Of a stretch of 64,000 bases of DNA, positions 1-64,000 are shown in pieces. Under the pieces are notes generated by a model, which was not told where the DNA came from, did no database searches, and worked only from the letters and a program-made list of their open reading frames with translations. The stretch comes from Plicaturopsis crispa FD-325 SS-3. Its lineage: Eukaryota > Basidiomycota > Agaricomycetes > Amylocorticiales > Amylocorticiaceae. Every line of letters begins with the position of its first letter. Position 1 is the stretch's first letter. The position numbers were made by a program, and so were the translations under genes. The DNA lies in contig KN832579.1 in assembly GCA_000827205.1 (NCBI GenBank), positions 63,242 through 127,241 of the forward strand, written 5' to 3'.

Positions 1-1235
1 CAGCCAACACACCTTCTCGGTTTGATTTATGTACCGAATCGACTGGCACCCGTAGTTTTCCTGCGTCAGAAGAATGTCAATCTAGAACCGCAGAAGTATA
101 TGGAGGACCACGAAATACCTTGTTGTGCAAGGTCCGCAACCATTTCCAGATCCTCTTTGGACATACGCCCGTTCACAAAATAGAATTTTCGCGGTATTCC
201 GCCTGCCCATGCAGGCCATATAAAGTTACCCAGGAATCGAAAGAGCTCCTTCGTAAACCGCTTGAATCCATCTTTGTGCATAGGTTCGAATGCAATAGAA
301 AGATATTTTCCAGACGGCACGAGATAGTCTGCGGATGACGCGTATAGATCCTGGATGCCGATTGCATCGAAAATGATGTCAAAGGATGCCTTCAAGTCGC
401 GGAGCTGGTCGACCAGAGGCGACTTCGTGTAGTCGAGAGCCTACATTCGCATCCAGTGAGCTTCCGGTCAGGTAAGCCGGAAGGAAACTCACGATGTCGG
501 CTCCAAGACTCTTCACCAAGTCAAAGTTTCCCGCGGAGCAGCTGGTCACAACCTCGGTCGCTCCCATAGCCTTCGCGATCTGTATCGCGCATGAGCCGGT
601 CGGGCTGCTTCCGCCGTTGACGAATACTCTTTGCCCCCGTGTGAGCTTGCCAACCGTGATCAGAGATTGCCAAGCAGTGAGGCCTGCGCCAGGAAGCCCT
701 GAAGCATCTCTGAGAGATACGCCAGCAGGTTTTTTGACGACCTCTTCGGCCTAATTATCGACGCGTAAGTTGCTATACACCGAGGAGTAATGTCGTAGCA
801 TACATCAATAGCAATGTATTCGGCCATAGTACCCCGTCCGCGCTTGAGGTGCGGAGGGACTTGAACCATACCGATGACCTCTGTGAAACGCAGTTTATTA
901 GTGATGAGACGTATGAACAGCAGACGCACGTACCGTCATTCTCATTGAAACGTGGGTTGCCATTCGTGTTGGCTACCCAGCCACCAAACTCGAGCTCGGT
1001 GATGGCAGGTCCTGACCGGAGAGGCCAATGCACGATCCCCATAAGCCGACCGAGGGAAGGCGTAAGTGCAGAGAAATGCACTGAAGGCGCGTTAGCATTG
1101 TATACTATGGTCATACCAAGCAGCGCGTCACGCACCTTTGACGAGGATTTCACCCTTCTCCAACGAAGGAATCGGGTCATTCTCCACTAACTGGAGCGCC
1201 TCTGCAGGCGTGCCCCGTTTCGTTACAAGCCATTC
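1..1235 (-). CDS. Zinc-type alcohol dehydrogenase-like / quinone oxidoreductase (MDR superfamily), partial
   Basis: The gene runs off the left edge, so the C-terminus is missing. At least six exon pieces join in frame through short introns (donors GTGCGT, GTACGT, GTATGC, GTGAGT, GTATTT read on the minus strand). The protein shows an N-terminal GroES-like segment, then a nucleotide-binding segment with VNGGSSPTG followed by AIQIAKAMGATEV, then ALDYTKSPLVDQL and FDIIFDAIG, as in fungal zinc-type ADH-like or RTN4IP1-like reductases that use NADPH. No zinc-ligand cysteines were seen. I could not find an in-frame ATG upstream of the first recognised codons (EWLVTKRG, near 1235); an in-frame stop lies just above them, so a short first exon probably lies beyond an intron. 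Substrate unknown. The family call is firm; the 5' end is not. Confidence 0.82.
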
Positions 1236-2044
1236 TATTGCAAAATGTTAACCATGGTACCAAAGCTCCTGAAAGGACAGGACTCACTGCGTCGATGGGT
1301 TGGCAAATTGGCCATCGGACAGAAAGTAAAGCTGCTGGGCTTCAGAGAGAATGGTGCGCTGGAACGAGACGCGTTATGATTTGCATGCAGCTATTGTGTC
1401 GCGGTGCCGGGTGCCTGTATGCTATACGCGTCAGCGCGCGACTTATATGCGTCTGTCAGCAGTATTTAATTGACACCGATATACATTACTGTAGCTGCGT
1501 GTATGGAAGCAACGGTCACGCGTCACGCGGGGTCCGTTGCGTTGCTTATTTTCCGTGGTGTCACGCATAACGCAGGGTTTTGGACGGGAAAACCTTCCAA
1601 ATATGTCAATTTTTTCGGACCGGGCAGCCTCCGGCTGCCCATTTATAGTAATTGTCACGCTTCCGGACCTCCCCGTTGCCTAACTCGGGGAAGTTCAGAC
1701 CTGTCACGCCCCTCGAGCCGTTGCTTCCATACATGCAGCTACAGTACTTGGTAAGTAGTAGCTCTCGGCAACATCAATTCGTCAGATTCCTGAGCACTGC
1801 ATCAAGGCGTAAAACGATAAATAGGATACGTCCGAGTGCTGAGCGCTGAGCTTTGAAGAACAAGAACTGGAGAGCTCGAGGTCTGGGGATTGTCTGAGGA
1901 AATTGAACTTGAAGGACATCCGATCTAAATAACCGATACTTCCGAGCGCCGATTCAGACTCCGTGCATTTCGCAGCGTGCTCGGAAATTGCGTCCGGATC
2001 CAGCTGGACGTGCGTTCTTCTGCCACTTGCTTTCATCTGACACC
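1236..2044. other. Intergenic
   Basis: This interval lies between the MDR gene and the XRCC4-like gene. It should hold the missing 5' end of the MDR gene and contains the TIR element at 1489-1744. Nothing else is recognisable. Confidence 0.6.
1489..1744. mobile_element. MITE-like element with 27-bp terminal inverted repeats
   Basis: The ends are inverted copies of each other: CTGTAGCTGC at 1489 continues to about 1515, and its reverse complement ends in GCAGCTACAG at 1744, with one mismatch over about 27 bases. TA dinucleotides flank both ends (1487-1488 and 1745-1746), as expected for a TA target duplication. The 256-bp element has no coding capacity, so it would be non-autonomous. TA-flanked short TIR elements are typical of Tc1/mariner-like or related MITEs; the superfamily here is inference. 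Confidence 0.75.
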
Positions 2045-3137
2045 ATGTCTGATACTTTGGAACAATTCGCATCACTTGACGAGCTCACACAGGTGATATA
2101 CCAGGGACCGTACAAATTTGTCGTACTCTCCAAGGTCAACGACGAGGCTTGGACCATTCACCTAGGACTTTCAGGCGCCGAAGGACGCTGGTGGCGAGGA
2201 GAGCGCGTCGAGGATGACATCCTTCGCGTCGTGGTGCGTGGTTAACCGTTCGCTTCTAGATATATGGACATGAATCTACAATATAGGGTCATAAAGCATC
2301 GAGTACGATCCTCGAGGCGTTCGCGGATAAGTTGGAGCAGGCGTTTGTGCAAGGCGAACTCTACGTGAACAATTGGAGTTCCGAGAAGGGCGCGGATATC
2401 AAAGTGAGCCCTGGAGTACAGTAACGATACCGCAGACGACTCACAATTCAGCACGCAGTTAACATTCGACCCTTCCGGCAAGAACCCACTCCACATCCCA
2501 CTGACAGAGTTATCACCGGAAGCAGCTGCCTCACATGCCACCTCTATATTTTTCGATGTAATGTTTCTCCTTCTGCGCTCTATGACTACTTCTAATTTAC
2601 GAATGTCGTTTAAGATTGCTCGCGAAGCACAATCGCGAAAGTGTAGATACAACCCTGCTTCATTCGCACCTGTGTCCGCTGTGGCGCCTGCCCGCGGGGC
2701 TCCAGGTACGCTTCTCTTGCATTTTAGTCGATCTTTCTCCAGGAAGTTTGCATGGGGCGACAGCTCGAATATCTACTGTCAAGTCCGCTAAGGATCCAGG
2801 CACCAGTAAAACCTCTCCACCCACGGCAGCTACGAAGCCAGTCACAACCGCTGCCGCCTCTAGCAATCAAAGCAAAGACTCGGAGGAAGTGCAGAAACTC
2901 AAAGCAGAACTTGCGAAAGCACAACTACAAAACAAGAAGCCTTTGTCGTCGTCGTCGAATGCCTCTAGTTCCAGTACGTGCACCTGGTGTCAGAAGTGGC
3001 TGTTAAGCTCATTGTCATTAACAGAGCCGGGAACTAGCGCGAAACGTCCGCCGAAAGGCGCATCTCTTGCTAATCCGAACAAAAAGGCGAGGAAATACCA
3101 GGCAATCGAATTCGAGAGTGACGACGACGACGGGTAA
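2045..3137 (+). CDS. XRCC4/XLF/PAXX-superfamily protein, PAXX-like (279 aa)
   Basis: Six exons (2045-2233, 2287-2403, 2459-2557, 2615-2705, 2743-2973, 3025-3137) give an 840-nt open frame. The N-terminal half looks like the head domain of the XRCC4/XLF/PAXX group: a beta-rich start (YKFVVLSKV, then WTIHLGLSG and RWWRGE), then helix ILEAFADKLEQAF, strand DIKLTFDPSGKN, and LTELSPEAAA before a short helix. This last stretch lines up best with human PAXX. The stalk is short, as in PAXX, with a small coiled coil (EEVQKLKAELAKAQ). The C-terminus ends SLANPNKKARK followed by an acidic tail, recalling the Ku-binding end of PAXX. A role in non-homologous end joining in the nucleus follows from the family. 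The superfamily call is by eye; XRCC4 itself or an unrelated fold is possible. Confidence 0.55.
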
Positions 3138-3597
3138 ACATAACAGCACCCTTTGGCTTCCGTAAAATGGTATTCTCGCCCATTTTTGTGCCAGGATAAA
3201 GATGAAATGCATAGAGGAGCAAAATAAAAAAAGGTATATTTCGCTTTTTAGTATTGTTTCGACTGTCATGGTGAGCACAGCGGATACACTTCTCAAACCT
3301 TTCCTCTGCATCTACATTGAGGAAAAGGTCGTTAACGTTTCCTGACCCATCCGATGGTCTTATCCGTCGTCGATTCCGAAGCTTCTACGAATGCCCTTAT
3401 TGAGCATCCGCTTGTGCTCGGGCGGCTATCGATCTGACGGATATGTTCATCTGAACCATGGCCTCCCTTCTAATGACTCGAGTATCGTCTTCGCCGGTAG
3501 CCGCTGCGTCAGGGCATCTACGACATGGATCGAGAAATCTCGATACCGAGCAGCGCTACATTCCTTCGACGATCGCCTCGCGGACGCCACAGTATTT
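3138..3597. other. Intergenic
   Basis: Upstream region of HLP-QxEF copy 1. An open frame continues upstream of the chosen ATG (3598), so a longer N-terminus is possible. Nothing else is recognised. Confidence 0.5.
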
Positions 3598-4776
3598 ATG
3601 GCCGTTATCTCTTTCTCGACTTTCTCTGCGTATATTGGTGTGGTGAGTGGCCTCATTGCGCTGCTCAGCACCGTCTTTGCCGTGTATTTCTGTCGCTTTC
3701 ATCTACCGAGCACGAGAATCAAACATTTGGAGGACCTGCTCAAAGACACGGAGAGTATCTATAACTCAGGCGTAGAAAGCAATTTACTGCCCTCCCACTC
3801 ATTTCGCAGGGATGCACAGGCTCGCCTAATCTCGTGAGTGTCGCTCTCTTCATACGAATGATGTGGCGCTGATCATATATATATAGCCTGCAGTACGAGA
3901 TGTATCGGCACCGGCAGCGTGCTCATCGTGCGTTCAGCCTCCGCCAGCAATGGGCAGAGTTCTTCAAAGGCTTGTCGTCGGAAATTAATCGCACTTGCGA
4001 TAAGGTCAAAGTGCTCCGCGCAGACGTGAATGTGAGTCCTCGTATTCGAACGTATATACTTAGGACCTCTGATGTACCGTATCTACTCAGGATGCCTGTG
4101 AAGCGGAACGCTTTCATCTGTCGGATGCAAGGATGGTCGGGAGCTACCCGGGAGTGCATGGGGGCAGCCATATGATCGGAAATGGTACGAGAATCCTTGT
4201 GGGCGTCGTATATGCTGCTTACTTTGGTCTCTAGGATTGCAGTTTACCGTCAACTCTGTGAAAGACATTGCTTCCACCGCACTGCCTCCAGTCTCATGCA
4301 GTCAAGGTCAGCCCCACGAGAAGCCAGGAACGTTTACGATCTTGAATAACAGGCGCTTGTATCTAGACTCGGCCGACGAAGAAAGTCCGTCAGACACAAG
4401 CATTACGCTGAAGTCAGACCTCTCTCACGACAAACATGACCTCACCCACCCGTCGTCATTTGGGAACGAGACCGCGCTCAGCACTGCAATCGCTCGCGGC
4501 ATGCGTTCTGCGGGTCTTCGCTCTACTGGCCTGCGCTCCAGGGCCGCTACACATGGGCCTTCATTTGTCGCGCTGGATATCGCGGATTCGTGGCCGGCTT
4601 CTGCGGCGGATGATGTATCGGTTTCTTCAAGTCGCCGAGTTTTGGACGACACTGTCCGAGTAGCGTTCATGAAGGAGATATTTTACTCCTCGCGTGCAGA
4701 TCGATGCTCGCCACAGGACTTGGCCGTGCTCGCGGCAATGCTTCGCATATCGAGAAAGAGCGTGCGTGATCTGTAG
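3598..4776 (+). CDS. HLP-QxEF family protein, copy 1 (338 aa)
   Basis: Exons 3598-3833, 3887-4031, 4091-4184 and 4235-4776 give a 1017-nt open frame. Exon 1 encodes one hydrophobic helix (GVVSGLIALLSTVFAVYF), then FHLPS and a charged helix (RIKHLEDLLKDTESIY). Exon 2 is 145 nt and encodes HRQRAHRAF, QQWAEFFKGLSSEI and a basic helix. The C-terminal 180 residues are Ser/Asp-rich and probably disordered, ending in a short helical stretch (DLAVLAAMLRIS). The single membrane helix and soluble helical region suggest a tail-like membrane protein; topology is not known. The start was chosen because MAVISFSTF matches the N-termini of copies 2, 3, 5 and 7. I do not recognise the family in any named group. 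Confidence 0.75.
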
Positions 4777-5450
4777 GTGCTCGGTAGTTTGTGTCCGTCA
4801 TTTCCTTTACTGACGAGGGTGTCACCTTAGGATAAGTGTCAAGAGATGTATGATGGAGCCAGAATCACATTTGCATGGCGAGCGTTTAGTAACCTCTCGT
4901 AGTGCGATCAAGTCCTGAATGCCCTCATAGCTTCACATCAAAGTCGATGCCGTTTTATCGAAATGTTCGGCGCCCCCGAAGCAGTCAGCTGGAGACATGA
5001 GAAGAGCGTGTCTCGTTCCTCCACTCTATGGACTTCGTCTCTCAGCAGTCAGTCTCTTCGCTCGTCTCGCTTGAATGACTGGCTTTGATCTTGGTGATAC
5101 AGTCGGTAATCGTGAATATGCCAAAGCGTCCGCCGGTCGAAAGAAACGCGCCTCCGAATTGGCCTCATGCAAGGTAATCGAATTCCTGCGCGTGCATATG
5201 ATGGAAATCATGGACATCGAGGATTCATTATCACATACGCGGTACGCTGCACTATTTCATTGTATTCTCCTATCTCTCTCTACATGTGCTGAGCTAGCCG
5301 GCTCGACACAGGAATAAATGGCTGTCGGAGAGGCTGAATGAACACAGTGACTCGTGAAAGTCGAAGGAATTTTGTTTCAAATATCCAACCTGATTGCTGT
5401 AAGCTCTCCGAGCCAGACGTTCAGTGCCGCGCTCATGTACTCACATTTCT
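4777..5450. other. Intergenic
   Basis: Between copy 1 and the secreted protein genes. A small open frame at 5075-5317 (+) has no recognisable feature and is not called. Confidence 0.5.
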
Positions 5451-5758
5451 TCAAGGGAACGGGGGAGGAGCCACAATCGCACAAGCGGCCGAGCATTTCC
5501 CGAGCCCTGCATTGCAGGCGAGGATCGCAGGGGGTGCAGCTGGTGCAACAACGGTGCCAAACGTGAAGCCAGCGCCGGAATAGCACGCCACGGCGAGGCT
5601 GTTGCATCCTTTGGAAAGCGTTGATTCGTGTGATCGGTGACAGAAAAAAAGAACGACTGACCGGTCTGGCACACACCATACGCGACAGGACCCGCAGACG
5701 TGATGGCGGGAAGGGCGACAGCGACAATGGTAGCCGAAATGAGGTGAAGAGGGTTCAT
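5451..5758 (-). CDS. Small secreted cysteine-rich protein, copy a (84 aa)
   Basis: Two exons (5662-5758 and 5451-5608) are joined across a 53-nt intron. The protein starts with a signal peptide (hydrophobic core LISATIVAVALPAITSA). The mature part is about 62 residues with six cysteines, in the order GVCQTGCN, VACY, LACN, KCSAAC, and a glycine-rich GAGFTFGTV core. This matches a small fungal family of unknown function in which SAGPxAYGxCQTGCN is conserved. A second upstream ATG in frame (5773) would add five residues; the paralogue at 6275-6591 supports the start used here. Secretion is inferred from the signal peptide. The two genes are tandem and in the same orientation, so they arose by local duplication. 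Confidence 0.85.
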
Positions 5759-6274
5759 GGTCTGAAATTTCAAAAGGGCGAGTGTGTTTGGGGTGGGTGG
5801 GCGCGCGTTGTGAAAGCGCTGGAGTACTAGTTTGGGCGCTGCTTATACAAATCTGTCGGCGCAGCGTTTAATTTATATGTAGTTGAGAAAGAATAATTGC
5901 AACACGATAAGCAACGCCTCGCGGCCGAAGTTACATACTGAGTCGCTCGGTTTTGGTTTCTACCTTTCCTCATCGGCCAGCAAACTTTTACGCGGAACGC
6001 GTTTTGCAGCTGCGGTCTAATCGCTCATCAACGCGTCACCGATCGTCTTGAGACGCCATGGCCGGCCGACGTTGATCTCGCCACCAGATGCTAACGAGCA
6101 GCGTATATTGTGTAGCAGGCGCCGACACGTACGTATGCTATACCGAGAATCAAGAAGATAAGAGTACAATGCAGCCTACGAAATGAAATCCGCAAGCGCA
6201 ATCAAGGTTTTTTGAACGCCTGCTGGTTAATTAGAAAGTAGACAAAATAAGCAATAAATGATGCTCGCCTTCCT
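5759..6274. other. Intergenic, promoter side of secreted protein a
   Basis: No gene is recognised. It should carry the promoter of copy a and the 3' end of copy b. Confidence 0.5.
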
Positions 6275-6591
6275 TCAAGGAGTCGGGGCGAAGAGCGCGA
6301 CGGTCGCGCAGGTGGCCGAACAGGTGCCGAGGGCTGCGTTGCATGCAACGAGCGCGGCAGGGGTGGCTGCAGCTGCAATGACGGTGCCGAAGGTGAAGCC
6401 GGCGCCGGCGTAGCAAGCTACGGCGAGGGTGTTACAACCTAAGACGAATGTGAGTCAAGGCGATCGATGAGCGTGTGCAGAAGAGACGACTCACCGGTCT
6501 GGCATAGACCATATGCTAGGGGTCCCGCCGACGTGACGGCGGGAAGGGCGGCGACGATGAGGGCCGTGGAAAAGAAGCGGGTGGGGTTCAT
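6275..6591 (-). CDS. Small secreted cysteine-rich protein, copy b (86 aa)
   Basis: Exons 6495-6591 and 6275-6438 flank a 56-nt intron at exactly the same codon as in copy a (the Gly of QTGCN). The signal peptide core is FFSTALIVAALPAVTSA. The mature protein keeps the six cysteines (GLCQTGCN, VACY, VACN, TCSATC) and the GAGFTFGTV core, ending ALFAPTP. It is clearly a paralogue of the gene at 5451-5758. Function unknown; an extracellular role is likely. Confidence 0.85.
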
Positions 6592-7766
6592 CGTATGGAG
6601 TGGCTTTGGAGAGTGCGAAGGCGCAGGAGTAACCGGGGTGGGGATGTAATAGTTGTGAAACCGATGAAGGAGGAGTTGATCGTTCTGCAGTCCTTTTATA
6701 CATCGTCGCGGCGCAGTGTCCGGACCATTCATGGTCTGCAGACGCCCGTCATGCACGATAAACTATCGCCGCAGCAGGGAATGCGCCCAGACGGCGAGGT
6801 TATCTAGCTTTGGTGTCCACCTTTCCGCGTCGGTCGTCAAGGTAGTGCTGCGCAGTGCGCATGCCTGCGCATGGTAGATATCGTCCGTCTATTGTGATGA
6901 TAGCAATGTCAAATCCGGCGCTTTTGAGACGCGGTCTTCGTGGGGGATGTCGCGCACTGGCAGTCGTCAGTACTACTACTTAGTAGCGATCAGTCACTGG
7001 GTTGCGATTTGAGGCGTGTAGGCACTATACTCTACAGTTTGTCTCCAAAGGTTCATCATGCATGCAGATCAGTCACAAGCACAATTGAATATTGAGGACC
7101 CTACGCAGTTTCCAGGTGGCTCGGAAGTGAAGGTCAGGTCAAGATTTTTGCGGGGAAATAGAGTGTGATTTATTTGCGCTGCTTTGGTCCTCGGGTCTCT
7201 GAGCCAATGGCGAGCCGCCGTCCATCTCTTGTTTTCTTTCTTCATTACTACCATGACCGCTCCGCAAGTGTTTTCGTATCGCCATCCTCCTCGGACTCGA
7301 AATATCACTCAGAAGGCGGGTTTAAGCAATTTGCTAACTAAACAACCTGCTATAAACGAGAACGCACGCCGCGAGCACTGGACAAATCGTCAGGACACTT
7401 ATAAGTAAGTAAGTACCCACAGTAAGTATGAGTGTCGTGCGTCGCCCCAGGTATCCAAGTACTGCTCGAATGCTGGCTCGAAACTTGAAGCCTGACGAGA
7501 AACGACCTCGAGAAGTGCGAGGCGGGGCAGAGGCTGTGAATCCAAAGCCTTCGGCCCGTCGCACTCTCTTCTTCTTCGTACATCAGATTCTGGCATAGCC
7601 ACAGTAGGTACTAGGTACTGGCCGCAAATGTTTGACATATTTAAGTTCGTATCTACCCGGGTATGTCACTGTACCCATCTTTCCTCCCATCCACCCACTT
7701 ACGAGTTGCAACGAATCCACGACCGCGACACGACGACCTCAGCTTTGACACTGAGTTAGCCCATTG
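6592..7766. other. Intergenic
   Basis: About 1.2 kb between the secreted-protein pair and HLP-QxEF copy 2. Several unrelated short open frames occur on both strands; none has recognisable protein features. Confidence 0.5.
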
Positions 7767-8516
7767 ATGACCGCCGTCGACACCGACGCGTTCGCATCCT
7801 TCGCCACCCTCGTCGGCGTGATCAGCGGACTCGTCGGGATCCTGACCTGCCTCTACGGGCTCTTCTTCTGTATCTGGCACCTCCCCGACGCGCAGTACCG
7901 CCAGCTCGAGGAGGTCCTGCGCGAGACGGACGACTATTATCGGTGGGCGATCGACGACGGCGCTCCTGATAAGGACCTTGCCGCAGTTCGAGAGGAGCTT
8001 GGCGCGTACGTTCGGCCGGGGGACACTGGGGGGGAGGATGCAGGTTTGCTAATGGTTATTCGCAGGATTTTGCACGAGGCGCGTGAGCTGCGTATCCGTG
8101 CGCACCGCGCGGTCGGTCACTGGCAGCAATGGGCTGAGTGTGTGAAGGGTCTTTCGTTGAAGATATACCGTCTGCGATATCGAACGCGGGTACTGCGTGC
8201 GCGAATCATGGTGTGTGGCTCTCTATCTATCTTGCTATGTATAAGATCGATTAAATAATCCAATCCTCCTCCTTGCTTCCAGGATCTCGAAGAAGACGAT
8301 GACGCGCCCGTAACCGACATATGGAGCCGCGCCGCTGGGCCTGGTCTGCCGCTATCCGTGTACCGCTATAACGAGCGCACGCCTGGCCATGTAGCTCCCG
8401 CGGATAGCAGCGAGACCTTGGTCTCGTCCAGGGAGATGGATGATAAGATGGATGACAAGGGGTGTTGGACGGATGGGGAGGATGATGTGGGGCTGGAGGG
8501 TGATGGTGCGATTTAG
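7767..8516 (+). CDS. HLP-QxEF family protein, copy 2 (205 aa)
   Basis: Exons 7767-8005, 8066-8210 and 8283-8516 give a 618-nt open frame. Exon 1 carries the hydrophobic helix (LVGVISGLVGILTCLYGLFF), WHLPD and the helix QLEEVLRETDDYY. Exon 2 (145 nt) carries RAHRAVGHWQQWAECVKGLS and a basic helix; the usual Phe of QWxEF is Cys here. The short C-terminal exon starts with DLEEDDD and is acidic and probably disordered. It is closest to copy 3 in exon 1. Function unknown. Confidence 0.8.
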
Positions 8517-9367
8517 CGGATATGTCCTTGCGTGAACTAACTATAGTATGAGTAGATGCATGAGTAAAAATTACTGCCTCGGATGGTTGTAGGCTTGGTG
8601 AGTGGGCCTCCAGCAAATATATCTATGCGAGACTGACAAGATCATTCCAAATTTCAGCAGTTGGGCACTTTCGGGCCATGCCACTTCTGTGACATGCTGT
8701 AAACCTCAGTCATTTATGACCCTTACGAAACGAATACAACGAACTTTCTTCCCGTTTAGCAGGAAGGTACACGGATCGAAAGTGCGATGCTTGCGCCGCG
8801 GGGAAGATATGGCGCAAGGTAAGCCCGCTGGAGTAGCTTCGATGCGTATGCTAAGTGAACGTTCAGTTAGGTGGTTATATTATGTGCCATGTCATTCTGC
8901 TTAGGACCGTAGAGAATGCACACTACTGCGTCCGTTCAATGTACCAGATGGTGAGTACCCACAATGCATATCTGTCTCTGTCTATGACATTATGCTAATC
9001 TTGTGACTCGTCCACAGGCGTATATTTTCATTGCAGAACATTGAGAACATCATGAATGTATTCATGTTTCGATGATCAAACTGCAGCAGCAACGACGTCG
9101 AGCACGCAGTGCTCACCGCTAGGAAATGAAGCTCGACAAAGAGCAAGAGAAGCTATGCTCCGCCTCGACTTACACGTGTAATCTATGCAGTGCGTTCGAT
9201 GTGAGTCCACCGCGTTATTGTCTTGACGGCTCTGCTCGCTACTGCACCGCATCCATGCAGGCAGGTCCTTAACGCAAGCACAGAACGTAGAGCAACATCA
9301 CGGTCCGTTCATACTAAGCCATATTTTACAGATTGAGACAGCGATATGAGTTTCCTCCGTTACGGAT
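8517..9367. other. Intergenic
   Basis: No gene, RNA or mobile element is recognised between copy 2 and the truncated duplicate at 9368. Confidence 0.5.
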
Positions 9368-9650
9368 CTACGACCGCCGTGCAGCCTTCTCCCTGATCAT
9401 CGCGTCAGACGCCTTGCTCTCGCCCCACCCGAGCCAGCTGATCCACCCCGCCTTGCCCTCCTCGTCCTTCGCGTCCGCCCGCCCCACCGCGTTATCCACC
9501 CGCCCCGCCGCGTTATCACCGCGACTCTCCACCCTCGACCTCTCCGCGCCCCACCTCGCCTTCTGCGCATCCCACTCGCCCGCAAACTCTGATTTCGCAG
9601 ACTCATAGTCCACTTTGGACGACTCGTACGATTGTTCATGGTTAACAACC
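9368..9650 (-). pseudogene. Truncated duplicate of the mitochondrial-type gene at 11034-12004
   Basis: Reading down the minus strand from about 9650, QSYESSKVDYESAK then FAGEWDAQKARWGAERSRVE and GWISWLGWGESKASDA follow the C-terminal exon of the gene at 11034-12004 almost residue for residue. The membrane anchor, presequence and first half are absent, and no start signal or upstream exon was found. It is therefore a 3'-exon relic, in opposite orientation to its parent and lying between HLP copies 2 and 3. Confidence 0.8.
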
Positions 9651-9898
9651 TCTAAGTCTCCCGTGACATCGGCACCAAATTAAGCGCTGAGGCTTGCGTC
9701 GCGTGCACTGGCTTTCCCAATCCATATATGTCAGGCATTATATGTAGTGAGACAACGTTTGCACCCGGACAACTCGAGGCAGGCTGTGTGACACCCAGCG
9801 GTCAAAGTTGTATTTTCACCCTGGTATCTCGCTTTCACTTCTCTCCCCACTCTAGTCGTCCAGAAACTCACGATCGAGATACTGTCCCATGCTAGCTG

Positions 9899-10603
9899 AT
9901 GACTGCCACCATGGATGCCGCAGCGTTCACATCATTCTCTACCCTAGTCGGCGTGATCAGCGGGCTGGCCGGGATCCTGACGTTCCTCTACGCCATCTTC
10001 TTTTGCAGCTGGCATCTCCCAGACGCACAATACAAGCAACTCCAAGACACTCTACGAGAAACGGAGTGGTACTACGAGCGCATCGGGCAGGCCGTGCCTA
10101 ACGGCCTCGTAAATGAGCTTTCCTCGTGCGCCAACTTACAAAACTCCTTCGATTTTTGCTCGGCCTCTCACAGCTGGCACAGGATCCAGAGCGAGGAGCG
10201 CAGACTGCACACCCGTGTCCATCGTGCCGTTAGCCACTTGCAGCAATGGATGGAGTTCATCTGGGGCCTCTCGATTGAGTTATACCATCTGCGCTACAGA
10301 GCGCGAATGCTGCGCGCTCGACTCACAGTGCGTCGCTCAAAATCCATCCCACTGACTCTAGTTTCGGTTGGGCTGATGCGATGGTCTCCGCCTCTCTTTC
10401 CTCGTGTCTAGGGTTTCGTGCAAGCTGACGAGCGTCTGGTCATAAACACACGCCAGGGAAGTGCCGTAGGGCCCGACCCGCCGCTAGAGGTCCACCGACA
10501 CATACCTCCTGCGATGGCGACCGGCTTCCCTCCTAAGCCGTATCGCTTTGGAAGGGAGTTGAAGGATCCTGATTCCCGTAGGCGGAGAGCCACTGCCAGG
10601 TAG
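9899..10603 (+). CDS. HLP-QxEF family protein, copy 3 (187 aa)
   Basis: Exons 9899-10125, 10183-10327 and 10412-10603 give a 564-nt open frame, the same total as copy 5. The first intron is 57 nt with no stop in frame, so an unspliced reading also stays open; the 145-nt second exon shared with other copies supports splicing. The protein has the hydrophobic helix (LVGVISGLAGILTFLYAIFF), WHLPD, QLQDTLRETEWYY, then RVHRAVSHLQQWMEFIWGLS. The C-terminus is short and basic (FGRELKDPDSRRRRATAR). Function unknown. Confidence 0.78.
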
Positions 10604-11033
10604 TTTGCGTAGGCATCGATTGAAGTCGTTGCATATGGTGGGCCAAGCTTAAGTGCAATATTTCCAGCTTTGCGTTGCGCGGACAAATAAATGTGTAGAA
10701 TGTCCTACGATGCGCTGAGGCTTGGATATTTACCAAGTGCCTTATATAAATACTCGTGCTCAGCTTGTGTTCAGCCCACTTGGGCGACGCCAACTGCCTC
10801 CGTTATGATATCCATATGTAACCACTCTCGGCGACGCGCGCTTAATCACGCCCCTCAAGACACTCGCCCACGTGACCCTCCTGCTGCTCTTACCCCAGCG
10901 ACGTCATTCCAGGGCGTCATCGACAGTACTTCCGCCCTGCTCTCAGAGCCAGAGTTAAAAACGCAGTACTTTGCGCCCTCCCAACCCTTCAATTTTCTCC
11001 TCTCCACCACCACATCCCTACCCGAAAATCAAA
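10604..11033. other. Intergenic
   Basis: Upstream region of the mitochondrial-type gene; no separate gene seen. Confidence 0.5.
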
Positions 11034-12004
11034 ATGTTCCGCACACAAGCAATCCGTCCCCTCGCAGCCCGCTTCCCCGCCGTACGTACCGCCCCATCGT
11101 ACTTACTTTCACCTGACTAGTCATTAATGTGATGTTATAACACACAGGCGTCGCGAGCATACTCGATCCCCCCACCCCCATCCGGCCAGCCCACACGCGA
11201 ACCCCAAGGGGGCGGGAGCACATGGCTCTACGCCACCGCCTTCACCTTGCTCGCGGGTGGCGGCGGGTACTACTACTTCACGCAGACGCCCAGCGGCGAG
11301 CGCCTCGCGCGCAAGGCCAAGGCGGACGAGGAGCGCATTGTCGCGAGCGCGAAGGACCTTGGGGCGAGCGCGAAAGACCTGGGGAAGGCGGGCAAGGCGC
11401 GCGCGGAGGACGCGAAGGCGCAGACGGAGGAGAAGTTTGGGGAGTATAAGGTGCGCTTCCTTCCTTCTTCTTACACTCTCTTAGCCTTCGATTAAACGTT
11501 GTTAATTGTGGGTAGGCCGCGAGCAAAGACAAAATCGACGCCCTAACGTCCGACGCGCGTAAACGCTTCGAGGCAGCCGAGAAACAGCTCGCAGAGGTGC
11601 GTGCGCGCGGGGAGTCGGCCGCTGTTGGGGCGCGCGACGCGGCGGAGCGGCAGTACGAATCCACCAAAGCGGACTACGAGCACGCGAAAGCCAAGTTTGC
11701 GGGGGAGTGGGATGCGCAGAAGGCGCGGTGGGGCGCTGAGAGGTCGAGGGTCGAGGGGCGGGTCGATAACGCTGCGGACAATGCGAAGGCGCATGCGGAC
11801 AATGCGAAGGCGCAGGCAAACAACGCCGCAGGGAGGGTAGACGCGAAAGTACAGGAGGGGAAGGAGGAGGGCAAAGCGGGCTGGTTCAGCTGGCTCGGGT
11901 GGGGCGAGAGCAAGGCGTCTGACGCGAAGCGGGGTGCGGCGGGGAAGGTCGAGGCGGGGGCGGAGGATGTTAGGGAGGGGGCGAGGGATGTGAGGCGGTC
12001 GTAG
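11034..12004 (+). CDS. Mitochondrial-type single-pass protein with a long Ala/Lys/Glu helical region (279 aa)
   Basis: Exons 11034-11081, 11148-11450 and 11516-12004 give an 840-nt frame. The N-terminus (MFRTQAIRPLAARFPA, then ASRAYS) is Arg/Ala-rich without acids, as in a mitochondrial presequence. One membrane segment follows (LYATAFTLLAGGGGYYYF). The rest is an amphipathic, LEA/apolipoprotein-like region with repeats such as KAHADNAKAQANNAAGR, and a conserved end GWFSWLGWGESKASDAK. Fungal proteins of this layout are often annotated as calcofluor white hypersensitive protein; I infer membership from memory of the layout. An inner- or outer-membrane mitochondrial location is likely. A 3'-exon copy lies at 9368-9650. 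Confidence 0.8.
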
Positions 12005-13163
12005 GAGAAGGCGAGGCGGTTGGAGATGTAAAATATTGCTTAGTATGAATGGATAACCGCCTGTTGTTCTGCATCTTGCCTGCGTGGATGCAGTTGGCGA
12101 CGGTAGAGTAGCGCGCAAATCGAACAAGGAAATAACGCACGGGACTCACTGCATGGATTACAGTTGTAAGTCACATATACATTTTACCAATACACCCGTT
12201 CGGTTCTTCACGTCCCTTGGCTTCGGGGCTCCATAATCCCCGAGTACGCAGCCCGCGAGGAGAATCGGTAATCTGCTACATACACTAGCCAGTGGCCATA
12301 CAATTCGGTGCCTTACAACATGGAAGTATAACAAACATGTATAACTGCGGACCTGAGTAGAGTCAGTGCAAGTTCGGACTTCACAGACGGAGCGCTCACC
12401 ATTTAGGGTATTCAGGATTTAAATTCGGGACACTCGACGGCGTCGTATACGCGTGTATCATTCATGGCCGTCGTAATAAACACCCCGCGCCGCATAGGGG
12501 TGCGCGATCATCCTACTGCTAGTTCCGTCGCAGATACCTGAAACAAAAAGCGCATTGAAGAGTTCAAAACAAAGTCAGTGATGAGGATGGGTAGCATGGG
12601 CGGAGAATCATGAGTACCTTCCCTGCTTTCCCGATCCGACGACGAATCTGTGAGCGAGATAAAAGTGATCAAGGACTGAGGGATACATGCATGATGTGTC
12701 GGCATTGCTTCCGTCCGCATAGGGCAAAGGAGGGTATGAGTCCTCCAAGTGTGTGGACATCAACGGTGTGTCTACGTGAGTCCCCTGGGTCAGAAATCCA
12801 CGACTGAGACTGTATGATATGTCCACGTACCTCGTTGCTCTCACGGGCCTATGGATGGTCTGCAACGCTCGGAAGTGGAGTCGTAGTATAGTATTCCTGT
12901 CGGCGCATTAGCCCTATGTAAGCGTCATAAGTATTGCAGATGCAGGCGCACAAGCAGGTGCCCGTGTCTTCCTCGACGTGCGCCATATTTCTTTCGTGCG
13001 ACGAGCCCCGGAAGAAGAGGATCCATTGGGCCCGGATACCAATATTAATTGCACGATGAACATGTCTGCTGTGTCTCTCCGCGAAGCCTGCATCAATACT
13101 GTATTCTCAACTTGCATTCTACTTAACAGCCTGAGCCTGAGAGTGAATAGAAGGCATACGCAC
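12005..13163. other. Intergenic with decayed 3' sequence of HLP copy 4
   Basis: No intact gene. The stretch 12430-12545 resembles 17005-17110, which lies just downstream of copy 6 on the same strand (shared blocks such as CCGTCGTRATA and CCTACT...TCGTCGCAG). This fits a decayed copy-6-like gene whose 3' flank survives here. Confidence 0.45.
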
Positions 13164-13324
13164 GTGTTCAGTTCGTCCCGGATGTCCACCGAGGCCAGTG
13201 GACCGAGTGATAGAGTCCCTCCGTGCGTTGATGAGCGTGCACTCGGAAGGTGTGCGAACGAGCGAGACACCGCAGCGAGTATTCCGCTGATGACGCCGAT
13301 GATAGTGGACGATGCTTCAGACAT
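13164..13324 (-). pseudogene. HLP-QxEF family relic, copy 4
   Basis: From 13324 the minus strand reads MSEASSTIIGVISGILA, then FAHLPSAR and later DIRDEL, the family exon 1 pattern. The exon is 161 nt instead of 224, lacking 63 nt that should encode the charged helix after HLPxAR, yet it still ends in phase 2 at a GTGCGT donor. The expected exon 2 cannot be read: a plausible acceptor follows, but the frame stops after about 14 codons and no QxEF motif appears. I call it a decayed copy; a very divergent functional gene is less likely. Confidence 0.5.
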
Positions 13325-15302
13325 GGTTTCCTCGCGTCGTGGTGGTTTGCTCGCGTCGTTGTGGGATTCCTACTGGTCAGGATTGAAAGGGCTTGAGGAC
13401 ATCGATTCGGCCGGACAGCCTTGCAGGTCGGAGAGAAGACCGGATGCGGCTAGTAAACAAGCGCCCATGTTTCGTGACCAGCACAGCTGCGATGGAGTAG
13501 AGTCATTTTACTGATAATGCAGGCAGCAGAAGTTCCAGTGACCAAGTTCAAAAGCTGCGATGTTGTTCGAAAGCTGGGCGCCAGGCAGTACAGCAAAAGC
13601 GACGCGTCAACAACGCGCAAACACCGCGTCAATAATTGGCGTGTCCGACAGTAGTGAGTACTAGACCACCACGAATTTGTCAAAAACATCGATATGCTGG
13701 CGTACACTCTCCGACTCCCTCTTCCACGCATAGGACATCTCGTGGGTATCATTCAATGTCGAAAGCTGAGCGGTGACGACTCGTACCACCCAGCACCGAC
13801 TCGGACTCGGCGGATCGTGCGATTTTTTTACTTTCGAGTTTGGGTGCCCGCACCACATATTGCACTCTGGCTGCTGGCGCCTGATATCGAGCAGCCCCCT
13901 CTCCTTTACCCTTCCCCGCGCCCGGCCGCACGCCGTAAAAAGATACAAAGAAAAAAATGGGTCGGAAAAATGGCTACGAAAAATCCCCTCCGAAGCCCCA
14001 GTGCCATCGTGACGATGCAGATGCGATTCGTGGAGATGTCCCATAGTGCTATTGAGCACGTTCGGATGGTGTGGTTTCACCATCGAGTCTCGAGACCGGG
14101 CAGGCGAGCTCGGACTTGAACGGTGCGATTTTTTCCCCCTTACTCTCGAGTTTGGGTGCCCGCACAGATCGCGCACTGGCACCTGAAATCAACCACCCCG
14201 CTGTTCTGTGTCCTCCCCGCGCCCGGCCGCTCGCCGTAGAAAGATATGAGAGGGTCGGAAAATGGATAAAATCCTTTATCCTGCGAACGCAACGATGCAG
14301 ATTCAGATGCGCATGCGCGCTGCCCTCAGGCTCGCCGATCGTCCTTCCCCATTTCGTCTCCCTGCGCAGTACAGTGCCAGAATGTATAAGCTGGGCGGCC
14401 TTGACCCATACTGCCTTTGAGCAGGCGGCACCGGCGGTGCGATTTTTGCTATCGAGTTTCGGGACCGGGCCTCTGCAACACGCGGCACCATACTACCCTG
14501 GACCTCTTGCCGCGCACCTTTTGGCTGTACCGTTTGGCGTCCCCGTCACACTTTAAGTACTATCTAAAGCGTGTCCGCACGCTTATACACGGTGCAAATG
14601 CAATATCGAGCCTGATGCTCATTGTTTCTTCCACCACGTTGACTGCTATGTCCCACGCAGTGGAGGTACTAGTCTGCAGCGCACACTCTACCGGCTATAC
14701 TCCATTATCTCGCCACACGCATTCCTGGTCACCGTCTTGCACCGAATTCACACAAGCATTCCTACATGGAATGGCAGAATAAAATGAATGTCCTGTCACA
14801 TGTCACAGCTGATACACTGTACGGATAGTCATGTTATGGTGGCGGCTGGTCTGATAATGATGGTCTGGCGACCCCAGAATGTGAAGTTCTGGGCAATTAT
14901 GGGTTATATAGGGAGTCAGGGGACTGTCTCTCTATTCCTACAGCGTTTCCATAATTGACCCTACCTACTGAGGCATGCAAACGAGCAGCCCCGGACCAGG
15001 TCAAGAACGTAGCAGCGTCTGGGTAAACCTCTTCACATGTTAAAGGGCCTTTCGTCGTGGCCTCTTCTATCAGCTGGGACATTACGAAGTGTTAGCTAAT
15101 TTATTAGATACCATGTAGTAGTTTACCATAGAGGTCACAACTGGCATGTTCGGGACGCGGACCACGCCAGGATAATACAACTTCCTTCCTTCCTTCCTTC
15201 CTAGTGAGTACCAGCAGTGAACTCATTAATATTGCTGCGTGGATAGTAGCGCGCTATGAACTCGCAAGCCTAGGACCGACGTGTAAAAAAACATGCATGG
15301 AT
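13325..15302. other. Intergenic, repeat-bearing
   Basis: Holds the repeats at 13810-14470 and a CTTC microsatellite at 15181-15201. No gene recognised. Confidence 0.5.
13810..14470. repeat. Degenerate direct repeats, about 310 bp period
   Basis: GTGCGATTTTT followed shortly by TCGAGTTTGGGTGCCCGCAC occurs near 13817 and 14123, and a shorter version (GTGCGATTTTTGCTATCGAG) near 14435. CCCCGCGCCCGGCCGC follows the first two at similar distance. The units are diverged and encode nothing recognisable. Confidence 0.6.
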
Positions 15303-15879
15303 TTAATACAATCCCAATGAATTCGTATTCGAGGGTATCTTCTCCAACTCCTCTTCCTCCTCATCGTCGCTGTCAATGAAGCCAGCGCTGAAGTCTGAGC
15401 TGACGGATCCAGATGGTGTTCCAACTTCTGTAAAGTCGGAGAAATGTGGCCAAGGCACGCGGTCTCTCGAGAAAGGCGAGAACCTAGACGGCAGAAATGC
15501 GAAATCTTCCCTTCTAACCTCAGTCCTAGCATCGTTCTCCATGGCTGCCTACTCGCAATTAAAGAAAAGCGAGTTGATGTCGATTCAGTTAGTCTCGACA
15601 ATACGCAGGCATATACGCGCGGACGACTACACACCACAATCTGCGCAAGCACAGCATTGTGTGCGTGCATATCGGATGCAGAACCGGCACCATATGGCAC
15701 GCCCTCGTAGTGAGACCTGCCTCCCCTCGCACGAGGATGGGGGCTAGTCGAGGAGTCTACGAAGAATGTGTATCAAGAACGCTTTGCACTGTCCGCATAT
15801 GGCTCACTGTGTAGGTAAGCATCTGCCGTCCTTGAGGCACCCATCCGCGTCCACCACCGTAGCTGTAGCTGACCTGCGC
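15303..15879. other. Downstream of HLP copy 5; one unassigned short ORF
   Basis: A 79-codon frame on the minus strand (15303-15542) ends in an acidic run (DSDDEEEEELEK). It could be a terminal exon of an unknown gene, but copy 5 already stops at 15880, and no upstream exon was found. Confidence 0.3.
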
Positions 15880-16583
15880 CTACAAGGCATCATCAGCTTC
15901 CACATATCGAGAATAATATGGGCAATGCATCTTACGATCTGACATCGGTCTCGCAGTCTGCATAGAGCGGACACCCTTATCCGGTGCCGGCCAAGAGATC
16001 GTCTTTCGTGGCAGGTCATTCAATTCGACGCCGTCATGCACGTCGATTACGATCCCATTCTCGCCTTGCAGGAGATCCTAGGCGAGGTGTAAACCCTGTG
16101 TAAGCTACTGTGCAAAAGGATAAAAAGAGGTACGCACGATCATTCGCGCGCGAAGAGCCCGTGCTTTATAGCAGCTGTATTCAATCTCGAACGACAGGCC
16201 CTTGAAGAATTCGGCCCATTGCTGCCAATGGGCGACAGCACGGTGGGCACGGTAGCGCAGCCCGCACGCCTCGCGTCTAATACTTTTCCATACGCAAGCG
16301 CACGAGGGGATCAGCGACGTAGATATGATAACGATGTCACATCCAAAGGGACATACACAGATAGCTCGGCTTGAAGGTCCTTGTCCTCCCTGGCCCGACA
16401 ATACACCTCCGTCTCGCGCAGAAGCTCATCCAGCCGCCGGATCCGTGCGTCGGGTAGATGCGAGCAACAAAAGAGTGTAGCGTACAGGCAGCCTAGGATG
16501 CCGATGAGTGCGCTGATCACGCTGATAATGGTTGAGAATGATGTGAATGCGGTGCCGGCCCCATCGCTCGCGAGCGGGGACAT
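15880..16583 (-). CDS. HLP-QxEF family protein, copy 5 (187 aa)
   Basis: Exons 16357-16583, 16138-16276 and 15880-16077 give a 564-nt open frame. Exon 1 encodes IISVISALIGILGCLYATLF, SHLPD and RRLDELLRETEVY, and ends in phase 2. Exon 2 is 139 nt, two codons shorter than the usual 145, and encodes RYRAHRAVAHWQQWAEFFKGLSFEI. Exon 3 begins DLLQGEN, echoing DLEED of copy 2, and ends ADDAL. The same total length as copy 3 points to a common ancestor. Function unknown. Confidence 0.78.
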
Positions 16584-17271
16584 CGGTCCACGCTAAGAGG
16601 GGTGCTGAATTTGGTATAGGCGGCGTGCGTGAGGCGTTAGAGTCAGATCCCTCGTAAGTCGACGACTCGAGTAAGTCGCCGGGATAGAGGTGAGATGCGC
16701 ACTGCACAGCACATAGTGGTAGAGCTTGCAGGGTGGGAACATACATTTAGACGCGCGCTGGGCTATGTGCACTGGCTCCGGTGACGGTTATGCCATCGGG
16801 ACCGAGTGCAGTCTTCTCTATCATATCACGTTCGTATCTGCAGGACATCCCGGGCCGAGTCGGATATTCCTCAAGAGTTCCTACAACAAAAGAAGTTCTG
16901 CATTCTGGATTCTGGATACAAACCCACTCGTCGTCACTGAGTAGTGGAATCAGTGTGTATACAAATACTGTAAGCGGGGCATGTGTCCGCACCAAGTGGA
17001 ATACACAGCGTCTTCGCACGCGTTGCGCGCATCGTCATGTCCGTCGTGATATATACCCCGTGCTGCATACCGGAGAGCAATCAGCCTACTATCGTCGCAG
17101 AACTCTGAAAGCGTCCAAAGTGTGCAATGTCAATTGGAAAGAAGAGCTGCATAGGTCGTGGCCAAATTCACCGATATGGATAGGTAGAAGCAGCAAGGCA
17201 ATCCTTCCTCTGCTGTTCGCGCGGAAGGGAAGTCGAATGCGCGTCATCCGAGGCTTGTAAATGCCACACCT
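16584..17271. other. Intergenic; 3' flank of copy 6
   Basis: About 17005-17110 resembles 12430-12545 downstream of relic copy 4. The rest has no recognisable gene. Confidence 0.45.
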
Positions 17272-18260
17272 TCACCGCGTCACCTGTAGCGAAATCAATT
17301 TGTTTAAAACGCTACGCCCCAAATGAGACGAGCAGAAACCCTCACAGATGAAGGTCGACGCGTAGGGAGTCAACGATTCATTATCGTCCTCCGTACAAGA
17401 CTGGCTTGTACACGACGAGTGACTTCCAATAGATATAACCCAGTCTGTGGAGTCGTCTATCCTATGGGGCTTTAGTCATGATTTGTAGCGATACGATCGA
17501 GCGAGGACTTACCATCGGACAGGCATTCGGAAGGCGGTCTACCGGGGATGTCAGGCCCAGAAGGTCGCTCGGGCGACAAAGACAGTACAGAAGCTGCATC
17601 CGATACTAAATGTCAAGCACCCCTGTATGCAGGCTGGGTAACTGAACGTACTGTTGGAATGTGCACTGTGGCCACCAGTTGAGAAGGAGCGACCACCCGA
17701 CATGGTCAATGCGATGTCCAAGTCTTCTATTGCGCGACGTTCGATAGCTTGATGTGCCTGACAATATCCGGAAGTGAGCACCACGCAACTGGAATGTCGT
17801 ATGACTAGCATGTTGTAATCACCTTTAATTGCATATTCACGCGCTGAACGAGCTTGAAGGTACGGTCGATGGCCATCGACGTTCCCCGTGCGAACTCTAG
17901 CCACTGGCGAGACAGGGTAGCCCTGGCGACGCGTCGTCGATGCCGTGCCATTCTCGTAGCGATGCTGGAATCGACCATAGAGAAACGTAGTCAGTAAGGG
18001 TGACGGGAAACGGGAAACGGGGTACGGTGGTCTCACATAGATAGTTGTTCGTGTATATCGTCTCGCACAAGGTGAAACCACGCAGGGTCCTCCTCGATGA
18101 TCAAGAGATACAGGGCTTCAGTTTCGCGGTATAGATCCTCGAGGCGTTCGAGGCGGGCAGTCGGTGAATATGCGTGGCCTATAGCGTGGACAGTCGCACA
18201 CGACATGTCCACAATCCCTACCGTTGCAGAAATGGCCGTCGAGAATGATAGAGGCAACAT
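17272..18260 (-). CDS. HLP-QxEF family protein, copy 6 (249 aa)
   Basis: Five exons (18037-18260, 17823-17964, 17652-17757, 17513-17605, 17272-17456) give a 750-nt open frame with introns of 46-72 nt. The first helix is less hydrophobic than in other copies and the HLP motif is replaced by AYSPTARLERLEDLYRETE. Exon 2 (142 nt) encodes RHRRRVARATLSRQWLEF followed by ARGTS. Exon 3 begins near AIERR, as in copies 8-12. The C-terminus is Ser-rich with a cysteine cluster (SHSSCTSQSC, then FICEGFC). Membrane insertion is doubtful because of the polar residues in the first helix. The last two exon joins are the least certain. Confidence 0.65.
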
Positions 18261-19835
18261 TGGCACCGAGATTATTCGCCCTGTCGTAGTGCTAAGTGCC
18301 GCTTATATGCAATGGCATGTCCTTGGCTCGTTATTCTGTCATAGGTATTAGCCTTCGGGTGCGACGCGAACTTATCGGTCGGGAGACCCACTCACTGGCA
18401 GCCCAGCGCCGAGGGCATCCTGATGGTTTCGCTTCTGTATACAGCGGATTGTACCAAAGATCTCACACAGTGATTCTGCCGCAGGGCTATCCATTACCCC
18501 CGGATCAGTATTGCGAGCCAAGATGGCAGTCAGCGGAACAGGTACTCACCTCGGATTGGTACTATCGACGTTGTGGAATCGCTTCCCAAATGCTATGTCG
18601 TCGCTGGACTTCGTTGAGGGCATCACAGCGCATTTGGATTGGTAACTTGCATCGAACGTAGACATGCTCGCACTCGCCTCCGGGTCGAGCTTGTACGAAG
18701 GAGGGGCACTGTCGGGTCCTATTGACAGAATGGTGCAGGGAGCTTCAACTTTCAAGTGCCGCCAACCCACTCGGAGATCCGAGACACCTTGATTGGCTTC
18801 CTCGACTGTGAGCTAGCATGCATCACAATCCGAAGCCTACGATACTAGAAAATAACTCAAGATGGCCCTCAAGTTTCAACGCTCAGCTTAGCAGCAGAAG
18901 GTAGAAGATACAACTTCAACTAAGGTACACACCCACTTGGACTCCGGCCATCTCGACCTAGTAAACTATTTGGCGATGAAATCGAGGTTTGCGTGAGATC
19001 TGCAGCCGTCACGGTCTCACGGGGACTTCAGAATTGCAGAGTCGCTACCTGTCGCTACATGGGAGAGCCGCGTAACGTCAAATCCGTCTCTGTCGACACC
19101 ACGGGGGAGGGTCGTAGAGGTCGCGTTTGTCGAGGCAAGTCGCAGCCAGTCCTAAGCCTTTAGAGAAAGAAAGGGTCCATGTCGACAGAAGACCATGCTA
19201 GAGATTTGCGCAGGCATCGGGCAATGGACAGATGCGTAGCACTCCGTTTCAGAAAAGTCCGTGCCACGCCTGGTCCGAGTCGTGGCAGTCGCAATGCCAT
19301 GTAGGGAAGTATAACGCTTTGTCGACGATGAGAATGATGGGGTAACCAAACTGGAGCTCGAGGAGCTTGTCGAAGGGGCTGTCGAAGCCCTTGTGAAAAC
19401 GTTAACGTTTCTTGATCCTGGCGTCGAGTCGACGAGCATCTCCGGAGGAAACGGCACCAGAACGGCACACATGGGTATCGACGTCGTTTGTCACAGTTTG
19501 CTACTCCTCCACTCGGACAACAGGTGGGTTGAACGTTGAAGCTTATTACTCGTACTATAGTTTAGATTTTCAGATCTTTGGACAGGCTTTCAAAAAGACA
19601 GCATATATATATCAGGCCTACTCTCAGAGTGGTCGGCTCTGACATGGTGGTGAAAAGGGACAAACATATTGCTACTTGCGCCACGGCGGCAGGTAAGAAA
19701 CCGTGTAAAGCACTGTGAAGAACGTAAGAGGAGACTTGGTTTGGAGTACTAAAGTACAGTGGGGGTCGGGACCGACAAAGAGCACTCTATTTCATGGACC
19801 TACACGGGGCTAAAAGCCCAGGCAGGCTGAAGGTC
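18261..19835. other. Intergenic
   Basis: About 1.6 kb without a recognised gene between copies 6 and 7; open frames near 19150-19470 are low-complexity and unsupported. Confidence 0.45.
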
Positions 19836-20635
19836 CTACCTGATCGCCCTTGCCGTCCCTCCGGACGCCCAGAGCCTCGTCCAAACGAAGCCGGAAAGGC
19901 CACCACCCGCCAGTCGTACGAGCGCGGCTGGAGGGTGGCTACGAAGCTCTGCAATGGCGAGGCGAGGGGGAGGTCGTGGAAGATGCGATGATGAAGACGG
20001 GGAAGTGCCGCGCTCGGCAGAGGGGGGATGAAACGAGGACGCACCGCCGGATGTCGCGTATGGTTCAGGGACAGTCCAGCTTGCCGGACCGTTGGGACGG
20101 CGTCGCGCGTTGGGTATTGGAATGATCTCCGCTGCGGGAGGCGGCTTTGCGTATGACATATTAGTGGGGTCGCGTATGCGATAAAGTGTCGGCTCACCTG
20201 TAACCGTACGTGGACCCGACGCAGCCTAAAGGCGGTAAGGCTGATGGCGAATGACAATCCGCGTGTGAATTCAATCCATTGCGCGTACATACTCGTCGCT
20301 GCGTCGACACGTATTCGATGTCTGTCTCGCTGCGCCGCGATGCTAGAGAAAGAAGGAAATAGTTAGCCAACGCGAACGTCGCGGAATCGGGGAAGGCGCA
20401 CTCACGTGGATAGTTGCGCGCGGATGTCTTCCCACTCGAGCTGGAACCGCGCTGAGTTTTCTTCGACTGCGGAGAGATAGGCCGCCTCTGTCTCGCGCAG
20501 TGAGCTCTCCAGGCGGTCAAGGTGGGTGTGCGGGAGGTAGGAGTAGCAGATGGCCAGGAAGGCCATGAACAGCCCGGTCGCGCCAGCGATGATGCCGACA
20601 ATCGACGTGAATGTCGCGTACGCTTGGGCTGTCAT
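19836..20635 (-). CDS. HLP-QxEF family protein, copy 7 (227 aa)
   Basis: Exons 20406-20635, 20198-20342 and 19836-20144 give a 684-nt frame. Exon 1: IVGIIAGATGLFMAFLAICY, then YLPHTHLDRLESSLRETEAAY (a YLP variant of HLP). Exon 2 (145 nt): RHRIRVDAATSMYAQWIEF then TRGLS. The C-terminal exon is Pro/Ser-rich (PPPAAEIIPIPNARRRP, later SSSSHLPRPPPR) and likely disordered. A run of 15 G (20681-20695, C on the coding strand) lies about 45 bases upstream of the start. Function unknown. Confidence 0.78.
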
Positions 20636-22750
20636 CTTCGAGATGGCGTTGGTCTTTGAATGCGTGTTGGTGGACGTTGTGGGGGGGGGGGGGGGATACT
20701 GGTGAATGGACGATGGAATGTCATCTCGTTCGTCGACTGGACGTGCATTTTTATGCCGGGTGGATCTGGAAATGTAGCAGCGGGCGTCGAATTGCTCGAA
20801 GAGAAGCCGCCCTCTCACGCGAAGTTCAAATCGTAGAGCCTGGTTCGAGCAAAGTCCATATACGGACACGCCGCAAAAGAATTGCATCACCTACAATAAA
20901 CGGCGCGGATTGTATAAGCTGCTGCGGCGTCAGAACATACCAATCCGTGCGAGAAACACGCTTCTCTAATCAACGTGCGGGCGGGGACATGGTTCTTGCC
21001 ATCGATTTGTTCCAATGCTATGCCAGATAAGTGACCCTGGTGCCTCGGCGTGCAGCTGCTTTAGGCGTAACGGCGGGCGTTTTGCTGTCGCAATGCGTCC
21101 TCTCGTGTTTCAGGTGGGTTTGCGCCGTTCGACTGTTTCTGGATTCCTATCAAGGATCGCACTTCTTTGCGGGCTTGTGTCGAAGGCTACCAAAGGGATG
21201 GCGCGAACGGAGCTGAAAATTGCCAATCTGGGGGAACGGAAGAGCGTGCATAGCCAGGTCTTGCGTTCGGATGTCGGAAAGGGTGTGACTGCCATGCGCG
21301 AGGCTAGCGAAGCGCTCCGACCTGCAATCGATCTGTTAGTGCTTAAGAGAGAGAGAAACAGTAGTGTACGATACCTGTAGCGAGCATTTTGCCGGTATTC
21401 CGTGCTTCATGTACTTGGCCCTCTCGCGACATATTGCAGATTGAGGCCAAAGAGCGACTGTCGCAGGCTGGGAGTGCGGTATCCATCGAGGTCGAGGCAG
21501 AACATGTGCACGCTGCCTGGCTTCTTTTTGCCTTGCCGCAAGTCACACTCGGAAGAGTGTGTCGATAAACCGGGTATGGCGGAACTCCATCTCAAAATGC
21601 CTCCAATCCGTTGGATTAGACCGTCCGTAGTTGCGACAACGGGCGCGATATCGAGGTATATATCTTACTCGCAGCATTTCAGTAAATACTAGATCTATCA
21701 ATCGTGATAGTCACACTCACAGCGGTAGGGGCACGTGGGGGGCAAGTTGCTGTTCCCGCCACCCGTGAATAAGCGGAAGAGTCACTGTGGATAGGCCTAT
21801 AACTCGTCGAGACATTCAATATTCGCAGACAAGAGATGAGATATTTCTACGCACCGGGAAGCCCTAAGGTCGAAACAACTCTAGTCACGCCGGCGAACGA
21901 CTCGAAGGCAACATCGACCAGAGACTGTAGCTATGGACGCGCATGCAGTGACGACGATAGGACAATACATCTCAGTCCCAGTGACTTTTGCCCATTAGTA
22001 GGAAGTAAAGCTTGACGACGGCTTCAAGTCGATCTTGCCCGATGCCAGCGAGGACGATATGAGATAAAAATCTGAGCATGCTCATGGCGCGGCATAAGCT
22101 AAGCAGAGAGGCATTCGCAGGAGCTAGCTGGACAAAAACAAACAGGTATCATTGGCAACCAGATACTTGAGAGATGGGGGAAACAAAGAGAGACGTCTTG
22201 GGAAAAGGATGGCCATATCGATACGCGATGCTCGTTGTCGGCATCCTCCTCCGGCATCCCCAAAACAGCACATTGTCAACAAACAAACCGCACTCTAACT
22301 TGAAATCATTTGTTTCCCCGGGCACAGAAAATCGATTCCGTCTTACCTCGGGCCATACCTAACGATTTCTCTAAGAGCTATAAAGGCGTGGTTTACTGAG
22401 GGGTCACTGTGGACTCTGCATGTCGCAACCCGAGGTCGCGGGAAAGTCAACTACTGGAGGAAAAGGAAAAGACAACGCGTTGGCGTCTTCGACTCTTCGC
22501 GCGAGGTAAGTATTGTTTTTTTTCTCATTTAAGGCAGTACTTGTATGACATGTTGCTAGAGGTTGCTAGCTCACCGTTGTCAACAGGAATGTGATATAAC
22601 CATCCCGTAGCGATCCTTGACCCAATCTATCAAGACCGTTTCTAGTGGACCTGTCCAAGTAGACTGAGATGCAGCCCGTCCTGCGGATACTTCACCCTTC
22701 TCACACGTCGGTTGATGGCCTGGCACGCCCGGAACATGACGGACGGTATC
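20636..22750. other. Intergenic
   Basis: Contains the G15 run at 20681-20695. An open frame at 21015-21380 (+) has no recognisable domain. Nothing else is supported. Confidence 0.45.
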
Positions 22751-22933
22751 TCATCGTATGCCAGCAAACGGTGCATACTCGCGATCTGGAGCGAAAACAC
22801 CGACGCGTCCTGCATATCCTCGCACGGTGCCCTCAAACTGAGTGCTCGTCAGGAGAGTCATTGTCCTAGGCTTGAAGATGCGAGGGAGTGTGGGACGCGC
22901 CCCCTCCGTCATGTCCGCGTTGATCTTGCTCAA
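22751..22933 (-). pseudogene. Possible relic of a beta-lactamase-fold gene
   Basis: The minus strand reads GARPTLPRIFKPRTMTLLTS, which resembles GGAHLATHARILKPETVALL of the intact gene at 26494-28318. Flanking exons cannot be joined, so this looks like a small decayed fragment. The match is short. Confidence 0.35.
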
Positions 22934-23551
22934 GCCGCCCGACTGGATCGCGTCAGAGCACAGGTCAGACTGTAAACAAATAGCTGATGCGTATGTTTTT
23001 CTGGCCTTTCTTAAAGACCCATGTAAAAATCAATTTAGGCAGAGCTACAACTAGCTGCTGACGGACCGGAGTGTGATGGCGTACGGGCGGCCTCTCGGGA
23101 AACCCCCGACCAGGTTTATGCTATGGCTGACGAGCAGACGGAGACGAGGCACTTCGAAACTAAAGGTATCAGTACCATTTCATTGAGCTCTATTCGTACT
23201 TGTGAACGCTGGATATATCTGAATCTGACATTTCCCAACATCCAGGATTGCTTTCGTTGGTAAAAGTTGGCATGCTCGACAAGTCTATGGGTTTGTCGAG
23301 GGCATAAGTTCAGTCGTCGTTGACCTCTTAGCGCCGAAAGTCGGACGAGCTGATGATAGGCTATCTCTCACGGTGGGTGCTAATATTAATGACGCTGAGG
23401 GCCAGTGCAAGAGACAATGGGACAATGAACGACCCTGGTGGCGCGACCACGTGCGCACATTCCACCACAATAAATGAACGGCGCGTCGTTTACTCTCCTT
23501 GTCTCTCAACTTTACATTGACGTTCTCTCTTATTCCCCACCTGAACATCGA
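22934..23551. other. Intergenic, upstream of the F-box gene
   Basis: No gene recognised; presumably includes the F-box gene promoter. Confidence 0.45.
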
Positions 23552-26076
23552 ATGGACCCTCGTCGCTCATCTAGAATAAAGGCTATGGGCAGCACCGCGT
23601 CCGAGCCACACAGCAAGGATCACGATGATACTACCGAGCACACAGGTTCTTACGACGACTCGGGGCAGGTAGCAATGCGCCCGAAAAAGCGTCAAAGTAC
23701 GACAGACCTATCCACATCTTCCGCAAAGAAACGTCGACTCCGACGTGGAAAACTCCAGGACCTGCCAAATATGCCGATAGACATTCTTTACGAGGTTGGT
23801 GGGAGCCGCGACGCCGAGACCTCCACTGACGTCTCTTTCAGATATTCAGCTTCCTCCAGCCCATCGATGTCCTCAACCTCGCGCGATCTACGAAACCGCT
23901 TCGTGCCATCTTGTTGAACCGGTCGTCCAGGACCGTTTGGAAATCTGCGCTTTCCAACTATGGCCCGCGAAAGCTACCGGAATGTCCTTTCGACCTCAAC
24001 GAGCCACAGTACGTTGATTTGGCCTTCTCGAAACACTGCCATGTATGTCCTATCCTCGTCTTTTTTGTGCCTCTTTCACTAATGTCTGTTTAGTTTTGTC
24101 CGGTTTCCTCCGGGTCCGGTGTGAAAACGATCATATGGAAGCTACGCGTGCGGTGCTGTGAAAGCTGCAAGAAGGACCCGTCCTGGTCAGTTGCATATCC
24201 CTGTACAGAAGCATGCTCGCTCATCATCATCACCCAGCCTCCATATCCTCTCAAAATCTGAATACTATAGACTCAAAGACAAGAAGCAGCAGCAGCAGCA
24301 GACCTTGATACCGTGTGTTTCTTTGCCTCCCGGTGGGTACAATTGTCTTCATTACCCATGCCTTTATTGAGCTTACTTTATTGTTAGCTAGAAGTGATGC
24401 TTGGGGGAGCCCCAACAGGATAGTCTGCCTACGTAGTGCATACACAGCGTTGAATACCGAGCTCTCCCAGGTAGTGGGCCGTAAGCGAAAGCGTGTGAGG
24501 GACGCCTGGAAAGAACGAACCATGCGAATCATTGAGGTGCAATCCCTACTTTCATGACGATGGACGAAGTATTGATATTCCTGTTTCCAGGATGCGGAGA
24601 GGTGTGAAGAGTGGCACAAGCTCGTCACCCTTGATGCTGTCTATGCAAGAGAGTATGTGCGACGTCGCAGAGCGACTGCGTGAGTCTAAGTAACCTAATC
24701 ATCCCCCCCCGGCTGATCGCCCCTTCTGTGGCTATATATAGTATTAGAGCGAAACTCCGTGAAGCAGGGTGGGGAGACGAGCTTAATAAACTTTCCAACT
24801 GTGACACGAGGAGATTTCGACAGCTAGCTGTAGTCAAGGAACCAAAGGAATTAACGGAGCGTGGTGCGCCCTGGAAAAATTGCTTCGATCCTTTATGTCC
24901 TGCTTACCGACGACACTCTAGCATGGGCAGAGATGGCGCCAAGCCTGCTGCGATGGATGCAGACCACTCGAATCAAACGCATTGAATACGAACGCCCTTT
25001 CCGCATGGAGCCTGGGGTGAGAATCGTCCGGCAGATCATCGACCGCTACGCCTCGACGCTCCCCATAGACGCAGCGGTCCCTGGGGTGGCCGACGTATGC
25101 CTCATGGAGCCATTCTGGAACGTTCTCGCGAACTGTCCGGAGGACGTCGTGTTCGTGGAAGCCGACTTCGAGGACGCTATCACAGAGTTGCCGCGTCTTT
25201 ATAATGAATGGCTGGCAGATGCCAAGGCACTCCTCCTCCAGCACACCGAGCTCGCGCCAGGGTCGGACGCCGCCGCTATCCACCTCGACCTCGCCATCAC
25301 ACAATTCGTATGCTCGGAATGCCGCCCGCCATGGGGATTCACAGCGGAAGAGGCGCTCACGCATCGTCATGATGACGATATATCCGAAACCGCCGCCAAC
25401 CAGCAAAATGCGTTCCTCTTGCCCGCATTCAGGACGCTCAAGACCCGACCGTGGGATATTAATGCCGAGGGCCGTCCGAGCTGGGTACACGACCCTTGGC
25501 TCGAGCAGTGCGGTCGGAATGTAGTTGCAGCGTGTGGTCGGGATGCCGACGTGACGACGTTGGCAGAGATGAATGCACTCGATCCGTGGCTGCAGTGCAA
25601 ACCGTGCAGCGCCAGCCGATTTCCACACAAGGCCTTTTCTTGGCGATCTGCGGTACGCATGTCTCGATTGACTTACCAAAGACATGCCGTCTGACGATTT
25701 ATTGCGCTACACTTAGGTCCAGCACGCTTTCCGCTGTCACAAAAGCTCTAAAAAACAAGGCAGCGAGATGTGGCGGGTTCTAAACGCTGCGGATACGGAT
25801 GGTGCAAGAGCGCAGAAAACGCTGCAAAGCGTATATCAGTGCAAATGCAAGCGGTGCCGGGAGAGCTTCTGGTTCACCACACGCGAGGACGAGAATCACC
25901 GTCGCCTGTGCTTGGAGTCGCACCTACGGTCGACGTAAGTTTCCTCTGTCCTGTAAAAAAATCAAAGGAGTACACGCTTATGAATTATGACCTTCTCTAG
26001 CCACGGTACAGTACCGGATATACAGGCCGATTTTGTGGAGACGATGGAGTATGATACGCATTGTGTCCTGCACTGA
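23552..26076 (+). CDS. F-box domain protein (basidiomycete type)
   Basis: Multi-exon gene. The N-terminus is basic and Ser-rich (MDPRRSSRIKA, then SAKKRRLRRGK), followed by an F-box: LQDLPNMPIDILYE, intron, IFSFLQPIDVLNLARSTKPL. Downstream are the usual features of this fungal family: LSNYGPRKLPECPFDLNEPQ, a Cys-rich stretch (CHFCP, CCESCKKD) and RCEEWHKLVTLDAVYARE. A short Gln run (KKQQQQQT) lies near 24290. The large exon around 24870-25650 carries a long helical region; CSECRPPW, CKPC and KCKRCRESF are paired cysteines that could bind zinc. The gene probably ends THCVLH at 26076. F-box proteins recruit substrates to SCF ubiquitin ligases; the substrate is unknown. Middle exon borders (24180-24860) are approximate. 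Confidence 0.8.
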
Positions 26077-26493
26077 CAGCGGCACCTGTGGCATCGTCCG
26101 CCGAGGCTGTCTTGTGCTACAGCCATGCACGCAGGTGGTAGGGAGGCAGCGAGTATTAGCTAGCTGGGAGACTCTTTTGTCAGCATGTCATGTCGCCCGG
26201 AGAAGTAAATGCATTTTGTATCAGCCTTAGCGTATAACTGTAGTGAATTTGAATATTTGAACGGCTTCAAGCAAGTCGTACTTCCATCCAACTATTTTCA
26301 GGCCTAGGGATGTATGTATCTTACCAGCCAGTGGTTTGACGCTTGCTTCCTCGAGCCTCGAAAAATAGTTCAATGCGCGATCATGCACTCCTCATGCGAA
26401 AGACTTGCACTACATACGGAGGCCGACAAAAATCAAATATGGTACAAGGGCTGGAATCTGCTGGAGTGACAAGTCTCAAGTTGCAGAACATCG
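26077..26493. other. Intergenic between convergent genes
   Basis: 3' flanks of the F-box gene and the hydrolase gene; nothing else seen. Confidence 0.5.
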
Positions 26494-28318
26494 CTACGCA
26501 CTACGCACAGCCAGATCCTCGTACACGGCAGTTTCCAATTGCTCAAACAGCCCAAAAGCGTGCGGATCGCCGTAAGGGAAGACCTGTGCTTCAAAGAAGC
26601 CAACGACACCCTTGTCGAGGTCTATCCACCACATGGCTGGGGAAAGCCAAAGTCAGTAGACGATCTACATGTACAGTCGCACGGGAAGATGAATGAGCAT
26701 ACTGTTGAACATGCCAGCCCACGAAAGAGACTGGGAGGATGATGGGATTAGCGACGCCAGTGAATAGCAACGGGGAGCGCTTACATGTCCTGACCGTCCG
26801 GTCTTCCAGCCGTCCCCGATGATCAGGCCTCCGAGCCCGTGGTTCTTTTTCACGGTTTTGAAGTTGTGCCACTTCAGGGCGGGAATATGTGAGACGTTGG
26901 TGGGCTGAAAAGGACACCAGGAAACATACAGAGTGACCGGGGACAATTTTCGGTTCTTCGATGAATCCGAAGTCATCGAGGCCGAGGAAAGTGTTCGGCT
27001 GGGTAACAGGATCGAACTGAGGAGTCGTCAGAAGGGCGACGGTCTCAGGCTTCAGGATGCGAGCGTGTGTGGCTAGATGTGCACCTCCATTGGCAAGGGC
27101 TAATAAGACCTGGATGTACGCAGGTGCAGTGCCGAATAGGCCTGTATACATGCGTAAACTGCATCAGTCACATTGTACCAAGTCATTAAACATGTGATAT
27201 TACCAAGTCCACCAGGGAATGCGGAGGGACCCTCCTTGTCGAGGAGGTGATGCACGGGGAATACAGTCAACGTCCCGTCGGGACCGCGGCTGTATTGTGT
27301 TGCAAGCCTCCCCTCCTTCGCAAAGCGCTCGCGGAAGAACGACATATCCTGCTCGATGTGCAACGGCTTCGTGATATTCTCCCGAATGTAATCTTCAAGA
27401 TTGAGGCCAGACACCGCCTCCACAACCTGTTACAAGCGTCAGTGAGGCATTGTAGATCCTGTTCAATATCTACTCACCAAACCAGCGATATCGAGGCTCA
27501 CTCCGTACACGTAACCCTCACCTGGCTCGAAAAGAAGAGGACGAAAGAGAGGACCCTGGAATTGAGTATCAGTATCAGCTGCACACGCACAGATGATGTG
27601 ACGAGCAAACCTCAAATGCCTGATATGCAGGGTCGCTGACTCCCTTGTTCTCGTCCACCCACCTAGCAATATTCGGGCTGGGAAAGTGTCACGCAGCCTT
27701 CAAGCAGACAATAAAGGATAATTGATTTTACCTGAAGAAGCTGTACGCAAGGCCACTCGAGTGTGTAAGGAGGTGGCGGAGAGTGATCCTAGGATGGTCG
27801 TAGTATCATTGAGCGCAACGAACATGAGATGCGGAATACAAACAGACCTGCGCTTTGGCTTCCGCAGCTTTGGTTTTCCATCCTCTCCATAACCCTCCAG
27901 TCTGCGGTCCTCATTCGTATCGATCCTTCGTGATGGGACGTACCCAGGAACACTCACATCTCGAAATCATCCACCTGCTTCACGAACTTCCCGACAGGGT
28001 CATCTAGCGCGATCAAGCCTCTCTCGACAAGCTGGAGGGCCGAGATGGAGGTGATGAGCTTCGTGCAGCTTGCCAGAAAGACGGCAGTGTCGGGTTTGAT
28101 AGGCTTCGGGGGATCCTCTTCCCTCGACTGGACGCCCGCGAACGACGATACGATGGGGGTGCCGTCACGCGCGTACGCCTGGAATCCAACTGCAGGTCTA
28201 CAAGTAGCGTGAAGTGCCACGGCAGCAACTTCGTGGTGCGAAAATGTGGCGCTTACAGTGGGCCTCTCGCCGCTTCTTGGATCAGGGCATCGACTTTGAC
28301 TTGTAGATCGGAGACCAT
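26494..28318 (-). CDS. Beta-lactamase-fold serine hydrolase (class C / LovD-like group)
   Basis: Starts MVSDLQVKVDALIQEAARG and runs through about eight exons. The SxxK motif of serine beta-lactamases is present as LASCTKLIT, followed by LQLVERGLIALDDPVGKFV. Next come LRHLLTHSSGLAYSFF, then FEPGEGYVYGVSLDIAGLV, whose Tyr is in the place of the catalytic Tyr of the YxN motif. Later exons give GGLIIGDGWKTGRSGHV and MWWIDLDKGVVGFF, ending near QLETAVYEDLAVRSA. Fungal members include acyltransferases and esterases of secondary metabolism as well as uncharacterised cytosolic hydrolases; no signal peptide is visible. Substrate unknown. Exon borders were checked by reading frame but not for every junction. 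Confidence 0.85.
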
Positions 28319-28742
28319 GTTGGGAATGTGTGCTGTTGATAGTAATGATGTGCATTGTGTGTGCGATGCTCGTTCTGTATGCCTACCTAGCAGCGGGCAG
28401 CGCGTCAGGTCGATTGTGTCACGGTTTGCGTTGATCAGTCACTGCCAGTGCAATGTTTAGCCAATGCAGATACGGTAGACTGCGACGTTCCGTGGATCAG
28501 CTCTGTTTCAAGAGGAGGTGCAGGGTGCAGTATGACCTTGTATGACTCGGACAAGCCTGCGTTTCCGAGAGCTCGAGATGAAGTGGTCAGCCTGATCCGA
28601 ATCGATGGCATGACAATGAACAATGACATTGCTTTAAGTTTAAGTCTATGCTTAAGACGGCTGCACGGTCACATGATAGACTACAATTTTTGAGTACAGG
28701 TGGCGTCGTAGCAGTACACAAGGTCAAACTCACTACATACAT
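28319..28742. other. Intergenic
   Basis: Between the hydrolase start and the SEN54 stop; no gene seen. Confidence 0.5.
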
Positions 28743-30398
28743 CTATGCCATGGGCCACTCGGCGAAAGCACCCTCTCCGAACCGGAAGAACCCGACACTG
28801 CCAGAATCGACGACGGCGACGACGATAGTCTTTTTGCCGGCTTTCAGCGCCATGAACGGATGTGGCTTGCGCGGTGGCGGTTGAGCGGGGGCTGCCGCCG
28901 CCGGCCAGGCCCAGGAAAATAGTTTCCTGTGCCATGGCAACTCGACTTTGGGGGTCGGTGTCGGGAGAGATTTACCGGAGGCGCCAGGATCCTGGATGGG
29001 TCGGCGCTGGCGTGGCAAAGGGGGAGGTATTTCGGGGAGAACGTCGAACAATGAGGCCAATTCTTGGAGGGAAGGCATTGGCGTCGTGCGAGCGCTGCAC
29101 AATTCGGTCAACACATTTGGCATTTGGCAAAGGAATTGAACTGGAGAGCGCACTTTACGACAACTACCGAGAAATCAGGCGGAGGGGGCGCAGTCTTCCG
29201 AAACGGCGTCGAAGGCTTGTAAAGGTTGTAGAAGATCTTGTACGGTGATGACGGTAAATTTGCATCGGAAGCTTTGAGAGGTATTCGATGCCCGGAGGGA
29301 AGAAATCTAAGCGAGGTGAAAAGAGACCCTGTGTAATCGAATGGTGTTAGTTACCGCCATTTACGGGAAGAGACTCGAGTCTATTCAGAGACTGTACCAT
29401 AAGATTTATCATGATAGAGCCAATTCCCAAATCGCACAGGCTGCCACCAGTCCATTTTGCGTTTAAACAGCATGGATATGCGAGAGAACCATCTCGGAAA
29501 GAACGAGAGAAATTTGGCGAAATAGGACGATGATTTGCGAGTCAGAAGAGGGGGTGGTATTGGATATGAAGGTGTCGGAGGATTCGCGCGAGTGACCGCG
29601 TAACCTAAGCGTTTGAGGTACGAGAAAACCTATGCCCATTGTTAGTTACATGAAGGTGATCTCAATTCGCATACGCACCTGATACTTCTCCAGAGTCAGG
29701 TCCTCGGTACCGATCATCTCTGCAAAGGCTTGCTCGACACTCATCGGGGAGCCGCCGATTCCGTCAATTGGCGTCCCGGACGTGGCGACACTGCTTTCTT
29801 TCCAACAGAACATCGCGCCTCTTTCCACGAGATATATGGCCTCCTCCGGGAGTATTTCCAGTCGCTTTTGTGTTTTCTCGATGCCCTCGTTGGTGTGTAT
29901 GGGACGAGGAACGGAATGGCCCATAGCAGTGAAATGGATGCCTCGAGCCACCGTAACACTCACTCTCGCAAGGTCAGGGTACCAGATTCCATAGCTGATT
30001 GACTTGCTATGTGTAGGAGAATTGAAAGGTTTATCAGATATGAAACTTTCAAATCCGACAGGAATGCTACCTGGACGTCGTTCGCGTCGCTCTCAGCGCG
30101 TCGAACATCGCGGACCTTGCCCGATCCAGGACATGTTGCTGAAGACCCGATCCTCCAGCACTCGAGGGCTCAAACTCCTTTTCCCCGCGCTTAGGTATCA
30201 CAGGACGATTCAATGCCGATCTTTTTCCTCACTTGAGTCAGCGAACCAAGCAACAGCGGAAATCGCGGCGTACGGCAGTTTTGTCCAATCCGGGCCACCG
30301 TCCTCGTCGCCTGAGGACTGTTCCTCTTCATCGTGCGCGTTCTCCGAAGGCAAGCTAGGAGCTGGTATGGCGGAGGGCTCTTCGAGAAAATCGTCCAT
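28743..30398 (-). CDS. SEN54: tRNA-splicing endonuclease subunit Sen54
   Basis: Structural subunit of the tRNA intron endonuclease complex (Sen2, Sen15, Sen34, Sen54), acting on intron-containing pre-tRNAs. From the start MDDFLEEPSAIPAP the exons give GGPDWTKL, RPVIPKRGEKEFEP, HVLDRARSAMFDALRATRTT, then the Sen54 N-terminal domain ISYGIWYPDLARVSVTVARG and GHSVPRPI, RLEILPEEAIYLVERGAMFC and VFSYLKRLGYAVTRA. The C-terminal domain follows: YNLYKPSTPFRKTAPPPPDF, LQELASLFDVLPEIPPPLPR, KPHPFMALKAGKKTIVVAVV and FFRFGEGAFAEWPMA at the stop. The order and motifs match basidiomycete Sen54 throughout, and the frame is intact across all joins checked. Confidence 0.93.
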
Positions 30399-32581
30399 TG
30401 GGGTTTTTGACAAAGTATTTTTACCGACGCGGTGGCACAAGGTCGCGAGCCTCGAGGCAACGCGCCGGCAATCTGACCGGCAATCGGCAATCGGAATGTC
30501 ATTCTTGTTCTTTCCCTCTTCGGCTCCGAGTCCGAGTCCTTGTCCTCGTTCTCCTCTTGTTTTCGCCAACTTTCTCTCAATTCATCGCTCGCATACCCTC
30601 AATCTGCCTGGTCCTACAGGGTACCCTCCGCAAGGCATAAAGGTGCTATCTGCCTCGATCTAGACTCGGAGCGTGCGCGAAGCCTGTCGAGCGGTATTGG
30701 ACCTGGGTTCTGGAGCTCTTTCACTCTCAAAAGCCAAAGGTCTGCCACTCGTCCAAGAGGTCACCCAAGTCCAAAAATTGGCGCGGACCGCTCCTTTCCT
30801 CCTGCGGTCAACCACCTTGCGCGTGAAAGACGCGACTTAGAAGATTGGCCGAGCCATGTGCGCCACAACTTTAAGATTTATACACCTCCGTTCTGGAACG
30901 CGCATAACGAGAATCTTTTCATGTGCGCTACCACTTTCTCTCTTCCACAATATGTTTATTAACTGAGGATGCCACCCGCAGGGGTCTGAATGCGACTGCG
31001 TCGTGTGTCGATTCTCTCTGGGAGCCCCAGGTACTACACTTCCGTCCGGCAAGAAATTGCGGAAACTGCGAGTTTTGGAGCTTGGCATCCGCCGTTTCTT
31101 TTTATCTCATCTCAGGCCAAGTGGTTCAAGAATTTGCGCAGACGTGGACGACGTATGCTATGCCAATCGGATCGGCCGAACATCAAGCTCTGAACCTGCG
31201 TCGCGTCCCCTTTTTGGTCCTATCCCTTTGGCCACGCCTCCGCCTGATTTCATGGTGGCCCGTCTCGTGTCTGTACCTCGCTTCACCGTTAGATCTACTG
31301 GCCCGTCCAGACCGCTCCCATGCTTCCCGTCGCGTGCCAAGTCTCCGGCGAGGTCTATCGTCGGCTAGGATGCTGCCAGTGACTCTTCAACGTCGTCGTG
31401 CTTCATCTCTTCGGGCGGATATAATTCAAGACATGCAACGTAGCTCGCAGAATGTCCGTCTCGTAATTGACCGTTTAATTTATTCCTTTTGTGGCGCAAC
31501 TGTTCACCCACCATCTGGCTGCTGTGTAGGATTGTGCGATATGTTATAATCATAATTTGTGTGCTGAGCATTCATGTTGGTATCGAACGCTTTGACCGTC
31601 CCGTTTTTTTCTGTCGCCCCTTTGCCCTGTGCTTTGGCCGTGCCCTTCCCTCTGTCCTCGCTTCACTATGGCCGCAATCTCCAAAGGAGGCCAAAGCGCC
31701 CGTATATATCACTCGGCACTGACGCCCTAACGCTGGTCTGCTGCCCTTCCTGTCTCTCGTCCTTTCTGTCCAGGATGGCGCTCTCACGGTCTCGCCGAGG
31801 AGTGCGCTTCTCTGTATCCAAATCATTCGGAAATTACATGTCAGGGCGCGTTGCATCCGTAATGCGGGGCGTGGTGCTCGCACCTCCCATTGTCGAGCAC
31901 GGGGACACATGGGGCGTACGCAGCCGAAGACTCGGGCCAACTACTGGCCACCAAATGGCCATAGCACCGATTGGATAAAATGCGATTCCCCATCTCCGCT
32001 GCAAAATGCAGGACGGATCTCGCTCACTTCAAATGGCCCCCCGACGATTGATCGCTCTACTCGCTCGGTCGTTCAAGATGCTCCGTCGAAGGCGCTGCCT
32101 TTCCCAGTGGTAACGGACAGCATGCTAGGCGGAAACGTGGTCGAGGAGGCGCGGGAGTAATCTTGGACAATGGCGACTTTACGACATTCGAGATGCGTTT
32201 TTGCTTCCTCGGCCCCTCCGCGATCAATCAATCTTATCTTTCACTTCACGGAATCAATTCTGCACAAAGAAAGGAGCATGCGGCGTCCAGAATACTCGCC
32301 CGTTTGAAAGGCATGTTTCGCGTTTGTGGGTCCGAATATTTGACATGTTATATTGGCCATGTTTCGCGGGGCCACCAGGGTCGCAAGGGTGGCCGCGCAC
32401 CGTGGTTTATAAGGTGCTGTCCCCTCGTCGCCGATTTTTATTTTTCTCTCACTCGCCGCACTTGCAGGAACTTGGGCTCGAACTGGTTTCATTACGCTAC
32501 GTGATCTGATATACCCGGGGCTACCAACTCTCGGTATTTCGATCCAGTAACGACTTTTCCGCTCCGCTCCCCGTCCTACCA
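30399..32581. other. Long intergenic interval between divergent SEN54 and HMG-box genes
   Basis: About 2.2 kb. Open frames of 60-208 codons on both strands lack domains and overlap one another. A TTTATAA sequence near 32405 could be a TATA-like element for the HMG-box gene, but it is about 175 bases from the ATG. No gene is called. Confidence 0.5.
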
Positions 32582-33723
32582 ATGGCACACCCCACTACCG
32601 CCATCCCCCGCTCCGGCAGCACCCACACGATCCCATCGCAGGACGTCGCCGGCGACGTCACTCCCGCGACACCAAACGCTACGACCCCACACACGACCGC
32701 AATGACCACCCAACCCCCTCGCCCGCGTAACTCCTGGGTGATCTACCGATCCAAGCAATCCCCTGAACTCCGCAAGCTCCCCCAGTACAGGCGCATGAGG
32801 GAGAGCGACCTCTCCAAGGTCATCTCCGTCATGTGGAAGGCGCTCCCCCCTGATGAGAGGCTTCAGTACGACCGCGACGCCCAGCGCGAGAAGCTCGCCC
32901 ACCAGGAGATGTACCCGGGCTACCAGTTCCGGCCTATGTCGAGGGTGGAGAGGAAGCGGCTGAACGAGCTCGCGAAGATGGAGAAGAAGAAGCAGGGGGC
33001 TGGTGGTAAGAAGAAGAAGCAGCCAAAGAAAGGTACGAAGTCGGTGCCGCAGGGCGCGTCGATGGGCGCGTACGCGGCGTCGGTCGAGTCGCCGCCGTCG
33101 CGCGGGGTGCCCATGCCTGCGGAAGCTGCCACTTCCGTGGCACAGGCGCCTCAGCACGCGGTGCCTCAACCGCTCCGCTTCATCTATTATAGCCCGGTAT
33201 GTCTCGTTAGCCTCCTGCATGATATGTGATCTCGAGACTGACGAACCGAATATGCCAGCCCTCCTTCCAGCCGTGGCAGATGCCACAACCGATGGCGCCG
33301 CCTTCCAACGTACCTTACCCGCCGCACAGCGGGTACTCCTACGCGCCGACGCAGCGCGCAGCAATTTACCACCCGCACCAGGACCCGCCGCAGCCGCACC
33401 CGCCTTACCAGTACCCGAACGTAGCGCCCCACCCGACGCCCGCACCGGGGCCTGCAGAGTACAGCGCGGCGCCTGGTTCATCTACTCCACGCTCCCCCGA
33501 CACCGTCTCACCCACTCCCACTGCCTCCACCTCCGCGCGGCCCCCCTCCCCGGCGTTCACGTCGCCTCCGATCTATCCCACGCTCGCCGAGTGGGATCGG
33601 GCGAGCGCGACTTGGAACGCGCCCAACGACGCGTCGTCCACGGAGGCCGCGGAGGGGCTCGACTCGCTCTTCCCGCGCGTCTCGCCGTACGCGGTTGACC
33701 TCGACGACGAATGGTGGATGTGA
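32582..33723 (+). CDS. HMG-box (MATA_HMG type) transcription factor (359 aa)
   Basis: Two exons (32582-33196, 33259-33723) give a 1080-nt frame. The HMG box spans about residues 46-115: PRPRNSWVIYRSKQ, LSKVISVMWKALPPDER and ahead of PGYQFRPMSR, the sequence-specific type also found in fungal mating regulators. A lysine-rich segment follows (GGKKKKQPKKGTK), a likely nuclear localisation signal. The C-terminal half is Pro/Tyr/Ser-rich and ends in an acidic DLDDEWWM, a plausible activation region. No homeodomain or pheromone-receptor gene lies nearby, so there is no evidence that this is a mating-type locus. Target genes unknown. A 301-codon frame on the other strand is a GC-driven shadow. Confidence 0.92.
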
Positions 33724-34933
33724 GGGGGTGAGGGGGTAATGTCTGCATACCCTCCTCGCCATTTTATGGTATTCTGTATGCGTGGCGCGCCCCCTTTGCG
33801 CTCGCCGCCGTGTTGTCTCGTCTGATCTTATCACAAAGGGTTCTGTGGTTGTTTCCCTTGTCACTCGTTTGTATCCCCTAGCTCCCTTTCTCGCTGTATC
33901 CTGTCCTCTCCTTTGTTACGCGCTGGTCGCCGTCTGTTGCGTACGATTATCTGTTATCGATTATTACCGTGCCTTTGCTAGCATCATGTTGTCGTCCTCG
34001 TGTTTACTTTCCATGTATTGCCGGATACCCTCATGTGCATCCATACCCTCATTCAATACAGAGAATGTTCTACCCTAGTTTGTTGCCCTATGGGCGTTGA
34101 GAACGTTGAGAGACATAAAGCACGGAGCGGTACGCCGCATGTGCGTTCGAAGACTTCGTATGAATGTCGCAAAGCGGAACGTGTGCGTCTGCTAGGCCAT
34201 CCGCGACGGGAGACAAAGGCTGCCGCAGCAGATCGAACTGTAAACTGTGAACGAATGCATTTCATCAATACTTCTTTCTACTTGCATCTCCTTTATACAC
34301 TGTATAGAACGACTGCTCGCATGCAAAATTCAATCCGTCGCTGTGGCGTTCACGAATCCGACACGGCGCCAGAGTGCCACAACGTCGCGGTCAATGGCTA
34401 CACCTATCAAGTAAGATGAATCAGGTGAAACGTCAATACAGTGAAGCTAAAATAAGTAGAGCACCGTACCGCAGTTCCTGGATGTTGTGTGCGCAGGATG
34501 CAGGACATGGCCCACAAGATCACCGAAACTGGAATCTGGCAGCGTGCTCAATTTCACCCGTGCTGCCACGCACTTGGGTTAATAATGGGACGGGCTCGAT
34601 AGCGGGGCAGCTAAGTTGGAGGATAAGCGTCAGGGGAGTATATGACAGACGACATAGCGGTGGCGCGTACTTTCCCTTGTCGTGCGTCGCGCAATTTCGT
34701 CGCTTACATCTTCGGTGAGCTCGCCGAATTGATACCTCATGAGCTTCATGAGATTGGGCATTTGCGTTTGGTACGCAGGGCCTGGAATCGTCGCATGTCA
34801 GCAATTTGGGGCATTCACAGACCGGGGGACACACACTTAACCCGGTATATGCCATTCCAGAGAGATATCGGTCGTACGTGGCGTGGTGAGCACTCTCGGG
34901 CCAGCGTGACAGAGACGGTGTCCCGGCGCGCAC

Positions 34934-34974
34934 ACTTGCAACACGAAGGACTGCCAGTCTTTCGTGTTGCAAGT
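34934..34974. repeat. Hairpin-forming inverted repeat (19-bp arms, 3-nt loop)
   Basis: ACTTGCAACACGAAGGACT is followed by GCC and then its reverse complement with one mismatch. It lies in an intergenic stretch. It could be a foldback remnant or a structured RNA precursor; no larger element borders were seen. Confidence 0.8.
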
Positions 34975-36307
34975 CCTTCACCCTAGATGCCATGTCCGAC
35001 GACACGTATCTCTACGTGTAAGATATTGCACAAGATTCTTTCCTGTACAATGGGACACCTTGGGTCAGTAAGTGGATGAAAAGCGGAGTATGGATTTCAC
35101 GCACCTTGTCCATTCTCTCGATTGCGACTTCGATAATTGTCGTCTGAGCTCGCCTTAGGCCTCACCGCTTGCCTCCATTCATAGGCAAAAGGGTGCTGTA
35201 GACCTAGGAAAGAGAGGAAAGCAGGGATATCCGGGTGACGAAGATGATGGTTTGGGTGCAAAGTTCTTCGGCGCTTGCGGCTTCAGCCACCAGCCACCAG
35301 CCGCATTGGCGCGCGACACGGTTCTCTGCCTCGTTCCACGCCGTCCTCGAGATTTTTACCCGTACTCGTCGCATGACTCGCATCATTTCCTCCAGTTGGT
35401 CGCGTTAGGCCCTCTTGGCTATCTACAGAAGAAGTATAGAACACAAGACGCGTCGTCTCGTAGCGCTAAGGGCGGGTTTGCATTGGCAAAGGTCAATTGA
35501 CGACGATGGACGTGTCTTCGGTAAATTGAACAGGTCTGTGGTGAGTTCGCATCTATATTGTGCTGATATTAAGTCCTATTGTCATTTCGTCAAGCAGGTT
35601 CTCCGATCTTGCGAGAACATCGTCCGGCGGCCTGAAGACGATTCGCTATATGTCACGAACTCCGTGAGGCATCACAAAGGTCCACAAGGTCACTGCCGCT
35701 CGCCATAGGCTTTTCGCCCTTGCATGCAGGTCTGAGGTCAACGTTTCAACCGTGTCCTGGAACGCGACGCGACGAGTTTTTGGAGACCTCGGCGGCCGGT
35801 ACGTACCTATTTCTGACACGTACGGCAACTGTTGACCTTAAGGCTTACCACAAGTCGTTTCGTCAGTCATCCTCGCGTCATCGCCTGTAAGTACGACTCG
35901 GTACGAGCGGCATTCAGCATGCTGCTTCAGTGACAATCCGGTGTAGTGTTTACCGGGGCACTTCACGCGCCACTCCCCCGCGCCCCAAAGTAAATACGAA
36001 GTGGACTCGCTACCAAAGCTGCGGAAAGCGTATGCTAAAACGTGAGTACGCCAGGCTTGAGCTCTGTACATGCCTCGAAACATCTGACTTGCAGCCCGCA
36101 CACAATTGAAGTTCACAATTACCCCCAAAAACTGTTGTGCAACCCACGGTGCGACGCAAGACATTCCAGACCTTGGAGACTCTCCTCGATTTCCCCAACC
36201 AGTTTTGTGCGTTACCGGGGAGGTACTCTCAACTCTCAGGTTGTCGGCAATCGTACGACTCGTACCCCGCCATTTTTATCACAGGTGGCAATAGCGAGAG
36301 ATCAATC

Positions 36308-36351
36308 TGATGCGGGGATTATCAGATAACAACCGGCCTTATCACATGCCG
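36308..36351 (+). promoter_or_regulatory. Promoter element shared with fumarate reductase B
   Basis: TGATGCGGGG (36308-36317) and TTATCACATGCCG (36339-36351) both recur upstream of the paralogue at 45525. The second lies 111 bases before this ATG and 102 before the other. Here it sits in an inverted repeat AACCGGC...GCCGGTT. TTATC is the complement of a GATA-factor core; which factor binds is unknown. Confidence 0.45.
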
Positions 36352-36449
36352 GTTTTGCCACCGTTCTTAAGACCTCCTCAAAACCTGCAACGTATCTTCC
36401 ATCCAGCCTCCTTCATATTTTCCACCACCTTTCATCCTACGTATTCGAA

Positions 36450-38121
36450 ATGGCTCAAGTTATTGTAGTCGGTGGCGGTCTTGCCGGTCTTTCGACGGCG
36501 CATACTCTCCTGGAGCGTGGTGCAAACGTTCTCCTCCTTGACAAGCAAGGGTGCGCACGGGCGTTATTACATTGTTTGTGCCGGTACTGACAGCTGAGTA
36601 GGTTCATTGGCGGCAACTCGACGAAGGCCACGTCTGGAATAAACGGCGCTGGTACTCAGTCGCAACAGGACGCCGGCATCATCGACTCTGCCCGGACGTT
36701 CTTCGACGACACCAAAAAATCCGCCCGCGACCTTGCTCGGGACGACCTCATCAAGGTCCTTACTGGTCGCTCGGGTGATGCAGTCAACTGGCTACAGGAC
36801 AAATTCGGCCTCGATCTGTCCAAAGTTGCTCGCCTCGGTGGCCACTCGCAGCCCCGGACGCACCGGGGTGACGCCCAGTTCCCTGGCATGGTGCGTGGGA
36901 TCAATTATGGCGACAGTATGCAGCGTCTGACGTGTAGAATTTAGGTTATCACATACGCGCAGATGGAGAAACTTGAGGATCTCGCCGTGAGCAACCCCGA
37001 CCGCGTCAAGATCTACAAAAAGTCGCGTGTCGTGAAGCTCCTCAAGGACAGCACGGGTGGCGTCATCGGTGTTGAGTACACCCGCAACGGCAAAAACGAG
37101 ACCGCCTACGGCCCCGTCGTCCTCGCCACTGGCGGCTACGCGTCCGACTTCACCGAGACCTCGCTCATCAAGAAATACCGCCCAGAATATTACGACCTCC
37201 CCACCACCAACGGCGAGCACGCCACCGGTGATGGCCACAAACTTGCCATCGAGACAGGCGCGAGTGGGATTGACTTCGAGAAGGTCCAGGTTCACCCTAC
37301 GGGTTTGGTCGACCCGAAGGAGCCGGACTCGAAGGTCAAATTCTTGGCTGCGGAGGCCCTCCGCGGTGTCGGTGGTTTGATCCTTGACAACCAGGGTCAG
37401 CGGTTTGTCGACGAGCTGCAGCACCGTGACTTTGTTACTGGTAAGATGTGGGAGAATGGCAAGGTGTGTCCGTTAGTTGTTTGGCGAAAATAGTATCCTG
37501 AAATACACGCAGACACCGATCCGGTTGGTGCTCAACAGCGCTGCGGCCAAGCAGATGGAGTGGCACGCGAAGCACTACGTTGGCCGCGGCCTGATGAAGA
37601 AGTTCGAGACCGGTGAAGAGCTCGCAAAAGAGATCGGCATCCCCGCCTCCCAGCTGAAAAAGACCTTCGACGACTACAACGCGGGCGTCAAAGCCGGCAA
37701 AGACGCGTACGGACGCAAGGTTAGTCTCTATCTTCTTCGTACTTTTCCCGACTATAGTCATTTTGTCGTATTTATTTAGTTCTTCTCCCCGGGCGAATGG
37801 ACCCTCACCGACTCCTTCCACGTCGCCACCATCACGCCCGTCCTGCACTACACCATGGGCGGCGTCGAGATCGACGCCGAAGCGCGCATCATCGACACGC
37901 ACGGCAAGCCCATCCCCGGGCTGTTCGCCGCCGGTGAGATCGCGGGTGGTGTGCACGGCGCGAACCGCTTGGGCGGATCGTCGCTACTTGGGTGTGTGGT
38001 GTTTGGGCGCGTGTCGGGGGATACGGCGGCGTCGTACCTGCTGCAGCAGACGGGTGCGGCTGTGGGGCAGGCGGGCGCGCGCCTTGAGTCGATTCATGGG
38101 CATTTGGGCGCGAAGTTGTGA
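36450..38121 (+). CDS. Soluble fumarate reductase A, without cytochrome b5 domain (485 aa)
   Basis: Five exons (36450-36550, 36602-36890, 36945-37463, 37513-37719, 37780-38121) give a 1458-nt frame. It is a flavocytochrome c-type FAD protein like yeast Osm1/Frd1, reducing fumarate to succinate to reoxidise flavin or NADH. FAD-binding motifs: [12 protein letters not shown] at the N-terminus, [28 protein letters not shown], and [13 protein letters not shown] near the C-terminus. Substrate-site segments include HPTGLVDP and DELQHRDFV. There is no targeting signal, so it is probably cytosolic. It ends [11 protein letters not shown], exactly where paralogue B continues into a linker and cytochrome b5. 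Intron positions match paralogue B at the first four junctions. Confidence 0.92.
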
Positions 38122-38385
38122 GGAGGGTGCTAGCACAGTGTCTGGTGCGGTTGCTGCTCAATGTAGGAGTATATAGCTGTTATAATTCGATCTCTATCAA
38201 CGACATGTTTACGTGCCTCCCAGTGGGCGTGATGGCTAAGCTAGTGCCGATGCAGAGGTGTATTTTTGTAACCACCAGAATCGACGCCAACGCGAATTGC
38301 ATTGGCAAGTGCGAATGCCTCCCTGGCTGTACACAGCTGGTTCTTTCCCAGGGGCATCTTCGTGAACGATTTCGCTCAAAGACCA

Positions 38386-39352
38386 CTAGACTCTTGCTGG
38401 CATGGGATCATTGGGTCCCTTCCCTTTACGGGCTCCTCTGCGGCGGAGATGCTTGTCAGGAAGGTGCGTGTCCGGGTCTTCGCTGTCGTCTTCAACCTCT
38501 ACGCTTCGATCCGTTTCGCGTTCGTCGACAGAAGGACCATGCAACGCGCTATCCTCCCCAGGTGGTGGCGGGAGGGAAGATGCATCAAGACCCTCCGATG
38601 TGGGCTGTACGGCGGAGGACATGCGAGGCGTGTCGTGCACGTCCAGTAGCTCGGAAGGTGCTGCGGTATCTCTCGGTATGTCGCTGCTCGACATGGCAGC
38701 GGTAACTGCCAATGGCGTCGCATCTACAAAAAGTGGGATGAGCCATCTTGACGGCGACGATAGTCACTCTAGACGTGACACGCACAAATTCCATCATGGC
38801 TGCCCAAGGGTGCTTCATACAAGATGGGATGTCGTTCTATCGCATCCTAGACGCCGACAGATGAATGTCAAGGATGTTCAAATTCCACGATGCCAGAGCT
38901 CACTCACGACTAGTCCTATCCGTATACGTTCGACCTCACGAGACGTGTGCCCGATAGAGGATGAAAGGCCGCGGAGGAACTCTTTGTATTGTGCGAGAAG
39001 GGACGCTGCGCGATAAGTACGCCGCCGATACATATGTGCGTCGGCGCGCACGCTAAGTAGGATACATATGTCAGCAAGATTCAAGGCGCCAGTGAACCAC
39101 CATTCAGGACACAAGTCGAGGCACTCACTTTACGAGGCGCCTCCGTACATCTGCCGCAATTACTTGATCAGGAAGGCAGTCTTCTTCGATAGCGTCGTGT
39201 AGCATATCTTGGACCTCCTGTATAAGCTCATCCAGCCGACGAAGCCTCGCGCGTGGCAGATGAGCGCGATACGAAGCGAGTCCGATGACGGTGAATGTAC
39301 CGGTCACGACCCCAGCGACATTGGCAACAGATGATATCCACTCACTGGCCAT
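38386..39352 (-). CDS. HLP-QxEF family protein, copy 8 (255 aa)
   Basis: Exons 39129-39352, 38908-39052, 38786-38846 and 38386-38723 give a 768-nt frame. Exon 1 (224 nt): MASEWISSVANVAGVVTG then FTVIGLASYRAHLPRARL and RRLDELIQEVQDML. Exon 2 (145 nt): MYRRRTYRAASLLAQYKEF then LRGLSSSI. Exon 3 begins DAIERHPILYEA. The C-terminal exon is Ser/Glu/Asp-rich (DERETDRSVEVEDDSEDPD) and ends in a basic RRRGARKGKG. It starts the second cluster, in which QY replaces QW of copies 1-7. Function unknown. Confidence 0.8.
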
Positions 39353-39891
39353 GATCACGGTGATTGCTTTCAGTGGTAGAATAATAATGTGTGTTGACAG
39401 GATCCTTAAGTCGACCTAAGACATGTTCGGACACATCGGGGAGCAAGAGATTCTTTGTAGAATATCATGGCACTGCACACGCGTGCTATCCTCACACGGG
39501 CAATTCAGTGCTGAGAAAGCTGTGAAAATCTACGAAGCACAATGAGTTTCGTGATTACGAGCTGTGCAGAGCGTACCCACTTATAGATCCGTAAAGCCAT
39601 TGATAAACACCTACAGTGCATGAAGCATGTCAGAAAGAGACTAGGTGACGCTCACTGTCGATCTACTCTCCATGACAAGGGGCTTAAAGTCTCAATTGCA
39701 TTGCATGTCGTGTTACACAGGCCAATACGGGCATCTACCTAGGGTTGTTGAAAGTTAGTTGCAGCGGTTGTCGACGAGTATAAGGAAGCATCACACTGTG
39801 CGGACTCACAGCGAATATGTACAGGCCACATAGAAGCAATGGTCGCGAAAAATCTCCATCCTAATCATTACAGCACGCGTAGCGACGACGT
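39353..39891. other. Intergenic
   Basis: Between copies 8 and 9; no gene seen. Confidence 0.5.
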
Positions 39892-40993
39892 CTATTGCAT
39901 GCGATAGGGACGCCGTTTGGACGTTTGCGAAGATTTCGCAAAGCCGTGTGTGCTCCGTCTGTCGCGAGTCGCGAGTAGAGTCTTGTGGAAGCCGCGTAGG
40001 ACGTCGTTGATACCGATTCTGGAGGACGGAGCTTCCTCGGACTCCCGTCCAGGATCTGGCACAAGCTCTTTTTCCTGAGAAGACCACGAGTATTCGTCCA
40101 CGTATATGGCTCCAGAATCGCCGGCTGCAGGCGGTATGGTGCTGCTTCTTCCGGGCGACGGTGGCACGTAAATCGTATCGTCCTCTCTTGCATCTACACG
40201 CGCCGTGTGGGTCTCGGACGATGGTGCGGTGGCGGAAATGCCGTTCATATTGGGGGTGTGCTGATCATGTGGTGTAGGAGAAGGAGGGCTGGGGATGCCT
40301 TCTGCAGTGTTCGACGTCACATGTGTAGTCCCAGGCAGCGCAGAGGCAGGTCTCAGCGCGATCTCATCTAGAAAAATGAATGAGTGATCATGCGAGGGAA
40401 ACGGTGGGATAAGCGACACGTACGTATTTCACCTTGCCTAGGCAGTGACACAGTGCATTCGACGCGTCGTAGTTCTATCGCATCCTAGACAACGATGAAT
40501 ACGCGCTCGCAAAGAAATGAGATACGAAGCACTACTCACGACCAACTTCATTCGTATGCTCTTGACTTCATTGATTGTGCGTCCAATGGAGAACGAGAGG
40601 CCACGAAAGAATTCTCCGTATTGTTTGGGGAAGTTCGATGCGCGATAGACACGTCGTCGATAGATATGTGTATCGGCGCGAACACTAAACAAAAACTGCA
40701 CATATGAGCATTCTTCGGCCACTGACCAGGACAAACTACCGCTGAAGCCACTTACTTGACGAGGCGCCTGCGTACATCCTCGACGATCACCCAATCAGGA
40801 AGACAGTCCCCCTCGGTAGCGTCGTTTAAGATATCTTGTGTCTCCTTGATCAACTCATCGAGCCTTCTGAGCCTCGCGGTGGGCAGATGTGAACGACACA
40901 AGGCAAATCCAAGGATCGCAAATACTCTATACCAGACCCGATGCCGACGAGATTGGCGACAGATGAGACTCCGTCGCTGGCCACGAGCGACAT
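39892..40993 (-). pseudogene. HLP-QxEF family, copy 9, with a frameshift in exon 1
   Basis: Apart from one lesion the gene is whole. Exon 1 (40756-40993) is 238 nt, one base short of keeping the family phase: MSLVASDGVSSVANLVGIGS is in one frame and VFAILGFALCRSHLPTARL in another, with the break near 40921-40932 inside the hydrophobic helix. Exon 2 (40540-40684) is 145 nt with YRRRVYRAS and KQYGEFFRGLS. Exon 3 (40433-40484) is 52 nt (DAIELRRVECTVSLPRQ), the same length as in copies 11 and 12. Exon 4 (39892-40367) is Pro/Ser/Glu-rich and ends KRRPYRMQ. The rest of the frame is open, so the mutation is recent, or it is a sequence error. Confidence 0.72.
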
Positions 40994-41385
40994 CGTTCCG
41001 GGAGGTGACCTGACGGGAAGTATGGAAGAGGATCCTTGTTAAGTTAACGCAGGCCAACTTCGGTCGCCTCGGGTAGCAGAGTGCTCTCCGTGGGATACTA
41101 TGGCCTGCATCTGCACGTTGAGCACAAGAATGCTTCGGCGCTGTGCAAACAGGCTGTGCCGGAAACGATTCCGATGCTGTGAAGCCATGCGCAAAAACGA
41201 GGACGAGCACATCAGCGGATACTCGATAATAACATGAAAAAGTCATATTCTAGAAACCGTGTTACAGCTACCGGTGTCAGAAATCAATGAAGCGCCATAT
41301 ATGACTGCAATGCAAAGAAGACTCACATTAAATACAGTGGATCGATGCTCTCTCAACGCATGCACGCCATAATGTGTGTAGTCCA
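40994..41385. other. Intergenic
   Basis: Between copies 9 and 10; nothing recognised. Confidence 0.5.
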
Positions 41386-42297
41386 TCAAAGGCTCCAGTC
41401 GAAGAGCTCAGACCGCGACGTTGTCAGCTGGTCACTGACTGCCCAATACTGGTTACGTCCGTCGTACGGGGGCGGCGGGCTTGCTGATTGAGGACTGGGC
41501 GGTCGGCCTCGTGGACCTATCGTCGCAGGTACTGGCTGCGGTGAGCCTTGCACAGACATATGACGCCATAGAGCGTCGTTAAACTCTGCAGGCGATGTCA
41601 ATTGGGTGCTTATCGTCTCGGATTTCACGCTCTCCGTAGCCATAGTCGATGCCGAGGTGTGTACAGACACTGGGAGAATGCGGAGCCAATCAATATTCTT
41701 GCGCTTTGACGGCCAGGGTGAGACGTACACGAGTCCTGAGCATCCGTCGGGTAGTCTGAAATCCCGCCATTCCTGGTCGTTGTCATATGCAAGATACGAT
41801 GTCTTTCGATAGCTTCCTGTAATATCCGGCGTGAGTAAGCTCCAGTCGTTGATGACACCCGAATACGCAGCTCACGATTAACAGACCGCGTATGCATCTC
41901 GTCTCATGTGACGTACGGCTTATCGCAAACGACAGCCCGCGAAAGAATTCGACGTACTGTTTCACAAACGTCGGTGCGCAGTATGCCCTGCGCCGGTGCG
42001 CGAGCGCCTCTGCGCGAAGCCTGACGCGGGGAATTGAGCAGGCGCTAATCACGAGCAAGGGACGTATACCTACACAGCAATGCGGCGTTGCATATCGTTC
42101 TGAAACTGCGCGTCCGGAAGGAGTGCTTCCTCGATGGCGATGTCGTAAATGGCCTCCGTCTCGTCCAGGATGCCCTCGAGGTGTTTATACATCTCGCTGG
42201 GGAGGTGTGCGCGGTAGAGCGCGATGCCGAGTAGAGTCAAGCAGCCGGTCGTGATTCCCAGGAGATTCGCAGAGGATGAGACAGGCGTGTCGTCCAT
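41386..42297 (-). CDS. HLP-QxEF family protein, copy 10 (246 aa)
   Basis: Exons 42074-42297, 41876-42020, 41729-41816 and 41386-41669 give a 741-nt frame. Exon 1 (224 nt): MDDTPVSSSANLLGITTG then LTLLGIALYRAHLPSEMY and HLEGILDETEAIYDIAIEE. Exon 2 (145 nt): HRRRAYCAPTFVKQYVEF then FRGLSFAI. Exon 3 begins EAIERHRIL. The C-terminus is Ser/Thr/Pro-rich (RGRPPSPQSASPPPPYDGR). Its exon 1 is nearly the same as that of truncated copy 13, on the other side of the fumarate reductase B/dipeptidase pair. Function unknown. Confidence 0.8.
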
Positions 42298-42892
42298 GAT
42301 GACGGGATACGGTGCTGATCTGAGCCTTATGCATACACGTACAAGGCGGGGGACACGATTTGCGCGTCAGGGCTGCGTGTGGTTTGAATATAAGCTGAGT
42401 AGTGGGCGCTTGTGTGAGCACTATGTGATTGACAGGGACCCACACTGTCCTCTGTAGCCCACAATCACTGCGTCACCTGAGGAGTATCTATGCACAGCAT
42501 TGACTAAGATTGGATGTGTAGCGCAAGAGCGTAGGCACGTGTCCGCAGAGCAGTTTATCGAATCCCCGGACCCGATGATAGGCACAGCCTGAGCATGCTG
42601 CTGCTACACTAGGGTAGAGTACCTGCCGACGTCAGGGCGAGTAAACATTCGCATGTTGCCTTTTGAGAAATTCATCCATTTGAAGATGTAGTTCGTCATT
42701 CCAGAGCGTACAAGTAAGACGAACTGTTTGAACGAGCCCCTCATAAGTATCTGCAACGCAACGAGAGCAGACAGGACTTCACCTAACAAATCCAGGTCGT
42801 ATCTGTTCTCTTACGTAGTCCATTCATCCTCCACCCCAGCACACTCCTTCAAAAGACCCGCAATGACGCACGAGACAAGTGATGGAGAATGC
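42298..42892. other. Intergenic with a 3' block shared with two other loci
   Basis: Reverse complement of about 42690-42840 matches the sequence after the dipeptidase stop (49730-49880) and after copy 12 (51490-51640); the shared core is TTAGGTGAAGTCC with flanks. Around 42430-42500 the reverse complement resembles 51720-51760 (CAGGTGACGCAGTG). Confidence 0.6.
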
Positions 42893-44080
42893 CTACCGAG
42901 CACGGTAGGGGCGGCGTTGGGCGCTCTGCGAAGGCTTTCCGCGGGGCCAGATGAGAATGTTGTGCTCCGGGTCCAGCTCCACCGCTGAAGACGACGCTGC
43001 CGCCTCTTGTTCTCTGGGTAAGTCGAGCTTTCGTCCCAGTGGTATTTTGTCGTCCCATTCGATCGCGGGATGCAGCGCCGCCCTCCTCCGCGTACTTTTC
43101 GGCCGCCGTCGTGGTGGCAACCCCTCTTCTTCCTCGTCCGGCACTGCAACCTTCCGATTTTCGGACCCCATCGGTCGGCTGAGCCCTCTCACGGGCATAT
43201 GTAACAGGCTGTCTAAGGCGATCTCATCGCTCGTGGCTCTACGCCCAGCCTGAGACTCGTCGTCGGCTGGAACGGAGAGAAACACGCTGGGCACATCCGA
43301 GTCGGGCGATGCTGGTTGCGAGTCGTCGTCAGGAAGCGGGATCCTGGCTTCAGGATGCAAGGTCGCGGGGAAGGGGAGACTGTTCAGACTTGGCAAGGCG
43401 TAGTCGGCTGGCGTCCGAGACGGCAGAGCTTCGGCCGTATTGATCGTGGGCGCCCCGCGCAATGTGCGTAAACGCATTGAGTCTTCTGCATCTACAAACT
43501 AAACAATCCGTACATATATAGTCCTAGATGCCCTAGCCACGTACCAGTCTGGTCCTGCGGTACCATTCCTTCGACGCGCCGGCGGTCTATCGCCTCCTGG
43601 ACAGCAGATAAATCTCAGAACGTCGCAGCTCGTTGAAACGCGCTACTCACCGTCAGGTCTATCCGTATGCACTCCGCTTCGCGGCACGTGCGCTCAATGG
43701 ACCAGGAGAGGCCCCGCAGGAACTCGCGGTATTGCGTGGCGAACGACACCGCGCGGTACGTGCGCCGCCGATGCTCGTGTGCATCGTCGCGCACGCTGGA
43801 GTTGCGCATGCGCATCAGTGACACGGACGACAGAGCGATTACAACACACTGCGCACCTGTGAAGGCGCCTCCGTATGTCCTCCCGAGCCGCTAAATCAGG
43901 GAGGGTGTTTTCCTCAATGGCCTCGTCCAGAGACTCCTGCGTCTCTTTGATCAGCTCGTCGAGGCGTTTGAGCCTCGCGTTAGGGAGGTGATTGCGGTAG
44001 AAGGCGAATCCGAGGAGGGCGAGTATGCTGGTCGCGATGCCGGTGATGTTGGCCGTGGAGGAGACCCATTCGCTGCTCAT
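42893..44080 (-). CDS. HLP-QxEF family protein, copy 11 (339 aa)
   Basis: Exons 43857-44080, 43651-43795, 43545-43596 and 42893-43491 give a 1020-nt frame. Exon 1 (224 nt): MSSEWVSSTANITGIATS then ILALLGFAFYRNHLPNARL and KRLDELIKETQESLDEA. Exon 2 (145 nt): HEHRRRTYRAVSFATQYREF then LRGLSWSI. Exon 3 (52 nt): EAIDRRRVEGMVPQDQT. The long C-terminal exon has LRTLRGAP, an acidic DDDSQPASPDSD, a basic RRRPKSTRRRAAL, and ends QSAQRRPYRAR. It is very close to copy 12 throughout, but the AT-hook region of copy 12 reads SRPMGSENRK here. Function unknown. Confidence 0.82.
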
Positions 44081-45524
44081 GGGGGTCGGAATGGACGATG
44101 GACACGCTCATGCGCGCGCGCAGGGACGCGTCGTCGTTGGGTTGAGGACTGAGGACTAGGCTAGCGTTGATGCTCGTTGATATCCTGTGTTGAAAAGGCA
44201 GTTCTTCGTGGGAGACAAAGTTACATAGACATCGGGCGGCCGCGTTATGTTTGCCGGATATTAGCGCTTGACAGTGAGCATGCAGGGATGTATTACGAGC
44301 TCGAAAGACCCAAGTCTGCTTGCTGGACGCTCATAGAGGGTTAAGGGCGTGTCGAGGTCGACGCAGTCTTGTTCTCGGTTTGGAACACAACATACATACA
44401 TCCCGCGGTGGTCGATGTACACCATTTCTTGGGCACAATTGACATCAAAAGCAAGAGCTGCCTGATTTTCGATACATTTCTTGGCTGGCTCTATCCCTGC
44501 AAGGTGGCATATGAGCACGGAGACGGTCATGAACACCGCATACTCACTGGAAGTGGTGCATGTCGCAGAACGCGATGTTCGTATCGTGAAGCTGAGGCAT
44601 TCCTGTTTTATTTGCCTAGCTCGCATTGACGAATCAAACAACGATGAACCATGGGGCTGAACGTATCGTGTCGGTGGATTCCTAAAGGAGACCAATCAAG
44701 ACGGTAAAGACGCTGACTACTTTTCATGAGAGCCGCGGAGTGATTCGGAACGCGTGGTTTCGCCTGGCTTTCGCGTTTTCCAATGTGCACTGAAATGTGG
44801 CGCTAAGTATGCTGCAATAAACTGACCCTGTACAAAGTGTACAGAATGGTGAAACTTCGATTGCAGGCTCCTGTGGCCAAGTTTAGGACACACGCGGAAG
44901 CTAAACATGGGGTAAAGGAGCACACCTTGATCCTTCCCCGCTCTCGGCCCTCCTCTGGACCTCCCCAAAAGTCCTTACCCCGCAATTTTTAGCATGCAAT
45001 GCGCAATCATTACACTGCCTAAACAATTCCGGAGAATGCGGGAGACCGTGCAGCGGGAGATGGCGGGCGCTACGGTGAGCCAGTCGGACAATGTCGTGCA
45101 CAGCGCAGACCTGCTATGGAACGTAACGGTGAAAGGGAAACCTACAATGTGCGAAACTGCTGCCAGTGCGAACGGAGAAATTGGGGTTGGGGACAACGCG
45201 CCCCCGCAAAAAACGCAAGACAGGTCTGATTTTGCACAAGGCGTCCCGAACCTAACGCATGGCCGCTCATTGGCTGCCTTGGGCCGGTCCGCCACGCGAT
45301 TGCGCCCGTCATCGACGGCGGATATTCCACATCCGGAAGACACTGTCCCGAAGAAGCAATTTCACGGAGTCGGCACCGCGGCACGGTTATGGAAGTATCA
45401 AGTGATGCGGGGTAGACCGGTATTATCACATGCCGAAGCCGGCAGCGCATAAGATGTCGAATCAGCGTGTTCACATTTCTCTCTCATACCCCCATCTCCT
45501 CCTCCTTTTCCTCAAACACAAACA
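44081..45524. other. Intergenic between divergent copy 11 and fumarate reductase B
   Basis: About 1.4 kb. A 152-codon frame at 44994-45452 (+) overlaps the conserved promoter element and has no domain; it is not called. Confidence 0.5.
45403..45435 (+). promoter_or_regulatory. Promoter element shared with fumarate reductase A
   Basis: TGATGCGGGG (45403-45412) and TTATCACATGCCG (45423-45435) recur from the promoter of the paralogue at 36450, at nearly the same distance from the ATG, although surrounding sequence has diverged. Confidence 0.45.
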
Positions 45525-47531
45525 ATGGCACAAGTTATCGTTGTCGGTGGTGGTCTCGCTGGTCTTTCTGCGGCACACACCCTCCTTGAGCGCGGCGCGA
45601 ACGTTCTGCTGCTCGACAAGCAAGGGTGAGCGCCAGTTTTAACTGGTTCATTGCGAGCGATACTCATGGAAATGCGCCAGATTCATCGGTGGTAACTCTA
45701 CCAAAGCGACGTCGGGTATCAACGGCGCGGGCACGCAGTCCCAACAAGATCTCGGTATCATCGACTCTGCACGGACATTCTTTGACGACACCAAGAAATC
45801 TGCCCGCGACCTCGCTCGCGACGACCTTATCCGTGTCTTGACTGGCCGTTCTGGCGATGCCGTGAACTGGTTACAGAACAAGTTCGGCCTTGACCTCTCG
45901 AAGGTTGCACGTCTCGGCGGTCACTCGCAGCCCCGGACGCACCGAGGTGATGCCCAGTTCCCAGGAATGGTGAGTAGCCCTTCGTCTCCTGACAACACAC
46001 ATTCTAACCGCGTGCACAGGTCATCACATACGCGCAAATGGAGCGCCTCGAGGATCTCGCCGTCAGCGACCCCGAGCGCGTGAAGATCTACAAGAAGTCG
46101 CGCGTCGTCAAGCTCCTCAAGGACGAGTCCGGCGGCGTCATCGGTGTCGAATACACCCGCAACGGCAAGAACGAGACCGCCTACGGCCCCGTCGTCCTTG
46201 CCACCGGCGGCTACGCGTCCGACTTCACCGAGACCTCGCTCATCAAGAAGTACCGCCCCGAATACTACGACCTCCCCACCACCAACGGCGAGCACGCTAC
46301 CGGAGACGGCCACAAGCTCGCGATTGCGACGGGTGCCAGTGGAATCGACTTCGAGAAGGTCCAGGTCCACCCGACGGGTCTCGTCGACCCGAAGGAGCCG
46401 GACTCGAAGGTCAAGTTCTTGGCTGCTGAGGCCCTCCGTGGTGTCGGCGGTTTGATCCTCGACAACCAGGGCAAGCGTTTCGTCGACGAGCTGCAGCACC
46501 GTGACTTTGTCACCGGCAAGATGTGGGAGAACGGCAAGGTGCGTGCGTCGGTTGCATGATAAACACCGTTACTAAACTATGTGCAGACCCCCATCCGGTT
46601 GGTCCTCAACAGCGCCGCGGCCAAGCAGATGGAGTGGCACGCGAAGCACTACGTCGGCCGCGGGCTCATGAAGAAGTTCGAGACCGGCGAGGAGTTCGCA
46701 AAGGAGATCGGCATCCCCGCCTCCCAGCTCAAGAAGACCTTCGACGACTACAACGCCGGCGTCAAAGCCGGCAAGGATGCCTACGGTCGCAAGGTCAGCG
46801 TCGTCGTTCTCTCCCTAATCTTCGCTCATACTGATGTTACTGTAGTTCTTCTCCCCCGGCGAATGGACCCTCAACGACTCGTTCTACGTCGCCATTATCA
46901 CCCCCGTGCTCCACTACACCATGGGCGGCGTCGAGATCGACCCCGAGGCCCGCATCATCGACACCAACGGCAAGCCCATCCCTGGACTCTTCGCAGCCGG
47001 CGAGATCGCAGGCGGCGTCCACGGCGCTAATCGTCTCGGCGGCTCGTCCCTCCTCGGGTGCGTCGTCTTTGGCCGCGTGTCCGGCGACACCGCCGCGTCG
47101 TACCTCCTGCAGCAGACGACTGCTGCTGTCGCGAAGGCGGGCGGTAGGCTGGGTGCTATTGGTGGGCACCTGGAGGCGTCGAAGCCCGCAGCAGCAGCAG
47201 CAGCACCGGCGGCGGCACCTGCAGAGGCATCGGGCTCGGAGGGCGCGTACACGCTCGCGGACGTCGCGAAGCACAACACGAAGGACGACGTTTGGGTCGT
47301 CGTCAACGGACAGGTCCTCGACGTCACCTCCGTGCGTCCCTCTCCTTCCTTCCCGAGTTTCGTATATACTGACATATTGTACTGTAGTTCCTCCCGGACC
47401 ACCCTGGAGGCGAGAAGGCGATCCTGCTGTACGCGGGCCGGGACGCGACGGACGAGTTCAACATGTTGCACGACCCCAAGGTCATCCCGCGGTACGCGCC
47501 CGACGCGGTCATCGGTAACCTCAAGAAGTAG
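45525..47531 (+). CDS. Fumarate reductase B fused to cytochrome b5 (581 aa)
   Basis: Six exons (45525-45625, 45681-45969, 46020-46538, 46587-46793, 46846-47331, 47388-47531) give a 1746-nt frame. Residues 1 to about 480 are the FAD-dependent fumarate reductase ([40 protein letters not shown]). An Ala/Pro linker ([16 protein letters not shown]) leads to a cytochrome b5 domain: [19 protein letters not shown], then [20 protein letters not shown] and FNMLHDP; the His of HPGG and of MLHDP are the expected haem ligands. The b5 domain is split by the last intron. The haem probably passes electrons to the flavin. It is closely similar to paralogue A, and codon choice is more GC-rich. Confidence 0.93.
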
Positions 47532-47934
47532 AGCGCGCATGGTATACCCTGCTACGGGACGGATGGGGGCCAAAAGTTTTGATTTACATTGCCATACGCA
47601 CACACTTATCTATTTCTCTCTCTCTTGACGCTTGTGTTACTCTGCATAGTCCCGCCGTTCACTGCATGTTGTTCGTGTATCATAATCCAGCGCGTTCTCC
47701 CGCTAATGTTCTTGGTGCTCAATCTTGAGGAGGTTTTCTGCTGCACTAAAGCTTGCCGTATGCTATGGCTCTGCTACCGACGTCCACTAACAGTGCAGCA
47801 AGATCGCAGACCATGTGTAACAGGATGGACAACGCAATTCGACGTTGATTCGACTCACTGAGCAGCGTGCTCGCTGCCGTATTCGCGACTGCGCTGGGTT
47901 GCGTCACACACGCTCTTTGCTCCCTACCACCACC
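47532..47934. other. Intergenic
   Basis: 3' flank of fumarate reductase B and promoter of the dipeptidase; nothing else recognised. Confidence 0.5.
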
Positions 47935-49715
47935 ATGAGTCCTCCACCCAGCGAGCGCGACCGCCTCATCGCCCCCAACGGTGCCCACGACGAGGCTGAG
48001 GAAGCACAGGAAAACTACCAGCGCACGGTGATCCGCCGCTCGTCCTGGGGCGGCCTCACCGTCGTCTTTATCCTTGGACTCGCATTCGTTTTCATACTTC
48101 AGGGCCGCGTCGACGACTGGTCGTACTGGTCGGGCGTGCTCCCGAAGAACCCTGCGCTGGCGGCGAGGATGATATTGGAGAATTCGCCGGTGATCGTGAG
48201 TGGAATCTAGGGCGCGGGCCGTCGTTTTCGTTGCTCACGGATGAACATTGGGTGCCATTCTGGTGTGTAGGACGGTCATATTGGTGCGTAATGATCTCAT
48301 AGCACAAGTAGAAAGAGCGCTGACTAGGATATCTACCTCGCGAATTCCAGACTTGCCCTTCGCCGTGCGGGCGCGCTATGCAAACAACGTGTCCGCAGTC
48401 GACCTCAACGCGCGCCAACCCGGGCACGTCGATATCCCGCGCCTCCGCCAGGGCAAAGTCGGTGGCTTCTTCTGGTCTGTATACGTGGGCTGCGCGAAAC
48501 CCGACGACGAGGGGCCCGACTTCGTCAATGCCTCATGGCGCGTTAGGTGCGTTATATACCTATCATGACCGGACGCGCACTGACAACCAAATACGCTAGG
48601 GACACGCTCGAGCAGATCGACGTCGCGCGGCAGCTCATCGACAAATACCCCGAAACGTTCAGATTCGCACTCACGTCGACGGACATCAAGTCTGCCATCA
48701 GCGAGGGCCGCATCGCGAGCATCCTCGGCGTCGAAGGGTGCGCCGCCTCCTCGTCCACTTGTATCCGTGCAGAGAACTGACGCGCACGCAGCGGCCACCA
48801 GCTCGGCAACTCCATCGGCGTGCTAAGGCAGTACTACAATCTCGGCGCACGATACATGACGCTCACGCACACCTGCCACAACGCCTTCGCCGACTCCTGC
48901 GGCATGGCCCCCGGGTTCCCGCCGCGCCATGGCGGCCTCAGGTGTGCACTACTGCTATGACTACGCTATCGCTATGCAAGCCCGACCGATATTGCATGCT
49001 GACGACCTGCGCAGCGACCTCGGGCGCACGCTCGTCACGGAGATGAACCGCCTTGGCGTGCTCGTCGACCTCTCTCATACCTCGGACGCCACCGCCGCGC
49101 AGGCGCTCAACCACTCGCGCGCCCCCGTGATCTGGTCGCACTCCTCTGCACGCGCGGTCCACGACGTGCCGCGGAACGTGCCGGACTGGGTCCTCAGGCT
49201 GGTGGGCGAGGGCGAGGGACAGAAGGATGCGGTCGTTATGGTAAACTTCGCACCGGGCTTTGTCGCGCCGGACGGGCTGGCCGACGTTAGCGCCGTCGCG
49301 GACCACGTCGAGCACATCGCTAGGATCGCAGGGAAGAAACAGTAAGTGTCCCGTTACCCCATCTCCATCCCCACCCTCACTAATGCCCTTCCGCTAGCGT
49401 CGGCCTCGGCAGCGACTTTGACGGGATTCCAGCGGGGCCCGTCGGGCTCGAAGACGTGTCCAAATACCCCGCACTCGTACGTCTTTGTGCTTGTACTCCT
49501 CGTATACACGTACTGACCCCGCGTTTTAGATTGCCGCGCTGTACGCGCGCGGGTGGAACAAATACGAGCTCGCGGGGCTCACGGGCGCGAACCTACTGCG
49601 CGTGTTCGAGGGTGCCGAGCGCGTCGCGGCGGAGCTGCAAGCGAGCGGGCTCGCGCCCGCGTACGATGTGTATGAGAAGAGGCCGGACTTACCAGTGAAC
49701 TGGGACGACTTGTAG
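47935..49715 (+). CDS. Membrane dipeptidase, peptidase family M19 (449 aa)
   Basis: Eight exons (47935-48195, 48271-48283, 48351-48546, 48600-48737, 48792-48941, 49015-49341, 49398-49476, 49530-49715) give a 1350-nt frame. One N-terminal membrane helix ([15 protein letters not shown]) makes it a type II membrane protein with the catalytic domain outside the cytosol. Zinc ligands of the renal dipeptidase family are all present: DGHIDLPF (His, Asp), GVEGGHQ (Glu), LVDLSHTS (His), IWSHSSAR (His), and GSDFDG (Asp). Exon 2 is only 13 nt and encodes the DGHI ligand segment. The enzyme hydrolyses dipeptides; the exact substrate is unknown. Confidence 0.95.
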
Positions 49716-50292
49716 ACAGTCGGTTGAAGGATGGCGAATGGACAAACTATGTAAGACAAAGGCTACGGTTTGGATTTGTTAGGTGAAGTCCCGTCTGCTC
49801 TCCTCTTCTCAAATACTTATGAAGGGCTCGTCCAAACAGCATTACTATGTCGTACTTGTACGCTTTGGAATGAAGGACTACTTCTTCAGCTTGTTAGCGG
49901 GCAGTCAGCCCGAATTCAGCGTCGACGTATCATGTTGGACAAGACTGCTGGACAAATCGCGAATGTGGGATGTTTGTATTCCTTGTGCACTCCGAACGAT
50001 AACATGACTACGTCGACATACATGTCTAAGGATGTCCTATCAGCAGGTCGGCTCAAGCTTAGCAAGTTCGTCTAGCTACCAACTTCAATGTTTGTTCACG
50101 CGCTAATGTTCATTGTCCGGCAGCATTAGCAGTGAGCACGGCTGCCTGATGCGTATGCAACTCCCACGGGGAACTCCTCAGCACAGCATATTGATAAACA
50201 TCAACGCTAGCTCAGCTGTCAATAACAATTCTCAACCCAACGACGACGCGTCACTGCGCACATGAGCGTGTCTATCGTCCGTACTGACCCCA
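49716..50292. other. Intergenic with shared 3' block
   Basis: About 49730-49880 matches the sequence after copy 12 (51490-51640) and, inverted, after copy 11 (42690-42840). Confidence 0.6.
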
Positions 50293-51434
50293 ATGAGTAG
50301 CGAGGGGGTCTCCTCTACGGCCAACATCATCGGTATCGCGACCGGCATATTTGCCCTCCTTGGATTCGTCTTCTACCGAGACCACCTCCCTACTGCGAGG
50401 CTCAAACGCCTCGACGAGCTGATCAAGGAGACGCAGGAGTCTCTAGACCAGGCTGTAGAGGAAAACACCCTCCCTGATCCCTCGGCTCGGGAGGACATAC
50501 GGAGGCGCCTCCGCAGGTGCGCAGTGCTTCGTAACCACTCGGTCGTCGGTGTTGCTGATGCGCATGCGCGGCTCCAGCATACGCGACGATGCGCACGAGC
50601 ATCGGCGCCGCACCTACCGCGCGATGTCGCTCGTCGACCAGTACCGCGAGTTCCTGCGGGGCCTCTCCTGGTCTATCGAGCGCACGTGCCGCGAAGCGGA
50701 GTACATACGGATGGACTTGACCGTGAGTAGCACGTTGTAACAGGCTGCGGGGCTCCTAACATTTAGTCACCGCTTTCGTCTAGGACGCGATAGACCGCCG
50801 GCGCGTTGAAGAATTGTTACCGCTGGACAGGACAGGTACGTGTCGAGCACATCGACGACTGTATGCACGGACTGTTTTTTTTTTGGATGTAGATGAGACA
50901 ATTCGTTTGCGCCCAGCGCGCGCGGCGCCCACGATCCACACAGCCGACCACGCCCTGCTCAATCTGAACAGTCTCTCCCTCCCCGCGACCTTATATCCTG
51001 AAGCCAGGATCCCGCTTCCAGACGAAGACGACTCCTTGCCAGCATCGCCCGACTCGGAAGTGCCCCGCGTGTATTTCTTCGCTCCATTCGACGAACAACC
51101 CCAGGATGAGCACGGATCCAGGAGCGAAGAAGCCGTTCTCGACAGCCTATTGGAGGTACCTAAGAGAAAGCGCGGCCGACCGAAGGGGTCGAAGAATAGG
51201 AAGCCTACAGTGCCGGACGAAGAAGAGGAATACGCGCTGAAGCGTATGCGGAGGAAGGCGGGGTTGCCTCCCGGCAGCGAGCAGATGCCGCTACTGCGGC
51301 CGCATCGCAAAACCAAAGAGCGCGAGGCGGTAGCGTCGTCGTCAGCGATCGAGCTCGACCACGACATGCTCCAGCGGCCCACCGACGAGACACCCGCGAA
51401 GTCCTCGCAGCGCCGTCCCTACCGCGCTCGGTAG
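50293..51434 (+). CDS. HLP-QxEF family protein, copy 12, with an AT-hook-like motif (320 aa)
   Basis: Exons 50293-50516, 50578-50722, 50784-50835 and 50893-51434 (224, 145, 52 and 542 nt) give a 963-nt frame. Exon 1: MSSEGVSSTANIIGIATG then FALLGFVFYRDHLPTARL and KRLDELIKETQESLDQA. Exon 2: HEHRRRTYRAMSLVDQYREF then LRGLSWSI. Exon 3: DAIDRRRVEELLPLDRT. The C-terminal exon has RLRPARAAP, acidic DEDDSLPASPDSE, then KRKRGRPKGSKNRKP, which contains the RGRP core of an AT-hook flanked by basic residues. It ends SSQRRPYRAR. A membrane helix plus a DNA-binding motif would suit the nuclear envelope, but this is inference. Confidence 0.83.
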
Positions 51435-51865
51435 GCGTTCCTATCCACTCGTTCCGTGCGCTATTTCAGATCTTTTGATGGAATGTGCTGGGATGGAGGA
51501 TGGATGCACTATGTAAGGGAGCGGATACGCCCTGGATTTATTAGGTGAAGTCCTGTCCGCTCTCATCTACGTCATAAATACTTATGAGGGGCTCCATCGA
51601 ACAGTATATTGTACTTGTACGTTCTGGTATGAAGAACTACCTGGATAGAATGGGATGCTTGAAAGACAGCTTGCGAAGATCTACTCCCTCTGCCCCCCTG
51701 CATACACACAACTTGTACTATACAGGTGACGCAGTGTGGGCTCTGTTAATCATTGCTCAAACGATCACTCACTAACACTCATCCTCAAACCAGGCGAATC
51801 GTGCTCGTGCCCTACGCCTTGGATGTGCATACATAGGACTTTGGTTGGCATCGTATCCCGTCATC
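51435..51865. other. Intergenic with shared 3' block
   Basis: Contains the block shared with 42690-42840 (inverted) and 49730-49880, and near 51725 a stretch matching the inverted sequence around 42450. Confidence 0.6.
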
Positions 51866-52042
51866 ATCGACGACACGACCCGCCCAACTCATCGTGCTCT
51901 ACCGCACGCACCTTCCTAGCGCGATGTATAACCATCTCGAGGGCATCCTGGACAAGACGGAGGCCATCTACGACATCGCCATCGAGAAGGCGCTCCTTCC
52001 GGACGTGCAGTTCCAGAATGTCATGCAACGTTGCATTGCTGT
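51866..52042 (+). pseudogene. HLP-QxEF family, copy 13, truncated exon 1
   Basis: The sequence follows exon 1 of copy 10 closely (LYRTHLPSAMYNHLEGILDK, then EAIYDIAIEKALLPDVQFQN). The ATG is ATC here (51866-51868), 47 nt of the hydrophobic helix are missing, and the 5' splice site after the final GCTGT is GCATGT instead of GTAGGT. No exon 2 follows. It is a dead copy. Confidence 0.85.
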
Positions 52043-52776
52043 GCATGTATGCACCCCCTCGCTCGTGATTGGCGCCGCACCATCGGGGCTGCTGTGCGCG
52101 CCCCTTAGGTTGGATTCTGCTGGTATGTTCAGGTCAGCCACGTCCGGGATTGCTTCGTGCGCCGCCTGTTCGTCCGCTCCGTCGTTAGTGGTGTCATTCA
52201 ATGTTGTGGCCTTTCACGCATTGAAGACGAGCTACAGTACCGCTGTCCGCTGTCGCTTTCTAGCCACCGTCGGGCGCTAGAAGGCGCTCCTTGCGACGCT
52301 ACTCCAGCCACAATCTTCCCAGTCTTGGAGCTGTTCGGTGAGTCCTTCAACTACCCTCTTCAAGACGATCCTGATGAGCAGCAATGCAAAGGGAGGGCTA
52401 TGCTGTGATGCGTCAAGGACGGCAATTATTTCACTAATTTGGCTGGAGTGTCGGGTCCCCGGTATGTCGATTACTTTTTGAGGAGGTCTTCTCGGGAGCC
52501 AAAGGTCATCAGGTCGTCATTGGCTCGGGCAAATTCATTTACGGTAATCCTGCTCCTCGTAATTGTCAGGTTTTCCTTCGGGGAACGTGCTGCGGGTCCC
52601 ATCTCGGGAGTAGCTGCTCTAATAGTGTTTTCACTGCTTTACAGAATTTTGGATACGCACAGTTTGTGTGGTTGCAGTGTGGACGTCGCACAGCATATGA
52701 GCGAACATCAGCGCTCACCTCAGTTCTTAAGCCCTACGCCCGCCCATGCGCGTGTATATCGTCCATGCCGACCCCC
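52043..52776. other. Intergenic
   Basis: Downstream of dead copy 13 and upstream of copy 14. No exon 2 of copy 13 and no other gene is seen. Confidence 0.5.
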
Positions 52777-53924
52777 ATGAGTAGCGAATGGGTCTCCTCC
52801 ACGGCCAACATCACCGGTATTGCGACCGGCATACTTGCCCTCCTTGGATTCGTCTTCTACAGAGACCACCTCCCCACTGCAAGGCTCAAACGCCTCGACG
52901 AGCTGATGAAGGAGACGCAGGAGATCCTCGACGAGGCCGTCGAAGAGGATATCCTCCCTGATCTAGCAGCTCGGGAGGACATACAGAGGCGCCTTCGTTG
53001 GTACGTAGTCTGTCGTGATTGCACGGTCTTTGGTATCGCTGATGAGCGTGCACAACACCAGCGTGCGCGCCGATGCGCACGAGCACCGGCAGCGCACGTA
53101 CCGCGCGGTGTCGTTTGTCAAGCAATACCGCGAGTTCCTGCGGGGTCTCTCCTGGTCTATCGAGCACACGTGCCGCAAGGCGGAGCGCATACGCATCGAC
53201 CTGACCGTGAGTAGCGCGTTTTAATGGGGTTCGGGGCTCCTCGTGTTCATCTGTTGCTCTTGTCCAGGATGTGATAGATCGCCGCCAGCGCGTGGAGGAT
53301 TTGTTTCCGCAGAATGGATCTTGTACGTGTCATGTAGATACCTGGTTGTGTCTGTGTGGATTGCTTATTTTATGGACAAAAGACAATGCTATGCGTTTGC
53401 GCCCAATGCCTTCGTCCACACTTGCGGCGCCCGCTAGCGTACCCAGTGCCAACATAGCACAAGCCTCTCCATCGGTTCCATCTCTCGAGCCAACGCACTA
53501 CGCCATGCCCAATCTGAACGGTACCTCGCTCTTTCCTGAGCTAAGACTCCTCTGCCGGATGAAGATGGTAACGAGCTAGCTTCGGCGGAGCAAGAAGGTG
53601 CGGACAAAGAAGCAGCCCCTTAGCCTATGATCATACCTAGATTATACGGACGCCCGCTGGACGACATCGACACGGTGATGGAACTGTTCAAAGCTATGGA
53701 CGCCATGGAGGTCCCATCTCGAGAGATCGAAGATTTAGCCCGTGACATTCCAATGTCGCGATGCAGCTGTATTGCACGGAGGGAGTATGATGATGAGGAG
53801 GAGTTGGAGTTGTTGAAGGGGTATTGAGCTCGACCTCGCGCACGACATGCTCCCGCAGCGCACCGACGAGACACCAGCGAAGTCCTCACAGAGCACGCAA
53901 CGCCGCCCCTACCGCGCTCAGTAG
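52777..53924 (+). pseudogene. HLP-QxEF family, copy 14, decayed C-terminal exon
   Basis: Exons 1-3 are sound: 52777-53000 (224 nt; MSSEWVSSTANITGIATG, DHLPTARL), 53062-53206 (145 nt; HEHRQRTYRAVSFVKQYREF) and 53268-53322 (55 nt, one codon more than its relatives). Exon 4 opens with NAMRLRPMPSS but stops at 53577-53579; another frame then reads PLPDEDGNELASAEQEGADK, the acidic stretch of the family, and the tail QRRPYRAQ survives at 53924. The last exon has thus been shifted. A 206-residue short form could still be made, similar in length to copies 2, 3 and 5, so loss of function is not certain. Confidence 0.68.
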
Positions 53925-56900
53925 CCGATCTCTTTCGCATGCACATAAGTTATGCATGTTCCGTGCACCATTGCGGACGGCGTAGTCTTGCGGTTCATCG
54001 CTGTCTACGCTATGCTGAGTATTGAATCGTTTATTTCCCTTTTTTGTGCATACCAGGTAATGTACATACCGATTTCTATCACATGTACACGTTCGCAGAT
54101 GCCCGCTGTGTACTCCCTACCGCGCTGTGCTTCAATACTCGATACTCTTACGATGGGGATGACAGTGATGTTGAGCAGCCTGTGTTAATTGATCAAATTA
54201 ATGACTCAACGAAATTAGCATGGCTCGCGGGGCCCACGTACCGTACGCACCTCTGCAAAGTGAGCGTGCCCGCACCGAAATTCTCCCGCACATCAGGCAA
54301 CACAACAATTACTAGCGGCGCGCAAAAGGCGAAGAAGCATTGTGGCGCGTAGTCGATATCATGGACACACTGACAGGATCGAAAAAGACGGTCCGAGCAC
54401 TGAGCCGTCGTTATGAGCCAGCTCCAGCCTGGAGACTCACCCAGGTACAGCATCGCGCCCGGAAGTGCACCCCGGCGGGGTCACCTGTGGGTCGGATGAT
54501 GTGGGGCAAGCATCTATTGCTGGAGGCGGGGTGACGAGACGGAGATCACAGTGCTAGAGTGAGGTCGGAGTGGAATGGTGTGAAGGCGGAGCACCGTGCA
54601 GCCCAACGACGACGACAGTGGTCCGTCGAGTGATGTGCTGTATTGCTGCATCGAATTGCATTTGGCGCACAAGACGTGGGCAAAGAGGATCATATCGAAG
54701 ACTCGGGGCACAAATTTAATCGTGAAAAACGAGGGACTCGCGGCGTACAAAGTACTCGAGAGAGAATATCTGTATACGCCTCGCGAGAGATAACTTGAGG
54801 ATGACGAGCGCTCAGCCGCCACGCTAACTCCAACTTTATCCCGGACAAATAACAGCGTGGGGTGCAGAGGCGAACCCCAATAGGGCCACATATGCGCCAA
54901 ACGGTGTCTTATAAAGGGAATATGCGGGAGGCGACGTGACCAATAGCGGCGCGAGCGCGACGGGATGCAGATCGGAGCATAGAAATATGTAAAAGAACGG
55001 AATGAAGGTCGTGGAGAATATATGGGCGTGGCAGAGCTGCGTCGAGCCATGTCCAGCACTGATGCATGGAACAATCATTCCACAACACCGTCTGCAATGG
55101 AGATGGCCCCGTCGGGCCATCCATGCATCGGATGATGTGTCCATGCGCACAGGTGCTGGGGACGGGGCGACTGCTAGTGGTGCCAGGCTCTGGCAAAGAA
55201 ATGGCAACGTGGTGGGATCGCAAGATCGTGCGAGCGAGAACTTGAGTGTCTGACTTGAGGGACTGACCTGGATCCAAATACCAAAGTCTGAAACCGAGCA
55301 ATACCCGGACGCGGAGTTGTCATGTCAAGTCTCGAGGGCTACGCCCCAACAGCAGCACAATTGGGCATGATGCGTTGGTATGGGCGGCAAGTCATAACGG
55401 CGCAGCGAATGCGAGGAGTGAATGCTAGGGCGCCTAGCATTTCAGACTGGACGAAAGACAGAGCCTTCAGACAAATTGGGCCAACTCCAGCAGTATACTC
55501 CTTCGAGATAGCGTAGCATACACATAATCGAAGTCCATCGGGCGCATATGGACATCGGATGACGTGCGGGGAGTGAATTGGTGCTGGAGGCGCGACGAAT
55601 GGCAGGCAAGAGGTGAAGATGGAGACAACGCGGAAGCGTGCGCGAGCTCAGAGATACGAGTGCAGTACAGCTAAGGGTTGAATTCGACGAGAGTGAACAG
55701 AGAGAGGACAACATCATAGTGGTGAATCAAGTGTAAGGAAGACGAGAGCAAGACCAAGGTTGATGTGGCGTGAGAATTGCCCTCGAATGTGAGCCTCGTT
55801 CCTCGTCCTCGACCAACTTTCCTCGACGTTCTCTGAGCTCGTCAATTCGAATGCGAGGTGTGTCCTGTGAATCTCAGCGACTGTGACAATTTTTATCCCC
55901 TCTGAAGATGCTTGAAGCTCATTTTTCCACCATCAACTCAATGGAAATCTGCTACTTTACGCGAACTAAGTAGTACAAATATCGTACTAGTAGTCACAAG
56001 TTGGTACAGTACTTGAGCGCACGAGAGTTTATCCCAATTGGACTACTCCGGCGCCAGATAATGTGGATGCTGAAGGATGCTGGAGGGGGCACGGCCGATG
56101 GCTGATACGACAAGTAAAGCAATGCAAAGAGAATATTAAACAAGATAAAGAGAATGGACGCGCACTGGTCGAACTATCACCGTCCAAATTTGGCCTACAA
56201 CATCGTGCAAGGAAGTGAGACCCGACTGATGTGACAATGGAGGAGGTGCACCAATGTGAAAGAGACATCCGAGTAGAGAAGTGCCGCAGCATCGCGCGGG
56301 AGGTAGGCTACTGTGTGCAAGCAATCCTGTACGAGCGGAGCCACCGCGTGAGACGGAAATGAGCAGAGAGGTAGGAAAGTACATACCGGCCGCGAGACGA
56401 GATGCAACAACAGGGCTGCTATTGGCGGGACGAGTCCGGTTGGTCAGCCCAGCACACGAGGAGCACAAGCGGGAGTCAGCAAAACAGCAAGCAGAGGTGA
56501 GTAGATTCATCGCATGACACCGGAATCCGTTGTCCGAGATTTGACTGCATCGAGCAATGAATCCAGCTCGAGGAGGCTGGACACGCTTCATAGGGAGTGT
56601 GGACCGGAAAGGGGGGAAGAGCCGCAGGCCAGAAAATTCGCAAGGCACGAATACGACGAGGATAAAGAGTTGCCGAAGCACGTTTCGACCCAGGATGCAA
56701 GCGCCAGCTCCAGACAGGCCGTCGCTACTTCGAATCGCGCGCCCGAAAAGCGAGCAGGGCGCAGTTGGACGCAGGATGTGACGCAGGTTTACGGCGAGGC
56801 TGGAGGCGGAACAACGATACTGGTACGTGAAACAGCGAAAGATGTACGGACAGAGAAGCATTGACAGAGTGAACGACATGGAGAGAGAGTCGCGACACGT

Positions 56901-59900
56901 CTCTAGCCAGGGTGCACGCGTCAGCTCCAGACAGGCCGTCGCTACTTCGAATCGCGCGCCCAAATTGCGATTATGGCGCAGTTGGACGCAGGATGTGACG
57001 TAGGTATACGGCGAGGCTGGAGGCGACACGGCGGGACTTGGGCGTGAAAGAATGTACAGGGCACGAATGGAAAAGGACATTGGCAAGATACGATGCGGAG
57101 AAAGAGTCGCAGCACATTGCTGTCCAGGGTGCGCACGCGCCAGCTCCAAACAGGCCGTCGCTACTTCGAATCGCGCGCCCAAAAAAGCGAGTGGAATGCA
57201 GTTGAACGCAGGATGTGCCGTAGGTACACGGCGAGGCTGGAGGCGGCACGGCGATATAAGGACGTGAAACAGCGAGATTCCCGGGTACAAGACACGAATT
57301 GAAAAACATTGGCAGAGACACAACGTGGAGAGTAAAGAGTCGCAGCATATCTCTAGCCAGGATGCACGCGCCAGCTCCAACAGGCCGTCGCTACTTCGAA
57401 TCGCGTGTCCAAAGAGCGCACAGGGCGCAATTGGACGCAAGATGTGCCGTAGTTTACGGCGAGGCTGGAGGCGGCACAGCGAAACTTGGACGTGAAACGG
57501 AGAAGGCATGAATGGAGAAGCATTAATAGAGGGAAAGCACGGAGAAAGAATCGCGACACGTTCTCAACCAACATGCACGCGCCAGCTCCAAACAGGCCGT
57601 CGCTACTTCGAATCGCGAGCCCAAAAAACGAACAGGGCGCAGCTGGACGCAGGATGTGCCGTAGGTATGCGGCGAGGCTGGAGGCGGCGCGGCGCGCCTT
57701 GGAAGAGAAACGTTGGTATATCTCCAAACACGGGGGTGCACGAACACGCTGCACCCTGCCGGCTGCAACAACCACACGCGATGGTGCACGCGGAAGTGAA
57801 GTTAAGGTAGGAAGCGCGGGCTAGAAACGCGTCCGCTGAGACAAATTGACGAGGCTCGCACACAGAGATGACGCCACAGCATCGCGTGTAAAAGTGTAGC
57901 CTAACGGCCACTCGCACATCGGATATTCAAGATGATTAGTGGACGAGGTGGCGCGACGAGGCGGTGCAGCAGGTAGACTCTGAGACCCCGATGTAAGAGA
58001 CACGCGAACACTCGGCAGTGAGGAACATTAACGGCAGTAAAGAGGCCAATTGGAAAGAGAAAGATGACAAACACGAGCCATGTACAAGCAGCCACTATGA
58101 GCGGGCCCGACGGGAAAGATGCAAGCGGTACACAGAGACACACCGATATGAAAAAAGTTGAGTGCAGGACGCGCCGACGCGTCGCAGCACCATGTGCAGG
58201 ATGGTGACGACGCTGCTACAAAACGGCCGTTGGAGCAGACAGTGCTGTAGGCGACGCGACGAGCGATGTGACGACGCGTAAGAGTAGGAAACGACTTCGC
58301 ATAGGGAAAAGCGGGGCGGGGGAGAGCGCAGCGGGGAATTGTAGTGGGGGTTAAAGAGCAAGAGGCGTTCGCGGTGGGCCGAGCTTTATGAGCCCAAGGG
58401 TGCAATTTAGTGTGGCGTGGGAACCGCCGATGCGAGCCTCATTCCTCGTCATGCGCTCTGTAGTTTTGGCTTTTTCCGAGGACGTGGGGGGCGGAGGCCG
58501 AGGATATAGAGGAAGAGAGGCGCGCCGTGGTGTCATGCGGGCTGGGTTCTGTACAGTGTACGCGCTATGAAGAAAGGCGTCTGGCAAGGTCGGGCGGCGG
58601 AGTGGGCAGAGGATTTGCATAAATACATGCCACGTATGGAGTATGGCCATGCCGGTCAGATATCCTACGTAGCAAGGTGCAGGAAACATCAGTAAGCCAG
58701 AAAAGAGGACTCGCCGTCGGTACTTCAAGACGATCGTGAGTGCTTCACGACGAGAACTACACATGTGTATGGAGGTTCAAGAACGAAGATGCGTCGGGCG
58801 CGGGCACGATAGCGCACTAAGCGAGCTCCAGCGCCAACATGAACCTCAAGAGCAAGCATCGGACGCGAAACCGGTACCAAGCGGACTCGTTAGGGCACCC
58901 GATGATATAGAGGTGCAGATCGGCGCTGGATGTGCCGTGGATGGGAGCGATGCTACATAGTACACAGAGAAGAGCATGCAAAAAAGTGTGAGAGTGCAAC
59001 GAACGAAGGGTTAAGCACACGGTGCGTGAAAGAGCATACGGTGCGTGAAAGAGGCGCCACAGCACGCAGAGGTAGCGAAACTGCGCCAAACCAGGTCCAG
59101 CATCGAGATCGCGAGACTCAAAACCTTCGGGCGCGAGAACGGTGCCCAGCGTGCACGTTCAGGCGCCAGATGGTACGAGTGCGAGGACCAGTGCTGGAGG
59201 CGGTATGCAGTCAGTGCAAGGACGAGACAGCGAAAGCGCGAGAGACAGAACGTGCAGGGAGAAGATGCGCGAAAGCGTCGGGGTGCGAACGGGAGCGACA
59301 GAAGCGCCGCAAAGCCAGCTCCAACGCAAAGTGACTTATGCGGCAGCATCGAATGCGCAGACGATGCCTAGCGGGCACGTCTGAGCACCGGAGCAACGCC
59401 CATGTGCGCTGGTGGTGCAGGAGACAGCGCTGCTGGCGTGCCGGGAGGAATGGGAGTGCGCAGTGAATACATAAAATATGATGTAAGGATGATAGGATGC
59501 AGCGAGCGCCGCGGCGGAGTGTTGTCGTGCCAGCTCCAATGCTGCCATGCACTCAAAGCAGCATAGGCGGAGGAGCAGCCCAAGTGGGTAGCGCAAGCGC
59601 GTGATGCAGCGTGAGTGCAGCGTCTGAGCTGGAGGCGGGGAGACGAGCTCACGACTGGATACATATGCGCGAGGGAATATGCGTACGAGAGAGAATGAAA
59701 AGGCCAGCACGCCGCACCGAGGTATCAGGCACGCCGCGTCCAGCTTTTTAGATACACCAGCATCTGCAAGAACGGAAAAGGCAGAGTTAGGAGACACACC
59801 TAAGTAGTACCATTTCAGCGAGCGAATACGATGGACTGCGTTCGGCGATCATCGATGCACATTTGCGTTGGCGACGGGGCAGATTCCGACGAACAGCATA

Positions 59901-60568
59901 GCGGGGAGGTGGACGAATGGCCTTGGAGGAGCAGGATCGGTAGCGGTGATGTGAGGAATGGCGAGGGGTGTCCACCGAATGTCAAGATGAGGAGGACAAG
60001 ATGGACTCAGGACAGCAAGGGCAAATTTCCACGACACGGCTCTGATGTGGCGTGGAAACATTTGCCCGTGAGCCTCGTTTCCCGTCCCCGGCGCCTCCTG
60101 CTCGTCGTATCCCAGTCTATTACCCTGTGCCGTGTTCTATGTGACCCTTTGCGCATCTCCCCAAGCGCCTCTTAACTAAGTTTACACGCTGTCTCGTTCT
60201 CTCTCGGCTGGTCCTCCCTCGGCTACACTGTACCCAGAATTGCTGCCGTCGATTGCGTCCACGAGGGCAAGAGGAACTGCCGCAGAAGCGGCGCGGCGTG
60301 ACGCTGTTGACGCTTTCGACGCAGACCTGACGCTGCAAAGTGTCGTTTCTCCTCACGATCTGTCTGGTTGCGGTGCAAGAACAGTGTTTTCGCACCAGTA
60401 TCTTCCCTTGATCTGCAGTACACGCCGATGCAGCGTCAAATTTCAATGCAGCGTCAATGCAGCGCCGACGTTTCGCCAGTCCTGCACCAGTTGAGCGTCA
60501 AGAAGCGTCAGCGCAGCGCCAGTAGAACGCCAGGGAGAAGCGGCAGGCTTGCGTCAACCAGCGCCGCG
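53925..60568. other. Gene-poor region of degenerate repeats
   Basis: About 6.6 kb with no convincing gene. GCTGGAGGCGG-like and CATCGGATGATGTG-like strings recur at irregular spacing (for example near 54520, 55120, 55545, 57470, 59200, 59630). A longer block beginning TGTGGCGTGRGAA and continuing GAGCCTCRTTCCTCGTC occurs near 55762, 58411 and 60045, suggesting three diverged copies of a larger unit. A 457-codon frame on the minus strand (56136-57509) runs through the tandem array and is not accepted as a gene. Confidence 0.6.
56680..57700. repeat. Tandem array, five units of about 217 bp
   Basis: The 20-mer CCGTCGCTACTTCGAATCGC begins at 56719, 56936, 57153, 57385 and 57597 (spacings 217, 217, 232 and 212). 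Each is preceded by CGCCAGCTCCA-like sequence and followed by GGACGCA and GGCGAGGCTGGAGGCG. Units are diverged outside these cores. Confidence 0.88.
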
Positions 60569-60574
60569 TCGCCG

Positions 60575-62737
60575 CAGGACCCTCAGTAAAAACGAAAATT
60601 CGTGTAGTAGTCTTCCAGCAGTGCACGGACAGTCGTCTGCAAGTCGTCTGCAAGTAAAAATTGACTTTTTACTGTATATTTTACGATTTTTTGACTGGAA
60701 AGTGACTGCGGTCGGTCAAAATATCGTCGCGAGATCTACCAACGATCTCGTAACGATCTGCCGTGTATTGGGCACTGTACAGTGTCTTCAAAGTCACTTC
60801 AAAGTCAGGTAAACTGGAGAATATTGGAGCATTGTCATTGGTGTCTATTTACTATACATGAATAGCTACAGACAGGTGTATAGGGAGGGGAAGTAACAAT
60901 GAGATGGGCATAGATAGGCCTGCATTCATCCGGCGTACAAGCCCGGCAGCCGTTGCACTGATTGAACTCACGATTATGTTGCACCTTAACAGTAGCTGGC
61001 ACAAAACGTGCGGTGACGGCGAAGGTCGAGCGAATATATCGCTATGAGACTAAGCGATACGTGCGCGCATGCTCAGTGGCCATGTTGTAAACAGCAGAAG
61101 GTGCCGCCGACTCACCTCTTCGATGTGGCCCTCCGATGTGCAGGTCTCGTGTGTAGGCCTAGCTTAATCAAACTGACTCGGGAGAAGACTAGGATAAGCG
61201 CAATGAAACCGACCAGATAGCCCACCGAGGGCACAGCGGTTGGAGGCAGGCATTTGTGGCAGTACTGTGGTGGAGGCAAGAGGAGCGGAAACAAAGTTGA
61301 AGGCGACGCGGCGATGGCAGATGCGTAAATGTGTGGGACAAACAAAGGCATACAAAGGACTTCACGCAAATCGCGCGGTTGCGCAGGCTGCATGCAGACA
61401 ACCGACTCGGACTGTCTTCGTGCACTCGCCCTGCGCTGGGCCATTGCGATGTACTTCCAATCTGCTCCCTTCTAGTCAAGCCTACACACGAGATGTGGAC
61501 ATCGGAGCTTGGAGGGCCACATCATACGAGCGAATATGTGAGTCAGCAGCACCTCCTACTTTCTGGAAAGGCCACTAAGCATGCAGGCTTTCGTCCAGTC
61601 GGCGATATATTCGCTATCTGCCGTCACCGCACGTCTTGTGCGGCTACTTGTCAAGGTGCAACTTAATCAGGTGCTCTATCACGTAGACGGCTTGTGCGTT
61701 AGCTGAATGCAGGTGTGTCTGTGTTCATCTCATTGCGATTCTCGACGCTCATCACCACCCCGTTTATAAGAAATTGATTCTCGGATTGACCGCATCTCGG
61801 AGCATGTGCTCTTCCCTCTCCGGACTCGCAGAATAGGTGAGTATCTCAGTTTCAATATCATCTGCCTTCCTTGTGATCGTGCGTCCGCATACACTGTGGT
61901 TGTTCTTATCAGTCCTGGTCCCTCCTGGATACATCGGTATCTTACCTCCCTATACACCTGTCTGTAGCTATTCATGTATAGTAAATAGACACCAATGGCA
62001 ATGCTTCCATATTCTCCAGTTTACCTGACTTTTAAGTGACTTTGAAGACACTGTACAGTGCCCAACACACGGCAGATCGTTACGAGATCGTTGGTAGATC
62101 TCGCGACGATATTCTGACCGACCGCAGTCACTTTCCAGTCAAAAAATCGTAAAATATACAGTAAAAAGTCAATTTTTACTTGCAGACGACTTGCAGACGA
62201 CTGTCCGTGCACTGCTGGAAGACTGCTACACGAATTTTCGTTTTTACTGAGCAGGACCCCGGCTTATCCTATGTGAGGTTGTATCCTAATGCGGACGGAT
62301 TTGGGCCTAAAAAACTGCGTACGTTCGATCCCAGTGCGGACGGAAAGGCCAAAATTTCGCAAAATGTACGATCTTTTCGCCTTACGGATGAGGACCGTCG
62401 GTAGCGACGTTCGATCCCTGTGCGGACGGAGCTGGTGAGCGAGGCATGCCGCCGCCGACCTCGGTACATGACGCTGGTGCGGGGGTCACGTCGGCCCGGC
62501 ATCGGACCCCCCGACGAGGCGGAGGTGCGTCGGTTTTGATGTTGTATCCATAATTTGGCGGGGGTGCGGACGGATGGGCGTTTTCGACAGCATATATCGC
62601 GAATGCGGACGATTTTCGCAAAAAAATGGTAGTCCGATCCTAATGCGGACGCAAACTGGCCGAAAATCGTGCGGACGGAAAGGGTCAAAAATGCCGATTT
62701 TAGGATACAACCTCTATCAGCATAAGCCGGGGTCCTG
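60575..62737. mobile_element. 486-bp TIR element (carrying the nested foldback element)
   Basis: Once the 1668-bp insertion and its 9-bp duplication are set aside, the element runs from CAGGACCC (60575-60582) directly into CGGCTTATCC (from 62260) and ends GATAAGCCGGGGTCCTG-like at 62737; the inverted match goes on to GAGGTTGTATCCTAA. TCGCCG flanks both outer ends (60569-60574 and 62738-62743). The interior has seven copies of a TGCGGACG motif. No coding sequence. Confidence 0.72.
60583..62250. mobile_element. Foldback DNA element with arms of several hundred bp and 9-bp target duplication
   Basis: Left end TCAGTAAAAACGAAAATTCG and right end CGAATTTTCGTTTTTACTGA are inverted copies. The arms match closely for about 310 bp (60583-60893 against 61935-62250) and more loosely further inward (about 60970-61045 against 61600-61665; 61080-61185 against 61470-61580), with an insertion in the right arm near 61740-61930. 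GCAGGACCC directly flanks both sides (60574-60582 and 62251-62259). Long arms and a 9-bp duplication fit a non-autonomous Mutator-like element. No transposase frame. Confidence 0.88.
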
Positions 62738-62743
62738 TCGCCG

Positions 62744-64000
62744 CGCCACTTTTCGGCATTTCTCCGCACTACGAAGCGCCTGGAGTCCAAGCTTCGTTTT
62801 TGGATTTCACATCAAACATTTGCCGGACGACCCGGTCCGGTCCGTCACCCGACCCATCGATTCCCTCGACGTCGTCGTTGCTACCCGCTCGTCGCCCTCA
62901 TCGTCGTCGTCGTCCTCCTCGCCGGTCCCTTGTACTATACTCCGAAGTTTCGATCCTCAGGCCAATATGCCTGCCCTCATACTACCGACGGCACGCTATA
63001 TGGTTAGTCGGTAATACGTTCGTTTTGCGTAGATCGTATGCATGCCTCCGCTAACCATTGTGCGCACACAGATACACTCTGGTGTTCCCCGTAGGAGATT
63101 TTGATTGTGCATTGGAGGAGATGGATTGGGGGCAGAAGTCTGCGGGGAGGTCGCATAGAGGGGGATAGCAGGTGCGTACGAGTATCATTTGCCAATCAAC
63201 TTGCGAGTGGCAAACACGCCCCGGAAGCACCAAGTACCGTGACGACAACAGCTGCAGGTTCATTCCTGGACTGTCTCAGTGCGGCATTGCGAATCGGAGC
63301 GTGATTGTGTCTCGCCGCTCGCTAATGCATTGTCTTGGAACACAGCAGAAGAGATAGCCCAACTCCCGCCCTTACCAATGCTCAGTACCGCCTATCATTG
63401 TCATAGTTGCGCAGGTACGCTGATATGTCGATTTTTCACACCGTGCAATCCTGTGCTAACGTCAATTCTTACAGGCCACGAGACGTCATCGTGACGCCGC
63501 GCATAGCGCAGCGTAAGGTCATCGTGGCCACCACCCTCAACCTGGGCAAGATCGGTGAGCTGATATACAGCTCAGGCCATCCATCAGGAAAACCGCTTTG
63601 GCTATATAGAAACGTAAAATGTGTAATAGCACCTATAGCTGGGATGGTGCTCTTATAGCACCCCGAAGCACATATAGTACCTGTAAATTTTTGTGAAAGT
63701 AGGCGTCAATATTTGAAATTTAGTTATATCTGTAAGTGTGGTCTAATAGCTCTTATAGCTACATAGTAAATTAATCTTACACACATTCAAGATCAGCAAA
63801 TTTGCACAAGGAGGAGGAGGAGGAGGAGATGTATTACCGGCGCGGTACCAGCGCGGAACTACCGGTTTTCCGGACTACATACATGCACGCCTGCTGTATG
63901 ATACCTGGACATCCTCCCACCGATATCAATTGCACAGTGCTATCTAGATCTAATCCGACAAAAATGTACATATGTAGGGTAAATAGGAAGGGGAAATAGG
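62744..64000. other. Right edge, no gene recognised
   Basis: Contains CGT/TCG-rich sequence near 62890-62920 and a GGA microsatellite near 63809-63829. Short frames (for example near 63480-63560, reading DVIVTPRIAQRKVIVATTLN) may be exon pieces of a gene extending past the edge, but no family is recognisable. Confidence 0.4.

What the first reader, a model, noticed from the sequence alone, without database searches (positions are those of the whole stretch)
3598..53924. A 14-member, unnamed gene family (HLP-QxEF) with a fixed exon code
Members share exon 1 (224-239 nt in intact copies, always ending in phase 2; hydrophobic helix, HLP, charged helix). Exon 2 is exactly 145 nt in copies 1, 2, 3, 7, 8, 9, 10, 11, 12 and 14, and 142 or 139 in copies 6 and 5. 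It encodes an Arg-rich helix and Q[W/Y]xEFxxGLS. After it, in phase 0, the C-terminal exons differ freely. Two rigid modules in front of a variable tail, in a locus full of births and deaths, is the pattern of a rapidly evolving recognition or effector family. Nothing in the sequence states the function.
Basis: partly seen in the sequence, partly recalled or inferred. Interest (0 to 1): 0.85.

Follow-up and report, generated by a model that had tools for sequence, protein, structure and literature searches.

The report
Fungal membrane-protein family with variable tails
A wood-rotting fungus carries a cluster of related, unnamed genes whose proteins seem to share a membrane-anchored bundle of helices but differ in their tails, and a related gene elsewhere may have gained the partner-binding part of a cell-polarity scaffold; it is a real family of unproven function, with nothing yet to mark it as effectors.

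Summary
The window (Plicaturopsis crispa) has 14 related copies: 11 with an open exon 1+2 module, one with a frameshifted exon 1, two fragments. Exon 1 is 224-239 nt in phase 2; exon 2 is 145 nt in 10 of 12 readable copies. Three public gene models agree. Outside the window, copies lie on contigs C5, C14, C2 (six) and C8 (three); exon 2 is 145 nt in 5 of 7 tested. This is inherited gene structure under purifying selection (module dN/dS 0.14-0.33), not a special code.

The module is predicted as a GxxxG transmembrane helix plus a three-helix bundle, with a disordered, probably cytosolic tail. The tail evolves faster in the one pair measured (0.64), yet tails of the 39-53 kb group remain related. 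No Pfam family fits.

New: at C5 and C14 the module is followed (in C14 in one open frame) by a Spa2 homology domain (SHD). Besides Spa2, the only other SHD found in the genome is a decayed one inside this array.

Best reading: membrane-anchored adaptors with fast-evolving cytosolic tails (about 0.5). Secreted effectors: unsupported. No relatives in other named species were found, but the searches were word-limited.

The parts
3598..4776 (+). copy c1: exon 1 3598-3833, exon 2 3887-4031, then tail exons; public model P0004 (PLICRDRAFT_58489), which starts further upstream and ends further downstream
7767..8516 (+). copy c2: exon 1 7767-8005, exon 2 8066-8210, exon 3 from 8283
9899..10603 (+). 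copy c3: exon 1 9899-10125, exon 2 10183-10327, exon 3 from 10412
12987..13309 (-). copy c4: decayed fragment with HLP-like and exon-2-like stretches
   Evidence: tblastn
16138..16583 (-). copy c5: exon 1 16583-16357, exon 2 16282-16138 (145 nt) or from 16276 (139 nt)
17823..18260 (-). copy c6: exon 1 18260-18037, exon 2 17964-17823 (142 nt); weakest hydrophobic helix, no GxxxG
20198..20635 (-). copy c7: exon 1 20635-20406, exon 2 20342-20198
34498..35005 (-). decayed Spa2 homology domain, homologous to the 3' part of the C5 and C14 relatives; contains stops
38908..39352 (-). copy c39: exon 1 39352-39129, exon 2 39052-38908
40540..40993 (-). copy c41: frameshifted exon 1, open exon 2 from 40684 (145 nt)
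41876..42297 (-). copy c42: exon 1 42297-42074, exon 2 42020-41876
42893..44080 (-). copy c44: exon 1 44080-43857, exon 2 43795-43651, exon 3 43596-43545, exon 4 43491-42893
50293..51434 (+). copy c50: exon 1 50293-50516, exon 2 50578-50722, exon 3 50784-50835, exon 4 50893-51434; tail holds an AT-hook-like motif (named by eye); public model P0001 (PLICRDRAFT_454387) keeps intron 3
51890..52076 (+). copy c13: exon-1 fragment without the hydrophobic helix, 85% identical in DNA to c42
52777..53924 (+). copy c52: exon 1 52777-53000, exon 2 53062-53206; the tail frame ends early (at about 53.58 kb) in the public model P0002 (PLICRDRAFT_454326)

Best explanation
A tandemly and dispersedly duplicated family of single-pass membrane proteins that act as membrane-anchored cytosolic adaptors. 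Shown by sequence: shared exon layout, shared hydrophobic helix with a GxxxG motif in most copies, purifying selection on the module, a faster-changing tail in the pair measured. Predicted: a transmembrane helix (N-terminus outside, C-terminus in the cytosol) that may pair through GxxxG, then an antiparallel three-helix bundle and a disordered tail. Inferred: the bundle is a constant dimerisation or docking platform and the tails supply binding motifs, so the module fixes the place and the tail the partner. In the C14 relative the tail appears to be a Spa2 homology domain, which in yeast Spa2 binds motif-bearing RabGAPs and MAP kinase kinases; there the protein would hold such partners at a membrane, alongside or in competition with Spa2.
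Confidence: 0.5

Rival explanations
1. Secreted or surface-exposed effectors or recognition proteins whose variable tails face a partner organism or other strains.
For: Tandem array with births and deaths; tail faster than module.
Against: No K/R before the helix and K/R after it in 13 of 13, predicting a cytosolic tail; module constrained; tail ratio 0.64, not above 1, in the one window pair; the species is described as wood-degrading (passage of PMC4503453); the one known tail domain is cytosolic.
Confidence: 0.1
2. A membrane-active cell-death or incompatibility module of the HeLo/four-helix-bundle kind: the glycine-bearing N-terminal helix inserts and the bundle oligomerises.
For: N-terminal hydrophobic glycine-bearing helix followed by helices; plant NRC3 and NRC4 resistosome chains appear among the fold matches.
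Against: No HeLo or other STAND N-terminal Pfam model matched at E up to 10, although HMMER's filters drop weak matches; the fold matches are at the level common to helical bundles; the hydrophobic stretch looks like a standing transmembrane span.
Confidence: 0.1
3. A lineage-restricted family drifting without organism-level function beyond transient retention, duplicated by local recombination.
For: Fragments and a frameshift; the C5/C14 linker+SHD part has as much amino-acid as silent change per site (0.084 and 0.069).
Against: Module dN/dS 0.14-0.33 in 8 of 8 pairs with a finite estimate, which suggests long-term selection.
Confidence: 0.2
4. A question nested in the best explanation: at C5 and C14 the HLP gene and a small SHD gene are two neighbours duplicated together, perhaps read on one transcript, rather than a fusion.
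For: The C5 frame stops before the SHD; homology of the window's decayed SHD begins near an ATG; polycistronic transcripts are reported for this species (abstract and passages of PMC4503453).
Against: C14 reads through in one frame with matching splice phases; of the three gaps between C5 and C14 in exon 3, two are of 6 and 3 nt, the third, of 1 nt, being the frame break.
Confidence: 0.4

Closest known systems
Spa2/GIT family, N-terminal SHD1 (Pfam PF08518, PDB 6lag)
   Same: The tail of the C14 relative aligns over the SHD1 of a Spa2-like protein (query 28-130 on 6lag 32-146). By the repeat's spacing (my mapping, no yeast sequence aligned), the six groove leucines named in passages of PMC12831199 are L,L,L,M,L,L in C14 and all L in C5.
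   Different: Preceded by a predicted transmembrane helix and three-helix bundle; by the same mapping C14 lacks the acidic residue at two contact positions (62, 112) while C5 has both. The rest of Spa2 was not looked for. The window copies have no intact SHD.
HeLo-like and other STAND N-terminal domains of fungi
   Same: Hydrophobic N-terminal helix before a helical domain (likeness from general knowledge).
   Different: No Pfam match in any protein scanned.
Designed single-chain antiparallel three-helix coiled coils (9rgy, 9rgv)
   Same: Predicted shape of residues 26-125 of P0001.
   Different: A shape likeness only; no descent or function implied.

Membership tests
Spa2/GIT SHD proteins (C5 and C14 relatives) | two SHD repeats forming SHD1 | tested here: met
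   GIT_SHD two stretches, E 9.6e-17 for joined C5 pieces and 2.8e-12 for the C14 model; 6lag E 1.5e-11 for the C14 SHD
Spa2/GIT SHD proteins (C5 and C14 relatives) | remainder of Spa2 (coiled coil, C-terminal domain) | not tested
   the duplicated block ends about 0.3 kb after the SHD; not searched further
Spa2/GIT SHD proteins (window copies) | SHD present in the tail | tested here: not met
   no GIT_SHD match in 11 of 11 tails scanned, some with tentative exon choices; c1 tail versus an SHD profile not above shuffles. The separate SHD at 34.5-35.0 kb is decayed
Secreted effector | cleaved signal peptide and extracellular tail | tested here: inconclusive
   charge asymmetry predicts N-out/C-in; no signal-peptide program was run
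Secreted effector | positive selection | tested here: not met
   module 0.14-0.33, one window tail pair 0.64. The C5/C14 linker+SHD part gave 1.24 on few silent changes (8.5) and is not taken as positive selection
HeLo-like cell-death domains | recognised by the family's Pfam models | tested here: not met
   no match at E up to 10 in the 12 modules of A2 nor in the c1, c2, c7, c50 models and P0006-P0008; weak matches may be filtered out
HeLo-like cell-death domains | kills on membrane insertion | not testable with these tools
   needs expression
Any Pfam family | score above the curated cut-off over exons 1-2 | tested here: not met
   best E 0.00043, DUF7553, in 3 of 12 modules, below its cut-off where both were shown

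The most novel reading that the evidence does not exclude
The module is a general membrane anchor in this fungus onto which new cytosolic tails are repeatedly placed, and in one line it captured the partner-binding domain of Spa2, making a natural membrane-tethered polarisome mimic that recruits or titrates the RabGAPs and MAP kinase kinases that steer tip growth and mating.
Probability: 0.2. Interest if true: 0.65.

Novelty: new variant of a known kind. Interest (0 to 1): 0.4.

Why it matters
If right, it gives an unnamed fungal family a topology, a fold and a testable role, and offers a natural case of a polarity-scaffold domain moved onto a membrane anchor. It also shows that 'conserved N-terminus, variable tail, tandem array' need not mean a secreted effector. 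If only the family description stands, it is a useful but ordinary annotation.

Tried and rejected
Relatives in other fungi: three protein searches returned P. crispa records (P0001, P0002, P0004, P0006-P0008), one row marked as the window's own (P0009) and two rows of unnamed source (lgn: P0003, by eye nearly the c44 tail; P0005, 95% identical to c1 exon 1). The tool needs shared five-residue words, and one search scored only the 7996 candidates sharing most words, so this does not show absence; I recall similar unnamed proteins in other Agaricomycetes but could not test it. Pattern search of the genome: no match, pattern too strict.

c1 tail as a diverged SHD: rejected; in three alignments 69, 31 and 56 of 500 shuffles scored as well, and its profile score lay below that of shuffled sequences. 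Solved-structure sequence searches of the module: best E 0.41 and 0.3, nothing coherent. Foldseek: 0 of 427 matches at E 0.001 or below, best a focal-adhesion targeting domain at 0.034. SHD-binding motif in family proteins: none. Literature, listings only except as cited: PLICRDRAFT (2 papers), Plicaturopsis crispa with genome (25, 15 listed), Spa2 homology domain with basidiomycete (1), lineage-specific family terms (1), Spa2/SHD terms (5), HeLo terms (4); no listed title or abstract describes this family.

C5/C14 caveat: silent divergence differs threefold between module and linker+SHD part (0.219 and 0.069), so the parts may have different histories (conversion). The SHD count is a lower bound: it missed the second repeat of C14, which one search finds.

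Some window tails were modelled by me without support (c6, c7, c42; for c39 only the last open stretch), so their Pfam scans are provisional.
Full report
What was checked. The finding describes 14 copies of an unnamed gene with two conserved exons. I rebuilt the copies from the DNA. Eleven have an open exon 1 of 224-239 nt ending in phase 2. Twelve have a readable exon 2, of which ten measure 145 nt, one 142 and one 145 or 139 depending on the acceptor. Two are fragments (13309-12987 minus; about 51.9 kb plus) and the 41-kb copy has a frameshift in exon 1. Several copies offer other splice choices, so the lengths rest partly on homology. Public models found for three copies use the same junctions, 3 of 3; they also name the organism, Plicaturopsis crispa FD-325 SS-3. 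One model (P0001) retains a stretch that I read as intron 3.

The layout is older than the array. Searches of the own genome show one copy each on C5 and C14, six places on C2 and three on C8; counts are lower bounds by the tool's own statement. Exon 2 is 145 nt at C5, C14, one C8 and two of four C2 copies, 142 in the other two C2 copies, that is 5 of 7 tested in DNA, each with a phase-2 exon 1 available. In a tree of 20 modules the C8, C2 and C5/C14 copies each form one group (C2 with 94/88 support, below the tool's star) and the window copies fall in two sets, 3.6-20.6 kb (with C5/C14) and 39-53 kb, with 5 of 17 inner branches open. So the 'exon code' is conserved intron position in a dispersed family.

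Selection. Nine module pairs were measured; eight gave a finite dN/dS, 0.14-0.33, and one (c1/C14) was saturated. For c44/c50 the module has 22 amino-acid to 24 silent changes and the tail 103 to 48 (195 codons; ratio 0.64), Fisher p = 0.015. This confirms a constrained module and a looser tail but not positive selection. It is the only window tail pair that I measured.

The Spa2 link. Behind the module of the C14 copy the frame stays open for 365 residues through four GT-AG introns into two Spa2 homology repeats (Pfam E 2.8e-12; PDB 6lag E 1.5e-11). C5 has the same block, 88% identical over 1.8 kb, with no further similarity found in the 9-kb stretches compared, but its exon-3 frame stops before the SHD. 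A genome-wide search with the SHD model gave six rows: two at what looks like Spa2 itself on C1, one at C14, two at C5 and one in this window at 34678-34746 minus, part of a decayed copy at about 34.5-35.0 kb. The search is a lower bound; it missed C14's second repeat. One free SHD falling by chance in the 50 kb of this array out of 33.2 Mb has a chance of about 0.0015 (my arithmetic, assuming uniform placement). So the HLP family and SHD sequences are linked in this genome, whether as a fusion or as neighbouring genes. SHD1 of yeast Spa2 binds a five-residue motif in Msb3, Msb4, Ste7 and Mkk1 through a leucine groove (abstract and passages of PMC12831199). By repeat spacing, C5 has all six groove leucines and both acidic contacts, while C14 has one methionine and neither acidic residue; this mapping is mine and used no yeast sequence.

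How it most likely works. A membrane-anchored adaptor: the helix places and perhaps pairs the protein, the bundle is a constant platform, and the tail carries changing partner motifs. The first part is predicted from sequence, the second from models, the third inferred from tail disorder, the tail rate and the SHD case. c50's tail has an AT-hook-like motif by eye; Pfam did not report it and c44 lacks the core.

What is not known. Relatives in other named species were not reached, no RNA data were at hand, and none of 11 window tails scanned has a Pfam domain (some tail models tentative). The effector reading is not excluded but nothing found favours it. Interest is moderate: a new, well-anatomised family with one intriguing domain capture, mechanism unproven.

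Noticed in passing
32582-33229 (+): HMG-box protein (Pfam PF00505, E 3.2e-13) lying between the two halves of the array.
   Followed up: partly
36449-38077 and 45524-47143: A 1.6-kb duplication, 82% identical; four ORFs from it matched no Pfam family at E 0.01.
   Followed up: partly
60582-60888 and 61945-62251: 307-bp inverted repeat, 97.7% identical, about 1.1 kb apart; possible mobile-element ends.
   Followed up: no
56136-57509 (-): 457-aa ORF over a region with internal repeats (77-88% between stretches) and no Pfam match at E 0.01.
   Followed up: partly
5440-5717 and 6264-6550: Two similar small genes in tandem (73% in DNA); by eye they encode short proteins with an N-terminal hydrophobic stretch.
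   Followed up: no
L031 4114-5990 and L032 4144-6009: A gene-sized block (about 1.8 kb) copied between contigs C5 and C14 with introns kept and no similarity found in the flanks.
   Followed up: partly
9400-9629 and 11653-11927: Inverted-orientation similarity of 84-95% between stretches about 2 kb apart, unexplained.
   Followed up: no
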